A stretch of DNA of 64,000 nucleotides, from positions 8,013,647-8,077,646 of the forward strand of contig ML681997.1 in assembly GCA_007922195.1 (NCBI GenBank). Reading direction: 5' to 3'. Of this stretch, positions 1 through 64,000 are shown in pieces (within the stretch, counting starts at the first letter, position 1; every line of letters begins with the position of its first letter). Position numbers and translations under genes: made by a program. The notes under the pieces were generated by a model. It did no database searches, was not told the origin of the DNA, and was given only the letters and a program-made list of their open reading frames with translations. The stretch comes from Podocnemis expansa. Taxonomy: Eukaryota > Chordata > Testudines > Podocnemididae.

Positions 1-309
1 GGAGGTCAAACCCCCATTGTGCATCAAAGTGAATGGGGGTGGAGGGGACAATATTTTTCTTTTGCCAGTTACTAAGATTTTTTTTTTTTTCTAAAATGCT
101 TTTAGCCTTTCTCATTGGGTAGCTTTTTTGGAATGTCACTGAATGAATGTGTTCCTCGGAGGGGTTTATTAAATTCTTGAAGCATAATATTGACCTGAAT
201 GTCAACTTTACTTATTCCATTGCTGATCATTTTATTGGAAACAGTCAGCTAATAATTGTGCAATATGGCTGTGTTCAATTGAAAAGACATTTACACAGGC
301 TAATTTAAA

Positions 310-658
310 GGGTTGTGTTTACACTAGCAAATTAGTTTGAAGTAAGGAGCCTTAATTTGAACTAATTTAAGCCCTAGCTGTACGAGGCTTTGCCTAGTTC
401 AAGCTAAAATTTTTTAGTTTGAACTAGTTTGTTTTGCTGGTTAGTCCGAACTAATGGCTTAGTTCGAACTTATTTCAAAATTTAGTTCAAACTAGCAGTT
501 TGAACTAAACACTTTTTTTAGTTCGAACTAGCTGCACTTTTTTAGTTCCAACTAAAAAGTCAGTTTGAACTAAAAATCTGTGCTTTGTTCAAACTAACTT
601 CAAACTACTTAATTCAGACTGAGAAAGTCCAAACTAAGGTTTTAGGTGTAGACATAGA
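310..658. mobile_element. Harbinger-type miniature element, AGTTCGAACT type (copy A1)
   Basis: About 350 bp filled with variants of the palindrome AGTTCGAACT (for example near 463, 522 and 545), many decayed to AGTTTGAACT or AGTTCAAACT as expected from CpG loss. The left end reads ggttgtgtttacactagcaa and the right end gtgtagacatag, degenerate forms of the terminus GGCTATGTCTACAC seen in cleaner copies at 47392 and 62310. No clear target duplication remains. It has no coding capacity. Assignment to PIF/Harbinger rests on the related copies in this window. Confidence 0.7.
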
Positions 659-796
659 TGCAAATAGTTAAATGTTCTGCCCAATATTTAATTGATTTAA
701 CACAAGATGAAAATATTAGTGTATGTGAGAAGTCTATAATGAGGCTGGAGGATCTGGGGAATGAGGAATTTTCTAAAGTGAAAATTTCCTTTAAAC

Positions 797-1198
797 CAGT
801 GGTTCCCAACCTTTTTCAGGCTGGGGACCCCTTTTTAACAAAAACAAAATTGCACCCCCCCCCCCAGCTAATTGTGCAGTCTGGCCCACACAGGCAGACT
901 CTGGCCTGCATCACTCTGGCGGTGCCACTGGGGCAGCTGACAAGCAGCACTGCCGCCACCATGGCCTGCACCGCTGGGGAGCCGCAGCAGCTATGGTTCC
1001 CTGCCTTTGCCCCTGTTGAGGAGCACGGCAGCCCCATCCCCCTGCCAGGATCTGGCCTCGGGAGGGGAAAGGCAGCCCTGGCAGGGAGCATCAGAGCTGT
1101 AGCTGGATTCTGGCCCCGGTAGGGAGAGGCTCTGCGGACCCTCTGCAATATGTCTGCGGACCCCTGGGGGTCCCTGGACCACAGGTTGGGATCCACTG
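797..1198. mobile_element. hAT non-autonomous element with perfect 8-bp duplication
   Basis: Begins CAGTGGTTCCCAACC and ends GGTTGGGATCCACTG, terminal inverted repeats matching at 14 of 15 positions. It is flanked by the perfect 8-bp duplication CTTTAAAC at 789-796 and 1199-1206. The CAGTGGTT start and 8-bp duplication are hallmarks of hAT elements of the Charlie/MER5 type. The interior is GC-rich with a C-run near 856. Reading frames crossing it are not genes. Confidence 0.9.
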
Positions 1199-1498
1199 CT
1201 TTAAACTACTTAGATACGTATCTTTGATTCCAGTGCTGCAAACACTTACACAGTCACACAGCTTTGAGAGCTGAATGAACTCAGTGGGCTAGCTTGGATT
1301 TGTCTGCAATGCCAGGAGCTTATTAAAAGCCATTTTATTAGAATTCACATCTGAGTGAATTTATTAGTATTTAAAATGTTGGGGGTTTTTATTTCTCCTG
1401 AAGACTTCCCAAAATCTCTACTGAAACCAGAAGGAAGACTTTGCATATCTTCACAAAATTCTCCAGGAATTTCTACAGCTTTACTGGTAACTCATGAA

Positions 1499-2269
1499 CA
1501 TAGGCCAGGGGTTGGCAACCCAAAAGATAAGAAGAGCTATTTTTTAAAAATTTCTTTAATCGAGTATTCTGAGAGTTGCAATGGGTATAGCTTCCTGGTA
1601 GGGGAAGCTGGGCCAGGGTGCCTGCTTTAGGCTCCCATGGTAGGGACTGGAAGCCTGGAACCAGGAGCAGGACCCCCCACAAGGTCCCCCAATGGCAGAC
1701 AACTCCTTAGCTAGGAGCAGGCCGCCCAGAGGGTGGCAGGGGGTGGACCTGGAGCCACAAAGGGACAACCAAAGAGGTGCATATGGCTCTAGAGCCACAG
1801 ATTGCAGATCCCTGCAATAGGTGGTCTTAGCTATGGGCGTAGGTGGGCAAGCGTCCCAGGTCCCATGCTGGGGGAGGGCCTCTGCGCTGGGGCCAAGGCA
1901 AGGCAGATTCCAGTATCTGGCTTCTGAAGCAGTCTAGTTGGCCAGGTGAGATGGGGGGGCTGGGGCAGGAGGGAACATGCAAATTGGGGGGCCCTGGCAA
2001 GATGGGGCCAGGAGGTGACTGAGGAGCTGGTGAGGCAGCAGCCAAGTGCGGGAGGCTGGTGGTGAGTGGGCCGGGAGGAGGCCAGCAGCTCTCGTGTGCT
2101 GCAGGTGAATGGGGGGGGGGGCGACACGGCGGAGGGGGTGGGGGGGGGGGGAGGGGCAAGGGGGGTGGGGGGCGGTGGTAGCCCCCCAAGGGAGGTGGTG
2201 GCGAGGGGGGGGTAGCCAGGCCCAAGGCAAAAGTCAAGCTACATCCCAAAACCACTAAGACCACCCCTG
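1499..2269. mobile_element. GC-rich hAT element carrying a second hAT (outer element)
   Basis: The perfect 8-bp duplication CTCATGAA flanks this segment at 1491-1498 and 2270-2277. The right end reads CTAAGACCACCCCTG; the matching left end ATAGGTGGTCTTAG is interrupted close to its start by another hAT at 1506-1814. The body is extremely G-rich on the plus strand, with long G-tracts at 2107-2220 that would favour G-quadruplex formation. A related GC-rich element with the same start is at 32110. Proline-rich frames on the minus strand are low-complexity artefacts. Confidence 0.8.
1506..1814. mobile_element. hAT element (inner, CAGGGGTTGGCAACC ends)
   Basis: Starts CAGGGGTTGGCAACCC and ends gttgcagatccctg. 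Flanking octamers acataggc and caataggt agree at 5 of 8 positions, fitting an aged 8-bp duplication. It is homologous to elements at 7517-7892 and 36127-36444: all share an AAAAGA-rich start, a 'gagagttgcaatgg'-like block and a 'gagccacagattgcagatccctg'-like end. It interrupts the outer element within its first bases, so it is the younger of the two. Confidence 0.8.
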
Positions 2270-2277
2270 CTCATGAA

Positions 2278-3640
2278 TCACCGAGCTTGTGCAAGAGTGA
2301 CAGATTTTTCTTCCTGAAGAATGGGGCACTCTTATTATTTGTCTATACTCATCTTTTTAAGAGCACCTTTGTACTATGGATTCACATTTTAAGGGTTTTA
2401 AGGGTAGCAAACAAAGTGACATTTGTTTTGAGTCAATGCTTGAAGACTTGACCAATTGTGAGTTCTAGAGGTTTGCTAGAAATATAAATCAATGACTGTT
2501 GGAATTTTTTTAATGCTAAAGTAATGAGTGGTTACAAATATCAACTCTCTTCTTAAGCAGTGAGGATAGAACAGGTAGGTGTTCGAACTTGTCTCTGACT
2601 TATGCTATTGACTCTTTGTAGACTATATGCTAAGGAAGTCTTGTCTTACCAAAGCTGCGACTGGTGGTGTCGATCTCATCTGAGGATCTCCAGATCGTTT
2701 ATCCTTCCGGTTATTCTGAAATCCTTTATTTCAAGATTTGTTACTGCCTCACCAACGCCAGCCATAACTAGTGGTCTTGGCAAGAAAAATACTCTCTTCT
2801 GAGTTGGAAATACTGCCCTATAATCAATCACTAATGATCATAAAAAGTCCAAGCTGTGTATATTTCACCTTTCCACAGTCCCAAGTATACAGCAGTGTAG
2901 CATTTATCTTGCTCAAATACAGTCACTGAGTCTCACATTTTTAAGTATACTTAGTTGTTGCTGCAATCCACATTGCAATGCTTAACTGAAGGGATTTAGG
3001 CACTTGGGAGTCTTTCCATCAACAGTTGATGGACAGGCACAGCAATATCTAAATAGCTTTAAAATGTGGGCCTGAAAACCCCTTAAAGTAATATTTATTT
3101 ACTTTGTCTCATTAATAAGACCTCATCATTAATAATACCTACTAAAAATTGGATAGGTGACTTTTGTCTGAGGAATTTAAAGGGACACAATCTTAAAACT
3201 CAAACTAATCTGAAAATATTTTATCCACTATTACAGGTATCACCTAAGATTACAACTGAAGGAATATTTTTCTGTATATTTTGTTTCTTTTAAGCATTTG
3301 ACATTTTCACTAGTTTCACACATTAAGCTCCAGGGGTACAAAAACTTGTACACATACTTAAGCATATGACTTGTCCAACTGATATCCATGGGACTCCTCA
3401 CATGCTTAAAATTAAGCTCACATATACATTGTCACAGTTTTTGCTATAGCCCGTTTCCCTCTATTGGTTCTATGGGCCTTCTCCCAAAAGAACAGGGAAG
3501 ATAAATAGAAAAATGATTGTAGAACCATGGTCACTGCCTGGGGGACACATGGACATGTGTAATTAGTCCAGGATGTCTCTATGGGGGTGTGCAAGTTTGT
3601 ACCCTAGCAGCTGGAGACTGTAAAGTAGCATCTGTAGACC
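2278..3640. other. No recognised feature
   Basis: AT-rich sequence. A faint palindromic stretch with 'ttaggcacttgggag' near 2997-3080 may be a decayed copy of the CTAAGTGACTTAGG repeat seen elsewhere. No coding signal is convincing. Confidence 0.5.
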
Positions 3641-3648
3641 TGTACCTA

Positions 3649-3745
3649 CGCAAAGCATCTGACAAAGTGGGATTTTCTCCCATGAAAGCTCGTGTGATAA
3701 ATAAATTTGTTAGTCATTATGTGCCACAGGACTCCTTGTTTATTT
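3649..3745 (-). mobile_element. Penelope-like terminal repeat fragment
   Basis: Contains the reverse-strand form of a recurrent repeat: 'gcatctgacaaagtgggattttctcccatgaaagctcgtgtgataaataaatttgttagtc' followed by a 'gccacaggactccttgtt'-like end. The same unit forms the arms of the PLE at 5386-6992 and of the foldbacks at 20488 and 55119. Confidence 0.75.
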
Positions 3746-4957
3746 TAGTTAGGGGTTCTCAGCTTCTTACTTTTTGTCCCTTGTGAATTTTATTTTTTCA
3801 ATTTTCTTAAATGTTTATTTCCTGATTTATTTTCTTAATCTCACCTGTGCTTTGAAAGGGGAATGGAGCTCTGGCTGCCTTATTTTATAGCTTTGGTACT
3901 TCTATGTAATGTGTTGAAAACCCCAGGCTTAAGCCCTGCCAGAGCTGCTGCAGGTCTTTTTCCCCAGCAATGGAGGCTGTAATTGTCTGTGGTGTCCTGT
4001 GGAAGTGTGAGGTCTGCATGAGGTTCAAGGGCAGGTCTCAAAAGCAGGGAGAGGCTTTGCTGAACTCTTCCTAGCTCCAGTGCAGTCTGCTTCCCACCAG
4101 CCTTTGCTCTTCAAGCATCAGCCTCAACATCTCAAGCTGCTCTAGTGAGTGTGGAGCCCCCAGCAGCTGCTCTAAAGATGATAGTGAAGGAAAAAGCCTC
4201 TCTCCTGCTCTAGGAAATCTGAGAAAAGGGGTAAATCTCCCCTTAAATGAGCTAGAAATGTGGAAAACATGGCAGTTCAAAAAAAAAAACAAAAAACTAA
4301 ACACTTGTTTTGTTGTACATTTTCTGAACCAAGTTTGATGATAACCCTTCAGAGAGGTTCTTGAACATTTGGAAGCTTCCTGTATTATTACCCATTCTTT
4401 CATCTTTACCATTAGAGTGACTTTTAAAACAAACAAGAATATTTTGCATGTTTCAAGTCTAGATAAACCATAGCACTTTGATACTATAGTACCTAAAATG
4501 CTAATCTTCACCCATAATCATTTAGTGTCGGACAGACTCACAGCACTAGCAGGCACAGCAAACGATGGGGAGCTAAGAACGTATGGAGTTCCATTACTCC
4601 AATTGGGTTTATTTTCTCAAATAATTCTTGCTGGTGGAATGTTTCCCGATATCTAAAGTATTAGCGGTACTACCTTACATCTGCCAGAGTGTTGAGCCTG
4701 AATTAATGTAAGAAGGGGATAAGGATTGGAGAATGCCACATTGCAGACAAATCAAGGTCCTCTCCCAGCATTGCCTGGACTCCAGAGGATTTGATCAGTG
4801 TCTCCCATATTGAACAGCCAGAGGAACCATTATTTGAATAGTTTTACGTTCAGGCTGTGGTTGTGTCTCATGTATTCTAACTATAAAACCTTTTACTGAA
4901 CTAGATATATACGTATTTAAGCTATTTATTTTAAAGGCTACACACCAGGGCAAACAG
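3746..4957. other. No recognised feature
   Basis: No gene or identifiable repeat. An A-rich run lies at 4278-4298. The frame on the minus strand around 4071-4511 has no recognisable domain. Confidence 0.5.
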
Positions 4958-5075
4958 TTCCAAGGGGGGAGCTGTGTTAGTCTAGTCCAGCAAAACAAAC
5001 AAGGAATCCAGTGGCACTTTCAAAGACTTAGCAAATTTATTTGAGCTTTCATGGGAGAGCCCCACTTTGTCACTG
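4958..5075 (+). mobile_element. Penelope-like terminal repeat fragment
   Basis: Reads 'ttccaaggggggagctgtg' then 'ttagtctagtccagcaaaac', 'ggcactttcaaagacttagc', 'aaatttatttgagctttcat' and 'gggagagccccactttgtca', the plus-strand form of the PLE terminal repeat. It is a solitary copy about 300 bp left of the larger PLE, separated from it by unrecognised sequence. Confidence 0.75.
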
Positions 5076-5694
5076 GCGTGGCTAATTGAATCCCTGGTCT
5101 GAAAAAGAAAATAAATAGCCAAGCCATTTCACAATTACTAGTTTGCAGTTTATCACTTGTACTTCTAGTCAAAAAAGACCTTGAGATAAGAGAGAACACC
5201 TTTAGGCTAGTTGTCTGTTATGCCATATATTTCAGCAAGTGGTTGCAGATCTTGAAGCACACATGTATTGTCTTTTATATTGTGATCCATTGCACAGCTG
5301 GAAATAAATTTTAATAAGCATCTTCTTTAGGCTGACCTCAACAATCAGCTCCTGAAGAAAATGAAGCTCATCTCTTCATTTTGCCAAGTTCCAAAGGGGC
5401 AGCTGTGTTAGTCTAGTTTAGCAAAAGAAGCTAGGAGTCCTGTGGCACTTAAGGACTGACAAAGTTATTTATCACATGAGCTTTTGTGGGAGAAAATCCC
5501 ACTTTGTCAGATGCTTTGAAGATGGGGGAGCTTACAGAATGGGAGGAAAATAAATGAAAAGAATTCACAGTCACAATTTAATCCTGCTTTCACACAGTTG
5601 AATCTGCATATCAGTTCTAGTTCAGCTGTTTCTCTCTGAAATTTTGATGTCCTATTGACTTGCTTGAGCACAACTGTTAACAAATCACCTAGAG

Positions 5695-5859
5695 CACTGG
5701 TTTTCAAACTTAGGGTTGGTACCCCAGTACTGGGTCATGGCATCGCCTGCTGCCCCCGCCAAAAGACCGGCATGCATTGCCCAAAGACATAATTGTTGGG
5801 TCGTGGGCAAAAATTATTTATTTCTATTGGGTCTTGATAAAAGAATTTGAAAACCACTG
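5695..5859. mobile_element. hAT element (MER5/Charlie-like ends) inside the PLE
   Basis: Starts CACTGGTTTTCAAACTTAGG and ends TTTGAAAACCACTG; flanking octamers acctagag and agctacag agree at 6 of 8. The CAGTGGTTYTCAAACT terminus is typical of MER5/Charlie-type hAT elements. A second copy is at 28519-28701. It lies inside the left arm of the PLE and is therefore younger than it. Confidence 0.85.
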
Positions 5860-5890
5860 AGCTACAGAGTGATTAGAATGATGAAAGTGC

Positions 5891-6244
5891 TCAGCAACTG
5901 GTTTTTGAATTTTTGTGATATCTTATGTCAATTTTGTGCCCATTTATTCTTTTGCGCAGGGATTGTCCTGTTTGCCCAACTAAATGGTGTGGGGGCATTT
6001 CTGGCACATGGTGGCATAAATCATTGGTGGATGAGCAGGTGAATGACCCTTTGATGGAGTAGCTGGCTTGATTAGATCCTATGATCATATCTTTTGTGCA
6101 GATATGTGGGCAAAGTTGGCATTCTGGTTTGTTGTAGGGGTATGTGCCTGCTTTAATGTTTCTGTTGTTAGGTCTGTAGTTGCTGGTGAGTATCTGTTTA
6201 AGGTTGGAGGACTGTCTGTAGGCAAGGAGAGGTCTGTCTCCCAA
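5891..6244 (-). pseudogene. PLE C-terminal fragment with GIY-YIG-type endonuclease remnant
   Basis: A 117-residue open frame. Features consistent with PLE proteins: a DRPLLAYRQSSNLKQIL block (residues 3-19), then CQLCPHIC (about residues 38-45), YSIKGSFTC, and VGQTGQSLRKRINGHKIDI (about residues 89-107), which corresponds to the YIG...R...H portion of the GIY-YIG nuclease. The tyrosine of the YIG motif is replaced here. The frame opens in the middle of the protein, so this is a 5'-truncated, inactive copy. Homologous sequence is on the minus strand at 49441-49659. Confidence 0.75.
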
Positions 6245-7003
6245 GGCTTCAGAGGGTGAAGGATCATCTTTTAGAATAGGCTGTAGGTCCTTAATGATCT
6301 GTTGTAGAGGTCTGACTTGGGGGCTGTATGTGATGACCTGTGGTGTTCTGTTGTTTGTCTTGGGTTTCTCCTATAGTAGTTGACTTCATGGTACCCACCT
6401 GGTTCTGTCAATCTGTTATCTTACTTCCACAGGTGGATACTGTAGTTTTAAGAATCCTTGATAGGTATCCTGAAAGTGTCTGTCTCTGTTTGAGGGATCA
6501 GAATAAATGTGGTTATATCTTAGGGCTTGGCTGTAGACAATGGATTGTGTGGTGTGTTTTGGATGAAAGCTTGAGGGATGTAGGTAACTATACCAATCTA
6601 TACTCTGTGGATGATGTGTTTAACATCTGTGCTCAAGCAAGTCAATAGGACATCAAGACTTCAAAGAGAAACAGCTGAACTAGAACTGATGTGCAGATTC
6701 AGTTGTTTGAAAGGAAGATTAAATTGTGACTATGGATTCTTTTCCCATTACAACAGGTGATTTGACTTCTTCCTCTATGTGCTGTTTCCCAGCATTTGAA
6801 TCTTAACAACTGCTTTGATTTGCTGTTACAGTATGACCCTATCCCATGACTTACACTCCCCTGCATTTATTTTCCTCCAGTTCTGTAACTTATCCCATCT
6901 TCAATGTGTCTGACAAAATGGGATTTTCTCCCATGAAAGCTCATGTGATAAATAAATTTGTCAGTCTTTAAGTGACACAGGACTCCTTGCTTGTTTTGCC
7001 TTT

Positions 7004-7508
7004 TCATTTGTGCACCTCATCTGAGGAAGAATAGTTTACTGGATGGTACTCTTTCCATAGGACCTCCCTCTTGCCACCACAAGAGATCTCAGGACAGAAA
7101 TCCTTACACTTACCGGTTCTATCAGAGACATTTTAGATGTTCCTTTTTCAGACACATAGAAAGGGCCATTGACTATGTTCAGCTGTAGGGCTTCTGTAAT
7201 CAATTTCAAAGCCATCTGAGGTCATTGCCTCCCACACCCTCAGGCATTCCAAGGATTGTGTGCTTTGACCTGAATTCTTCTCCCTGCTCCCCCATCCCAA
7301 CATTTTGAGACAGCACTGAAGTGCCTTGTCGTTATGCGAGCTCGTAGACTGGTGTATATATCTGATTTATTTTTTATATACGATTTCATGGCAGATTCCA
7401 CACATTCAATTGTGAGTTCTGCACTTTCACTCTCTGACCTTCCACATCACTTACCTGACTCACGGGCCTGAACGAATTTGGCAGCCCAGAGAGGTGATCT
7501 GACCTTGC
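7004..7508. other. No recognised feature
   Basis: No gene or clear repeat seen between the PLE and the next hAT element. Confidence 0.5.
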
Positions 7509-7516
7509 ACTTAGGA

Positions 7517-7892
7517 TGGGGGTCAGCAACCCAAAAGAGAAGGGCCATTTTAAAAAATTCCTTCAATAACCAAGTGTTTTTTGGGAGCTGCAATGGCTGT
7601 AGCCTCTTGGTGGCGGCTTGGGGGCATTGGGCCACAGTGCCTGATGCAGGGTGATGGTGGGGTGGGGGCAAAACCAGGAGCAGGCCCCCTGCAGGGTCCC
7701 TTGGTGGTGTTGGGGAAGCCTGGGGCCTGGCATGGGTCACTCACAGGCTCCCCATATGGCAGGGGGAGCCCAGAGCCAGGAGCAGGTCTCCTGCAGAGTT
7801 CCCTGCTCACGATGGGGGCGACAACCTGGAACCACAAGGGGGCTAGCCAAAAAGCCGCAGTTGGCTCCTGAGCTGCAGGTTGCAGAGCCATG
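7517..7892. mobile_element. hAT element (CAGGGGTYRGCAACC family)
   Basis: Starts tgggggtcagcaaccc and ends gttgcagagccatg, decayed inverted ends of the family also at 1506 and 36127. Flanking octamers acttagga (7509-7516) and acttaagg (7893-7900) agree at 6 of 8. The GC-rich interior gives several long spurious frames on both strands. Confidence 0.8.
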
Positions 7893-7900
7893 ACTTAAGG

Positions 7901-8379
7901 CAAGGGCTTACATGCAGAAGTGCTAATGATCAGATCTTCCATTTCTAAGAGTGACAGAATAAAATGTTCTAAGTAGACTAAGTAGATAAAGGGTTGTGAT
8001 GATATTTCCCTGTGCCAGCACCTCAAGAGCATGTTTGTTTGTTACTCAGTGGCATAAACTTTACACATGAAACATTTCATTTTAATTTGACATTTGTCTT
8101 TTGACATGTTTATAGGAGGCCCTGAGTGTGCTTGATGCTTTACAGACATAGAAATATGGAAGGATCCAACCCAGAGCTTTTTACAAACTAATATAAAGTG
8201 GCCAGTTAGAGATTATATCAAATAATGCAAAAGGGAGCTTTGCAGGGGAAAACAGGTTTATAACAAGGATAGATCAGATGAGTTGCTTATTATGTTTGTC
8301 AAGTTGCTTGGCATAGTATACAACAAAGAGCATCCACCTCAGTCAAACTGCCATAAAACAGGTCATGTGCCTTGTAGTA
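7901..8379. other. No recognised feature
   Basis: Moderately AT-rich sequence without a recognisable gene or repeat. Confidence 0.45.
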
Positions 8380-8745
8380 TTTCAACAAGCCAGTACCAAA
8401 TGTGCGCTTCCAAAATACTAGGTATAATGAAGCCCTGTTTGGCCCTGTAGCCCTTCATGAACCACCCAAAAAAACTCAGACTTCTGTGATGAATTATGAA
8501 AACCAAAACTCTCATGGATTAGGTTTGTCCAGTTCCAAAGAACCAGACACAGACTCTAGGTCAAAATGTACTTCAAATCTTACCCAGAAACTATGCTTGT
8601 AGCCAGTCCTTCAGTAACTAAAAACTAAAGGTTCATTTATATATAGAAAAAGGAAGTGTGTTATTAAGAGGTTAAAATGAATCACCTACATCACAGCTGA
8701 TTGCAGAGTTTGTAGATAAGAATAAGAGCAGTGATCTTAAAGAAC
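8380..8745. repeat. LTR-like interspersed repeat, first part
   Basis: Contains 'aagaaccagacacagactct', 'agccagtccttcagtaacta' and 'aatgaatcacctacat', blocks that recur near 25330-25450 and 44390-44490. I recognise this as a turtle LTR-type repeat, but I see no terminal dinucleotides or primer-binding site. A CR1 interrupts it and the matching second part resumes at about 10505. Confidence 0.55.
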
Positions 8746-8769
8746 AAGTTACCAAGTTAAAAACGAGTT

Positions 8770-10500
8770 AAAAATTACCTAGATAATTTAGATGTGTTCA
8801 AGTCCCCCGCCCCCCCTGCCCCCCCCCCATGATATGCACCCTATAATACTCAAGGAGCTGACTCAGGAGATATCTGAGCCATTGGCTATTATCTGTGAAA
8901 AATCATGGAAGACTGTAGAGGTCACCGAGGACTGGAAAAGAGCAAATGTAGTGGTGCTTTATAAAAAGGAAAATAAGGGCCACCCAGGGAATTATAGACC
9001 AGTCAGTTTAACCTCTGTACCAGGAAAAATAATGGAGCAAATAATTAAGGAATCTGTTAGCAAACAACTAGAAGAGAATAAGGTATTGTGTGACAGTCAG
9101 CACGGATTTCTCAAGAACAAATTGTGTCAAAGCAACCTGATAGCTTTCTATGATGGGGTAACAAGCCTCGTGGATAGAGGGGAAGTAGTAGATGTGGTGT
9201 ATCTAGACTGTAGTAACGCTTTTGATATGGTCTTGCATCATCTTCTCATTAACAAAACTAGAGAAGTACAGCCTGGCTGGAGCTACTCTAAGATGGATGT
9301 AAAGCTGGTTGGATAACCCCCTCCCAGAGAGTAGTTATCAATGGTTCACAGTCATGCTGAAAGGGCATTATGAGCAGGACAGCACAGGGATCAGTTGTGT
9401 GCACGGTTCTGTTCAATGTTTTCATCAATGGTTTATATGCTGGCATAGAAAGCACACTTACAAAGTTTGCAGATGATACTAAGCTGGGAGGGGTTACAAG
9501 TGCTTTGGAAGATAAGATCAAAATTCATAATGATTTGGATAAACTGGTGAAATGGTCTGAGGTAAACAGGATGAAATTCAGTAAAGACAAGTGCAAACTA
9601 CTCCACTTAGGAAAGAACAATCCATTGCACATATACAAAATGGGCAATGACTACCTAGGAAGGAGTAATACAGAAAGGGATCTGTGTCTCATAGTGCACC
9701 ACAAGCTAAATATGAGTCAACAGTGTAACTCTGTTGCAAAAAAAGCAAAACACCATTCTGGGATGTGTTAACAGGAGTATTGTAAATAAGAAACAGGAAG
9801 TAATTCTTCTGCTTTACTTGGCCCTGATTAGGCCTCAACAGGAGTAGTGAGTCCTTATTTCAGTTCTGAGCATCTCATTTCAGGAAAGATGTAGACAAAC
9901 TGGAGAAGAGCAACACAAACGATTAGAGGTCTGGAACACTTGACTTATGAAGGAATGTTGAAAGAGCCAGGTGTGTTTTGTCTGGAAAACAGGAGACTCA
10001 TAGGGGACATGATAACGGTTTTCAAGTACCTAAAAGGCTATTACTGGGAGAAGGGAGAAAAATTGTTCTCCTTAGCGGCCAATGGTAGGACAAGAAGCAA
10101 TGGGCTTAAATTATGGCAAGGGAGGTTTAAGTTGGACAGTAGGAAAAAATTTCCAAAGGGATAGCCGTGTTAGTCTAATCCAGCAAAAAAACAAGGAGTC
10201 GTGTGGCACTTTAAGACTAACAGATTTATTTTTTTGCATGAACTTTTGTGGGAGAAAATCCCGCTTTGTGACGAAGTGGGATTTTCTCCCACGAAAGCTC
10301 ATGCGAAAAATAAATCTAGTAGGAAAAAATTCCTGTCAGAGTGATTAGCCACTGGAATAAGTTACGTAGGCAGGTTGTGGAATCTCCATCATTGGATGTT
10401 TTTAAGAGCAGGTTAGACAAACACGTGTCAGGGATGGTTTAAGAGAGTACTTGGTCCAACCATGAGTGCAGGGGACTGGACACGATCTCTCATGCTTCCT
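8770..10500 (+). pseudogene. CR1 LINE, reverse-transcriptase region and 3' end
   Basis: Codes for the 3' half of CR1 ORF2 in several broken frames. The first frame (8792-9316) holds the reverse-transcriptase start, with YRPVSLTSVPGKIMEQII (about residues 68-85) and YLDCSNAFD (residues 137-145, equivalent to YLDFSKAFD). The next frame (9370-9771) holds the catalytic FADDTKLGG (FADD at 9466-9477). The C-terminal part follows at 9940-10440 and the 3' untranslated region ends near 10500. Frames are broken between 9316 and 9370 and after 9771. A PLE foldback is inserted at 10152-10317. Confidence 0.92.
10152..10317. mobile_element. Penelope-like foldback inside CR1
   Basis: Two inverted copies of the PLE terminal repeat meet at about 10270 ('cactttaagactaacagatt...' and its complement '...gcgaaaaataaatct'). 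The 14-bp duplication AGTAGGAAAAAATT flanks it exactly at 10138-10151 and 10318-10331. The CR1 reading resumes after the second copy, so the insertion is younger than the CR1. Confidence 0.9.
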
Positions 10501-10504
10501 TCCA

Positions 10505-11160
10505 TTTTTTGTGATTCTAAATATGCTAATGTGCAATAAGTCCCTCTGGGTCATCTCAAGTATTGGGGTCCTCAGTCCATTGGTCAAAGCTCTTTTTTTT
10601 GTTAGGCATTGTAATCCAGAGATATGGAGCATGAAAGAGGCAAAGGAGTGCAAACAGTCCAGTCTCCATCTTTATGTGCATGGAAAATCATTGTCACAGA
10701 CATGGCTTCTTGGATCACGTGTCTTTACATGTCATTGCTGAGTCATGGGGCAGCTACTGTCTCTGTGCCTTCCTGAACATCTTAAGAAGAGGCTCACTGA
10801 AGAGTTGATTCTCCTTAATGGGCCATCAGCACATGGCTGGCTAGTTTCTGTGTCCATTACCCGGGAACATAACACATTTGAGATACAAAGATACACCAAA
10901 TATTCATAACTTTAGATACAATGATGATATAAGGAATTAAACAGGGTAATAATAATGAGCAGCTCATAACATTTCCATTGATACCTTAGCAGGCCTGCTT
11001 TATGTAAGCTTTATTACAAGTGTGCAATTGTGGTTAGACGACAGTGATTATACCTTAGTGTAAACATGGTCATCTTTCTTTCTAAACAGTGTCACAATGT
11101 GCATCTCTTGTTAATTCTTCTTTAGACTTCTTTAAAAGTAAGCATATTAAATTAATGCTT
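10505..11160. repeat. LTR-like interspersed repeat, second part
   Basis: Continues the repeat begun at 8380, with blocks such as 'aagtccctctgggtcatctc', 'ggtcctcagtccattggtca', 'ccttaatgggccatcagcac' and 'aatattcataactttagata' in the order I remember for the turtle repeat. The first part ends where the CR1 begins, so the CR1 inserted into it. Confidence 0.5.
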
Positions 11161-11206
11161 GCAGAAAGTGTCCAGACTGACGTTTCAGGTGGAGCCCAGA
11201 CTCGTA

Positions 11207-11635
11207 GGGTCTATCTGCACTGGACGTTTGTTGAGTCAGCCTAACAAGGTCTACTTTAAATTGACTTAAAGTCAACCTTGTTAAGTTGACTTAGAGAGTC
11301 TACACTGAAAACTCCTGTCAACTACCTGCGTCCACACTGTCAGGTGTTAGGTCGATGGAGGACTGGTGTGTTGTGAGTAGCTGTCCCACATTGCACTGGA
11401 GAAGTGCCCCCTGGAGGCCAGTTAGGTTGACTTAAGGGCTTTCCCCGTCTATAGTGGCTTAAGTCAACTTAATAAGGTCGAACTTAAGAGGTGATGTTAT
11501 TAAGTCAATTTAAGAAAGAGCTGAAGTTGAATTAGTAAAAGCCCAGTGTGGCTGCAGGAGTCTGCAGGTTGACTTAACCTTCCTTAATTTGACCCAAGGT
11601 TCCAATATAGATGTGCCCATAGACTCTAAGGTCAG
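11207..11635. mobile_element. Harbinger-type miniature element, AAGTCGACTT type (copy B1)
   Basis: Begins gggtctatctgcactgg and ends near tatagatgtgccc. The interior repeats decayed forms of the palindrome AAGTCGACTT (ttaagttgacttag, ggttgacttaaggg, ttaagtcaacttaa). A second copy with the same internal order is at 54528-54895. It is immediately followed by the dispersed repeat at 11636, and the same junction occurs in the second copy. Confidence 0.7.
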
Positions 11636-12060
11636 AAGGGACCAATATGATCATCTAATTTGACCACGTGCCCAATTCAGGTCACAAAACCTCACCCATT
11701 CACTCCTGCAACAAACCTCTAACCTATCAATGAGTTTTTAAAGTCTTCAGATCATGATTTAAATACTTTAAGATGCAGAGACTCCACCAACAAGTGAGCT
11801 ATGCTTCATGGTACAGAGGAAGGCAGAAAAACCCTAGAGCTCTAGCCAGTCTGCTCTGTGGAAAAATTTCCTCTCAGCCCTGAATATGGCAATCACTTAA
11901 AACCTGAGCATGTGGGGAAGTCTCACCAGCTAGTCACCCAAGAAACAATTCTCTTTAATAACTCAGAACCCAACCCATCCAACCTCCCTTCTCAGCATAT
12001 CCACCACCAGTAGTCAGAACTCACTCTATTGCCAGACTAAGCTGTCCCATCATATTGGCC
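11636..12060. repeat. Dispersed turtle-type repeat ('ctctaaggtcagaagggacc')
   Basis: Opens 'gactctaaggtcagaagggaccaatatgatcatctaatttgacc' and continues with 'cccattcactcctgcaacaaacctctaacctat' and 'cctgagcatgtggggaag'. I recognise it as an abundant turtle repeat whose class I cannot name; related starts occur at 45746 and 54896. It lacks coding capacity. Confidence 0.6.
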
Positions 12061-14071
12061 CCTCCATAAATTTATCAAGCTCAGTTTTGAAGTCATTTAT
12101 GTTACATAACTGCCAGACATTGAAATGTTAATTTTTAAACTAACCTATCTGGCAGCTTGACTGATTCTGGAGAAAATGTCAGGTGTTAGCTATATATAAA
12201 ACACAGTTCTGATTCTGTCAAAAATAATGGCATGACATTTTCAGAACTTCCCAAGTGACTTAGGAGCCCAAGTCCCATTTTCAAAGGTGATTTTGGTGCT
12301 TCAGTGTCAATGAAAGTTCTTAGTCACTTGGCTACTTTGACAATCTGATCCTAATCGGTGCTTTCTCAACTAAATCAATCCCCTTCTCATCTAACAATGA
12401 ATTATTAAGAGTTAAAAAATGCTTCAGGGACTGAAATGGAATTTTAGCCCAGGCTATGAATGTTAATTTAAATTTCAGACAAAGTCCCAGTGGCTGCAGA
12501 AAATAAAGTTAAAGGCAATAGTATGTCTAGGGCACTGTCAGGAGGCTCCAGGCAGCCAATTTCCTTCAATATACTCCAGATTATTTGTGGCACAGGCTGC
12601 CTGTAAGGTTGGCTGTCACCTCTGGACACTTTCTGACCCTCTTCTCTCAATGTATCTGACAATTTTCTGCCTGTTTTCAGGGTGGATCTCAGTTAGTGAA
12701 AAGTATGTGATAGTTCATATGATGGCTCCAGAAATCCTATTGCTTGGTGGGAACTAGAAACTGAGGACCACATTCTGTATCCCATCAGACCTCAGTAAGT
12801 TGTTCAAGATGAGCTGTACAGGAGTCATGTAAACAGCAGGAGAATTCTCCTGGCTCAATTCTACATAGCCCTTGCAAGCTCAGCCCTAGACGTAGGAAGG
12901 GATGACCTGGGGGCATAGCACTAAGATGCAGAGCTGAGCTGTTACCCCCTCCCCCCCACGCCAGCCCAGGATGCTCTCCTGTAAATTACAGTATCCCAGA
13001 AGCTGAAAGATGCAAAGGTGATGTACAGCCACCAAAGCATTCCTTCACCCCCTGGACTATTTTCTGTGTCTTGTATCTTCTGCTAAAAGCATACAAGCTC
13101 AGCAAATGGACTCTTTCTGCACCTCTCTTATGCAGCTTCCCTTAAATAGGTGGAGTTGTTACCAGGTCGAATGCCAGCAAGGACAGAAGGAAGTGGTCTC
13201 TAAAATCAAGAAGCTAGCAAAGAAGGATAAAATCCCTTTTTGAAGATTGAAGTGCTAACCTGGGAATATAAAATAGCCAGAAACACAGAAGACAGCACAA
13301 CTATGGTGGAATATGCCGAGACATCATGTTTTCTGCCAAGGATATGGTTATCAATTTCTGAAGTAAACCACTGGGAAATAATGCACAATGTTAGCAGAAT
13401 CACTTAGGTATAGCATGCAGGGCCAGAACTAGGTATTTTGGCGCTCAGGGCAAGAAGCATGAAATGCATCCTGAAATTAACTTTGTAATTCATGATGCGA
13501 AAATGATGTAAAAGGTAATTAAGACAAAATATAACCTTATCAGTTATAAACTGCTCCTCTGCCCTAATGGCCTTGCAGCAAAGAGCTCACAATCTCATGT
13601 AACGATAAGCATAACACAATACAGGATGTGAGGAAACCCAGGAAATGAGCATACACCACCACTGGCTCCTTTTTTCTTCAAGATGAGTTGTGCTTGACTG
13701 GACCCAATAATCTAGACGTGGGACTTTTCTCAGGTTGTTCCCTCTCTATGGTGATATAAATGAGAGAAAAATCAGGCTAACGAATTTTAATATCCTCTAA
13801 GTCTTACCTTAAAATAGCTTTTCTTTTTCTACAAGGTCTGATAAAATGAATGTCATTCATCCCATTGGAATGTTGGAAATTGCCTCTTTCCAGTTATATA
13901 AAGTTCTTCAATTCCATCTCTGAAGGCTCACAAGAAATTGGATTTGAACCTGTCAAGGATGTAGAAGAGTATATTGCCAGTGCTGTGCCTCAGGCCATTA
14001 CACATACTGGAGTGGAAAAGAGCCATTTCTTTGACTTGCTTTTTTTGAGCTGCTGCTGTTGCTGTTATAAC
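12061..14071. other. Mostly unrecognised sequence
   Basis: Contains the palindromic repeat at 12230-12357 and, at 13425, a short 'cagggccagaactaggtatt' that resembles the start of the hAT-like family ending near 21985 and starting near 40426. Otherwise no gene or clear repeat. C-run at 12945-12958. Confidence 0.5.
12230..12357. repeat. Palindromic CTAAGTGACTTAGG-type repeat
   Basis: Contains 'cccaagtgacttaggagccc', 'aagtcccattttcaaaggtg' and inverted 'cttagtcacttgg', forming an imperfect hairpin. Similar fragments occur at 20808 and 31462. It is a known type of short palindromic element in reptiles and birds; its transposon class is not decided here. Confidence 0.6.
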
Positions 14072-14367
14072 GGTGGGTTACTTACCAGTAACTGTCCTTC
14101 TTCGAGATGGGCTGCTCGGATTCATTCAGGAATAGGTGTCTCTGTGCCGGAGTGCCGGATTGGTCGGAACTTTTTGCCCTAGCCTGTCAGAAGAGGGCAG
14201 GCAGCCACCACCCCACGTGCCACCCCGTGGCTATATATGTGGCCGCCATCTGGCCCTTCCCCAGTTCCTAAAAGTCATCAACTCCAAAAGCAGGGATGGG
14301 GGGAGGGTACTGAATGAATCCGAGCAGCCCATCTTGAAGAAGGATGGTTACTGGTAAGTAACCCACC
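14072..14367. repeat. 57-bp stem inverted repeat at the DIRS left end
   Basis: 14072-14128 and 14311-14367 are reverse complements at 54 of 57 positions (ggtgggttacttaccagtaa ... ttactggtaagtaacccacc). The stem encloses the left terminal repeat, including a TATA-like ctatatatgt at 14231-14240. The right stem contains CTGGTAAGTA, a strong splice-donor match on the plus strand. Confidence 0.85.
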
Positions 14368-16926
14368 ATTCTTTGAGTGCTGCTTGGATACATTCAGAAA
14401 TAGGTGACTGCTAGCCATGCTGATGGATGGCAGGTGGAGCTGGCTCTTCCGCTTTCAGCACAGCATAACTCTGATGTGGGTAATTGTCCAGCAAGCAGGT
14501 CCTCGAGGGTCTAAGAAGTTGACCTAAAGACTTTCATCCCAGCAAGGGTAGCCTGGAGATGTAGGACATAACCCAATGGAGAGAAGTAGGCCTGGGTTGC
14601 CTGAACACCGATTGTGGTGCGTGGGCATGACGGCCCAAGGTCACCTTACGTGTAAGAGGTACCAATGCATCATGGCTATGGCCAAGGAATGCATCTCTAA
14701 TCACTCTTCCTGAGGGGGTATTGGCAGACGCCGCGTGGAGGCCAGAAGATTTAATGTTCTAGCAGCGACATGTGTTGGCATAATTCCTACGGGGAAATTC
14801 CCGAGGCCCAAAATTTGCTGGTCTGGCAGTGGTAGTTATCAGCACTGCAGAAAACCAGAGGAGGAGAATTAGACCGTCTTTTCCTCAGTCTGGTATTGTA
14901 ATGCACATGCAGGTCATGGGCCTAGGCCAGGGACTTGAGAGGGCAGCGGCCCCCCAGGCCCCACAGCAGTGACAACCCACCAGAAAACATCGGGTACATG
15001 AATCTGGTGCACTTGGTATCCCGCAGGAGAGGTGGGTGACCAGGAGCAGGAGGGAGGAATCTAGAGAAGTTACTTCAATCCAGTTCAAAGAAGTGATCAG
15101 GACATCGATGGCAAGAGGTGACGACCCCGTAGGGCACACTCATAAGTGAGGCAGCGGGACCGGCATGGAGGGACCAGATGCCTGGCCTATCCTACAGTAC
15201 TAGATAAGAAACACAGGTGGGACATTCTATGGGCCTGAAAGGTGTGATCAGACCTCCTTGAGCTTACCGATGGCACCGTGACAGACCCCTTGGATGGGAT
15301 GTCAGGTCTGTATCCTTGCATGAGACAGGGAAACGGCATTATTGCTACCTATGCCCTTCCCTTTCTTCTTCTTTTAAATTCAGCATCTGGAAGGCAGCTG
15401 CAGGAATGCTAAGGCAAGGGGTTGTATGTGATAAAACTATGACTTGGTGATGGGCTTGTGAGCACAACAGGCCCGGGTCCTAGTACCCGCAGCCTATGGA
15501 ACCACTCACTTTGGCCTACATGGCCTCACACCATCAGGAAGGAGCATTGTGGAATGGGACCGAGCTTAGCTAACGCTGCACAGGGGTGTGCATCAGGATT
15601 GAGGCTCCCTTCAGGAAGGGCCTTGGGGGAGAGTCGGGATGTACGGGGGAGGAGATAAGCTCCTCCAAAAGGGGTGGAGCGAGGGTATGCCACCCTGATG
15701 GGGTACATCCGACCATCTCCTCTTTAAGACACTTACAGTATATCTGAAGTGTCCACTACGAGTATGTTAATGATCGTATTAGATCTTACCAGGAAGGTGA
15801 ACTCTATCAAGGGTCAGCCAGATCCTGAATTCTGGTCGTTGAGAGGAATATCAGGGTGGATGTAGAGTGGGCTTTGTTGAGTCTGAAACCCTGTCACAAA
15901 TGCTTAGGACAGGAGTATGTTATTTTAAGCCACACCTACTAAGACTAGGAGAGCCTTGGGTTATAATGGGAAGGAAGGAATTGTACCCATGAGACTCCTG
16001 AGTGAGCATCTCCGGTAGCTAGGCTCAGATAATCACTGTGCTACGGCCATGCCCCAGGGGATGAGCTACGTGAGAGACACCGCTAGATGAAAACCTGGGA
16101 GGCGAAAATTGGCCCCAGGGGAGTATCCGTCTGTAGGGGTGGTTTCTGATCTGTCGCGAGGGAGCGAGCGGTGACTATGAACGTAGCAAGGGGGGAAGGG
16201 ATGAGTTTCCCTGCCTTCAGCTGAATGGTGGAGGGAGACATCTGGATGGTTTCATCACTATTATCAGGTTATCTCCTCTGGATCTCTGACACCTGAGGGT
16301 TTCCTGTTTGGGATATAACAGAACGGCCACCTTAGGGATAGAGAGAGGAAACTGGTCCGGGTCCCCTCTGTGAGGGGCAAGACCCCGTGTATGGGGCTCT
16401 GGCATGAGGGCACATCCTGGGTAGTGGTGATTGACAGCCCAGGTTGGGAGATTCCCAGGGGAAAACGTTCACCCCCCCCATCTATATTTTTTGAAAAGAT
16501 GGTAGAAGAATGGGGTGGGTGCCCTGTTTTTATGACCTCTCTCAAGAGCTTTCACGTAAGCTGAGAACCAGGCAGAAGTAGCGAGTACTAGAGGGTTCAT
16601 ATCTTACAAGCACCATGAGCGAGTTGGCCAACACTTATGTCTAATGGCCGGGTCCCCATATTTGCACCTGGCACTCGAGAGGCTGGAACGAATTACCTGC
16701 TCCATGGAGTCAGGGAGGGTTTGGGTGCTTTGAATTGGAAGCATATGCCCACAACCCTAATGAGGGTTGATTGGGTGGGAGCGATGATTAAACACCAGTT
16801 AGTCTTGCTGGTGGTAAGGGAAGGATGGGCAAGGTGGTGAACTCATTCATACTGTGGGTAGAGGGGCGGGACCCGATAGAGGGTTCTCCAACCATCAGCA
16901 TGGGGAGGCAGAACTATAGGGCCTCA

Positions 16927-17483
16927 TCATTCCCCTCTATTCTGCACTAGTGAGGCCACATCTGGAATACTGTGTCCAGTTTTGGGCTCCCCACTACAAA
17001 AAGGACATGGACAAATTAGAGAGAGTCCAGAGGAGGGCAACCAAAATGATCAAAGGGCTGGAGCACAAGCCCTATGAAGAAAGACTGAAGGAACTAGGCT
17101 TATTTAGCCTGCAGAAGAGAAGACTGAGGGGGGATTTGATAGCAACCTTCAACTACTTGAAGGGTTGCTCCAAGGAGGAGGGAGCTCGATTGTTCTCGGT
17201 AGTAACAGAGGGCAGAACGAGAAGCAATGGCTTCAAGTTACAGCTGGGGTGGTCCAGGCTGGATATTAGGAAAAACTTCCTTACTAGGCGAGTGGTGAAG
17301 CATTGGAATAAGTTGCCTAGGGAGGTGGTGGAATCTCCATCTCTGGAGGTGTTCAAGTCCCAGCTGGACAAAACCCTGAGTGGGATGATCTAATGGGAGT
17401 GGTCCTGCTTTTTTTGGCAGGGGGTTGGACTAGATGACCTTGTGGGGTCCCTTCCAACCCTATGATTCTATGATTCTATGATC
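16927..17483 (+). mobile_element. CR1 LINE 3' end, open frame
   Basis: A 147-residue open frame (16950-17393) matches the CR1 ORF2 C-terminus: [19 protein letters not shown], then [37 protein letters not shown], and the RTRSNGFKL and [18 protein letters not shown] blocks. It ends in the usual 3' tail, with 'ggttggactagatgacct' and two or more ATTCTATG repeats at 17463-17481. No stop or frameshift is seen, so this is a comparatively young 5'-truncated insertion inside the DIRS-like element. Confidence 0.93.
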
Positions 17484-18299
17484 TGCGGGGAAGTGTGCGG
17501 GAGTGTAGCTCCCAGTATGAAAATGACCCCACGAGGGGAGGCTCCACTTGGTTCAGGTGGGCAATGGTGGGCTATACACTCTCCAATGTTGGAAGTGTGT
17601 TCCATGAATGCCGTATATGTCCCGCGAGGGGTAATAGTGTCGCTGCCCAAGGAAGCGGAAAGGGGAAAGGGGGGCTTTTCCCCTTGGCAGTGTATCATAT
17701 ACAGAGGCGTGATAGCCTCTTGGGGGCCAGGACTGCTGGCTATCGGGTACCTGCATGGGTTCAGATGGCAGGCTTCCATTCTACCCTCCACGGTGGGGAG
17801 GAGATTTGGGTAGTGAGAGGGTCAAATCCTCCCAAGGCATTAGGGTCAGACGAAGAGGTGTGAGTATGGGTTATGCCCTAGTCCTACCTGAAGGGGAGGA
17901 GGCTGCCTCGCCTGTGAACCGTCCATTCTCACTAGGAAGGAGAGAGGGAGAAGGGCTATCTGTCATTTCTGAGAACGAGAGTCCAACAACAGTGGGCACT
18001 CTGCCGTGGTTTGGAGAAGGTGATTGACGATGATATTAGTGATTATAACCAGTACTGCTGACTAATGGGTTGAGAGCTCTCTTGGAGTTGCCCAGGAGAG
18101 GGGCCTTGCCAGGAGGGTCCCCCAAGTGGAATTCGAACTGAAGTTCTGGTGGTGAGGACCGAGTCCTCACCAGTGACTGTTGGGGGGGAGGGGTGGCTTA
18201 ATATCAGGCCTTATAGGGCTGGAGGACGTGGAAGAGGCCCCACCTAGAGGAGGCCAAAATATTCCAATTCTCCCCTGGGGTTGCAGGCAGTTCCCAGAA

Positions 18300-19780
18300 C
18301 AGCTGAGGTCTCCTCTGGGAAGAGGGTGTTGCCTCCAAAAGGCAGGTCAAGGGCCACCTATTGTGAGGCTGGGGGCACTCTGTCTTCCTGTAGCCAGGCT
18401 GTGCGGTGCAGGGTTATGGTTGAGGCCATAGTGCAGGCTGCTATATCCACCGCGTCCCAGGCTGAAAGGAGGAGGTCCTGGGAAACTATTTTACCTTCCT
18501 CCAGGAAGTCATCATACTCTTCCCTCACCTGTAGTGAGAGTAAATATCTAAATTTGTGTATTGTCTCCCACATGTCCAACATGTATCTACTAGTCAGGGC
18601 CTCATTGTTTGCAACCCACAACTGGAAGGCCAAGGAGGAGTACACTTTGTGGCCCAATAACGCAAGCTCCCTGGCATCCCTCGATGTCGGGAGGGGATCG
18701 TGAGGGGCCTGTCCCAGCCCCAAGGCCGCCTCCACCACCGCACGAGGTGGAACTGGGTGGTGGGTAAGTGAGGGGAACTCTAGACCTGAGACTCTGTACT
18801 GGAGTCCATATCTGAAACTGGGGAGATGGAACCTGGTTTTTGCCAGTGGGAGGAGGCCAAGTCCCAAACGCTAGGGTGGAGGGGAACCGTAACTGGTTCC
18901 GCTGACGAGAACACTGGCCCGAATAAGGTGTCAGAGGGCATTTCAGAGGACTGAACCTCCATGCCCATGTGTGCTGAGACACAGCGCAGAAGATCAAAGT
19001 GCTCCGAGAAGTCACCCGTATAAGAGCACGGCACTGGTTCAGTGCTCTCACCGGTGCCGAGTGGGCCGATGCTTGTGAAGTTAGAAGGGCCTCTTGGGGG
19101 GGGGGACCATTCCTGGGGGTGGTACTAAAAGGGTGATGGCACTGAGAGCTGGTGCCGAGGTCATTTGGAGAGCCTTGAAGCCCCTTCCCCCTGACCTGGA
19201 ACAGGGGGAAACCTCTTGGGATGGCACCAGGAATGGTCGAGTGATATGATGCCACAGAGACGGCTCCACAGTAGCGGGATTCCCAGCAGGCTCTGGTGGT
19301 TGGGGGCCCATGGCCAGTGACGGGGAAGGTGAACGGTGCCGTATGTGCAGCACCCAGGCTTTCGAAAGGAAGGCCAGCTTCCCCCTTCTAGGCAGCGCCA
19401 GAGAAGGTGTTGCAGGCAACAGGAGGAGCTCCCTCACTGCCTCCACTGCCTCCAGGGTTGTTGGGATTGGTACTGAGGCCGAGCGGTCCCGGGGGGAGCC
19501 CTGTGTTGAGGAGGTGGGGCTATGTCAGCGCTACAGTGCCAGGCGGCAGGCTCTGGCGCCGAACCGGCGCGTGGTGCTGCAGGAGATCCTGAAGCCTCGG
19601 GGGAGCAGTGCAGGGCCTGCTCGGAGGCCAGGGCATGGCGCCTTTGCTCCCTGTCCTTGATTGTCCTCAGTTTAAAGGACAGGCAGATGGAGCATGCGGT
19701 GACCATGTGGCTTTCACCCAGGCACCGGAGGCACTTCTCATGGGGATCGTCCCGTGGGAAGGCCTTGCCGCATTTAGCAC
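18300..19780 (-). pseudogene. DIRS-type Gag-like protein remnant
   Basis: Two minus-strand blocks. At about 19776-19640, CGKAFPRDDPHEKCLRCLGE followed by SHMVTACSICLSFKLRT form a cysteine/histidine cluster of the kind seen in DIRS Gag-like proteins. At 18660-18400, LGHKVYSSLAFQLWVANNEA and later DAVDIAACTMASTITLHR resemble the conserved GxKVYSS...ANxxAL...AA..A block of vertebrate DIRS Gag. A stop separates the cluster from any start upstream, and the two blocks lie in different frames, so it is broken. The proline/serine-rich stretch between them could be native linker. Confidence 0.6.
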
Positions 19781-19982
19781 TGGCTTAAACCCTGGCATGG
19801 TGGACAGCATTGGAGCGTGGTGTTCCAGCCCGGAAAGGGAGACTTTCTTCAGCGGGTCTAAGTCCACAAATAGATTCTCCCACTCGAGCGAGAGGCGCAT
19901 ACAGCAATGACGGACAGGCAGCTTGCGAAGCAAGGAGCGGGCAGTTCCACAACCGACACTAAGGTGGAAGAAATGAAACTGG

Positions 19983-20148
19983 GGATGGCAGCGGCCACAC
20001 ATACAGCCACGGGGTAGCGCGGGGTGCAGTGGCTGCCTGCCATCTTCTGACAGGCTAGGGCAAAAAGTTCTGACCAATCCGGCGCTCTGGAACAGAGACA
20101 CCTATTTCTGAATGTGTCTGAGCAATGCTTGAAGAAGAATGGCAACTA
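19983..20148. repeat. Right inverted terminal repeat of the DIRS-like element
   Basis: Reverse complement of the left terminal region, including 'aaaaagttctgaccaatccg', 'cagagacacctatttctgaa' and 'cttgaagaagaatgg', the last corresponding to 'ccttcttcgag' in the left stem. A third, shorter copy in plus orientation follows the left hairpin at 14368-14410 ('ttggatacattcagaaatag'). Confidence 0.75.
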
Positions 20149-20159
20149 TCTCTGAAGCA

Positions 20160-20475
20160 GGGAGGAGATGCATTTGCAAGAAGAGGGTTAATTCCTAAAT
20201 TCAAACTATATAAACTGTGAAAATTCCTTTATGTTACAATCTCCTTCAATGAGTAAAGCCACGATAAGGTTAAGCTGATAAAATCTATTAGAATCTGGAA
20301 TCTTGGCTTCTGGTTTTGAAAAAAGAGCTTAAGAGCTTGGGGTCAGCCATGCTGCACAGAGACCTCAGCAAGTTAGATGCTTTCCATACCTTCAGATAAA
20401 ATTACATTTCTCAAAGTGGCATTCTCGTGGTTTAATTTTTGTGTTGAAAAGATCTGCAAGCTAAAGAAGGGCAAC
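20160..20475. other. No recognised feature
   Basis: Nothing identifiable between the DIRS-like element and the PLE hairpin. Confidence 0.45.
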
Positions 20476-20487
20476 ACTTCCTTCTAA

Positions 20488-20691
20488 ATTTCCAAAGGGA
20501 TAGCCGTGTTAGTCTAGTCCCATAAGAAAACAAGCAGTTGTGTGGCACTTTAAGACTAACAGATTTATTTTTTGCATGAGCTTTCGTGGGAGAAGATCCC
20601 ACTTCCTCAGATGTGTGCTCAAATCTTCTCCCACGAAAGCTCATGCAAAAAATAAATCTGTTAGTCTTAAAGTGCCACACAACTGCTTGTT
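20488..20691. mobile_element. Penelope-like hairpin with perfect 68-bp arms
   Basis: 20530-20597 and 20623-20690 are exact reverse complements over 68 bp, separated by a 25-bp loop. Each arm is the PLE terminal unit (cactttaagactaacagatt ... gagctttcgtgggagaag). The 12-bp duplication ACTTCCTTCTAA flanks it exactly at 20476-20487 and 20692-20703. The perfect arms imply either a recent insertion or arm homogenisation. Both strands give the same short frame because of the palindrome; it is not a gene. Confidence 0.93.
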
Positions 20692-20703
20692 ACTTCCTTC
20701 TAA

Positions 20704-21480
20704 GCCAAGCCCAAGAAAGAAATGACATAATAAGTGCATGTTCAGACATACTCCCACCTCTCAGGGCTCACCATTGGAGGCTAATTTGTTAATTGGCTAG
20801 AAATCATCATTTTCAAAGGTAGCTAAGAAAATCATGCACCCAAGTCCCATTGAATGTCAGTGCAATTTAGCAGCGTAACTCACTTAGACTACTTTGAAAA
20901 TCCTGACCTAAATAAATAATATAATATGTGGTTGCACAAATATCAATTAATCTTCAGTATCCCTTTGAGGTCAGTAAGCTGCTAAAATATACAATATATT
21001 GAAAATATTGAAATGTAAAGATTTATTAATATCTAGGATCTCCAAATCATTTTGATGATCTGTCACTTTGAAGTTGTGACATTTCATACTTCTCTGAGGC
21101 AGGAGAACAAGTCTGCTACTTCCTTTCCCCACCTTTGGTCTACAGAAAGAAACAATTAAAAACAGAGTAAGAAGGAAAAAGTACACTGTTTTTCTTACCT
21201 TGCTGTGTGAATGATTGAGATAACAGAAGTGCTAAACAGCTGTAGTTCATTTGTGGTGGTGTTTATGTGCATGTGCCTGAATGTGGTTCTCAAAAAAATT
21301 GAGAACCTGTTAGTATGTCTAAGGCTCCAACCCTGTGAAGAGATCTGCCTGCAAGAACCTACATGGGCACATGGAGAGACAAATCCCCATTCATTCAGTG
21401 GGGCTCTGTGCAGGCATAATGGTCTGTTCTTGAAAACCTCTTTCCAGGAGCAGACCCTAAAGTAGGCATGAGGCTGGCTG
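20704..21480. other. Mostly unrecognised; palindromic repeat near 20808
   Basis: At 20808-20912, 'cattttcaaaggtagctaag', 'aagtcccattgaatgtcagt' and 'tactttgaaaatcctgacct' form a decayed inverted repeat of the CTAAGTGACTTAGG type. No gene is seen. Confidence 0.5.
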
Positions 21481-21497
21481 GATTGAGAGGACCACAG

Positions 21498-21985
21498 TGA
21501 CAGTCCTGGCTCTCCAATCCCCCTGCTCCTTCCCTGCCAGCTGCCAGACCCCCCCCCCCCGCCCCCAGGATCCTTCCCCACTGCCTGCCAGCTCCATAAA
21601 TCCCCTGATCCCGGGCACCTTCCCTGCCTGCCCACTGAGACCCCATCCCCTGGGCCCATCCCCACCAGCTCCCTTGATCCCCCTTCACTGACCTGCCCAC
21701 CAGCTCCGTGTCCCCTTTCCGGGCCCACCCGCCAACACCCCCATCTATCCTCGCCCTTTCCCTGGTGACCCCCTGCCCTCAAACCCCAGGGCTCTTTCCC
21801 ACTTATCTGGCTGGAGCTGCTCCCTGGCCAGACTGCTCCCACTCTGAGCACATGTCTGACCATGCTTAGGGTCTCTCTTTGAAAACTCCCCCAGCCTGGC
21901 CGCAGCTTTTTTTGTGCCCTCTAAAATGTGGTGCCCGGGGCAAAGCCCCAGTCCCCCCCACCCTAGTTATAGCCCTGATAACAGG
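21498..21985. mobile_element. GC-rich hAT-like element, right end clear
   Basis: C-rich plus strand with a run of C near 21549-21561. The right end 'accctagttatagccctg' reads CAGGGCTATAACTAGGGT on the minus strand, a hAT-type terminus; similar starts lie at 13425 and 40426. The left end and duplication were not located. The 222-residue minus-strand frame here is glycine-rich low complexity. Confidence 0.5.
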
Positions 21986-22249
21986 GAGATTCATGAATTT
22001 TGCCCATATGTAAAATGTATAATGCTCTTTAGAGCAAGCATCTGTTTTCAGGAGCTTGGGGTGACAGGACAGGATCCTAAAAGCATGTGTTCAAGGCAGT
22101 GCCGTATGTGACATCAGTGCACCAGTTTACACAGACTAGGCTAGTTGGTGTAGATGCACTGAATTGCTGTGGGTACAAATGGATCTGCTAAGCAAGTTTC
22201 CCCTGATTGGTGCTCTTCACTAGTGTAGATGGGCCTTAAGAGCTGTGCG

Positions 22250-22480
22250 ATGAAATTGAGCAAAAGAAAATGTAGGCAGAATATAAGGAAAAATTTAAGA
22301 GTGATTGTCTAGTGTGACAGACTTGTTAATCTGTGGCCTGCTCTACCTCAGGAGATGCTATGAGCCTCATTGCTTAAATCATTTCAAATTGGACAGACAG
22401 AATCAAAGTCCATAATGGAGGTGCTGTTTTGTGTTTGGCTGTAGGTTGGACAAGATGATCTTAATAAAAATTAGATAAGG
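22250..22480 (+). mobile_element. Decayed CR1 3' end
   Basis: 'gcagaatataaggaaaaatt' corresponds to the RNIRKNL-type segment near the CR1 ORF2 C-terminus, followed by 'ctctacctcaggagatgcta' and the CR1 3'-tail form 'gtaggttggacaagatgatc'. No open frame remains. Confidence 0.7.
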
Positions 22481-22751
22481 GAAGGTCTGGGAGTTTACTG
22501 TATTAGCCGAGTAATCTATCTACCTGGCATTCCAGGGGTGAGACAGGTAGATGAGAGAACCATACCGAAACACCAGCAAGCATTTAAAATGTGCATCAGC
22601 TCTGGAAAAGGGATTTAATTTGTTTTTTATAAAAATAAAAGGCAGTGATGAGTTCCAGGCATCACATTAGTTCAGTTACACATAAAAGGATGACGTTTCC
22701 TCACTGCCAGTTTTGTCACCTTGACCTGGGAATAGGAGAGTCAGTAGTGTG

Positions 22752-22770
22752 TTCTTTCTTTCTTTCTTTT
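22752..22770. repeat. Short TTTC microsatellite
   Basis: About four and a half TTTC units. Confidence 0.9.
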
Positions 22771-22944
22771 GCATGACTGTAAGTAACAAAGGTTTTGCAG
22801 GCCTGAATCTGCCCTCGGTTGCACTGGAGCAACCTGATCAGTACACAACCCCATCGCACCATTTCTAGTCTTGTCTGCAAGAATGGAACCAAGATGTAAA
22901 GTGGAACCAGCTCTCCGTTGAACCAAATTGTGTTTATTCACACA

Positions 22945-23314
22945 CAGGGGCATCGCTGCTGCCTGGCATAGGGGGCACATGCCCTGAGTCCCGGCGCCAG
23001 TGTCCCAAAGGGCTGGCATGCCCCCTGCCTCTCCTGTCTTCATCCCTAGCTGGGTATCTGGGGCTGGGCTGACTGTGTCAGGGCATGCCTTTCCCCACTG
23101 GGTATATGGACCCAGATTGGCTGTGGCGGTGCCTGCCTCTCCCAGCCTGGATTGCCTGAGGCAGCCACTGCCAAGCCCATCCCCGTCCCTGCCGGGGTTT
23201 GGGGGCTGGGCTGGCAGTGGCAGGAGCCTGGGGCCCCAACTCCAGATCAGGGCCAAGGGGCGAGGGCAGGTCTGAGCCTGGGCCCCAGGTCTTCTCCCAG
23301 CAATGACAGTGCTG
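22945..23314. mobile_element. GC-rich hAT element (CAGGGGCATCGCTG family)
   Basis: Starts caggggcatcgctgctgcct and ends 'cagcaatgacagtgctg'. Flanking octamers ttcacaca (22937-22944) and ttcacacg (23315-23322) agree at 7 of 8. A shorter relative is at 58096-58258. Long frames crossing it on either strand are GC-rich artefacts. Confidence 0.8.
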
Positions 23315-23724
23315 TTCACACGATGAAAACTGTGAACCAGCTTACCCACCAGGAAAGTCTGTACTGTAGGCAGTTACTGAAACCTTGAAGGTTGACTAAT
23401 GGCCCTGACTCTTGGTCATTTTGGAAACGCCACGGATAACAGCAAGGAAAACTGGCTTGTTATTCCTTTTAATTTCTCATACAATGGCTCGTGTTGCTTT
23501 GATTAACTCGTCTTTCTCTGAGCTAGCTACTCGAAGCCTTAGTGTCTCAAGATTTCTCCCTGAAGTTCCATTTTGAACTGAATGCAATAGCGTCCAGTTG
23601 TCTAAAATCTTGATCATGGAAGCCTCTGCTACAGCTTGGAACTTAAAATGATATTTTTAATCTTTTGCAGCAGAAGGAAGCTGATAGACCTATAGAGAAG
23701 GAGCCCAGTAGCATATACTCTTCA

Positions 23725-24237
23725 TGTAATAGGTTGCAGGGATACAACTAGCAAGTCAGTCTCTTGTACCAGATGTGGATTGGCTATAGAGCCTTTGCCT
23801 CAGGCCTGGTCTACAGTGACAGGCAAATTCAGCAGCAGTCAATGGGAATTACACAAACCAGGCAGATTAGCTTGCATAATTTATGTCAACTTCCTAAATT
23901 CCCTTCTGCGCAAAATTTCCACTACACTGCACTGATGAGAAAAGCACACCCATCAATGCGGCGCTAGGCTTTTTGGGGAAATGATTTTATTAAATCAACT
24001 TCAGGATTGATTGAGTGGGTCTTCACTTCCACTCAGTCAATCTGGACAATCGGTGTAATGGTGAAGAATTTGCTGCCATCAGTGAAGACATACCTGAAGA
24101 AGCATACACCAGATTCACTTCTTCATAGGATTCTTAACTGTGCTACCAAATCCGTCTGAGATTAGCCTAAGAAAGGTCTGTTATACACAGTGCCACCTAG
24201 TGACTGAACTGTAAAATGCATTTAATAAACCATTACA
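23725..24237 (-). repeat. 3' LTR of the gypsy-like element, with an insert
   Basis: The parts 23731-23803 and 24178-24237 match the other LTR (for example 'gccacctagtgactgaa' with 'ccacctagtggctgaa'). On the minus strand it begins TGTAATGG and ends ...TATTACA, fitting TG...CA. About 340 bp between (23806-24150) is absent from the other LTR; it starts 'ggcctggtctacagtgaca', which resembles a Harbinger-type terminus, but its other end was not found. Confidence 0.7.
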
Positions 24238-24238
24238 T

Positions 24239-24248
24239 CTCCCCTTTA
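24239..24248 (-). other. Polypurine tract next to the 3' LTR
   Basis: On the minus strand the sequence AAAGGGGAGA lies directly before the LTR start TGTAATGG, the position and composition expected of the plus-strand priming site. It has been duplicated by the adjacent Penelope-like insertion. Confidence 0.65.
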
Positions 24249-24249
24249 A

Positions 24250-24382
24250 AACGAACAAGGAGTCCTGTGGCACTTTTAAAAGCTAACATATTTATTTATC
24301 TCATTAGTTAGTCTTTAGCAAAACAAACAAGGAGTCCTATGGCACTTTTAAACTAGACCAACACAGCTGTCCCTTGGGAACG
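24250..24382. mobile_element. Penelope-like fragment in the polypurine tract
   Basis: Contains two partial PLE terminal units ('aacaaggagtcctgtggcac' at 24255 and again near 24328). The 12-bp duplication TCTCCCCTTTAA is exact at 24238-24249 and 24383-24394. The duplicated bases are the polypurine tract of the gypsy-like element. Confidence 0.88.
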
Positions 24383-24589
24383 TCTCCCCTTTAAGTTCTA
24401 CATATCTACTGTTTGCAAAATGGACATTATCACACTTGTCTTGAAAGTTCAGTACAGCTCAGTCTGCCAAGTGTCTCTGAGCTGCTTCTAATGATATGAC
24501 CTGAAAGCATAGCCACCTGATTGCCCACTGGTTGCCACAATTATTTCCAGTTGGTTTGGAAACTTTGAGGAGTTCTCTTTCTATTATAT

Positions 24590-24901
24590 TCATTCCTGGC
24601 TACTCTGGAGACAGATCTTTTCCAAAGTTGGACCAAAAGTTCTGTGTTGTCTTTCTATCAGGATTTTTATTGGTCTATAGCTCAGTGGAGCAAGGAATGG
24701 ACCGTCTTGCTGTAGGATTTTCTTCTCTGTCTCCATATGATTGTAAGTTATGTGACTGCTAGTACTATGACCAACATCATACTTTGTTTGGAGCAATTTA
24801 AATTGTGCTGCAGTGAATTGTGGTCTGTTATCAATCACAAGTTGTGGGATATCTGGGATATTGAAATAAGCAAAAGTACACTTCAGTTTCTCTAGTTTCA
24901 A
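24590..24901 (-). pseudogene. Gypsy-like integrase core remnant
   Basis: The 103-residue frame resembles the second half of a retroelement integrase catalytic core: FAYFNIPDIPQLVIDNRPQF (about residues 11-30) contains the DNRPQFT segment corresponding to the usual D-N-G-P-Q-F, and later FLAPLSYRP corresponds to the F-L-A-L-L-xYR segment. The normally conserved glutamate region is blurred (ETEKKI). The frame is short and truncated. A Penelope-like fragment lies just upstream on this strand. Confidence 0.75.
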
Positions 24902-24978
24902 AGGGTAGCCTTGTTACTCTAGTTCAGCAAAACAAATAAGGAGTCTTTAAGAGCCGCAGGACTCTGTTTGCTTTTCAA
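24895..24978 (+). mobile_element. Penelope-like terminal fragment inside the integrase region
   Basis: 'tttcaaagggtagccttgtt' and 'ttcagcaaaacaaataagga' are the start of the PLE terminal unit. An 8-bp TTTCTCTA at 24887-24894 and 24979-24986 is the probable remnant of the target duplication. Confidence 0.75.
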
Positions 24979-25179
24979 TTTCTCTATAACACTGCAACAT
25001 GGCATATCTTAAAAGTATCTTATTTCTATATACCTGTCAGAGCAGGCTGCAAAAGGAGAGCAAATTCTGTCAGCACTGCTGGGTCAGATTTCCTAACCAG
25101 TCACAAACAATGCCTCTGATCTCCCACAGTGGTTATCAAGAAGAAATATACTCAGTCTCCTTTGCTGCATTTCAGTCTC

Positions 25180-26100
25180 TGGCTTCCAATTAGTCACTGG
25201 GTCTAACAAAGAGATAAGTTACACAAAGCTCCAGACTCTTTACCAAAAGTGTTCTCCTGACCCCAAGGGATCAGCCACATTATCAGATCAATATACAGTA
25301 AATTTGGATCTTGCCCAAAATACCAAGCTGCTAGCCAACCCTTTAATAAAGAAAACTAAAGGATTATTATAATAGAGAAGAAACAAGCTACAACTGAACT
25401 ATTAAAGGATTAAAGCCATCACATACCTAAAACACTTTAAAGGTCCATATGTATCGGGTTCCCAGAAAATTTGTGGGTTGTATAATCCCTTTGATGTCCA
25501 TTCAGTACCTGGATAAGTCTCAGTTCTTTGTTTCAAAGCTTCATTTTTTAGAAATCCAGCCCAGAGAAATGAAGACTAGGTAGTCCATATGTAGAATGTG
25601 TTCTAATTTTCCCATGAGAATTAACAGGCAGATTCCAGGCTGGTGCTGGGATCTCAATCTAGTGATCCAAACTTTCCCGGAGAAGATTGGACACATCTGA
25701 GATGAAGAGAATCAGTCCACTAGAGTCTTTTGCAGATCCATGCAAACTGATCAATATCTTCCTGGCATTGGGTACTTCCTTGCACACCTAACGGGTGATT
25801 GATTGTGGCTCTGAAGTATCAACTCCCATGTCCTGAGCGCACTGGTAACTGATTATGTTAGCAAGAGGTAATTGGCCTTTCACAAACTTTCACAAGTGTT
25901 TACTACTTACATTTCAAAGAGAAATAGAAACAACAGTATCTTTATATTCAAGCTTCATCACGTTTCTTTTGAACTTTTAAAATCAGAACAGTGACAGACA
26001 GGAAAGCAGTTTATCTACATTGCTAACCTCTAACAGATAGAGGTAAACATCATCCAATAGCTACCAGTAATACACTTGCATATCAGAGCTCTGGTCTACC
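25180..26100. repeat. LTR-like interspersed repeat inserted in the gypsy-like element
   Basis: 'aatttggatcttgcccaaaa', 'ctgctagccaaccctttaat' and 'ttaaagccatcacatacct' match the repeat at 8380 and 44385. It lies between the protease- and integrase-like remnants. Boundaries are uncertain, especially the right one. Confidence 0.5.
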
Positions 26101-26382
26101 TTTAAGGCATAACCTTCACTACCATTTACGTTTTCCTATAATATTTCTTTAAAGGTCAGACTTAGACCATGGATTTGCAAAGTTGCTTTGCCTTTTGGGA
26201 CCTAACATAACACCTGGAAAAAATAGTCTACTGTCATTAGGTTATGATGTTCTCTGAATTTACATTAATCTGCAGTGAGTCTCCTCCAGGGGTTATCTGG
26301 CAGAAATGTTTATATCCTGTATGGTTCATCACTGCCTCTAAATTTTACTTGTACTGGATCTCCTTTCAAAAAGCCAATATCA

Positions 26383-26700
26383 TTAAATAGTCCTTTGAGT
26401 TCTTCCCCTTTTTTCACTAGGCCTATCATGGCTGCCACTCTGTGGCTGAGAAAGTTGTTGGTCTGTGCTCCTTTGATCACATGCACTCTGAATGTGCAGT
26501 TTTTTGTCTTTGTAAATTGTTTCTGAGGTGAATTGGCCCATACAATTCAGAATACCTTCAAAGCTAGTCTGAGCTGTGTCAGCTGACATCAGCTCTGGGT
26601 GGGGTTGATGGTTATTTTAACTCCTGTTTGAGGTAACTATAAGGTTGGCTCCTGAGGCAATTTTAAAGTCAATAGTCTCTTCATGAATATTCAGTTCCAC
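26383..26700 (-). pseudogene. Gypsy-like protease-region remnant
   Basis: On the minus strand a stretch near 26690-26640 reads IDFKIASGANLIV, where aspartic proteases of this type normally have a D-T-G or D-S-G triad; here the aspartate is replaced by alanine. A following frame (26589-26383) contains LNCMGQFTSETIYKDKKL, resembling the segment between protease and reverse transcriptase in Ty3/gypsy elements. It is inactive. Confidence 0.6.
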
Positions 26701-27089
26701 TTTCCAGGCAGGCTTTGCCACATGATAGATCCTAAAAGTAATGGCTTATACTATTAGTTGGTTCTCTTACTGTTGTAGTGCAGCAAGTGGTTACAAAATG
26801 TCCATATTTTGTTTATTAATTATATATTTCACATTTAACTAAACACACATCCTTAGCTATGAAATTTTCTGCATCTTTTACATTTATTCTGAAAGGCTTT
26901 GTAGTTTGCCGGGAATTTCCTCATAGCCTTAAGGCTTTTATAACTTTTAGTACTCAGACTGCATCTCTTAACAGTTTCTGAGCAGGTTTTTCCAGTGTTC
27001 ATGTTGTTATAGGTTCTGCTGTTTTTACTGGTTCATAATGCTTGGCTATTGGAATAGCGTTGTGTAGTGTTATGTCTGTTTCTAACTGT

Positions 27090-27540
27090 AGGTTATGTGA
27101 AAAGTTCTTGTGTGTTAAACTCAATAAGCAGCCTTTCTCTGATAATTTCCTGTTTTGCAGTCCCAAAAATCACAATTTTTCAGCCAATTATGCAAAGCTC
27201 TTATAAAAGAGTCCACATTTTCTGTTGGCTTTTGAATTCTTTAGTGAAACATCCTCTTTCATAAATCACATTACTCAGAGGTATGAAGTATGCATTGGAT
27301 ATAACTAGAACCCTTTCATAATCATCTCTGTGACTGTCTTCAGTAAAGTCAAAAGATTTAAAGATATCTTTTGCCTGCTTCCTCATAGAAGTAACTGAAG
27401 ATGATACCTGAATATCTCCAGTTTCCTTATGAAGTTTTGTAGCAATTTGAAATCTTATAAAATACTGCAGCCTGACTGACCATTGAGAAAGTTAGTAAAA
27501 GCTGAAGTTCCTTGGGGCATTGAAGAGTGCAATGTTGATG
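27090..27540 (-). pseudogene. Gypsy-like Gag remnant
   Basis: Residues such as KDIFKSFDFTE, then DDYERVLVISNAYFIPLSNV and IYERGCFTKE (27386-27201) resemble the capsid-like segment of vertebrate gypsy Gag (D-I-F...L-T-E...Y...F..YF.P..N.I.ER..F). Further on, a lone CKRCRKFH near 26880 may be a worn zinc-knuckle. Stops and frameshifts are frequent. Confidence 0.6.
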
Positions 27541-27651
27541 AGATCAGTGTGCAACCTTGATTACTTTGTTCTTTTTATCCATAACCTTTTTGCCATTTTT
27601 CTTCTGTTTCCCTCTGGCACTAGTTTACTTCTGCCACTATGTCATGTACAC

Positions 27652-27875
27652 TGTATATACAGTTGGTTGCAGAAGTTGCTACAAGCAAGTCAGGCTCCTA
27701 TATCAGATATTGACTGGCTACAGGGCCTCCATCTCAGAGAGATGCACCAGAGATGGGTCTTCCCTAAGATCTTTTAAAGTACTGTCAGGTCTATCTGAGG
27801 TTATTTTAAATACGGTTGTTACGCACAGCTCCACCTAGTGGCTGAAAGTTGTAATACAATTTAACATTCTGGTAC
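27652..27875 (-). repeat. 5' LTR of the gypsy-like element
   Basis: About 224 bp matching the split LTR at 23725-24237: 'gcaagtcaggctcctatatc' with 'gcaagtcagtctcttgtacc', and 'tgactggctacagggcctcc' with 'tggattggctatagagcctt'. On the minus strand it starts TGTACCAG and ends TATATACA. No matching host duplication was found outside the pair. Confidence 0.7.
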
Positions 27876-28272
27876 AGCCCGTATTTCTGGAAAGCCTCCC
27901 CTGGAATTGCCTTTTTTTTGTTTTTAGCTTATTAGCTGAGCAAGGAGTGTGAAACTAATGCTATTCTAATGAATCTGGAGATTGAATCCATGCAGCTTGA
28001 TCAGAGTCACATCTCTTGCTTCTCCAGAATACTCCAAACCAAGGTTTTGTTGGGTGATGTTCAGACATATTAGATTATTTCTTAAGAAGAAATAAAAAGT
28101 AGACATTATCTAGGTTTGGTTAGGTTCTTATCAAATGAACTTCAGGAAAAGGAGGCCCTTTCCTTGCAGCTCCATTTTATCATAAGTCAGGTTAACAATC
28201 TTTGATTAGACTCATAGCAAAAAGTTCCAAAATTCTATAATATGTTATGCAAAGTTGGCATTTTCCCAAGAA
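27876..28272. other. No recognised feature
   Basis: No identifiable gene or repeat. Confidence 0.45.
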
Positions 28273-28490
28273 AGAAAGGATGGTCCAATGGTAAGGGGCC
28301 TAGTTTGTGACTTAGAAGACTTGGGGCCAAGTTCTGGCTCTGACACTGACTTCCTGTGTGATCCTGAGCAAGTCAATTAACTTCTCTGTGCCTCAGTTCC
28401 CCTTCAGTCACATAGAGATACTATCACTTTGTTTTATACAGTCATGTCATGGGATAAATATGGTAAAAACTGCAAAGTGTTCATAGCACA
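28273..28490 (+). mobile_element. CORE-SINE (MIR-like)
   Basis: A tRNA-derived head with an A-box-like 'tggtccaatgg', then 'gttctggctctgacactgac', 'cctgtgtgatcctgagcaag', 'tcaattaacttctctgtgcc' and 'tcagttccccttcagtcac', the conserved CORE-SINE/MIR order. It is worn and its 3' tail is indistinct. CORE-SINEs are old in amniotes. Confidence 0.85.
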
Positions 28491-28518
28491 TAAAGGGGGT
28501 CATATATGTTCGTCAAAT

Positions 28519-28701
28519 CTGTGGTTTTCAAACTTTTTTCTTAGGACCCAGTTGAAAAAAAAATCATCTATACCCATGACCCAACAATTACATCTTTCCA
28601 CAAAGTATTCGAGTCTTGCAGTGGCAGCAGGAGGGGGCACTGCAACCCATGAAGGCCTGTGACCCAGTACTTGGTCCCAACCCATGATTTGAAAACCACT
28701 G
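28519..28701. mobile_element. hAT element (MER5/Charlie-like ends)
   Basis: Starts ctgtggttttcaaactttt and ends 'gatttgaaaaccactg'; flanking octamers cgtcaaat and cctaagat agree at 5 of 8. It includes 'ctgtgacccagtacttggtc' as in the copy at 5695 in inverse order, so the two are related. Confidence 0.8.
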
Positions 28702-28709
28702 CCTAAGAT

Positions 28710-31461
28710 AGATACAGACCAGATTTGGGACTTATGCAAAGGCTTCTCTGTGAGAACAATTCTCAGACTGGCTCATAAACTTGAAACATCTGCAAGGTCT
28801 AAGCACAGAGCTGTGTTCGTCTTTGCACTGCTCTGGTCTCCTCAGCTGTGGGGAAGAAACAGCTGAAGAATTAATGAAACAGCCGAGAGATCCTTTGCGG
28901 TGTGGCCTGGAGAAGAAGACCTTTAAAAACAATCACGCAAAACCATTGGGTGGCTTTGTGTTAAACGGGGCTGCAATTTCCCTGTTAGGTCAGTTTCCAA
29001 CATCCATATTACAAGGGCTAGCTGAAGGAAAGCAGGACTTTGCCTCTGAAATACTGTGTTATATTTCTTAACAGTTTAAAAAGTCTTGTCCCTGCAAGAA
29101 ACATATATTCTAGTAGCTGTCAAAAAATGTTGCTGGACTTGTTATTTCAAATGCCCTGGAAGAGAAGTTTCCCTCGCTTCATAGCCCAGATAGGGGATTG
29201 CTTCCTAAAAGGCTTGGAGTAATAATAAATACCACAGTAAAATGACATGTCTGGAATCTAGCCACTAACAATAGCCTGAGTGAGTGCAAAGTGCCTATGT
29301 GCAGATGGCTCTGGCTTCTTCCAGGTGTCTTGTGATCTGCTCTGACAGCTGCAGGTTTAAGGAGGGAGAGACCTTTTCTTGCCCCACAGAGGGAGCCAAG
29401 CAGCTCATACCTTCCAGAATGAGATCCACCGTACTGCCGTATAAAAGGTGCGGTTTACGTATTGGACTGCTGAGACTGTGTTGATTTCTGCAGGAATTAA
29501 TTTGACAGTGACCCCTTGATAAGTTACAGCCCATGCCTATAGAACATATTTTTTAAATCATGTAATGTCTCCATATGAAATACATGTACCACTTCCACCT
29601 CCACTCTCCACAAGCAGAGGAAGCTGGGGTTAGAACTCATGGAATTGACTTTCCTCGTGGATAAGACTCCTACCGCTCTTTTGCAAAGCAAATTTCAGGT
29701 TATTTGAGTCTAGAAGTCTGTCACCTCAGATTGTTGGGCCTTTCAGATATGAATCAGAAAAGTGACAAGTGTGAAATGTACTGGGTTTACCTATCTCACA
29801 AGGCGTGACTGATAGTTCAGTGAGCATCAAATGAGAGAGGGTGTTCTGGTTTTAACTGGGTAGCATACTGAATTTTAACATAAAAATCTTCTGTTGTCAT
29901 CGTCTTCATCATCTGAACGGGATGTACTCTTCTGCCAAAAGTTTGCTGTTCTGTGGATAACAGACCACAGAAATAAGGTCTGTCTAGTTCTTCAGTAAGA
30001 TGCTACACAAAAATTTAAGATTTGTCATATGTGGTCCCTCTGGTTCTGTATCCTATAACGGACATCATCTGATGCTTCAGACAGAAATGACCCCATCCTT
30101 CCCATACAGCACCTCTTCAGCAGCACCTTGCTCTATAGGTGGAGGCTGCAGGCAATTCTCTCCTTACTTGTGAGTACTTGTTGGACAGCTGATGACAGGA
30201 GCAGATCTCATGCCTAGTGATATCTGATGTTACCGATATCAGAGGACTTAGCCCATTTCTGTAGGGAAGAGGGCAACTTGCAACCTCCCCCTCTTGCAAT
30301 TGACAATTATAACAATCCGTCACCCTGAAAACTCAAAAATCTAGCTGATTTTTTTAACCTACCATTTTAGAAATAACACCCATGATTGCTGTAACTGAAA
30401 GAGATCAGAGGAAAATGTATTTTGGTATGGTTCCAGTGTATTTATACATTGAGCAACACTTTAGTATATCACTTTCACTGTTTCCCCTACCTAGTGATAT
30501 AGTCAATTTCCCCCATTTTTTGTGTGAGTCCTTCACTGAGAGAGGAGAGAAAATTCATTTAAAAATAGGGAAATAGGGCTGTAAAACCACAAAACTTGAC
30601 AGGAAACTCAGAGGCAGGTGCTATACCAGATATTTTTAAATGACTGGCTTTCAGATTGACTGTATGCCTTTAAATTTCGCTCTTCCTTTGGCTGAGTAAT
30701 ATTACTGACATTTCAAAAGAAAATAATTCTCTCATGCCCTTAGCTCATTTCTCTTTCTCCCTCCCATTGGCTGTGTGACTTACTCACTGTCCACCCTGTC
30801 AGCGAAATCCATTGCAAATCATTCTATAGACTTTTCCCTCCAAAAGCACTCCCTTAGAAGACTTACTGTAAAATCAAATCTAGTTTTATATCTGCTCCTG
30901 TCTAATTATTTTTCCATAGAGCCTTTTTACGGCTTCTTTCATCCATGAGTGAATGTTCATGGTGCACAGATGTAAGGCTTAAGTAGCAAGGATAAGAAGA
31001 CACAACACTAAAGGCACTCAGATAATCTTAGCCTTGATTGTGAAGCATCCAGACTGTGCCTGATTCGGTACAGGACCCAACATACAGACAGTCTGTGCTG
31101 CAGAGAGCTGACTGTCCAAGTCCTGATGCTGTTGATGCATTTGTGTAGATAGAGCTTCATGGTCCTGGGGAGCCACACTGAAATGGGACTGTGAATAAGG
31201 ACAAGGGTCTGCCCATTTAGATTGGATCACAAAGGCTGATGTGGTGAAGAAGGGAAACCCCAGAGTATGGATACCCTTGGAAATATCTGTACGAAGGGTC
31301 CCATCTTGTGGGGGCCTGTGGAAAAAGTGAGTGCTTGGGGGGGGATGTGAATACAGGATGGGAGGGACTGGCAAGTCAGACTGGATGGGGGCAGTACGAT
31401 AAAAGGGATGGAGGCAGGAGCGGGACAAGGAGAGTAGCTGGGTATTAACACTATGGCTGAA
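28710..31461. other. Longest quiet stretch; nothing recognised
   Basis: About 2.7 kb with no recognisable repeat, gene or RNA. Short frames at 28781-29071 and 29284-29484 show no known domain and no splice-consistent partners. This is the best candidate in the window for single-copy DNA. Confidence 0.5.
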
Positions 31462-31510
31462 CATTTCCAAATCACCTAAGTGACTTAGGAGCCTCAGTCT
31501 CTTGGAAAGT
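31462..31510. repeat. Fragment of the CTAAGTGACTTAGG palindromic repeat
   Basis: 'aatcacctaagtgacttagg' followed by 'agcctcagtctcttgg' matches one arm of the repeat at 12230. Confidence 0.55.
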
Positions 31511-32109
31511 CAACTGCCTGAGTCTGTGTCTACACTACAGAGTTTTGGCGATGCATGTTATGTCGGCATACGGCCCCTCATTTACTGTATCACCTGTAGC
31601 TCTTTGCACCGGTGCTATGTGTAATCCCCAGGAACGTTTCAGCCTACACAGACTGCATTGCACCATGATCCCCACAAACTGCATGCTACTATTCAGCACA
31701 CTGTCTTTTGGGTAGTTTTGGCAATGCATGGTGGGCCAAAACTGAGTTGTGCGGGGTGACTGGGGGGCAAGAGGTCAACTGCTCATAATGTTAGGTTCTC
31801 CATCCTATATCAGCTCTTGCCCATAATGTTTGTGCCTATTTTCTATTTCCCATGAACTCGCACTGGACCTTTTTTCTGCCTGCCATGTTGCATGGAGCCT
31901 GCATCGTGCTGCATTGTTCTCATGAGTGTTATAAGCACTGGGATGCTCAATCCTCTGTTATTTGCAAAATCATGAGAAGACCCACAAGGAACATGATGAT
32001 TCCTTGGAGGACAGATTGCGCTGGGATGCAATGCAAACCAATTCAAGGTTGTTGGTGGTGTTCACTGAGCCTCTGTAGACAACAGAGCATGGCTTCCAGG
32101 CTGGAGAAG

Positions 32110-32691
32110 CATAGGTGGTCTTAGAGAGTGGGCTGCATGGGCGGCTACCCAGGGCCCCACGGGGGAGGTGCCCCCCAACTCTCCAGTGGGAGCCAGCCAG
32201 AGGCTGTCAGAGGCTTGGGGGGGGGGGCATGGCAGCAGCCAGGGCAACCCTTGGCAGGGACGGGGGGCGTGGCAGCTGGGGAGCCCCGTGACAGGGCCCA
32301 CAGTGGGGCCAGGGAGCCCTGTTGTGGGGCCAGGGAGCCCACAGTGGGGCTGGCAGTGGCACCAGTAGCAGCCCACAGTGGGGCCAGGGAGCCCAGTGGC
32401 AGCCTGTGGTGGGACCTGATGGTGACCCATGGTGGCTGGCAGCAGGGCTGGCAGCAGTGGGGGACACTGCGAGGCAGGTGGGGGGGTTAGGGAGCCCAGC
32501 AAGGGTCAGATGGGCGGTTGACAGGAGCCTGCAGGGAAGCTGTGGGGTTCCCCTCAAGGCTGGTGGGTTGTGGTGGAGGGGGACAGGGACCCCAAGCGGC
32601 TGGTGAGGCCCCAGCAAGGGGGTGGGAAGGCAAGAATGGGGGGTGGCCCCATCTTTGACTTTTGCCCCAGACCCTGGAATCACTGCCCCTG
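32110..32691. mobile_element. GC-rich hAT inserted in the Harbinger transposase
   Basis: Starts cataggtggtcttagagagt, like the outer hAT at 1499-2269, and ends 'aatcactgcccctg'. Flanking octamers tggagaag (32102-32109) and cagggaag (32692-32699) agree at 5 of 8. The transposase similarity stops at its left edge and resumes at its right edge. Long frames on both strands here are low complexity. Confidence 0.75.
32285..32400. repeat. Short minisatellite, about 20-bp unit
   Basis: Units of the form 'cacagtggggccagggagcc' repeat about four times, with one diverged longer unit near 32338-32370. It is confined to the GC-rich hAT. Confidence 0.7.
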
Positions 32692-33424
32692 CAGGGAAGA
32701 GAGCACTGACAGGTGGGATCACATTGTCATGCAGGCTTGGCATGACAAGCAGTGGGGGCAGAACGCTGAGAGACTCAAGGTCTGTGATTCTCAGAAATTT
32801 GTAGAGCATAGTGGATGGTTTTACTGCTATGGGATTCCCGAATTGCAGTGGGGCATTAGATGTCATTGCACATCCCTATTTTGGCCCCTGAGTCCCTTGC
32901 CCCAGAGTACCTCAACAGATAGAGCTACTTTTCCATGGTTACGCAAACACTGGTGGATCATTGGGGATGCTTCACTGATGTCAGTTTTGGCTTGTCAGGG
33001 GAGGGGCGTGGAAAACACGTGAAGAATGCATGACTGTTTGGAAGGTTAGAAGCAGTGACCTTCTTTTCTAACTTGTGGATTACCATTGGTGATGTTGAAA
33101 TGCCAGTATTGATACTCGGAGACCCCCACCAACCACTCGTTCCCTTGACTCACGGAGTCTTAAAGTGGCCTCCTCAAGAGCACCAAGGAGCAATTCAGCT
33201 TCTGACTCAGCAGATGTGGAACAGCAGGTGAATGTACTTTCAGTAGAGTGAAGGGCCTTGTTTACTCACTAGATTGGAAGTCAGTGCAAAAAATATCCCA
33301 AAGGTTTTACCTGCCTGTTTTGTCCGGCATACCACCTGTGGAAAAAGGGAGAGAACCTGCAATTGTCTTTCCAGGAATTCTAGAAATCAGACCTAAAAGA
33401 ACCTGAACAATAACCTCATGCAGC

Positions 33425-33525
33425 TCAGCAAAACAACCAAGGCATCCTGTGGCACTTTTGGAGACTAGCCAATTTATTTATGGCATGAGCTTTTGTGGGA
33501 GAAAATCCCGCTTCATCATATGCTT
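33425..33525 (+). mobile_element. Penelope-like terminal repeat fragment
   Basis: 'cagcaaaacaaccaaggcat', 'cctgtggcacttttggagac' and 'gagcttttgtgggagaaaat' are the plus-strand PLE terminal unit, ending 'cttcatcatatgcttgaag'. Confidence 0.8.
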
Positions 33526-33799
33526 GAAGCGCTGTCAGTCATCTTTCGCTTTGCTCTGCCCCTCGCCCTAGTTTCACTTTTCCTGTTCAAAGATCCGACT
33601 AGGAGCAATGGGATGAAATTTTCAACAATCAATACTTAGGCTGAAGCTCAAGAAAATACTCCTGGACAGTGTGACAATGGCAGAAACCCTATGGCTTGAG
33701 ATGTTCAAATCTAGGATGGCACAGTAATAAGTGCTGTTGCTGAACAAACCCTAGATGCCCTAGCAGGTATTTGTCATCTCTGTTTTTACTGGGTGTCTG

Positions 33800-34270
33800 C
33801 AGGGCTGGATCAAGGCAGGGGCTTTAAAGTTTGCAGCCCTGGGCGCTGGGATAAAGGGGGACCCCATGGCACCCTGAAAACTCTGGCTCTGCTCAGGAGG
33901 GCACAACACTGGCCAAGGCCCCGCAGCTCAGACAGATCTGGCAGATCGCTTCTTCCAGGCCCCCCAGCACATTGGTCCGATAATGCTCCACCAGCAGCTG
34001 CGCTGTGCACCGGCCTGCCCTGCACCTGGGCTGCCAGTTCAGGGGTGGGTTAGAAGCACCCCAGACCACAGCCTCTGGCCCCAGACCCCCAGCACTGGCT
34101 GACTGGGTCCCCGCCAGGGCCAAGCGCTGGCCCTGCATGGCTGGTGGGTCTGCTGGGTGTCCCCCGGGCCAGTAAGTCTGACCTCTGCCCCCCCACTCCC
34201 ACACTAGGTGCTGTGGTGGGGAGAGGGGGCCATGAAAGTGGGCAGCCCAGGGCCCCTTTATCTGGTCCTG
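33800..34270. mobile_element. GC-rich hAT element (CAGGGCTGGATCAAGG ends)
   Basis: Starts cagggctggatcaagg and ends 'cctttatctggtcctg'; flanking octamers ggtgtctg (33792-33799) and ggcgtctg (34271-34278) agree at 7 of 8. The body is GC-rich and non-coding. Confidence 0.8.
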
Positions 34271-34278
34271 GGCGTCTG

Positions 34279-36118
34279 TGTTAGCTTTTCCTAGTAAAGA
34301 ATAAAAGTAATTATCAGAAACTTTGTCTTCAGTGCACCTCGTACCTTAGTTGTTTCCTTAATGAACATGCAGCCAGGGGCTTGCCAGTGCATCAGAACAA
34401 ATCACAGATGGAAAGTGCAAGCTGGGACAACCCTGGCCCTCAGTTTCTCCTCCTTATTGGTGCCATTCTTTATTTGTGTTACAATAGTGGTCATGAATGG
34501 AGCGAGAGCAGTTGCCCTCTGTCGGAGCCACTGTTCAAACACAGAACAAAAAGCTGGGACCGGCCCCAAGTGGAAGCAACGAACAGCCAGGGGCAGCACA
34601 ATGAGATGACTCCAGTCAACATGGGAAGTAGTGGTCATAGAGCATCAGATGTGAAATCGGTGCCAAGAGCTTCATGTTCACACGATGCTTTCGGTGCCTG
34701 ATCCGGACTGGTGCTGAGGGGAGATTGTTCCTGGTGAAGTCAATGAGAGTTGTGGGTGCTCTGTATCAAAGAAGAACATGCCCATGCAGTCTAAATAAAG
34801 CAAGGCCAGCCATCTATTTTTTTGGAGAATGCTAATCCAGTTTGAATACATGCATTGGCATTAAGGAGCTGGCTGGCTAATTTCTTTCATTAATTTAAAC
34901 TGTAAATGACACCACTAGCATTTAGCAAAAACAGCTACACAAAACCCTACAATTACAGGAATTGGCCACTGCTGTGTAGATTTGTTTTCTACCGCTGCTG
35001 CCACATTCACGTTTTTAATATGACACAAGCCTTCTGTCACTGGAGACCCTGCAATCAATTCTCTACAGTCACCTGGGGCTTAGAGCAGGGAGCACTAATA
35101 CCCTTTGTTAGCCGGGTAAATTTTATTTCCCTTCCATTGTACTGCAGTCCTTGTCAATGTAACATTACACCCAGGGTAGGAGACTTTTACAAAGGAACTT
35201 CAGTGAGGGCTGGCAAATTACAATTCATGTGCTTGTGAATGGTGAAGTCCCAAGGGATGGGTGGAAGCAATGCACCTGGTGTGAATAATTACGTGCTCAA
35301 AATGGGGGAAAAGACTGAAGGCAACGTAAATACCAGGATGATTGTTTTGAATTGCAATGGAAGAACTTTTGACGTAAAAGGAACAAATGTGCTGCTCGGG
35401 TGTCTACATTAGATGGAACAATTAATCTTTCCCTTTTCTTCCTCATTCTTCTTTCCTTTACATTCTTTGCCCTGGTTCCCAGATCAACACCTGGCGGCTG
35501 GGGCTGTAATAGGAATGAAACCCCACGGAGGCTTATTTTGACCAAAGTTGTATTTCGAGCAACCTGGTCCTTTGTTTCGCAAACTCATCTCTGAACTGCA
35601 AAGCAAAGCCCCTTGACTGATTGACCTGGGAATTTTAATGCACTGCAAGCCATTTGAGCTGGGCTTCCTGAAATCAGCAGCTACTGTTATGTACTCACTA
35701 ATGTGATGAGCTACGGTGGTGGTCCTTGACTTAAATCTTTCTTCATTCAGTTTACCCATTTTTCATGATTATTGCTAGACTGAAGCCCTAAGACAGTGAT
35801 CACCTTTCAAATTACGTCTGCTCGCTCATACAACTGCAGCAGAAAGCAGAGAATGACCAAAGCAGATCAGTTCAAAAAAACTGTGTGCACTTAACATAAG
35901 AACATACCAATCAATGCTGCAGAAAAATAGCCACCATGAATTTAAAAAGGAAAAGGCCAAGTGAATTGTGACAGTGTTTTTAGGAACATGTGGGAGACAA
36001 CCTCATGAATGTTAACTTTTTATATGTGAAGTAAAGCTGATTCCCAGCCACATTTCTACTGCAGACTACTTCAAGTTTGTCATGAAATTTCATAAAATCC
36101 ACCAGTGCTTCAATTATG
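34279..36118. other. No recognised feature
   Basis: About 1.8 kb without identifiable repeats. Frames at 34361-34701 and 34906-35238 have no recognised domain. It may be single-copy DNA. Confidence 0.45.
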
Positions 36119-36126
36119 ACCTAGAA

Positions 36127-36444
36127 CAGGATCAGTAACCTGAAAGAAAAGAAGAGTCATTTTTAAAAATTGCTGCAATAATTAAGTGTTTTGAGAGTCA
36201 TAATGGGTGTTGCCTTCTGGTGGGAGGCACAAGGCCAGGACACCTGCTGCAGGGTCCCTTGCTGGGAGAAAGGGATCTCAGAAACAGAAGCAGACCCCAC
36301 ACAGTGTCCCCCAATGGCAGGGGGAGACAAGAGCGTAGTGCGGGCCGTACACTGGGTCCTCCAGTGGCAGGCGGAGGCTCAGAGCTGCACGGGGGCAGCC
36401 AAAGAGCTGCATGCGGCTTCAGAATCGCAGGTTGCAGACCCCTG
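36127..36444. mobile_element. hAT element (CAGGGGTYRGCAACC family)
   Basis: Starts caggatcagtaacctg and ends 'caggttgcagacccctg'; flanking octamers acctagaa (36119-36126) and accagaaa (36445-36452) agree at 6 of 8. It is homologous throughout to 1506-1814 and 7517-7892. Confidence 0.85.
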
Positions 36445-36452
36445 ACCAGAAA

Positions 36453-37445
36453 CGTTCGGCACAGCTAAGAGAGAAGGCGCATAGATGTCCCTGGGGACAT
36501 TTGGCAATGAGCCGACTTCCAACTTCCCTTCCCTCTGAAAGCTGTGCTAAACTACCCCAGTTGCAAAGAACCCTAGGCACACATATGGCAGCTGAGGGTT
36601 ATAAGGAAACTCCAGCCCCATCCATTTCCCTGTCATCACCATCTTATTAGGTGGCAGAGCAGGAGCACTGAATTTGCTAGAATGACTCTGTGCCACCTCA
36701 AGGTCCACCATGCAAGAGAGATCAGCTGGGGGCCAGGTATGCTAGGCTGGACTCCACTTTGCAAAGTAGCTGGCGTGTGATCAAGCCTCCAATAACTCCA
36801 TAGACTGGAGCCGTTACCCTGCTTTGGTCCGGGGGTCTCTGCAGCAGCTTGCTCCTCCAACAAGTAGTGTGCGTACATAGAGAGCTTTCCAAAGGGTGTT
36901 TCCTGGCCCAGGAATGAATAATACCATAGAAAAGATGAGCACAAAAGATGGGCTTCATCTACATTGAAATGGAACTGGATTGCTGACACATGAAATCAAA
37001 AAGATCAGCGAGCAGTTTTTAAACTAAGGGCTAGGGGAAAGCTGACAGGTACAGAGGAGCACAAGGTTTGGACGGAGGCATCCCTTAAGGAGGACCTACT
37101 AATGGAGATTCTCTACATCCTAATATCGAAGAAGGGATGGAGGATGATAAAATATGTGCAGGCTGTGATGAGAAACAAATGAAAAAGAGTCCCATTCAAT
37201 TACATCACATAATGCCAACCAGCTAAAACTAGGCAATTTTCAAGTGATAATTTACAAATGCTAGACATCTAAATACTAAGGTGGGTGAATTTGAGTGTCT
37301 GGGATACTGATATAAATAGGAGTCACAGAAACGTGATGGAATGAGGATAGTCAATGGAATACAGTAATAATAGGATACAAAATATATTGGAAGGGCAGAA
37401 TCAATTGCACTGGTGGGGGAATCACTACATGTGGAAGGAAGCAGA
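36453..37445. other. No recognised feature
   Basis: No gene or repeat identified in about 1 kb. Confidence 0.45.
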
Positions 37446-38420
37446 GGCTATGTCTACATTAGGCAAACTTAGTTCGGACTTGCTAGTCCCAACTAAGAAG
37501 TTCGAGGTTAGTCTGAACTAACCTTGGGCTAGTTCAAGCTAACTGTGGACTTCTTAGTTCAAACTAACAGGGCGTTCTAGTTTGAACTAATGCGTAGTTT
37601 GAACTAGAACGTATTTTTAGTTCGAACTAATGGCTTAGTTCAAACTTCTTAAGTTCGATCTAAGCCTTAGTGCGTGTGTTGCTTGTGCTTAGTTCGAACT
37701 GAAGTTCAAACTAAGCATGGAAGTCCAAACTAACATTGGTACTTACAAGTTTGGACTAAGCTTTCCCTAGTCTGAACTAAGAAATTTCTTAGTTTGGACT
37801 AGGCAAAGCCTAGTGTGGCCATGGGCCAAATTAGTCTGGAGTAGGGGTCAGCAACCTTTGCCGACTCCTGTGCCAGTCCTTCCTCCCCAACCCTCAGCTG
37901 GTGCCAGCAGATCCCTCTGCTGAAAAAATGTGGCAGCTGCCTGAAAATTCAGCAGTGGTCACGGCGGGAGTGGGAGTGTTTCCCAGGCATGCCACAGAAA
38001 GAAGTCGGCCAGCGTGGCTCATCTTGGTGGTGTGCCTGGGGACAGGGGTCCCCAGGCATGCCACGAAAAGAAGGGGCTCCTTTCAGGGCTTCCCTGGCAT
38101 GTTGCAGAAAGAAGCTGCCTGGAGTGCCTCCTTTGGGGAGCATCATACTACAGAGAGGAGCCACTCTGGCCGGCTTTTTTCTGTGTCATATGAAGGCATA
38201 AGCATGGGGAAACCCCCTGTGGCCCAGATGCACCCAAAGGAAGCCACCCAGAGTGGCTTTCTATGGCAGGAGTGGCAATTTCTTTGGTACTTCAGAGGGT
38301 GCTGCCTACTGCTCCGAATGGGCTGGGGTGCCACTGTTGGTACACATGCCGTGGGTGGCCTACCCCTGGTCTGGACTCAGACTCCTTAGTCTGGACTAAT
38401 TTGCCAGTGTAAACATGGCC
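37446..38420. mobile_element. Harbinger-type element, AGTTCGAACT type (copy A2), with a hAT inside
   Basis: Starts ggctatgtctacattaggca and ends 'ttgccagtgtaaacatggcc'. Flanking trinucleotides AGA and ATA agree at 2 of 3. The left 390 bp is an array of AGTTCGAACT-type palindromes (intact near 37619, 37638 and 37690). A hAT at 37842-38368 splits the element; the palindrome array ends with 'actaatttgccagtg' after it. Confidence 0.85.
37842..38368. mobile_element. hAT element inside Harbinger-type copy A2
   Basis: Starts taggggtcagcaaccttt and ends 'gtggcctacccctg'; flanking octamers gtctggag (37834-37841) and gtctggac (38369-38376) agree at 7 of 8. Its start and end belong to the hAT family with GGGGTCGGCAACC...GGTTGCCTACCCCTG ends. 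Inside, a 'ggcatgccac' block recurs, giving spurious frames. Confidence 0.88.
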
Positions 38421-38782
38421 ATAGAGGCAACTGAAGTAAAAATCTTAAATGAACCAAATTGTGTCATAGAATTTCTATAGAAAGTAATTCTATGCCTGAC
38501 TAATAAGAACATGGCAGTAGAGACATACTACCAACCACCTGACCAGAATGGCATGCCCACATCTTGAACACTGAATGCCGATATGATTGTCTCATCTCAA
38601 AAAAGATATCTTGGAATTGGAAAAGGTACAGAAAAGGGCAACAAAAATGATTTGGGATGCGGACTAGCTTCCATATAGAAAGAGATTAGTAACACTGGGA
38701 CTTTTCATCCTAGAAAAGAGGTGACTAAGGGGGGATATGATAGAGGGTTAGAAAATCATGACAGGCGTGGAAGAGTGAATAA

Positions 38783-39463
38783 GGCTGTGTTCACACAGCC
38801 TCCTTATTTTGAAACAACAGAGGTTGTTTCGAAATAAGGTTTCAGCTGTTCACACGACACACAGTTGTTTCGAAACAAGTTAAACCCCATTTGGGGTCGA
38901 AACAAACTTGTTTCGAAACCCTTGTTTCGAAACAAGGCGTGTGAACGTGTTGTTTCGGAACAAAGTGTTCTGAAACAACACTGGATCCTCAGCACCCTGG
39001 CCAGGGAACCCTCAGGACCTTGGCCAGGGTGCTGAGGGCTGTCCCTCAGCCCCAGAAAGGGGGCTGCAGCCCCGCTGGCAGTGTCAGGGGGGGGCAGCCC
39101 GGGCTGCCGGCTGAGCCCCGTGCTCCCGACCCGCTGGCGGGGTTTGGAGGCAGCTCGGGCGGCTGGCTCCAGTGCCCCGCAGCCGCTCACCCCCCCACCT
39201 GCCGGGGGCTACAGCCCCCTTTCTGGGGCTGCAGGGTGAGCTGCCGCAGCGGCTCACCCCCAGGGGGCTGCAGCCCCCTGACACAGGTACCGAAATAGCA
39301 AGTTCACAGTATGAACCTGCTATTTCGATTCCCGCTTTTTCCCCTTATTTCGAATTAACATTTTGTTAATTCGAAATAAGTTTTTCCGAAATAAGGGTTA
39401 TTTCGATATATGGTTGTTTCGAAACAACCGTATCGAAATAACCCGCTGTGTGAGAACACAGCC
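38783..39463. mobile_element. Harbinger-type element, TTTCGAAA type (copy C1), TAA duplication
   Basis: Starts GGCTGTGTTCACACAG and ends CTGTGTGAGAACACAGCC, inverted ends, flanked by TAA at 38780-38782 and 39464-39466, the TWA duplication expected of PIF/Harbinger. Both subterminal regions carry many intact palindromes (ttgtttcgaaacaa near 38923, ttatttcgaa near 39344). The middle is a GC-rich core (38990-39290) with 'gggctgcagccccctgacac'. It sits in the CR1-like LINE. Confidence 0.92.
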
Positions 39464-39709
39464 TAAGGCAGCATTATCTATTTCTCATAACAGAAATACT
39501 AGGGGTCACCAAATGAAATTAATAGGCAGCAGGTTTAAAACGAACAAAGGAAAGTCTTTCTTCACACAATGTACACTCGATCTGTGGAACTCATTGCCAG
39601 AGGATATTGTGAAGGCTAGGCTTACAACAAGGGTAAAAAAGGAACTAGATAAGTTTTTAAATGATAAATCCATCAAGGGCCATTAGCCAGAATGGGCAGA
39701 CCTATAAAC

Positions 39710-39918
39710 CAGTGGTTCCCAACCTTTTCTCTTTTGTGGCACACTTTGATAACTTTAATTATTTTGAAGCACACCACCATATAGTCTCCAAATAAACTCA
39801 TGAATATCCATGAGCCAAAGCAGCACTCCTCAAGTAGTTTTTCAAAAACTTTCATGGCACATTTGCTCAGGCCTGATGGCACACCCATGTGCGGTGGCAC
39901 ACTGATTGGGAAACACTG
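39710..39918. mobile_element. hAT element in the CR1-like 3' end
   Basis: Starts cagtggttcccaaccttttc and ends 'gattgggaaacactg'; flanking octamers ctataaac and ttgtaagc agree at 5 of 8. It contains 'ggtggcacactgat' like many vertebrate hAT elements of this type. Confidence 0.8.
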
Positions 39919-40100
39919 TTGTAAGCAGTACTGTGAAGTGCTCCTAGTCTCTGTTTGCCAGTATCTGGAAATGAGCAACAGAAGATGGCTCACCTGATGA
40001 ATTGCCCATTCTGTTCATTCCCCCTGAAGCACCTGATATTGGTCACTGTCTGCAGACAGGGTAGTTCGCTAGCTGGAACCTTGGTCTGACGCAGGTTGGC

Positions 40101-41674
40101 TGTTCAGAGGGGCGCAACTTAGTCCAGGCATAAAGGTAATCATTTGTGAAGAGCAATTATAACTGGTTAAACTTAGTAAATCTAAACTCCAAAATATCGG
40201 GTTTGCTTTTCACTCAATTCTCCCCTCTTTCACTAGCTGCTTATTTCCTCTACTCTTAAAATATGAAATAAAACAAAATAAAAAATCACCATAATTTAAG
40301 AAAAGTGTCAGGATAAAAATATTGGTGGTAAGTTAACATTTTGAGTAAATGCCCTTTAACATCAGTGGGCCAGGGTTTCACCCTATGTTTTTAAAATAAC
40401 TTATTGTGGATCAGAGCCATAACTACAGTGGGGTGAACACGGCTTTGCCCGGGGCATGCCGGAGTGGCTCAATATAGCCACGCTATTAAAGGCGCATTTT
40501 GTAATGCCAGCCCCAAGCGCCACTAATTGCAAAGGGTGCTCAAACAGAGCATTACAGCTTTGTTTAAGATTTTGTCTGTTTTATTTTTCAAAACTATTTC
40601 CATTACAAAAATAAATTCCTAGATGATCTAGTTTATTTTGCAATATAATCAAGACTGATTGATAGTATTTTTTCATATAACCAAGAATCACAGGGCCAGA
40701 TACTCAAGTGATGTAAATTGAAATCCACAGAGCTGTCATGCTTTACACAAGCTGATGAATCGGGGCACTGCTCTAACACATCTTTTGACTCCTGATGTAA
40801 AAAGTGAACAAAGTAGAAAGTGTATCTGAGTCACAATCAGAGGTAATAATTAATTTAGCCATTATATGTGGTCCACCTTTATAGCCTACAACAGACCTTA
40901 TATTAAAAAAATCCTGTCCCTAAATTGTCCATGTTATCACTTTAAATGGTTAATAAGCTTGGGAATCAAGGAAGGTTGGTGAGACTCTGATGATTCTACC
41001 TTCACAATGTTATTTAGTTCTTGTCATGATTTGTTTCTTTGTGCAGCCATTAAGTCAGGCTAATGCAGTCACACAGCACCTAGCGTGGTTTTCCCTAAGG
41101 CTGGGGATCTAATGTCAGGAGGGTACGATCCAATTCACATCGAGAAGGATACATTAAATATTTTTACTTGGGGTCTTGTCAGAAAAAGGCGACCTGCCTG
41201 CTATCAAGTGCACTGGGGGTGCCCCAGTGCATAAAAGTGACTTTATGTGCTCATTGATACAGAATAGATTGTCACTAAGCCTCTGAGGCACTCTTGTCAA
41301 GGTCAACGTACTGATCTTTTTTAACAACAACAGGGGGAAGGGCGTATCAAAATATGACCTTTAAAGATCCTCGTCTTTGGAGGATCAAAAGATTCTTTTA
41401 GTGCAAAAAGGATGTTATATATTTCATTACCTGTGGGCTTCTCCTATCCTTCCTTGCTAAGAAACTGGCAGGTTTTTTCACATTGTAGCAGCAAAAGCAT
41501 GCAAGAAACTGTTTATTGATAGCAGGATAATGTTCTCATCAATGTCATTCAAGAAAACACTCAATTTGAGAGTTCCCACAAAGACGTTTAACTAATATGT
41601 AGGACATTTCGGGCCATAAGTAAATCTTTCCAGCTGTCAGATTTGTATGATCATATTTATATGTTTATTTTATT
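40101..41674. other. Mostly unrecognised; hAT-like start at 40426
   Basis: At 40426, 'cagagccataactacagtgg' followed by 'ggctttgcccggggcatgcc' matches, in inverse, the end of the element at 21985. Its other end was not seen. The rest is AT-rich with no identified feature. Confidence 0.5.
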
Positions 41675-41892
41675 TACATTACGTTAGGGCTTAGAAGTCC
41701 TACTTGTGGACCAGCTTCCCATTGCGGTAGGTGCTGCACAAACACTCAACAAAAAGTCAGCCCTTGCCCCAAAAAACATGGAATGCGAATGTAAGACAAG
41801 AGGCAACAGATGGATTCAGAGGAAGGGGGAAACACAATGAAACAACGAGACACTGTGGACCACAAGATCAGCTGTGGTCCCTGCACACCAGC
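41675..41892 (+). repeat. Dispersed repeat ('gtaggtgctgcacaaacac')
   Basis: 'attgcggtaggtgctgcaca', 'aacactcaacaaaaagtcag' and 'ccttgccccaaaaaacatgg', then 'gtaagacaagaggcaacaga', match an abundant old repeat of turtles and birds whose class I do not name. It ends where the Harbinger transposase similarity begins. Confidence 0.6.
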
Positions 41893-42203
41893 AACATTTA
41901 GATAGCATTTTTCAGCCAAGACAGCAGCTTTTTAATGGCTGCATCAGCCGCTGCCGCCAGGCGGTTGAGTGGGCATTCGGCAGACTGAAAGCCCGGTGGA
42001 GGTGCCTCCTCACATGCCTGCACCTCGCCAAAGACAAAATTGCGGAGGTCATCAGTGCCTGCGTGGCACTGCATGAGCTCGGAGGGGAGACAGTAGCCAC
42101 CCTGAGGCAGAGCTTGTCAGTGGCCGGTCCCAACAGCCAGAGGTTTTGGCCCCAAGGGAGTGAGTGCCGCAGAGAGCAAACACTCTGTGCAAGGCACTAA
42201 TGG
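41893..42203 (+). pseudogene. PIF/Harbinger transposase, C-terminal fragment
   Basis: An open frame whose reliable part reads RQQLFNGCISRCRQAVEWAF then GRLKARWRCLLTCLHLAKDK and EVISACVALHEL. This is the third catalytic block of DDE_Tnp_4 transposases: the glutamate of VEWAFGRLKARWR is the catalytic E. The rest of the enzyme is missing. The methionine at 41874 lies in the neighbouring repeat, so the true start is not here. The gene ends at a TAA near 42198, about 90 bp before an AATAAA. Confidence 0.88.
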
Positions 42204-42334
42204 ACCTGTTTGTGACTGAGGACCTGTGAGGGCTAGGACCGTCGCCCCACACCCCCCAAACCTCTGTCCAGCCACAGCCAGCCCGCACCCAATAAAAGCA
42301 CAAATTGAACTAATTTCACTATTCGGGTTTTTAT

Positions 42335-44084
42335 TTACAATGTGGGCGGTGAGGGTTGGGGCAACGAAAGGTTTGGGAAGCAGGTATGGGATGTGGCACT
42401 TTGTAGGGAGAACTGGGGGGGGCATAAACTGGGAGATGGGTACGGGGAGACTGGGAAGGGGCATGAACTGGGAGATGGGAAGTGGGTAGGGGTTTGGGGA
42501 CTTTGAAAGATGAAGGGGGCTATTGGAGGCCATCCCAGGCCCATGGCCCTCTGTGCCACAGCCTTGAGCAAGACTGCGCCAGGTCCGGGGACGCTGGCAG
42601 CGAGGGACAGCTCCCTGCCTGTGAGGCACTCCCTCAGGAGCTGGGGGGGTGCAAGGTGCTGTGCTATTTGCCACAGGGTCAAGGCAACGTCCTGCACAGC
42701 AGCACCGATGGTCCAGAGCGAGTTGCCCTGCTGCTCCAGAGCCACAGCCTGCCACTCCATCGCTGCAGCCTGCTCCTCCATCGCAGAGATGATGCGGTCG
42801 TCTGCATCGGCTGCACACTGGAGCTGGTGGATGGTGGCTTCTTGGCGCCTGCCCTGCTGTTCCCTCCAGGCCTGGGGTGACTCCTCCACTCAGTGGCTGA
42901 GCTCAAGGAGGCTGCTGAGGATGTCCTCCTTGGTGTGGTGGGCTCTCCTCCTCTACCTCCTAGCTGTCCAGGGATTCTGCAGAGCAGGATGGTGGGTGTG
43001 TCGGCAAGCTGCTGGGGCGAAGCAGGGAAAGCGTTAGCCCCCCTTTGCCTGACAGCCTTGCCTATGTGCAGCAAACCCCTCTGCCCCAACTGTCAGCGGC
43101 ATTCCCCATCTGTGTCCTGTGGGACACTGCACAAGGGCACACATGGCCTCATGATGCCCGCAGTGGTGAGCGGTATTAAGCAGGATGTGGGCTGGGAAGT
43201 TTCCCGAGGCCACGTGCCAGCGGTGCAGCTTGCACACTCTCTGACCTGGATGCTGGCATGCCACCTGGTTGGCACCTCGCCTATGTGCATCCCCTGCCCC
43301 GCTGGGTCCTGGCATCCTGGTGTTACATGTCCCTCTGCCACCACCAGCCATGGGAAGGTCCTTGTGCCCCCCGCGCCCCATGCCCTGCGTGTGCCAGGGC
43401 TTTGCACCCTAGCTACCCATGGCATTGGCAGACTCCTGCCTGCCTGGAGCGGGAAGGAACACTCACCAACAGGTGCTCCAGATGTTCGCCCGGATGTCCC
43501 CTCTCTCAGGTCAGATGTGGGTGGTGGTGCCTCAGTGTCCCACTCTGGCTCTTCCTCCTCAGGAGTGGTTGGCCCTTCATGAGCAGGGAAGCACTCAGGA
43601 CTAGCCGATGGGGCAGCTGGCAGTTGGGCACTCCCCAGCCGGCTGATGTCTCCCACATCGAGGGATGCCTCCCTGTCCGAGGGACCTCCCTCGGGGGATG
43701 TGGCCACAGGGGTGGGCTCCCCAGAGTCAACGGTCCAGGATGGGAGACCGCTGGGCTTGTCCCTGAGGAACACATCCAGTTACCAGAAAAAGGGGCAGCT
43801 GGTGGTGCTAGCTGGCCCCTGGAGCTGCCTCACATCCCTGGCACACACATAGTCTTGACTCAGGGTTTTGAACACACCTGCTTGGTTGTGTGTTCATGTC
43901 CCTGGCCTGTGTGGGCCATTTCATCTGCAATGTCTGCATTGACATCACGGTTGCAATGTCTAGTGTGGAAATGCACATGGATGTCCTCCCTGCCCCATAT
44001 GTTGAGGAGGCAGAAGACCTCCTCCCACACCGACGCAGGTGCCCGGCGTCGTCCCTGGGCTGTGCCAGCTTGTGTCTCAGCCAT
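42335..44084 (-). pseudogene. Myb/SANT-like DNA-binding protein of Harbinger, two exons
   Basis: Starts MAETQAGTAQGRRRAPASVW at 44084. A Myb/SANT-like region follows (to about 43870), then, after a frameshift, an acidic stretch ending EEEEPEWDTEAPPPTSDLRE. A donor GTGAGT follows exon 1 at 43466-43461 and an acceptor (CTTTCCCTGCTTCGCCCCAG) ends at 43012; joining 43467 to 43011 keeps the frame. Exon 2 has EDILSSLLELSH, a stop, then EESPQAWREQQGRRQEATIH and a glutamine/alanine-rich coiled stretch. At least one frameshift and two stops make it non-functional. A plus-strand frame of 337 codons antisense to it is a shadow. Confidence 0.78.
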
Positions 44085-44149
44085 GCTGCACCAGCTCCAG
44101 GCACATGACAGCAACGGGGCTGGGCACTTCCTCCTTCCTGGTACTGTGT

Positions 44150-44365
44150 ATCCTGGGAAGAGGAAAGGCAATCCAAGCCGGAATCGAAATAACAGCCATT
44201 TTGAAACGTATCCTAATGGTGTTGTTTCAAAACACCCATTTCGATTCAATGGCTGTTTCAATTTCCAATGAAGTTTTGTTATTTTGAATTGAGTTTCATT
44301 GTTTTGAAATGATGAGCTCCATCATTTCAAAACAACGGAACATCCCCCGGACATAACTTTTTTTA
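44150..44365. repeat. Right subterminal palindrome array of the two-gene Harbinger
   Basis: Contains 'ggaatcgaaataacagccat', 'tgttgtttcaaaacacccat', 'ttatttt-gaattgag' and 'catcatttcaaaacaacgg', decayed TTTCGAAA palindromes as in copies C1, C2 and C3. The terminus 'cggacataac' is a worn GGCTATGTCCG-like end on the minus strand. Confidence 0.7.
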
Positions 44366-44384
44366 AAATTGAAACAACCCAAAA

Positions 44385-44620
44385 TGCTACACTGCCAGCC
44401 AATTCTTTAGTAACTACAAACAAAAGTTTAATATAACAAGAAAAGAAACAAAATGAGAGATCTTAAAGGGTCAAAGTGAATCACATACATGCAAATAATT
44501 TAGAGTTCATAGAAACTAAATCCTTGAAGAATTTGGCATCTGCAGGTTAGTCCAATTCCTCTGGTATCTACCCAGCACCTAGGTGGGTCTCAATCCTATG
44601 ACAACTTTGCTTTTAATTTG
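44385..44620. repeat. LTR-like interspersed repeat (third copy)
   Basis: 'ctgccagccaattctttagt' and 'aactacaaacaaaagtttaa', then 'gtgaatcacatacatgcaaa', correspond to 8600-8710 and 25330-25430. It is a partial copy. Confidence 0.6.
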
Positions 44621-44689
44621 ATGATTAATTTTCATGAGTTTGATGACTTGTAATTTTGATTCTATAGAATATTGTTTAAAATTGATTTT

Positions 44690-44782
44690 CATTAGCGTAG
44701 TACAAAAATTCACAGCACACTTGGACACTTCTCATGGCACACCAGTGTGCCACAGTACACTGGGTTGAAAACCACTGGACTA
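44690..44782 (-). mobile_element. hAT terminal fragment
   Basis: Ends 'gggttgaaaaccactg', which on the minus strand is CAGTGGTTTTCAACCC, followed by a gtactgtggcacactggtgtg-type interior. Only this end is recognised. Confidence 0.65.
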
Positions 44783-44784
44783 AA

Positions 44785-44786
<2 letters not shown>

Positions 44787-44832
<46 letters not shown>
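44787..44832. repeat. TA microsatellite
   Basis: About 22 TA units, directly followed by LINE sequence. A shorter TA run (about 45536-45546) follows the LINE's 3' end. Confidence 0.95.
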
Positions 44833-44833
<1 letters not shown>

Positions 44834-45480
44834 CAGCACAAGAACAGGCACTGAGCACCAGATCCATTGAAGCAGGGGTCTACCACACTAGACAGGACCC
44901 AAGGTGCAGACTGTGCAGAGAGGCCTCAGAGACAGTCCGACACATAGTGGCAGGATGTAAGATGCAGGCAGGAACAGCATACACTGAACGGCACAACCAA
45001 GTAGCTGGCATTGTGTACAGGAACATCCACACAGTGTATGGGCTAGACCCTCCCAAGTCCAGATGGGAGATTCCACAGAAGGTCGTGGAGAATAACAGGG
45101 CTAAGATCCTGTGGGACTTCCAGATCCAGACGGACAGGCAGGTACTGGCCAATCAACCAGACATCGTGGTAATAGACAAGGACCAGAAGACAGCGGTGGT
45201 GATAGATGTAGCAGTGCCAAGTGACAGCAACATCAGGAAGAAGGAGTATGAGAAGCTGGAGAAGTACCAGGGCCTGAAAGAGGAACTAGAGCGGATGTGG
45301 AAAGTGAAGGCCAAAGTGGTCCCAGTGGTGGTAGGAGCACTCGGGGCTGTGACTCCTAAGCTGGGAGAGTGGCTCCAACAGATCCCAGGAACAACATCAG
45401 AGCTCTCTGTCCAGAAGAGTGCAGTGCTAGGAACAGCTAAGATACTGCGCAGAGCCCTCAAACTCCCAGGCCTCTGGTAG
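44833..45480 (+). CDS. LINE ORF C-terminus: CCHC knuckle and restriction-like endonuclease (partial)
   Basis: A 216-codon open stretch with no stop or frameshift, starting mid-protein. CRLCREASETVRHIVAGC (residues about 26-43 of this stretch) is a CX2CX8HX4C knuckle. It is followed by a helical segment, then NQPDIVVIDKDQKTAVVIDV, the PD...D core of the restriction-like endonuclease, and a charged region (EYEKLEKYQGLKEELERMWK). The protein ends ILRRALKLPGLW at a TAG. The open frame, rare here, suggests a recent insertion. The frame extends leftwards only through the TA run (IYIYIY), which is not LINE protein. Confidence 0.85.
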
Positions 45481-45530
45481 AGGACCCGAGGTTGAGGATG
45501 ACACATACCACCCATAGGGGTGAGAGAGGA
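44833..45530 (+). mobile_element. 5'-truncated LINE with restriction-like endonuclease (R4/Dong-like)
   Basis: A 5'-truncated insertion starting at the (TA)n boundary and ending near the AT-rich 'ggaatttttatatatattta'. It codes for the C-terminal endonuclease of a site-type LINE. TA microsatellite at both edges suggests insertion into TA repeats; Dong-clade elements are known for microsatellite targets (TAA). The clade (R4/Dong against NeSL or R2-like) is not settled. Confidence 0.8.
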
Positions 45531-45745
45531 ATTTTTATATATATTTACTGTACCACCAATTAAGAAGCCCCCTTCCCCCTACTGAGGTAGTTCCTGTGAC
45601 AAGCAGAGCTAGCACAGCTCTTAGGAGCTCTTGCGCATGCAGGAAGTGTGGTTTTCAATGGGCTAAAGTTCAGTCAAATCAAAAACAATTTTCACAACCA
45701 CACACAAAAGCATGTCTCCTACGTGAGAATCATCTGTTTACCACA

Positions 45746-45975
45746 TTTCACAGAGTCATAGATTTTTAAGGCCAGAAGGAACTGTTATGACAGCTAGTTT
45801 GACCTGCATAGTAGAGAGCACAGCAACTTCTGTTCCTCACCCAGCAATTTCTGTATCAAGCCCACAACTTCTGCTTCAGCTGTAGTACATATTTTAGGCC
45901 ATCAAGTCTTGATTTAGAGACTTGGTGCTATAGATAATCCACCACACCTCTCACTAAATCATTCCAGTGACTAAT
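45746..45975. repeat. Dispersed repeat ('agagtcatagatttttaaggccagaagg')
   Basis: 'gagtcatagatttttaaggc', 'cagaaggaactgttatgaca' and 'aatccaccacacctctcact' match an abundant turtle repeat, probably a CR1-type 3' end in inverse orientation. Its opening resembles the repeats at 11636 and 54896. Confidence 0.6.
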
Positions 45976-47391
45976 TATGCTGGCTGTTTAAAAATGGTGC
46001 CTTATTTCAACTTTTTGACCCCAAATTTTGTGCTACAAATGCTGCAAATGAATGATGCAATTTTTGTAAAAAATGACAAGAAATGCATTTTTCCAACACC
46101 TTTGTTGTCTGAGAGAGTCAAACTATGTTCACTCAGACTTTTTGTTTCTTTTTAAATCCACTGAAGAACATCAGTGAAGCCTAGAAATTTCAACTTGCTA
46201 AGCTCTGGAGTTTCACAAGATACTGAACATCTGAAATGAGGGGTTAGGATGGGACAGTCCTTTGGCAACCATAATTAGAACTGTTGCTAATGTTCCAGTT
46301 TTTATACAGTATCCTCCAGAGATGCTCCATGAGTTTTATCATCTTCTTTAAAAAAAGGATAAATAAATAAAGCTATGGTTAGAGTCCTACATAGGCTGTC
46401 AGTGTCCATTTAATGACCCACTCAACTCTGTTTTAATGTTGACTGGGTGTCATTGGTTCCTGAACCTTCTCACAGAGAGATTATTTGCAAACACCCTTTC
46501 TCATCCATTCTCCTGTTGAATTAGGTGCTACATACAGATGCGGCTCTTTGCGGCAAGTGGAAGTATAACCACTTATCAGGGCAAGCTTTAGCCCTCACGT
46601 TACCTGGAGTGCATGTAAAATTCACACTGTGCAGTAGTGGCTGTTACACGGGTGCAGCCATATTCCTCCATCAGGCTCCTGAGGACAGCTGGACCCTAGG
46701 GAGATTGCTCTGACTGACTTCTGCTGTTCTGTGTCCGCAAGGGAAAGGAGGTTTGGCTGGAGGGGAGACCAGCGTTCCATCCACCCTCTTTTTCAAGCAC
46801 GCACCAAGGCAGCATATCATCAGTCTGCCAGCAGAAGGGATGAAGGCGGCTGGCTGGGGAATAAGTTTGAGGGAGCAAGTAAGCAAAGGCAAAGACTCTT
46901 ACCCTGCAGTGCAATCAGCAATTCCTTCACTTCCCTCCATGTGCACAAACAGCTCTCCTCTGCCTCTCACACAGAGTTATATGGGGTTGGAATCAATTCT
47001 GGTCTCCCTTTGGCATTGAACTTGGAGTGAGACCACACTGTTTTGTAATCTGCATCATGGAAAGGTGCTGGAGATAAAGGTGCGGAGGCTCATGTCACTC
47101 TAGATCCCAACTCTTCTGGCAGAGCAGGACAGTCAACAGTTAACGGGCTGGTCAGTAACCAGGCAGCCCCTTCAGTCTTTAAGCACAAGCTGTCTGGCAG
47201 GGCAAGGCAGTAAAGAGCTAGGGGTTGGCTTATAGTCAGGCAGTTCCTCCAGGAGTTTATGAGCCCAGGCCCTGGCACAGGGCAGGGCAGCAAATAGTCT
47301 GTAGCCCCTGGCCCTCAGGCAGGGCAGAGCAGGCAAAGGAGGTAGAAGTCCAGCATGGTCAAGCTCATAGGCAAATGAGTCAAGCACCTTT
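45976..47391. other. No recognised feature
   Basis: No gene identified. From about 47080 the sequence shows loosely repeated 'ctggcagggcaggcag'-like blocks, perhaps part of an unrecognised repeat continuing beyond the element at 47392. Confidence 0.45.
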
Positions 47392-47819
47392 GGCTATGTC
47401 TACATCAGCAATTTTAGATCAGACTTGCTAGTCCAAACTAAAGAAGACCGAGGTTAGTCTGAACTAACTTCAGGCTAGTTTGAACTAACCGCAGCTTTGA
47501 ACTAACTCACTGCACGTTTTAGTTTGAACTAATGTTTTGCTTCAGACTAGAATGCTCAGCTAGTTTGAACTAATGATTTAGTTTGAACTTTTTCAGTTCA
47601 AATTATGCCTTCATTCGTGCCTTGCCGTGCAACTAAAGTTCGAACTGAGTGCAGAAGTCCAAACTAACATTGGCACTTATTAGTTCGGACTAAGCTTTGC
47701 CTAGTTTGAACTAAGAAATTTCATAGTTTGAACTAGGCAAACCCTAGTATAGCCAAGGGCTAAATTAGTCCAGACTAAGCTTCCTTAGTCCAGACTAATG
47801 TGGCAATGTAGACATAGCC
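47392..47819. mobile_element. Harbinger-type element, AGTTCGAACT type (copy A3)
   Basis: Starts GGCTATGTCTACATCAGCAA and ends 'ggcaatgtagacatagcc', with inverted ends near-identical over the first 14 bp. TTT flanks it at 47389-47391 and 47820-47822, although the right flank is a T-run. The interior is filled with AGTTTGAACT/AGTTCGAACT palindromes. Confidence 0.88.
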
Positions 47820-47822
47820 TTT

Positions 47823-48650
47823 TTGGTTTAACAGGCCACAGTGAGGCTGCCATGCCAGGGGTCGGGTAGCAAGGAGAGATGGGGGACACAGGCCCTCTGA
47901 TTCCACTACGGCCCAGCCCAGGGCCCTAAGAGTGGTGGAGCTTTCCACCATTGAGTCAGTGGGGCTCCAGCTGCAATATGCCAACCAGTGTGACATATTC
48001 CCAGTCATATTGTGGTCAGCTGTCTCTGGGAGACTTCCTCCACTGTGTACTTGTCTCCAAGGGTTGTCTTTGGCTTCTTCGGAGTATGTTGTCGGGGCAG
48101 TCCCAGTAGCTACTCGGCGTCTGGGCTGTTGAGCAGTTCCGGTGGGTCAAGCAAGCCCTCAGTCTAGCCGGCATCCTCGTCAAGCTCCCTATCCAGTCGC
48201 AGGCAAGAGATGTATTTCTCCTCTGGTGGCTCACTCTTAACTGAGCTACAGATCCTGTTTTGTGTATTTCCTAGTCCTGTCCTGCCCCTGTGCTTCCAGT
48301 AAGGGGGTTGTGCCATACCTGCCTCTATCCACCAGGCGATGTGGATCATCCTTTCAGCATCAGCCTCAGAGGGAGGCCTTGCTGCTTCATTACTCTTTGT
48401 TCTGCTGTTTAACAGACACAATATACATGTGCAATTGGATGGACCTTTGCATATCCAGTTCCAACCACTGACACAGATGGATCAATCAGAACATGGCCCA
48501 GAGAGCACTCTAGCATCGTAATAGCTAAGCAATAATGGAGACTGAAGTTCTCTTCCATACTAAGCCTCCATTTTGCTTTTAGTTACTCCAAACTTCCCTT
48601 CAAAGACTTACTTGTGGCACTAAGATTTTTTCAAATCTGGCCTTGTCCTG
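47823..48650. other. No confidently recognised feature
   Basis: Blocks such as 'ggggctccagctgcaatatg' and 'gtagctactcggcgtctggg' look repeat-derived, but I cannot name the family. The element A3 may be inserted into it. No gene. Confidence 0.4.
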
Positions 48651-48654
48651 AAGG

Positions 48655-48880
48655 TGAAGGAAGGCTGATTTTCTGGTTAACATGCTGGACTGGAGTTAAA
48701 GAGAGCTAAGTTAAATTCCTCAGTCTGCTCAGACTTCCAATCTCATCCTGTGAAAAATGAATATGATACTATTTATTTTCTCCAACTCCTTGTTTGTCTT
48801 ATCGCCTAGTTAGAGCTTAAGTTATTTGTGGCATGTCCTGTCTCTCAGTGCCTGTATGAACAATATCTAAACCTAAAATT
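48655..48880 (+). mobile_element. Possible CORE-SINE/MIR-like remnant
   Basis: A head 'ggttaacatgctggactgga', a middle 'tgaaaaatgaatatgatact' and a tail 'gttagagcttaagttatttg' then 'catgtcctgtctctcagtgc' follow the order of a MIR-type SINE tail seen in reptiles. Highly worn. Confidence 0.5.
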
Positions 48881-48895
48881 TTTAGGGCTACTGTA

Positions 48896-50290
48896 ATACA
48901 AATAAACAAGGAGCCCTGTAAGAAACTAACAAATTTATTTATCACATGAACTTTTGTGGGTAGAATCCCACTTCATCAGCCACATGAAATGGAGGGTACA
49001 GTATGAAAGGGAATGTATAAATGTAGAGAAGGGTGAGTCACAAGGTCAGTTCAGATCTTTTCAGCAAGTCAAGCAAGTTGTTTGGATTCAAACAGTGGGG
49101 AACAACAGATAAGACGGTCGGAAGGTTAAAGGACAGAAAGATTACCTTTTGTAATGAGTGAACTGGCCAAAAGCTTGATTCAGACCTAAACTGATGCTGT
49201 TAAATTTGCATATGAATTCTAACGCTGCAGTTTCGCTTTGCAGTTTTGATTGGAAGTGTTTCTGTGGATGTACTGTAAGTGACATGTCTTTCACAGACTC
49301 TGTGGGGAGGCTGAAGTGTTCCCTATTGGTTTTTGAATGTTACCATTCTGATTCGTGTCCATTTATTTTTTTGTGCAGAGACAGTCCACTTTGGCCAATG
49401 TATAAGGCAGAGGAGCTTTGTTGAAACATGATGGCATATATCACATTGGATAAGCAGGTGAATGGCCCTTGATGGAGTAGCTGGTTTGATTAGGTCCTAT
49501 GATGCTGTCATTTGAGCAGATATGTGGCAGAGTTGGCAACAGGGTTTGTTCTGAGATGGGTGCCTGCCTTTGTGTTTCTATTGTATGGTGTATAGTTGCT
49601 AGCGAGCATCTGCTTAAGATTATGGGGCTGTCTGTAAGCAAGGAGAGGCCTACCTCCAAGAATTAAGAGTGTGAAAGATCATTTTTCAGGTAGGCTGTAG
49701 ATCCTTAATGATCTGATGTAAAAGTGTGACATGGGGGCTGTAGGTGATGAACATTATACTATTTTCCTTGTTGGACTTGCCCTGTATTAGTTGATTTCTG
49801 GGTATCTGTCTGGCTCCATTAATCTGTTTCATCACGTCCCCAGGTGGATACTGTAGTTTTAAGAATTCTTGATAGAGATCCTGAAGATGTCTGTCTCTGT
49901 CTGAGGGACTGGAGCTAATATGGTGGTATCTTAGGTTTTGGCTGTAGACAATGGATTATGTGGTGTGTCCCAGATGAAGGCTGAAGGGATGTAGGTAATT
50001 ACAACGTTCAGTAGGTTTTCAGTGTAAGGTGATGTTTATATGTCCATCACTTATTTGTATTATAGAATCCAGGAAGTGGAGCTCCCATATGAAGTCATCT
50101 GGACTGAGCTTGATGGTGGGATGGAAATTGTTGAAATTTTGGAGGAATTCTTCAAGGGCTTCCTTTTCATGGGTTCAGATGATGATGTCATCAATGTAGT
50201 GTAAGTAGAGGAGGAGCTCTTGGGGACAAGAGCTGAGGAAGCATTGTTCTAATACAGACATAAAAATGATGTCCTATTGTGGGTCAATGT
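48896..50290 (-). mobile_element. Second Penelope-like element with reverse-transcriptase motif
   Basis: The left end (48898-49000) is the PLE terminal unit ('aacaaggagccctgtaagaa', 'cacatgaacttttgtgggta'). The minus strand then codes, from right to left, for the reverse-transcriptase core and the C-terminal region homologous to 5891-6244. It is 5'-truncated and frames are broken. Confidence 0.8.
49441..50285 (-). pseudogene. PLE reverse transcriptase and linker remnant
   Basis: On the minus strand LHYIDDIII spans about 50204-50178; its YIDD (50187-50198) is the catalytic motif of Penelope-like reverse transcriptases. A stop follows, then THEKEALEEFLQNFNNFHPT and IKLSPDDFIWELHFLD. Near 49660-49441 the segment SYSIKGH corresponds to YSIKGSF in the first PLE, and the CQLCPH motif is worn. 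Multiple frame breaks; inactive. Confidence 0.75.
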
Positions 50291-50410
50291 GGGTACACAT
50301 GGCTATATTTAATAATATTTGAAAGCTTGGGAAGTTTCACACTTTATGTTTTTCCTGCTTTGAGCTATATGAACATGAAAAATGGTGTTTTTCAGTACTT
50401 AAAACTGTAC

Positions 50411-50436
50411 TTTCTTTTTTTCTTTCTTTCTTTCTT
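50411..50436. repeat. TTTC microsatellite
   Basis: A T-rich start followed by four to five TTTC units. Confidence 0.9.
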
Positions 50437-51370
50437 CAGAACTCAGAAAAACAACTGACCACATATCATAACATTATCTAACAAAATGTTTCTGAAATCC
50501 ATGCACTTTATATTTTTTTAAAATATACCTGCAATGACATGCCAGAATTTAACTGAATCAGTAAGTTCTGCTGGTGTCCTGAACCATGAAAGCACTAGAC
50601 ATTTATAAATGTCAGCAGGAGTCCAAGATGAAATTCCAGCATTGATATTTACTTCAGAACCTTCATTACTATTTATTATCCCTGCATATGCACAGGCATG
50701 GATTTGAAAGTAAAAAGACGCGGAGGAAATTTCTGTGGATGGCAGAAATATGGTTTGCTATATATATGAATGAGTCAAGAAGACCATATGATGCACAGGA
50801 AACATTAAACAGAGGCTTTTCCTAGGAAATCATCTTTTTTATATGCTTTAGTTCAGTTTATATTTTAGCCATCAATGGCAGGGACCTGGCAGAGGCCAAG
50901 AAAAATTACATTACTTTACGTTACATTTGCATTATTTTCCCTGATGTATTTAGATCAGAGTGATAAATTAATCATGACTCATGGTCTGATTCACAAAAGA
51001 TTATTGTCTGGGTTACACTCCTGCATTTGCAGCATGTAAATGTTCTGCACTAAACCTGAGAGACTCAGCACATTTTCTATTCACTGAACCCCTCATGTGC
51101 CAAGCGCTTCCTTCTTTTCAGTAAATACAAGGAGAGTACAAACCAGGAACACAGTGCCCTAGGCAGAGCTCCAGAGGCAAGGAGAGAGGAACGTTGTCTT
51201 ATGAAGATAGTAGAGCCTGCCTTGTGGTGGAAGCCATTGGCATGAAACTCACTTCCTGGCTTGAACACTTGCTAATAAAAACCAGCTGAGAAAACATTCC
51301 CACAGTCACAGAATTAAGGTTCTGATCCTGCCAGGTACTGATGGCCTCCTTAGAGATGCATGGTCTCAAA
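50437..51370. other. No recognised feature
   Basis: AT-rich with no identifiable repeat or gene. Confidence 0.45.
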
Positions 51371-52142
51371 GGCTATGTCTAAGGGGCTCAGTTAATTTGA
51401 CTTAATAAGGTCTGCTTAAAGTCGACTTTAATATAGACCTTATTAAGTCGACTTAAGCCAGGGGGACCCATTTAAAGTTGACTTAATAAAGTGGACTTTA
51501 AATGGGTCCCTGGCTTAAGTCACCTTTATAAACTCGACTTAAAAGGCTCTATTGCACTAAGTCAACTTTATTAAGTCAACTTTAATGGGCACATTGCTTT
51601 AAGTCGACTTAATAAAGTCAATTTAACCCTTAATGTTGACTTTAAGGACAGGAGTTATTAAGTTGATTTAAGCAAGCGCTTAAGTAGAATTAATGAACTC
51701 CAAGGGTATGTCTACACAGCACTTTTATTTTGAAATAACACTGGTTATTTTGAAATAAAAGATATTTGGTCCACATGACGTTTTCTTATTTCGAAAGGAC
51801 GGATCCTGTCCTTTCGAAATAAGAACCGTTGTTTTGAAACAGGTTAAACCCTGATTGCTTCGAAATGGCTGTTATTTTGAAATGGTTATTTCGAAATAAG
51901 GTCATTTGGACATGTTGTTTCGAAACAACACCATTGTTTCAAAACAACTGTTTTGAAACAACATGTCCAAAAGGCTTTATTTCGAAATAACCATTTCGAA
52001 ATAACAGCCGTTTTGATAGCAGGCTTCTTATTTTAAATAATCCTTATTTTGAAATAACGATGTGTGTGTAGACATAGCCCAAATGTGGCCAGGGAGCTGC
52101 TTAAGTTGACTTAAACTTAAGCCGACTAGTGTAGACATAGCC
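51371..52142. mobile_element. Harbinger-type element, AAGTCGACTT type (copy B3), with copy C2 inside
   Basis: Starts ggctatgtctaaggggctca and ends 'gactagtgtagacatagcc'. The array of AAGTCGACTT palindromes is very regular (51417-51445, 51530-51560, 51600-51640), with intact gtcgac or tcgact cores. Flanks AAA and AAG share AA. A TTTCGAAA-type element is inserted at 51704-52080. Confidence 0.88.
51704..52080. mobile_element. Harbinger-type element, TTTCGAAA type (copy C2), nested
   Basis: Starts gggtatgtctacacagca and ends 'tgtgtgtagacatagccc'. Flanking trinucleotides CAA and AAA agree at 2 of 3. Intact palindromes include atttcgaaagg, ttatttcgaaataa and tgttgtttcgaaacaaca. The longest palindromes lie at 51888-51900 and 51978-51996. 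It interrupts copy B3 and is therefore the younger. Confidence 0.9.
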
Positions 52143-52457
52143 AAGGGTGCTGAAAGTACACAACGTCTTTCAAGAAAACTTTAGCAGCTTAGTAAATCAA
52201 ATGTGAAGGCTGTTAAGACCCCTGGTATAGGCTTTTCGCAGGTGCCAAATAAGTTAGTCTCAGATGTGTGCATGAGTCTCAAAGTGACACTGGGAAGCAT
52301 GCACCTAATTCACTTTGGGGTTTTTGAAAATCCCACACTATGGCTTTAATAACACTTGAATCTTGGCTCCTGCATCGAGCTCACATCAATATAATTAAAA
52401 CCCTTGCTTTGGAAAAGCAATATGTAAATTCACCTTCCATGCATACTTGCTATCCTT
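52143..52457. other. No confidently recognised feature
   Basis: A weak CTAAGTGACTTAGG-type stretch may lie at 52225-52330 ('gggtttttgaaaatcccaca'). Nothing else. Confidence 0.4.
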
Positions 52458-52531
52458 AGGGCCTGGTCCAAAGTCCACTGAAGTCAATGGCATTCTTCCT
52501 ACAGACTTCATTAGGCTTTAGATCAGAGCCT
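52458..52531. repeat. Short palindromic element ('gggcctggtccaaagtccac')
   Basis: The left arm gggcctggtccaaagtccac then tgaagtcaatgg, and right arm 'gacttcattaggctttagat' then 'cagagcc', are imperfect reverse complements forming a ~30-bp stem. I recognise this type as a common amniote palindromic repeat. Confidence 0.7.
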
Positions 52532-53130
52532 TCCAGGGCTGAATTAATGTAAGAGCTATAGCTGCTGAAGTCCCAGGCCCCAGCCTGAAGGTGGGGGGAG
52601 AAGCAGTGTTCAGCTCCTATAGCTTCTACATTAATTTGTCCCCCCACCCCACATGGTGCTGGGGGGGGGCAGTGTTGAAAGAAGCCCTGCCCTCCGGTGC
52701 TGAGTGATGCTGGGGTCCTGGGCCAGAGGCCAGTCTCTGCTCCTGCCTTGCCTCTGGACCAACTGGTTCACCTCGGGGGCAGAGTAGGCTAGCCTTGTTC
52801 ATTCTGCTTTGCTCTGTGGGCAGGGCTAGCTGGCATACAGTGCAGTTTATGGTGTGGCGTCCCAGAGCCGTGGGCGTTAAGACCACGTTGGAGCTGCGGT
52901 GCACGCTAGCCAGCCCTAGGCCAGCCCACCATGTGCAGGGGAAGCCCAGTCAGCCCCAGAGATGGGGCAGGAGTGTGGCCTCTGCCCCTGTCCCCCACCC
53001 CCCACACCGGCCCAAGCAGGGACTCCCATGGTGGTGGAGACCTGGGACCCCAGGGTGGGGGGCCCAGACAGAGGGGGCCCCCCCACAATGATGGGGCAGC
53101 CAGGGTCCTGAATCCCTTTCATCTGCACCT
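52532..53130. mobile_element. GC-rich block, probably hAT-derived
   Basis: Starts 'cagggctgaattaatgtaag' and is GC-rich to about 53130. 'attaatgtaagagctatagc' at 52542 recurs inverted as 'cctatagcttctacattaat' at 52615, a hairpin. The right end and duplication were not found, so the hAT call rests on composition and the CAGGGCTG start. Confidence 0.45.
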
Positions 53131-53640
53131 GTTCAACAATAAAAACCTCAGCCAGCAGTGTTGGGCACACAATCATTTTAGCCATTATTTTTGTTCTGGG
53201 TAATGAGCAGAATAATTTAGTATATAAGAGCTATTAATTATATGACTGAGCAGTTACTTATATAACAGTTACTTGTAAAAATTTCAGGGTGTGTATCTGA
53301 AAATACCGCCCCCCCCCAAATCAAGACACACTACTGTAGACTTTGTAGCCAGTGGAACTGTGCATCCTATTTGCACGCATCTCTGTGGCTTGTTATCCTA
53401 TTAGCCAAATATTTCCTACACAGCTAGTTATTCAGGGCATTTTCAGAGATTTGTATTCGGCTCATTCCTCTTCGATTACGAAGCTCAATTTACATTGCCT
53501 TTTTTGACTGCCACATTGTATTGCAAACTCATTTCTAGTGTGATATCCACTATAACCCCATATTCTCTACAGTTACTGTTTTCAAGTTTTTCCTCAGTTT
53601 ATATTTAACTTTTGGATATCTACCCCTAGGTATGTATTCT
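53131..53640. other. No recognised feature
   Basis: AT-rich, with a C-run at 53306-53315. No gene or repeat identified. Confidence 0.45.
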
Positions 53641-54333
53641 CTTGCTCTTTTCCAAGATGCATTTTAACTTCTAGTCACATTCCCAGCTTCTCTAGGTCTC
53701 TCAGTGTTATTTACATGCATCCCCATGCAAAGAGTTAATGCAAGGCATATGCACATTTGTAGTTCCACTTCAGCCATCATGCCACAAGTGGCACCCAGAT
53801 TAGTGTTGACTTGAGGATCCTGGAATAAATATAGATCTTCTTCTTTGGCTTCAACTTCCTCTTGTCCTGTCAACTGGTCTCAGGTCATTGTGCAATCATC
53901 CACCATTTTAGTCCGTCCAAGATGATATGATGGTCAACCTACTTAGATAAAATCCATCCATTGCTTTCCTGGCTTTTCTGAGAACTCTTTCGTACCATAT
54001 TTTCCTGTCATTCTGCCTTTATCACCAGGTGTCCTTCATTCATCCTCTTCCCATGCTTGGATCAGTGAAATTGTGTTCCTGGATTTTATCATCCACATTA
54101 TGGATTATGACTTCTGTTCCAGTGCTTTCATTTCAAAATCCCTCTCTCCCTCTGTTTAACTCCTCTTATGACGTGACGAATTCTCATCTCAAATGTGTAT
54201 AGACATTGAATTTGCCTTCTCTTTCTTGTTCATGTTTCTGCACCCTACAGTGTTGTGAGGTACATTATTGATCTACACGATTGGGCTTGCACTCTGAGTG
54301 GTTTGTGCTTGTCATACATAATCCCTGAGATGT

Positions 54334-54462
54334 TCCAAAGGGGCAGCCGTGTTAGTCTAGTAAAGCAAAAAAAGCAAGGAGTCTTGTGGCACTTAAAGAC
54401 TAACAGATTTATTTATCACATGAGCTTTTGTGGGAGAAAATCCCACTTGGTCAGATGTTATT
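54334..54462 (+). mobile_element. Penelope-like terminal repeat (near full unit)
   Basis: 'ttccaaaggggcagccgtgt' to 'aatcccacttggtcagatgt' is a whole PLE terminal unit in plus orientation. AGATGTT occurs on both sides, but AGATG is also part of the unit, so the duplication is ambiguous. Confidence 0.82.
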
Positions 54463-54527
54463 CCACACTCTACCAGCATTACCCAATCTGCGCTGTATCT
54501 CACATTCAAGATTAGGCTCTACACTGG

Positions 54528-54895
54528 TGGGTCTGTTATGTCAATTTAAAGTCAACCTTGTTAAGTCAACTTAGAGTGTCCACACTGAGACTCCTGTCGA
54601 CTGCCTGCACTGGCAGGTGCTAAGTTGACCCTTCCTGGTGGCTAGGAACTCTGGGAGAGGGCCTGGAGGCCAATTAAGTTAATTTAAGGGCTATTCCCTA
54701 TCTACACTGGCTTAAGTCAATTTAACAAGGTTGACATAAGTGTTAGGTCAACGTTAAGAGGTTGAGTTATTAAGTCAACTTAAGGAAGCACTTAAATTGA
54801 CTTAATAAAAGCCCCCTGTGGCTGCGGGGGTCTGTAGGTCGACTTAAGCTTCCTTAAGTCAACCTAAGGCTCCAGTTTAGATGTACTCATAGGCT
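54528..54895. mobile_element. Harbinger-type element, AAGTCGACTT type (copy B2)
   Basis: Same order of blocks as copy B1: 'taaagtcaaccttgttaagt', 'gtccacactgagactcctgt', 'ctatctacactggcttaagt', 'gttattaagtcaacttaagg' and 'tctgtaggtcgacttaagct'. The left end is gggtctgttatgtc. It is followed directly by the dispersed repeat at 54896, as at 11636. Confidence 0.75.
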
Positions 54896-55000
54896 CTAAG
54901 GTCAAAAGGGACAAATATGATCATCTAGTCTGATCTCCAGCACTATGCAGGTCATAGAGCCTCACTCACCCACGCCATTAATCTCTATGTCTAATTTGTC
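54896..55000. repeat. Dispersed turtle-type repeat next to copy B2
   Basis: 'ctctaaggtcaaaagggaca', 'atatgatcatctagtctgat' and 'cactatgcaggtcatagagc' match 11636-11740. Only its first ~100 bp is present. Confidence 0.65.
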
Positions 55001-55118
55001 CACAAAGCTTACTGTCTAATTTGCCTATGGCGTCTCTACTGACTTCAGTCTTAGTCATGTTCATTTTCACCCCATGCCTACTTAGCTGGTCATATCAATG
55101 ATTGACTATTTCCTCAAG

Positions 55119-55719
55119 TTTCAAAGGGGCAGCCGTGTTAGTCTAGTCCAGCAAAAAAAAAAAAAAAGGGGTTGTGTGGCACTTTACGACTAACAGATTT
55201 ATTTTTTGCATGAGCTTTTGTGGGAGAAAATCCCACTTCGTCAGATGCTTCGAAGATGGGGAAACTTACAGAATGGAATGAACATCAGAAATCACAAAAC
55301 CAAAAACTAGTTGCTGAGCACTTCCATCTTTCTAATCACTCGACAAATGATTTGTTAACAACTGTACTCAGAGACGTCAGTGGGACATCAAGATTTCAAA
55401 GAGAAACAACTGAAGTGGAATTAATATGAAAATTAAATTGTGTGAAAGCAGGATTAAATTGAGACAATGGGTTCTTTTCCCATTACAAAAGGTAATTTGA
55501 CTTCAGCCTTCCCAGGGTTTGAACCTAAACAACTGCTCTGATTTGCTGTTACTGTATGACCTGATCCTATGTTTTACACCCCCTTGCATTTATTTTCATT
55601 CCATTCTGTAAGTTCCCCCATCTTTGAAGCATCTGATGAAGCAGGATTTTTCTCCCACAGAAGCTCATGTGAAAAATAAATCTGTTAGTCTTTAAATGCC
55701 ACACAACTCCTTGGTTTTT
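55119..55719. mobile_element. Penelope-like element with inverted arms and 12-bp duplication
   Basis: The left arm (about 55125-55285) and right arm (about 55595-55715) are inverted copies ('gatggggaaacttacagaat' with 'attctgtaagttcccccatc'). TATTTCCTCAAG is exact at 55107-55118 and 55720-55731. The 300 bp between the arms corresponds to PLE sequence near 6660-6850, with no coding part. It breaks the LINE reverse transcriptase just after its YADD block. Confidence 0.93.
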
Positions 55720-56159
55720 TATTTCCTCAAGGTCTTTTGAAAGATGCCCTTTGTTCTAGGTCATCTGCATAGAAGCTTCTCACCTTTTCCCATTGGGATT
55801 TTCCTGCTAACACAGCCAATGTAGCTATTGTTAGACACTGTGAATAGCTTGATAGCAATTGCATATTTAGTGGTGACTGTGCATGTTATTTGCTGATTAT
55901 TTAATTGTCCCAAGAGACTTGAGAAGGATGATGGGATGGATAGTACTGACAGTGATGTAGCGATTCTCTGTAGATCTGTTGAGTGGGTGTAGAGAAAGGG
56001 AGCCTCAAGGACATATTCAATGGAGGCAGTAAAGGCGAAGGGATTGGCTGGTAGCAGAGCACAGGTTGTCATTGGAAAACGTAAAGCCTGGACTCATGGC
56101 AGCAATGACTTCATTCATAGTTTAATTCTTTAGTTAGACATATTGCAAACTCCTCCCAG

Positions 56160-56763
56160 GACGCAGTGAGCAGAGGGAGGGAGGAAGAAGCACTCAGAGG
56201 TAGAGTAGCAACCGGGGCCCCCAACACGGTCTTCGTTGTCAGGTGTGGGTGTTGGGAGCTTGAACACTATTTCAGCTGGCCACCGGTTTCTGAGGACTAC
56301 CACACTGATATCACACTGGTGACTACCCACACAAGCATGGACACACCTTTAGGGTGACTTAGCATCTTGGTCTTTACCTAGAACATGAGGTGAGAGGCAA
56401 TGACAAAGCACATGGTACCACTGTGTTTCACAGGTGCTTTTTCCCACATACTATTTAGCCTTTCAGGTGCCAATCCCTTCCTTTTTTGAATGGCTTAGCT
56501 TAACACATGGCTTGGGGTGCATTGAAGGAAAATTGTAGCAGTCCTAATGATTTCAGCCTGTTTCCAATCTGACTTCTGATATGAGAGTCACCTTTCGCTG
56601 AGGCCACAAGCAGTCTAAAACTGGCATGAGTGCTAAATCAGGTCCCTAAGATCCAAAACAAAATTAGAGGGGCCAAATCTTCACGTGATGTGAGTGTGCA
56701 TAACTTCATCATCTTAAATACATGTTTGAATTACACCAGTGCCACCAGTCTTTAGTCATGTCG
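56160..56763. other. No recognised feature
   Basis: No gene or repeat identified. Confidence 0.45.
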
Positions 56764-56940
56764 GTCCCAGGATTTTAGAGTGACATGGTGGCTGTAGTAC
56801 TATCTTTTACTGGACCTTCTGCTGTTGGGGAAATGCAAAGCTTTCAAGCTGTCTGTTGCACAAAAACTGGTCTCTTTCACCAGCTGACATTCGTCCAATA
56901 AAAAATATTACATTACCCACTTTGTCTCTCTTTGTCTGTA
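56764..56940. mobile_element. Second foldback family, PLE-like
   Basis: Left arm 'gtcggtcccaggattttaga', then 'gtactatcttttactggacc' and 'gcaaagctttcaagct'; right arm 'tcaccagctgacattcgtcc', then 'aataaaaaatattacattac' and 'ccactttgtctctctttgtc' in inverse. The unit resembles a reptile repeat with the form GCCGTGTTGGTCCCAGGAT...CAAGCTTTCGAGC, which parallels the PLE terminal unit in layout but not in sequence. Confidence 0.6.
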
Positions 56941-58087
56941 TGAATGTAATCTTTTACATTATGAATTGGTGCCAAGTACAATGACTACACTAACTACTAC
57001 ACCTGCTTATGACCACTTTACCCAAGGCTGCTAGTAGTTTTACACAAGACAGACAATTAGGAACTGACCCTGGGCTTGTTGAAAATATCTTAATTCTAGG
57101 GATGCACCTAAGAGGTAAATGATGTTAATGCATTAGCAAGACTTGCTAATAACTGACATCAGATCTGGCAGGTTTCCACCAGGGTACAAAGTTCTCTCGT
57201 TTATTTTCTGTAGGGTAAATGGAAATGTATTGTAATCTGGATGTGTTAGCTTGTCTTGAATGGTAGTAAGTGCAAATATGTAAAATAAAGGGTTGTAAAT
57301 AGAGCAGATGCAGCCAGTAAAGAGATCATGGTACATCAGACATGCTACTGTACTCAGATCAGCAAGTCCCATTACAGCAATGTTTTCTGTCATACTTTTG
57401 CTTTGTTAGACCCCCACGTCTCATGCACAGGACTTTCATGTGGTGTTAGGAATTCTGGCTCAGTGGGGGAAATTATCAGCCTCAGTTATTTCCGTTTCAG
57501 CTGAGCTGTTGTAGTAGTCAGGCAATTTACACTACACTTCTGAACATCGAGTGTGTAGTACAGTACAGATAGTGAAAACTGAAATGCCTAAATGTTATTT
57601 CTTCTAGCTGTTACTTTCATGCTAAAACACACAGCATACTTCTACCTTGGATTCTTTATTGAACAATGCATACAGGAAATGTATTGTCTCAGAGAAGGTA
57701 CGTTCCTTAGCATGCTCTTGTGCATGAGATAAGAACCAAGAAACAAAACTAAGAAAGCGCAAATGTCACCATTTATAATATAACCACAAGCAAGCTTTTC
57801 AAAAGAAATGTTTGGGGTGCCTCAGCATCTCAGATGACTAAATTGAGACACTTTGAAGAGGCCTGATTTTAAAAATGAGTGCAGGGTCTGTGAAGGGGTG
57901 TAAAAGCCTCTTTCTGGAGACCTCAGGCTCCTGGCACACTCTGTCCCAGAAAGGAGCAGTGGAGCAAAGTCTTCCAAGCAGTCTAAACAGACCATGCAGG
58001 AGGCAGCCTACTAGGGAAAGGCAGCAGGAACCAATCAGAGGACCCTATAAAAGATTTGTAGTGCTAGAGTCTGTCAATTCCTTGCTG
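56941..58087. other. No recognised feature
   Basis: About 1.1 kb with nothing identified. Short frames have no recognised domains. Confidence 0.45.
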
Positions 58088-58095
58088 GAGCCAAG

Positions 58096-58258
58096 CAGGG
58101 GCATTGCTGCCCCCCCAAAAATATTTGGGGCACAGGCCCCACCCCCCTACTCTCCCACCTGCTGCCAGCAGCACCGATCCAACCTCCCTGGGCCAGATCC
58201 AGCCCCCCCTGCTGCCAGCCCCCAAGCCCCTGTATGCCCAATCTCAGCGAAGCCCATG
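58096..58258. mobile_element. Short hAT element (CAGGGGCATTGCTG family)
   Basis: Starts caggggcattgctgcccccc and ends 'ctcagcgaagcccatg'. Flanking octamers gagccaag (58088-58095) and aagccaaa (58259-58266) agree at 6 of 8. Related to 22945-23314. Confidence 0.7.
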
Positions 58259-58266
58259 AAGCCAAA

Positions 58267-59860
58267 GATGTGCAGATGTTGCTCCTGGTGGACCAAAGTG
58301 AGCTGCCATACCATGGATAGCTCGGTTGCTGGCAGGGACCGGGGAATCAAGAAAGGAGCTCCTGGCTGACTGCTAGGACAGAGTTCAAGATTGCCCTGAA
58401 GTAAGGGTGAAACATTTGTGATGGGGCTGGGGCTAAAGGCAGTGGCCCAGGAAAATGGAGCAACAGAGTGAAGAGTTAAAGCAGGTCTCATGTGGTTGCT
58501 CTTCATATGGTCTGTAGGCTGGAACCTCAAGTAGTGGATGGCCCAGGATATTAAATCCTAGAGGCAGGTTTCAATTAACTTATAGAAAAAGTAACATTTT
58601 ACATTCAATTTGATAGGTTTTTAGAATTTCCTGGAGCCACCAAAAATGTCTGTCAAGCCCTCTTGATTTAATTCCTATTGAACTTTAGCAAACTTTTGAT
58701 AAAAATGGAATGAAAACAAAATGAGAGAAAGAAGGAAGGAATTTCATTAATGCCCAGGTTGTAGAAAGTAGCACTTTTTGGTTTAACAATGAATTGTTTG
58801 TTTTTTTCCCAAGAAGAGAAGTGAGGCAATTATTTTCAGCTGCCTTTTGTCTTAGCCAACAATCCTGCTAATGTTCAAACCACTCCAAAAGGCTGCTTTC
58901 ATCAACAAACAAAGTGGTGATAGTAAAAATGTTGACAAGGCAAAAATTATGAAAAGCCATGTTAAAAAAAAAATTACACTGATGTGAATTGGGTTAAGTG
59001 TCAATGTGAGAGTCACGGGAATCAACATGTTCCTGCTGCCTAAGACTGTCTATAACCATGCAATAACTCCAAATATTTCAGGTTTTGCTTGAATCGCCAA
59101 GTGGAACCTGATCATTTCAAACAGTTCTGCATAGCAGGCATGGATGAAGACTGGCTTCCTCGCCTACAGTCTTGAAATCTAAATATAACAAACCCTTTAT
59201 CCACAACTTTTCTCTCATGTGTATAAATGGGCTAATCTTGTTCTCTGAACAGATTTCTGTAAGTAAAATAGTTCCTTTTTTTCTAGTTGTGGTTGGTACA
59301 GACCTGCTTTGTGCTATAATAAATGAGTAACTTGTGACACTATGTTTAAACTCATGATTTAATACCTACTCTCCATTTCAGAGCTGTATTTTTCTTGTTC
59401 AATATTATTTTAAGCTATTTACAAAAGAGCCACATGTTGTATTAAATCCATTGCAACCGCAAATAGCAGCAGCCTGTGAGTAAAATTGGCACCCTAGTGT
59501 GTAATCTGCATAGCAGTATTTAATAAAGGGATCTTGGCAAAGCCCAAAATCAAACACTAGGGGGCACCAGCACCTTTTGTTAGGAATACTCTAATGTACA
59601 AGAACACACAATGAAACTAAGCTGAAAAAATACCTCATGGTACTACACTGAAGGCTGGCTTGTCTACAAAGAGCAGAACTGCTGTCAGCATGTTTACTGC
59701 GAGTCTTTCTCTGATTCCTGTGTGCATAATTAAATAAATAATCACATGACTCCGGTACAATTTACCCGTAGAAAGAGTGAACACTGAGGTTGTGAAAGAC
59801 GCCAAGTTTGAGGAATGCGATTTTGATTGAATGTTGGGGGTTACGTGCTTAAGAACCAAA
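58267..59860. other. No recognised feature
   Basis: About 1.6 kb of AT-rich sequence; no gene or repeat identified. Confidence 0.45.
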
Positions 59861-61720
59861 CCGTTAGGGAATGACCAAGGTCAGGTTGCAGCCAGTACTT
59901 CATCTCTGCTTTTCTGTGTGTACCCATCATGCGGTTGCTGCTATTTTGCCATCACCTTGTCCCATCAGTCAGAGTTGGTGGTTCTTGTTCTTTGTTTCCA
60001 ACTTTTCTTGTCAAGTGCATCTTCCAAGCTGATGCCAATCTTCATGTCTTAGTCCAGCAACTCCAACCACATTTTTCTATGTTTTCCTCATGGTCTTTGT
60101 CCCATGACTATTGGTTCTTGTAGTCTCTGGCCAACATATCCCCTTGTCTCTTCTCATGTGACCAGCCATTTTGGTTAACATTCCCTTAGCTTTTCTGCGA
60201 TTGGAGGTTGGGGGCTGCGGAGAGGAGGGAAGCTTACTGCCCTATGGCTCAAAACATTTTGTTGTGTAGTTTATCTTCTCTTGCTTTACCAGAATCCACC
60301 TGAGCATTTTCATTTTAGCAGTACCAAGTAGTTCTCTCTTCCCCATTGGCCTGTGTTCTGACTTTACATCATGGTTGGCCGAATCACAGTCTTATACACT
60401 TTGCTTTTAATCTACTTGGCATATGCTTATTTCAGGGAGTTAACGGGAGCTCTATCTATTTATGCCCAGCCCTCTTCATGTAGCTATTAACATCTGCATC
60501 CACAAGCCTATCATGGCTCAACATTGAAATGAGGCATCTGCACAGACTTTAACCTTATACCATCTAGTTCTACAGGCTTCTCAATGAAGCATCACTTATA
60601 TTCTGTCTTTTGGCAGCTGATTAGTAAGTACTTTCCTTCTAATGCATCCTTTCATCATTCTAGCTCCCATTCCAGTTTGTATTTAACCTCATGGCACAAC
60701 ATAATGTCATTGGTCAAAAGCCTGCTCCATGGAACCACCCTCCTAATCTACTGCAGCAAGGTGTTCATGCCAGTCACAAATAGGAACAGTCATAAGGCTG
60801 ATTACTGATGTAGACTTAGTCTCACAGGCTATGTCCACATGTACATAAAATTCTTAATTTGAATTAACGTAAATCAAAATAAGCAAAAACCTCAAATCCA
60901 AATAGCAAGTCCAGACACAGGCCTTACTATTTCGAATAAGGAGAGGGGCACCATGGGAGGTGTGGCAACATGGCCCTCTCACTGGGCCATGCCCCCACCC
61001 AATATATACAAAAAGGAAGGCACCCTGGGAAGGAGAAGGGAAAAAGTGTTATTTTGAAATAACACAGCCGAATGGCATTATTTTGAAATAACCATTTTGA
61101 AATGAGATGATTCAAATTAAAGTAGGTTTAAGCTATTTTGAAATAATATCTCTTGCTTTGAAATGATGGAGCTTGTCACTTCGAAACAAGAAAACATCGT
61201 GTGGACCTAATCTTTTTTAAATCAAAATAACCAATGTTATTTTGATTTAAAAGATATGTATGGACATACCCACAGTGAATGATTGAATAAAGTCGCAGAA
61301 GCTTCTTGCTACCATTGTGATATCCTCAGGCATGTCCATGACATTCTGAACATGTGTCTCCAGCAGTCTGCATGACTCCAGGTACCTCCAGTGTGATTCT
61401 CTGTCAACAGTGGTATTGGAACAAATTTTGTAGTGGGAGTGTTGAAAGCCCTTGGACCAGACTTTAAAACCCTATATATGGTGGAAATGACTTCAAGCCA
61501 GAGGGTGATATCACACCAACAGCACCCCTCGTTCCAACACCTTTTTCTGGGAACTTTGTCATAAGCATCCTCAAAATCCACAAACACAATATTCAGCTCC
61601 TTGCATTTCTTCTGCTATATTTTAGCTGCAAACTTGGTATCTATTCTTGACTTTTCTGCATAAACTCAAATTGATTGCTTGATTCCTGCGCCATCCTCTC
61701 TGTAACTCTTCTCTTGCTCA
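59860..61720 (-). pseudogene. Decayed non-LTR reverse transcriptase (second LINE)
   Basis: On the minus strand, FVDFEDAYDKVPRKRCW (61585-61535) corresponds to the F-V-D-L-E-K-A-Y-D-R-V-P-R block of many LINE reverse transcriptases. After a Harbinger-type insertion (60827-61271), NDIMLCHEVKYKLE (about 60715-60670) is the region of the YADD motif with its first residues changed (normally A-D-D), followed by KTEYK and IEKPVELDGIRLKSVQ (about 60600-60540). Toward 60350 a CKVRTQ-like stretch marks the C-terminal part. Stops are frequent. Clade not assigned. Confidence 0.7.
60827..61271. mobile_element. Harbinger-type element, ATTCGAAT/TTTGAAA type (copy C3)
   Basis: Starts GGCTATGTCCACATGTACAT and ends 'atgtatggacataccc', with ACA at 60824-60826 and 61272-61274. 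Subterminal palindromes are mixed: taatttgaattaac, ttattttgaaataa, aaattt-type. The internal core (about 60930-61015), read on the minus strand, contains 'attgggtgggggcatggccc', homologous to the core of copy A4. It interrupts the LINE reverse transcriptase. Confidence 0.88.
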
Positions 61721-62306
61721 ATCTTAAATTCTTCCAAAGAGTTCTCCTGGTCGAAGTGAACTAGAGGATGCGCTCTCACACTCTGGAAAAGGCCTCAGGA
61801 GGCTCAGCTGACCTAGCTCTTGCCTTCTTGTGACTGAGATTGTGATCCTAAGCAGATCTGTATTCGAATCCTATACACTACAGTAGTAATTTTTGTACAA
61901 AACAAGCCTTGTGAGGTATTATTTGAAAACGAATAATTCACTGAACATTAATGTGGTGTACAATAAGTGATAGATATATGCTGGAAAACTATACGCTGGA
62001 ATTATTATGAATGTGTCTTTACCAACTTCCCCTGACATTCTTGGTTTAAACAGGTCTGATCTAAACAAAGGAATGTGTTTGGTTCTCTGTCTTTGCCTGA
62101 CAACCAGATTGGCCAAAGAAGCTCCACTTTTACTTACTAGATGTAAACAGGCTCTGAATAAGCTCTCCCATGACAATTAGTGCTAGTGATCAACTTGAGG
62201 GGAGGGAGGAGAGATTTTGGGAACAGATCATGTTTGCATGGACATGGCTGCTCTGTCTGGGTGTGCAGCATGGTGGAACTGTTCTCCAAAAGAAATCAGT
62301 TTTCAC
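61721..62306. other. No recognised feature
   Basis: No gene or repeat identified. Confidence 0.45.
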
Positions 62307-62309
62307 TTT

Positions 62310-62868
62310 GGCTATGTCTACACTTGGAATTTAGTCTGAATTAATGAGGATTGCATGGCTTTCATTACTTCAAACTAAGGAAGTCCTTAGTTTGAACTAA
62401 TGAATGCTTAGTACACCTCTGCTTAACATGCAGAAGGTCCTGGGTTCAATTCCTAGGGGGGTTAGACTCCATGATCTCACGAGGTCCCTTCCAGCCCTAT
62501 GATTTGATTTGAATTAACTTGGAAGTTATAAAACCTCCCTTAACTTCAAAGTAACAGTTAGTTGGAACTTATTAGTTTGAACTAACCAAATGGAGCTGCG
62601 TTAATTTGAACTAACTAACAGCCTTCCTCTTGCTACGTATTGGGTGGGGGCAGGGCCCTTCTTGGGTGCAATGTCACCACACTTCCTGGTGCTGCCTCTC
62701 CTAAGCCCACCTAGCAAGTCCTGTTCATGGACATGCTAGTTCAATTTGGGTTTCTAGGGGGCCCATGTTAGTTCGAATTAACTTAGTTTAAATTAACCAT
62801 TATTACTTTGAATTAATTAATTCAAACTAAGTTAATTTGAACTAACCTTCCTAAGTGTAGACATAGCC
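62310..62868. mobile_element. Harbinger-type element, AGTTTGAACT/GAATTAA type (copy A4)
   Basis: Starts GGCTATGTCTACACTTGGAA and ends 'cctaagtgtagacatagcc', with TTT at 62307-62309 and 62869-62871. Palindromes alternate between AGTTTGAACT and AATTTGAATT forms. Its internal core 'attgggtgggggcagggccc' (62638-62657) is homologous to the core of copy C3. A tRNA-derived SINE is inserted at 62406-62510. Confidence 0.9.
62406..62510 (+). mobile_element. tRNA-derived SINE with CR1-type tail, inside copy A4
   Basis: The B-box-like ggttcaattcc lies at 62443-62453, preceded by 'ctgcttaacatgcagaaggt' in the anticodon-loop position. The tail gttagactccatgatctcac then 'gaggtcccttccagccctat' matches the CR1 3' end, as for SINEs mobilised by CR1-type machinery. 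The A-box end is shortened. It is not a functional tRNA gene. Confidence 0.82.
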
Positions 62869-62871
62869 TTT

Positions 62872-63744
62872 AGTATTGAATTGGTTGTAGCAATGAGCAG
62901 TGGAAGTCAGAGTGTAGACAGGTTGCTGGGAGTCAGTGCTTCTGAACCAAGGCTTTTTAGCACACAGATGTTCAGTGCATGACCTGAATGTTTGTTCTTG
63001 GCATCCCCCAGGCAAAGCGTACAGTAGCAAAGCATTGTGAGGCCATTACAGTTGCAGGGTCAGAGGTGGCACCCCAAAACCATGAACGGCACTTAACTGG
63101 AAGCGAGGTTGTGGAAGGCAGATCTCTGATGCCCTAGAATTAGATTACAGTTGTGCCGGAAGAAAGGACTCCAATTTCAAACCAAGAAAATGTGGCTTGC
63201 CCAGCTGGCTTGTAAAAATTGTGCCAATCATAAATCCTCTACGGCCTTCATATTCAAGGACCATATCAGTACAACATGAAAATGATACACAATGGCCTAG
63301 CTTGTTAGCTGTGGAAAATGGGAAAAGTCTATGGCGTCCTGAGTTCATGTTGCCAAACAACCTGCCCCAAAACTGTTTTGTTTCCCTGAACATGAAAATA
63401 ATGACTGGAAAATCCAAAAAAATAGCTGAGATGCTAAAAGGGAGCATGCACATTGCCCATATACGTGATAGAAAATGGAACCAGTTGAAATCCCCAAACA
63501 TGTGAGTTCTGTCATCTTACATCACAGCTCAGAAATGAGGAGGATTAGAATAGGAATAATTGTTTCAGAAATACCTACAGGGTAAGGTAACAGATTTACA
63601 AAGGAAGAGTGGAGCAGCTGCTGAAAGTTAGGTTCTCACTGAGGAGAGAAGAAATATTTCAGGCTGGGATGTGTTGCAGCTTGGTTGTGTGACTGGAGAA
63701 GAAGGAATTCTAGCTAGTGCAATAGCGAGTGTTAAGTGAGGTAC
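62872..63744. other. No recognised feature
   Basis: No gene or repeat identified. The complementary frames at 63145-63505 overlap on both strands and show no known domain. Confidence 0.45.
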
Positions 63745-63989
63745 TGCAGGCTGAGGTACCGCAGATCCCAGCGGGGTGAAGCACCTGGCTGCACTCACCT
63801 CGCCGGGGTCTGCAGCCCCCTGAAGTGAAATAGCACGTCCACACTGTGGACATGCTATTTCGTTTCCCTTATTTCAAAGACACTTTTTTGTCTTTCAAGA
63901 TAAGGTGTTTCAAAATAAAACATTATTTCGAAACAGCTTGTTTCAAAACATCTTGTTTCGAAACAAGCAGTTTGTGTGTGAACATAGCC
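63745..63989. mobile_element. Harbinger-type element, TTTCGAAA type (copy C4), right half
   Basis: The core end 'cggggtctgcagccccctga' parallels copy C1, followed by 'gaaatagcacgtccacactg', 'ggacatgctatttcgtttcc', 'catcttgtttcgaaacaagc' and the terminus 'tgtgtgtgaacatagcc'. TTA follows at 63990-63992. The left end is not recognised, so it is truncated or diverged. Confidence 0.8.
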
Positions 63990-64000
63990 TTAAAGACTAA

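What the first reader, a model, noticed from the sequence alone, without database searches (positions are those of the whole stretch)
37446..63989. A Harbinger-type MITE group built of TCGA-centred palindrome arrays
At least eleven elements share the terminus GGCTATGTCTACAC or a near variant, yet their interiors consist of arrays of short palindromes that differ by type: AGTTCGAACT (310, 37446, 47392, 62310), AAGTCGACTT (11207, 51371, 54528) and TTTCGAAA/ATTCGAAT (38783, 51704, 60827, 63745). All are centred on TCGA, and within any copy the same palindrome recurs many times on both sides. Decay to TTGAA/TTCAA forms fits CpG loss. Such repeated self-complementary sites look like binding-site arrays that diversified while the ends stayed fixed. 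Binding and any function are inference.
Basis: partly seen in the sequence, partly recalled or inferred. Interest (0 to 1): 0.9.

Follow-up and report, generated by a model that had tools for sequence, protein, structure and literature searches.

The report
Jumping genes with switchable palindrome arrays
A probable turtle genome carries many related jumping genes whose ends hold rows of a 14-letter palindrome in which mainly a two-letter box differs between families, which looks like a docking code that was rewritten at the sites of an element together.

Summary
The repeated site is a 14-bp palindrome with a fixed frame, TTR-NN-Y-CG-R-NN-YAA, and a two-base box: GT (AGTTCGAACT), AG (AAGTCGACTT), TT (TTTCGAAA), AT, and AA, found elsewhere in the genome. 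In 318,737 bases, 162 of 202 perfect 14-bp palindromes with a CpG-type centre fit the frame; dinucleotide shuffles give 19.7 and 0. Two sites of one element share a box three times as often as sites of different elements (0.68 against 0.22). Site spacing is partly shared across box types. AA, AT/GT and TT ends align beyond the array. TT arrays flank elements with a DDE_Tnp_4 transposase and a Myb/SANT-like protein. GT sites or AG-like leaders lie upstream of further Harbinger-type transposases. My reading: docking sites for the element's own DNA-binding protein, whose specificity was switched array-wide. Binding is inferred. Target duplications are 3 bp but rarely TWA (3 of 27), so the strict PIF/Harbinger group label is not met.

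The parts
311..659 (.). GT-box element, 12 sites; decayed ends, no target duplication seen
11207..11618 (.). AG-box element, old, diverged ends; 11277-11412 matches the leader upstream of the transposase at C77
37446..38420. GT-box element; its sites lie at 37446-37840 and 38380-38420, with about 540 bp between that was left out, probably a nested insertion
38783..39463 (.). TT-box element with GC-rich interior, flanked by TAA/TAA; right end 4 mismatches from the terminus
41802..44330 (+). Relic of an autonomous element: transposase fragments 41802-42176, Myb/SANT-like fragment 43450-44090 on the minus strand, mostly TT-box sites 44228-44328; no clear ends
47392..47819 (.). GT-box element, 11 sites, all 22 half-boxes GT; 3-bp duplication TTT
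51371..52142 (.). AG-box element interrupted by the TT-box element 51704-52079
51704..52079 (.). TT-box element, 13 sites, all 26 half-boxes TT; 3-bp duplication CAA
54515..54888 (.). AG-box element, old, diverged ends; 54557-54628 matches the leader upstream of the transposase at C77
60827..61271 (.). TT-box element (8 of 14 half-boxes TT), 3-bp duplication ACA; no palindrome excess by the 10-bp test
62310..62868 (.). GT/AT/CT mixed-box element, 3-bp duplication TTT; 62651-62799 is 72% identical to the leader upstream of the transposase at C96
63745..63989 (.). TT-box right end only, 4 sites

Best explanation
The palindrome arrays are operators of PIF/Harbinger-type transposons. Each 14-bp site, TTR-NN-Y-CG-R-NN-YAA, is bound as an inverted pair of 7-bp half-sites by the element's Myb/SANT (trihelix)-like protein, alone or with the transposase. 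Rows of sites at set distances from the terminal repeat bring the two ends and the transposase together. The frame gives general recognition and the two-base box gives family identity. When the protein's specificity changed, the sites of an array followed while terminus, frame and much of the spacing stayed; each box type then bred its own MITEs. Shown: the sites, their frame and box, homogeneity within elements, partly shared layout, homologous ends, and transposase genes next to TT arrays, a GT end and an AG-like leader. Inferred: binding, which protein binds, the synaptic role and the cause of the switch.
Against: No binding data. Two TT-type transposase sublineages are only 73% alike in an 80-residue stretch (58 of 80) and share a box, while GT and AG ones are 78% alike there (59 of 76) and differ, so the box does not follow transposase divergence. 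A Myb-like protein was seen beside TT arrays and, decayed, beside one AG array, but none was read for GT, AT or AA, so covariation with it is untested. Some elements mix boxes (L015:4638, L023, L028:769, 62310); the first half-box predicts later ones well for TT and AG, less for GT and poorly where it is AT (22 of 110). Layout sharing is uneven: AG against TT gave 4-grams 1 against 0.6 though 3-grams 25 against 9.0, and the first test, which mixed the two kinds of end, gave 0.129 against 0.106 overall (maximum 0.127 of 500), with AG-TT at and AG-AT below expectation. The replication is clear for 3-grams (80 against 33.2, maximum 66) but not for 4-grams (14 against 2.5, a shuffle reached 16) and 5-grams (1 against 0.2, a shuffle reached 6).
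Confidence: 0.68

Rival explanations
1. The arrays are kept for DNA or RNA structure: strands fold into branched hairpins or cruciforms that help excision, replication or silencing, and short palindromes are the by-product.
For: Very strong single-strand DNA folding in the three elements tried: z -20.0 (51704), -19.9 (L025:4563), -9.1 (47392); palindromes nest in larger inverted repeats.
Against: Hairpins need complementarity, not one frame, one CpG-type centre and one box at the sites; spacers do not share the box homogeneity; a structure-only rule predicts no fixed frame across types.
Confidence: 0.12
2. Mutational amplification: the sites spread within elements by slippage, inverted duplication or gene conversion, with no protein reading them.
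For: Within-element homogeneity is what conversion would also give; tandem and inverted copies are present.
Against: Amplification copies flanks too, yet spacers are unlike each other; frame and part of the spacing are shared between families whose boxes differ; in L029 and L040 the sites stay at the ends.
Confidence: 0.12
3. A host factor, not the element's protein, binds the CpG-centred palindromes, for expression or to escape silencing.
For: CpG at the centre of the sites makes a methylation-sensitive host reader possible (inference; centres counted).
Against: A host factor gives no reason for several boxes with separate transposase lineages in one genome.
Confidence: 0.06

Closest known systems
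PIF/Harbinger (PHIS superfamily) transposons and their MITEs; Harbinger3_DR
   Same: DDE_Tnp_4 transposase plus Myb/SANT-like second ORF, 3-bp target duplications, abundant MITEs; the Myb-like protein of Harbinger3_DR binds a 9-bp subterminal motif (PMC9710019, passages seen).
   Different: Rows of 14-bp palindromes (5-16 called sites per element) instead of a short motif; one frame with at least five boxes; target duplication mostly not TWA.
En/Spm (Suppressor-mutator) with TnpA sites
   Same: Multiple internal sites for an element protein thought to bring the ends together (PMC9921582, passages seen).
   Different: Other superfamily (recalled); no palindromic frame-plus-box switching was stated in what I saw.
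mPing/Ping/Pong (Tourist-like MITEs)
   Same: Harbinger MITE and helper with an ORF1 carrying a GT1/Myb-like domain; such domains generally contact 6-8 bases (PMC9921582, passages), close to a 7-bp half-site.
   Different: 'Subterminal' and 'palindrom' have no occurrence in that paper's main text.
Teleost Harbinger elements
   Same: Transposase and Myb-like pair; Myb-like proteins much more divergent than transposases (PMC9179366, passages).
   Different: Its main text holds neither 'palindrom' nor 'subterminal'; a possible DNA counterpart of the Myb divergence is what is seen here.

Membership tests
PIF/Harbinger (PHIS) superfamily | DDE transposase of the DDE_Tnp_4 family inside the terminal repeats | tested here: met
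   PF13359 at 7.5e-39 (L031) and 3.3e-31 (L040); L029:2083-4695 and L040:61-3740 bounded by the terminus
PIF/Harbinger (PHIS) superfamily | Second ORF with Myb/SANT-like domain | tested here: met
   PF13837 at 2.3e-18 (L031), 1.5e-16 (L029), 2.7e-12 (L040), 8.5e-16 (L041); L039 3.7e-5 at 24.5 bits, under the curated cut-off of 27
PIF/Harbinger (PHIS) superfamily | 3-bp target site duplication | tested here: met
   27 of 53 two-ended elements have identical 3-bp flanks, 0 of 53 identical 4-bp flanks; shuffled mean 2.36, maximum 9 of 1000
PIF/Harbinger group in the strict sense | Target duplication TWA (PMC4482050, passages) | tested here: not met
   3 of 27 are TWA; middle base A or T in 24 of 27
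Pangu, NuwaI and NuwaII groups of PHIS | Duplications ANT, CWG and TNA (PMC4482050, passages) | tested here: not met
   The 27 duplications are mixed (TTT 4, ATA 4, AAA 3, others 1-2 each); ANT 1, CWG 0, TNA 3 of 27 (my count)
Binding-site array of a Harbinger Myb-like protein | Sequence-specific binding of the element's protein to the site | not testable with these tools
   needs in vitro binding
Binding-site array of a Harbinger Myb-like protein | Box type covaries with the Myb recognition helix | tested here: inconclusive
   Two TT-type sublineages keep a similar third helix at 50-58% domain identity; one decayed AG copy only; none for GT, AT, AA

The most novel reading that the evidence does not exclude
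A two-letter address code: one transposon group keeps a fixed operator grammar (terminus, frame, spacing) and evolves new, mutually insulated families by switching a 2-bp box in concert at its sites together with its fast-evolving Myb-like protein, through mixed-box intermediates with AT as the hub (mixed sites AT/GT 27, AT/TT 7, AG/AT 2, GT/TT 2, AG/GT 0, AG/TT 0 among 341 frame-only sites).
Probability: 0.38. Interest if true: 0.88.

Novelty: new variant of a known kind. Interest (0 to 1): 0.74.

Why it matters
Harbinger Myb-like proteins diverge much more than their transposases (PMC9179366, passages), and DNA binding had been shown for only one of them, that of Harbinger3_DR, as of PMC9710019 (passage). 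Here a possible matching DNA record lies in one genome with tens of thousands of copies of the terminus: a fixed grammar with a switchable box. That makes coevolution of a DNA-binding protein with its sites, and the birth of new transposon families by specificity change, directly testable, and offers candidate orthogonal protein-site pairs.

Tried and rejected
Rejected: chance or base composition; unrelated superfamilies with different transposases; a copy of the terminal repeat inside the about 41-bp gap between sites 2 and 3: best match 8.4 against 7.0 of 14 expected on average, only a few single elements convincing. A layout test mixing both kinds of end was weak; taking the best pairing of ends gave 0.313 against 0.222, z 8.4. 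Rfam: no match in the window. No PDB chain by sequence for the L031 transposase. Upstream stretches of the two transposases most like the Caretta protein showed no close terminus and no site (L062, L063). Papers: (Chompy + MITE) 0 papers, (the terminus letters and two forms) 0 papers, (Harbinger + palindromic + subterminal + array) 0 papers; searches listed no title or abstract start that reports such arrays; only passages of PMC9710019, PMC9921582, PMC4482050 and PMC9179366 were read, no whole paper. That such arrays are not in print is claimed only for these searches of that library. Sinzelle et al. 2008 (Harbinger3_DR) is recalled, not seen.

Limits of the sample: most loci were chosen because they hold the exact terminus on the first 11 Mb of one contig, so counts of box types are not genome frequencies; the nine TT-type loci L029-L037 come from 150 listed transposase matches. 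Dropped before counts: L003-L008 (inside L009-L011); elements over 700 bp or with under four sites (27 of 34 kept); L038-L067 are not; elements with fewer than four sites were left out of the layout test. Box types are named by the commonest box, so the between-type box identities are partly circular; one search is the test without that. The relaxed site caller favours the TT..AA frame; the perfect-palindrome count does not. The stretches were picked because they hold sites.
Full report
What was checked. The window is a 64-kb piece of a 2.39-Gb genome. Among the 120 best-listed proteins like its Harbinger transposase the named ones down to rank 89 are from turtles, the top ones at 55-58% identity, and squamates appear from rank 90, so the host is probably a turtle; that is an inference. 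The terminus GGCTATGTCTACAC occurs 35,111 times exactly, against 5 for the reversed control pattern. In the window the three array types of the finding are present at the stated places.

The site. Without assuming any frame I listed every 14-mer with six paired bases on each side of a CG, CA or TG centre in 318,737 bases (window, L001, L002, L009-L037). Of 202 such sites 162 have the form TTRNNY on the half-site: TTATTT 55, TTGTTT 39, TTAAGT 29, TTAGTT 17, TTAATT 12, TTAGTC 6, TTAAAT 2 and two single forms. Dinucleotide shuffles (three rounds) give 19.7 sites and none in this form. Twenty further regions, fetched afterwards, gave 60 of 66. So the several palindromes are one kind of site, TTR-NN-Y-CG-R-NN-YAA, with a two-base box: TT, AG, GT, AT, and AA in L054 and L055. 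The centre is not always TCGA: a TTAGTC form (CCGG centre, seen only decayed) also occurs. The older per-element test with 10-bp palindromes is less sharp: z of 2 or more in 21 of 34 elements.

Homogeneity. In 27 elements with 310 relaxed site calls, two sites of the same element share a half-box in 0.682 of comparisons, sites of different elements in 0.216; dealing sites out at random gives 0.233 (maximum 0.266 of 200). Dinucleotides in the spacer beside the sites show almost nothing (0.110 against 0.096). Naming the type from the first half-box only, 361 of 566 later half-boxes agree: 168 of 184 for TT, 85 of 98 for AG, 85 of 130 for GT, but 22 of 110 for AT and 1 of 44 where the first box was AA or GC. 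Mixed elements exist, and among 341 frame-only sites the mixed ones of the main boxes are chiefly AT/GT (27) and AT/TT (7), with none of AG/GT or AG/TT.

Layout. Distances between site centres recur in order across box types: from one end about 28, 20, 40-42, 22, 21, 26-27, 17-18, 14, 28-29, with sites missing in some. Shared runs of four spacings between elements of different type: 25, against 1.7 with shuffled order (maximum 7 of 300); runs of five: 6 against 0.1. The sharing is weakest between AG and TT (runs of four 1 against 0.6, of three 25 against 9.0). New elements against old ones: runs of three 80 against 33.2 (maximum 66), of four 14 against 2.5 (maximum 16), of five 1 against 0.2 (maximum 6); the replication is thus clear for runs of three and only suggestive for longer ones. 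At one end, consensus strings of different types agree in the terminus (11-14 of 14) and the frame (9-10 of 10, or 16-20 of 20), less in the first spacer (0-4 of 7), variably in the second (1-5 of 6), and in the box 0-5 of 8 or 0-2 of 4. At the other end AA, AT/GT and TT elements align into the leader beyond the array (about 69-83% identity by blastn over 53-250 bp; alignment A2): AA against TT the box agrees in 22 of 156 cells, the frame in 289 of 394, the leader in 604 of 983; GT/AT against TT 110 of 232, 418 of 565 and 989 of 1533. Hence these arrays are homologous and the box changed. For AG, homology with the other arrays rests on terminus, frame and layout.

Target duplications. 27 of 53 two-ended elements have identical 3-bp flanks and none identical 4-bp flanks; shuffled flanks give 2.4 (maximum 9). 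The middle base is A or T in 24 of 27 but only 3 are TWA. The superfamily is PHIS by its proteins; the TWA group of PMC4482050 (passages) is not met.

Mechanism. Most likely the arrays dock the element's Myb-like protein as paired half-sites and help to pair the ends, as is known for a 9-bp subterminal motif in Harbinger3_DR (PMC9710019) as to binding, and thought for TnpA in En/Spm as to pairing (PMC9921582). In the window a TT element sits inside an AG element (51704 in 51371-52142), and open transposase frames were read for TT copies, so TT is probably a younger type; with one nesting event this is a hint only. Hairpin formation is a serious rival since strands fold very strongly, but it does not ask for one frame and one box. 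Binding, function and the cause of switching remain to be shown.

Noticed in passing
window 41802-44330: Relic of an autonomous Harbinger-type element with transposase and Myb/SANT-like fragments and mostly TT-box sites.
   Followed up: partly
window 32700-33354: Second, older Harbinger-type transposase fragment, 34-45% identical to its relatives, no array seen nearby.
   Followed up: partly
L017:5268-6102: Old transposase fragment, 59% identical to a Pangshura protein over 83 residues, about 280 bp from an AG-type MITE but not shown to belong to it.
   Followed up: partly
window 37841-38379: About 540 bp inside a GT-type element, beginning near GGGGTCAGCAACC; may be a nested hAT-like element (from memory, not tested).
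   Followed up: no
L062 and L063 (C36:33731713 and C99:10581611): Transposase ORFs 67% and 71% identical to the Caretta protein whose upstream stretches show no close terminus or site; possible domesticated genes or another family.
   Followed up: no
L054 and L055: AA-box ends with the other families' layout, followed by GC-rich stretches of unknown content.
   Followed up: partly
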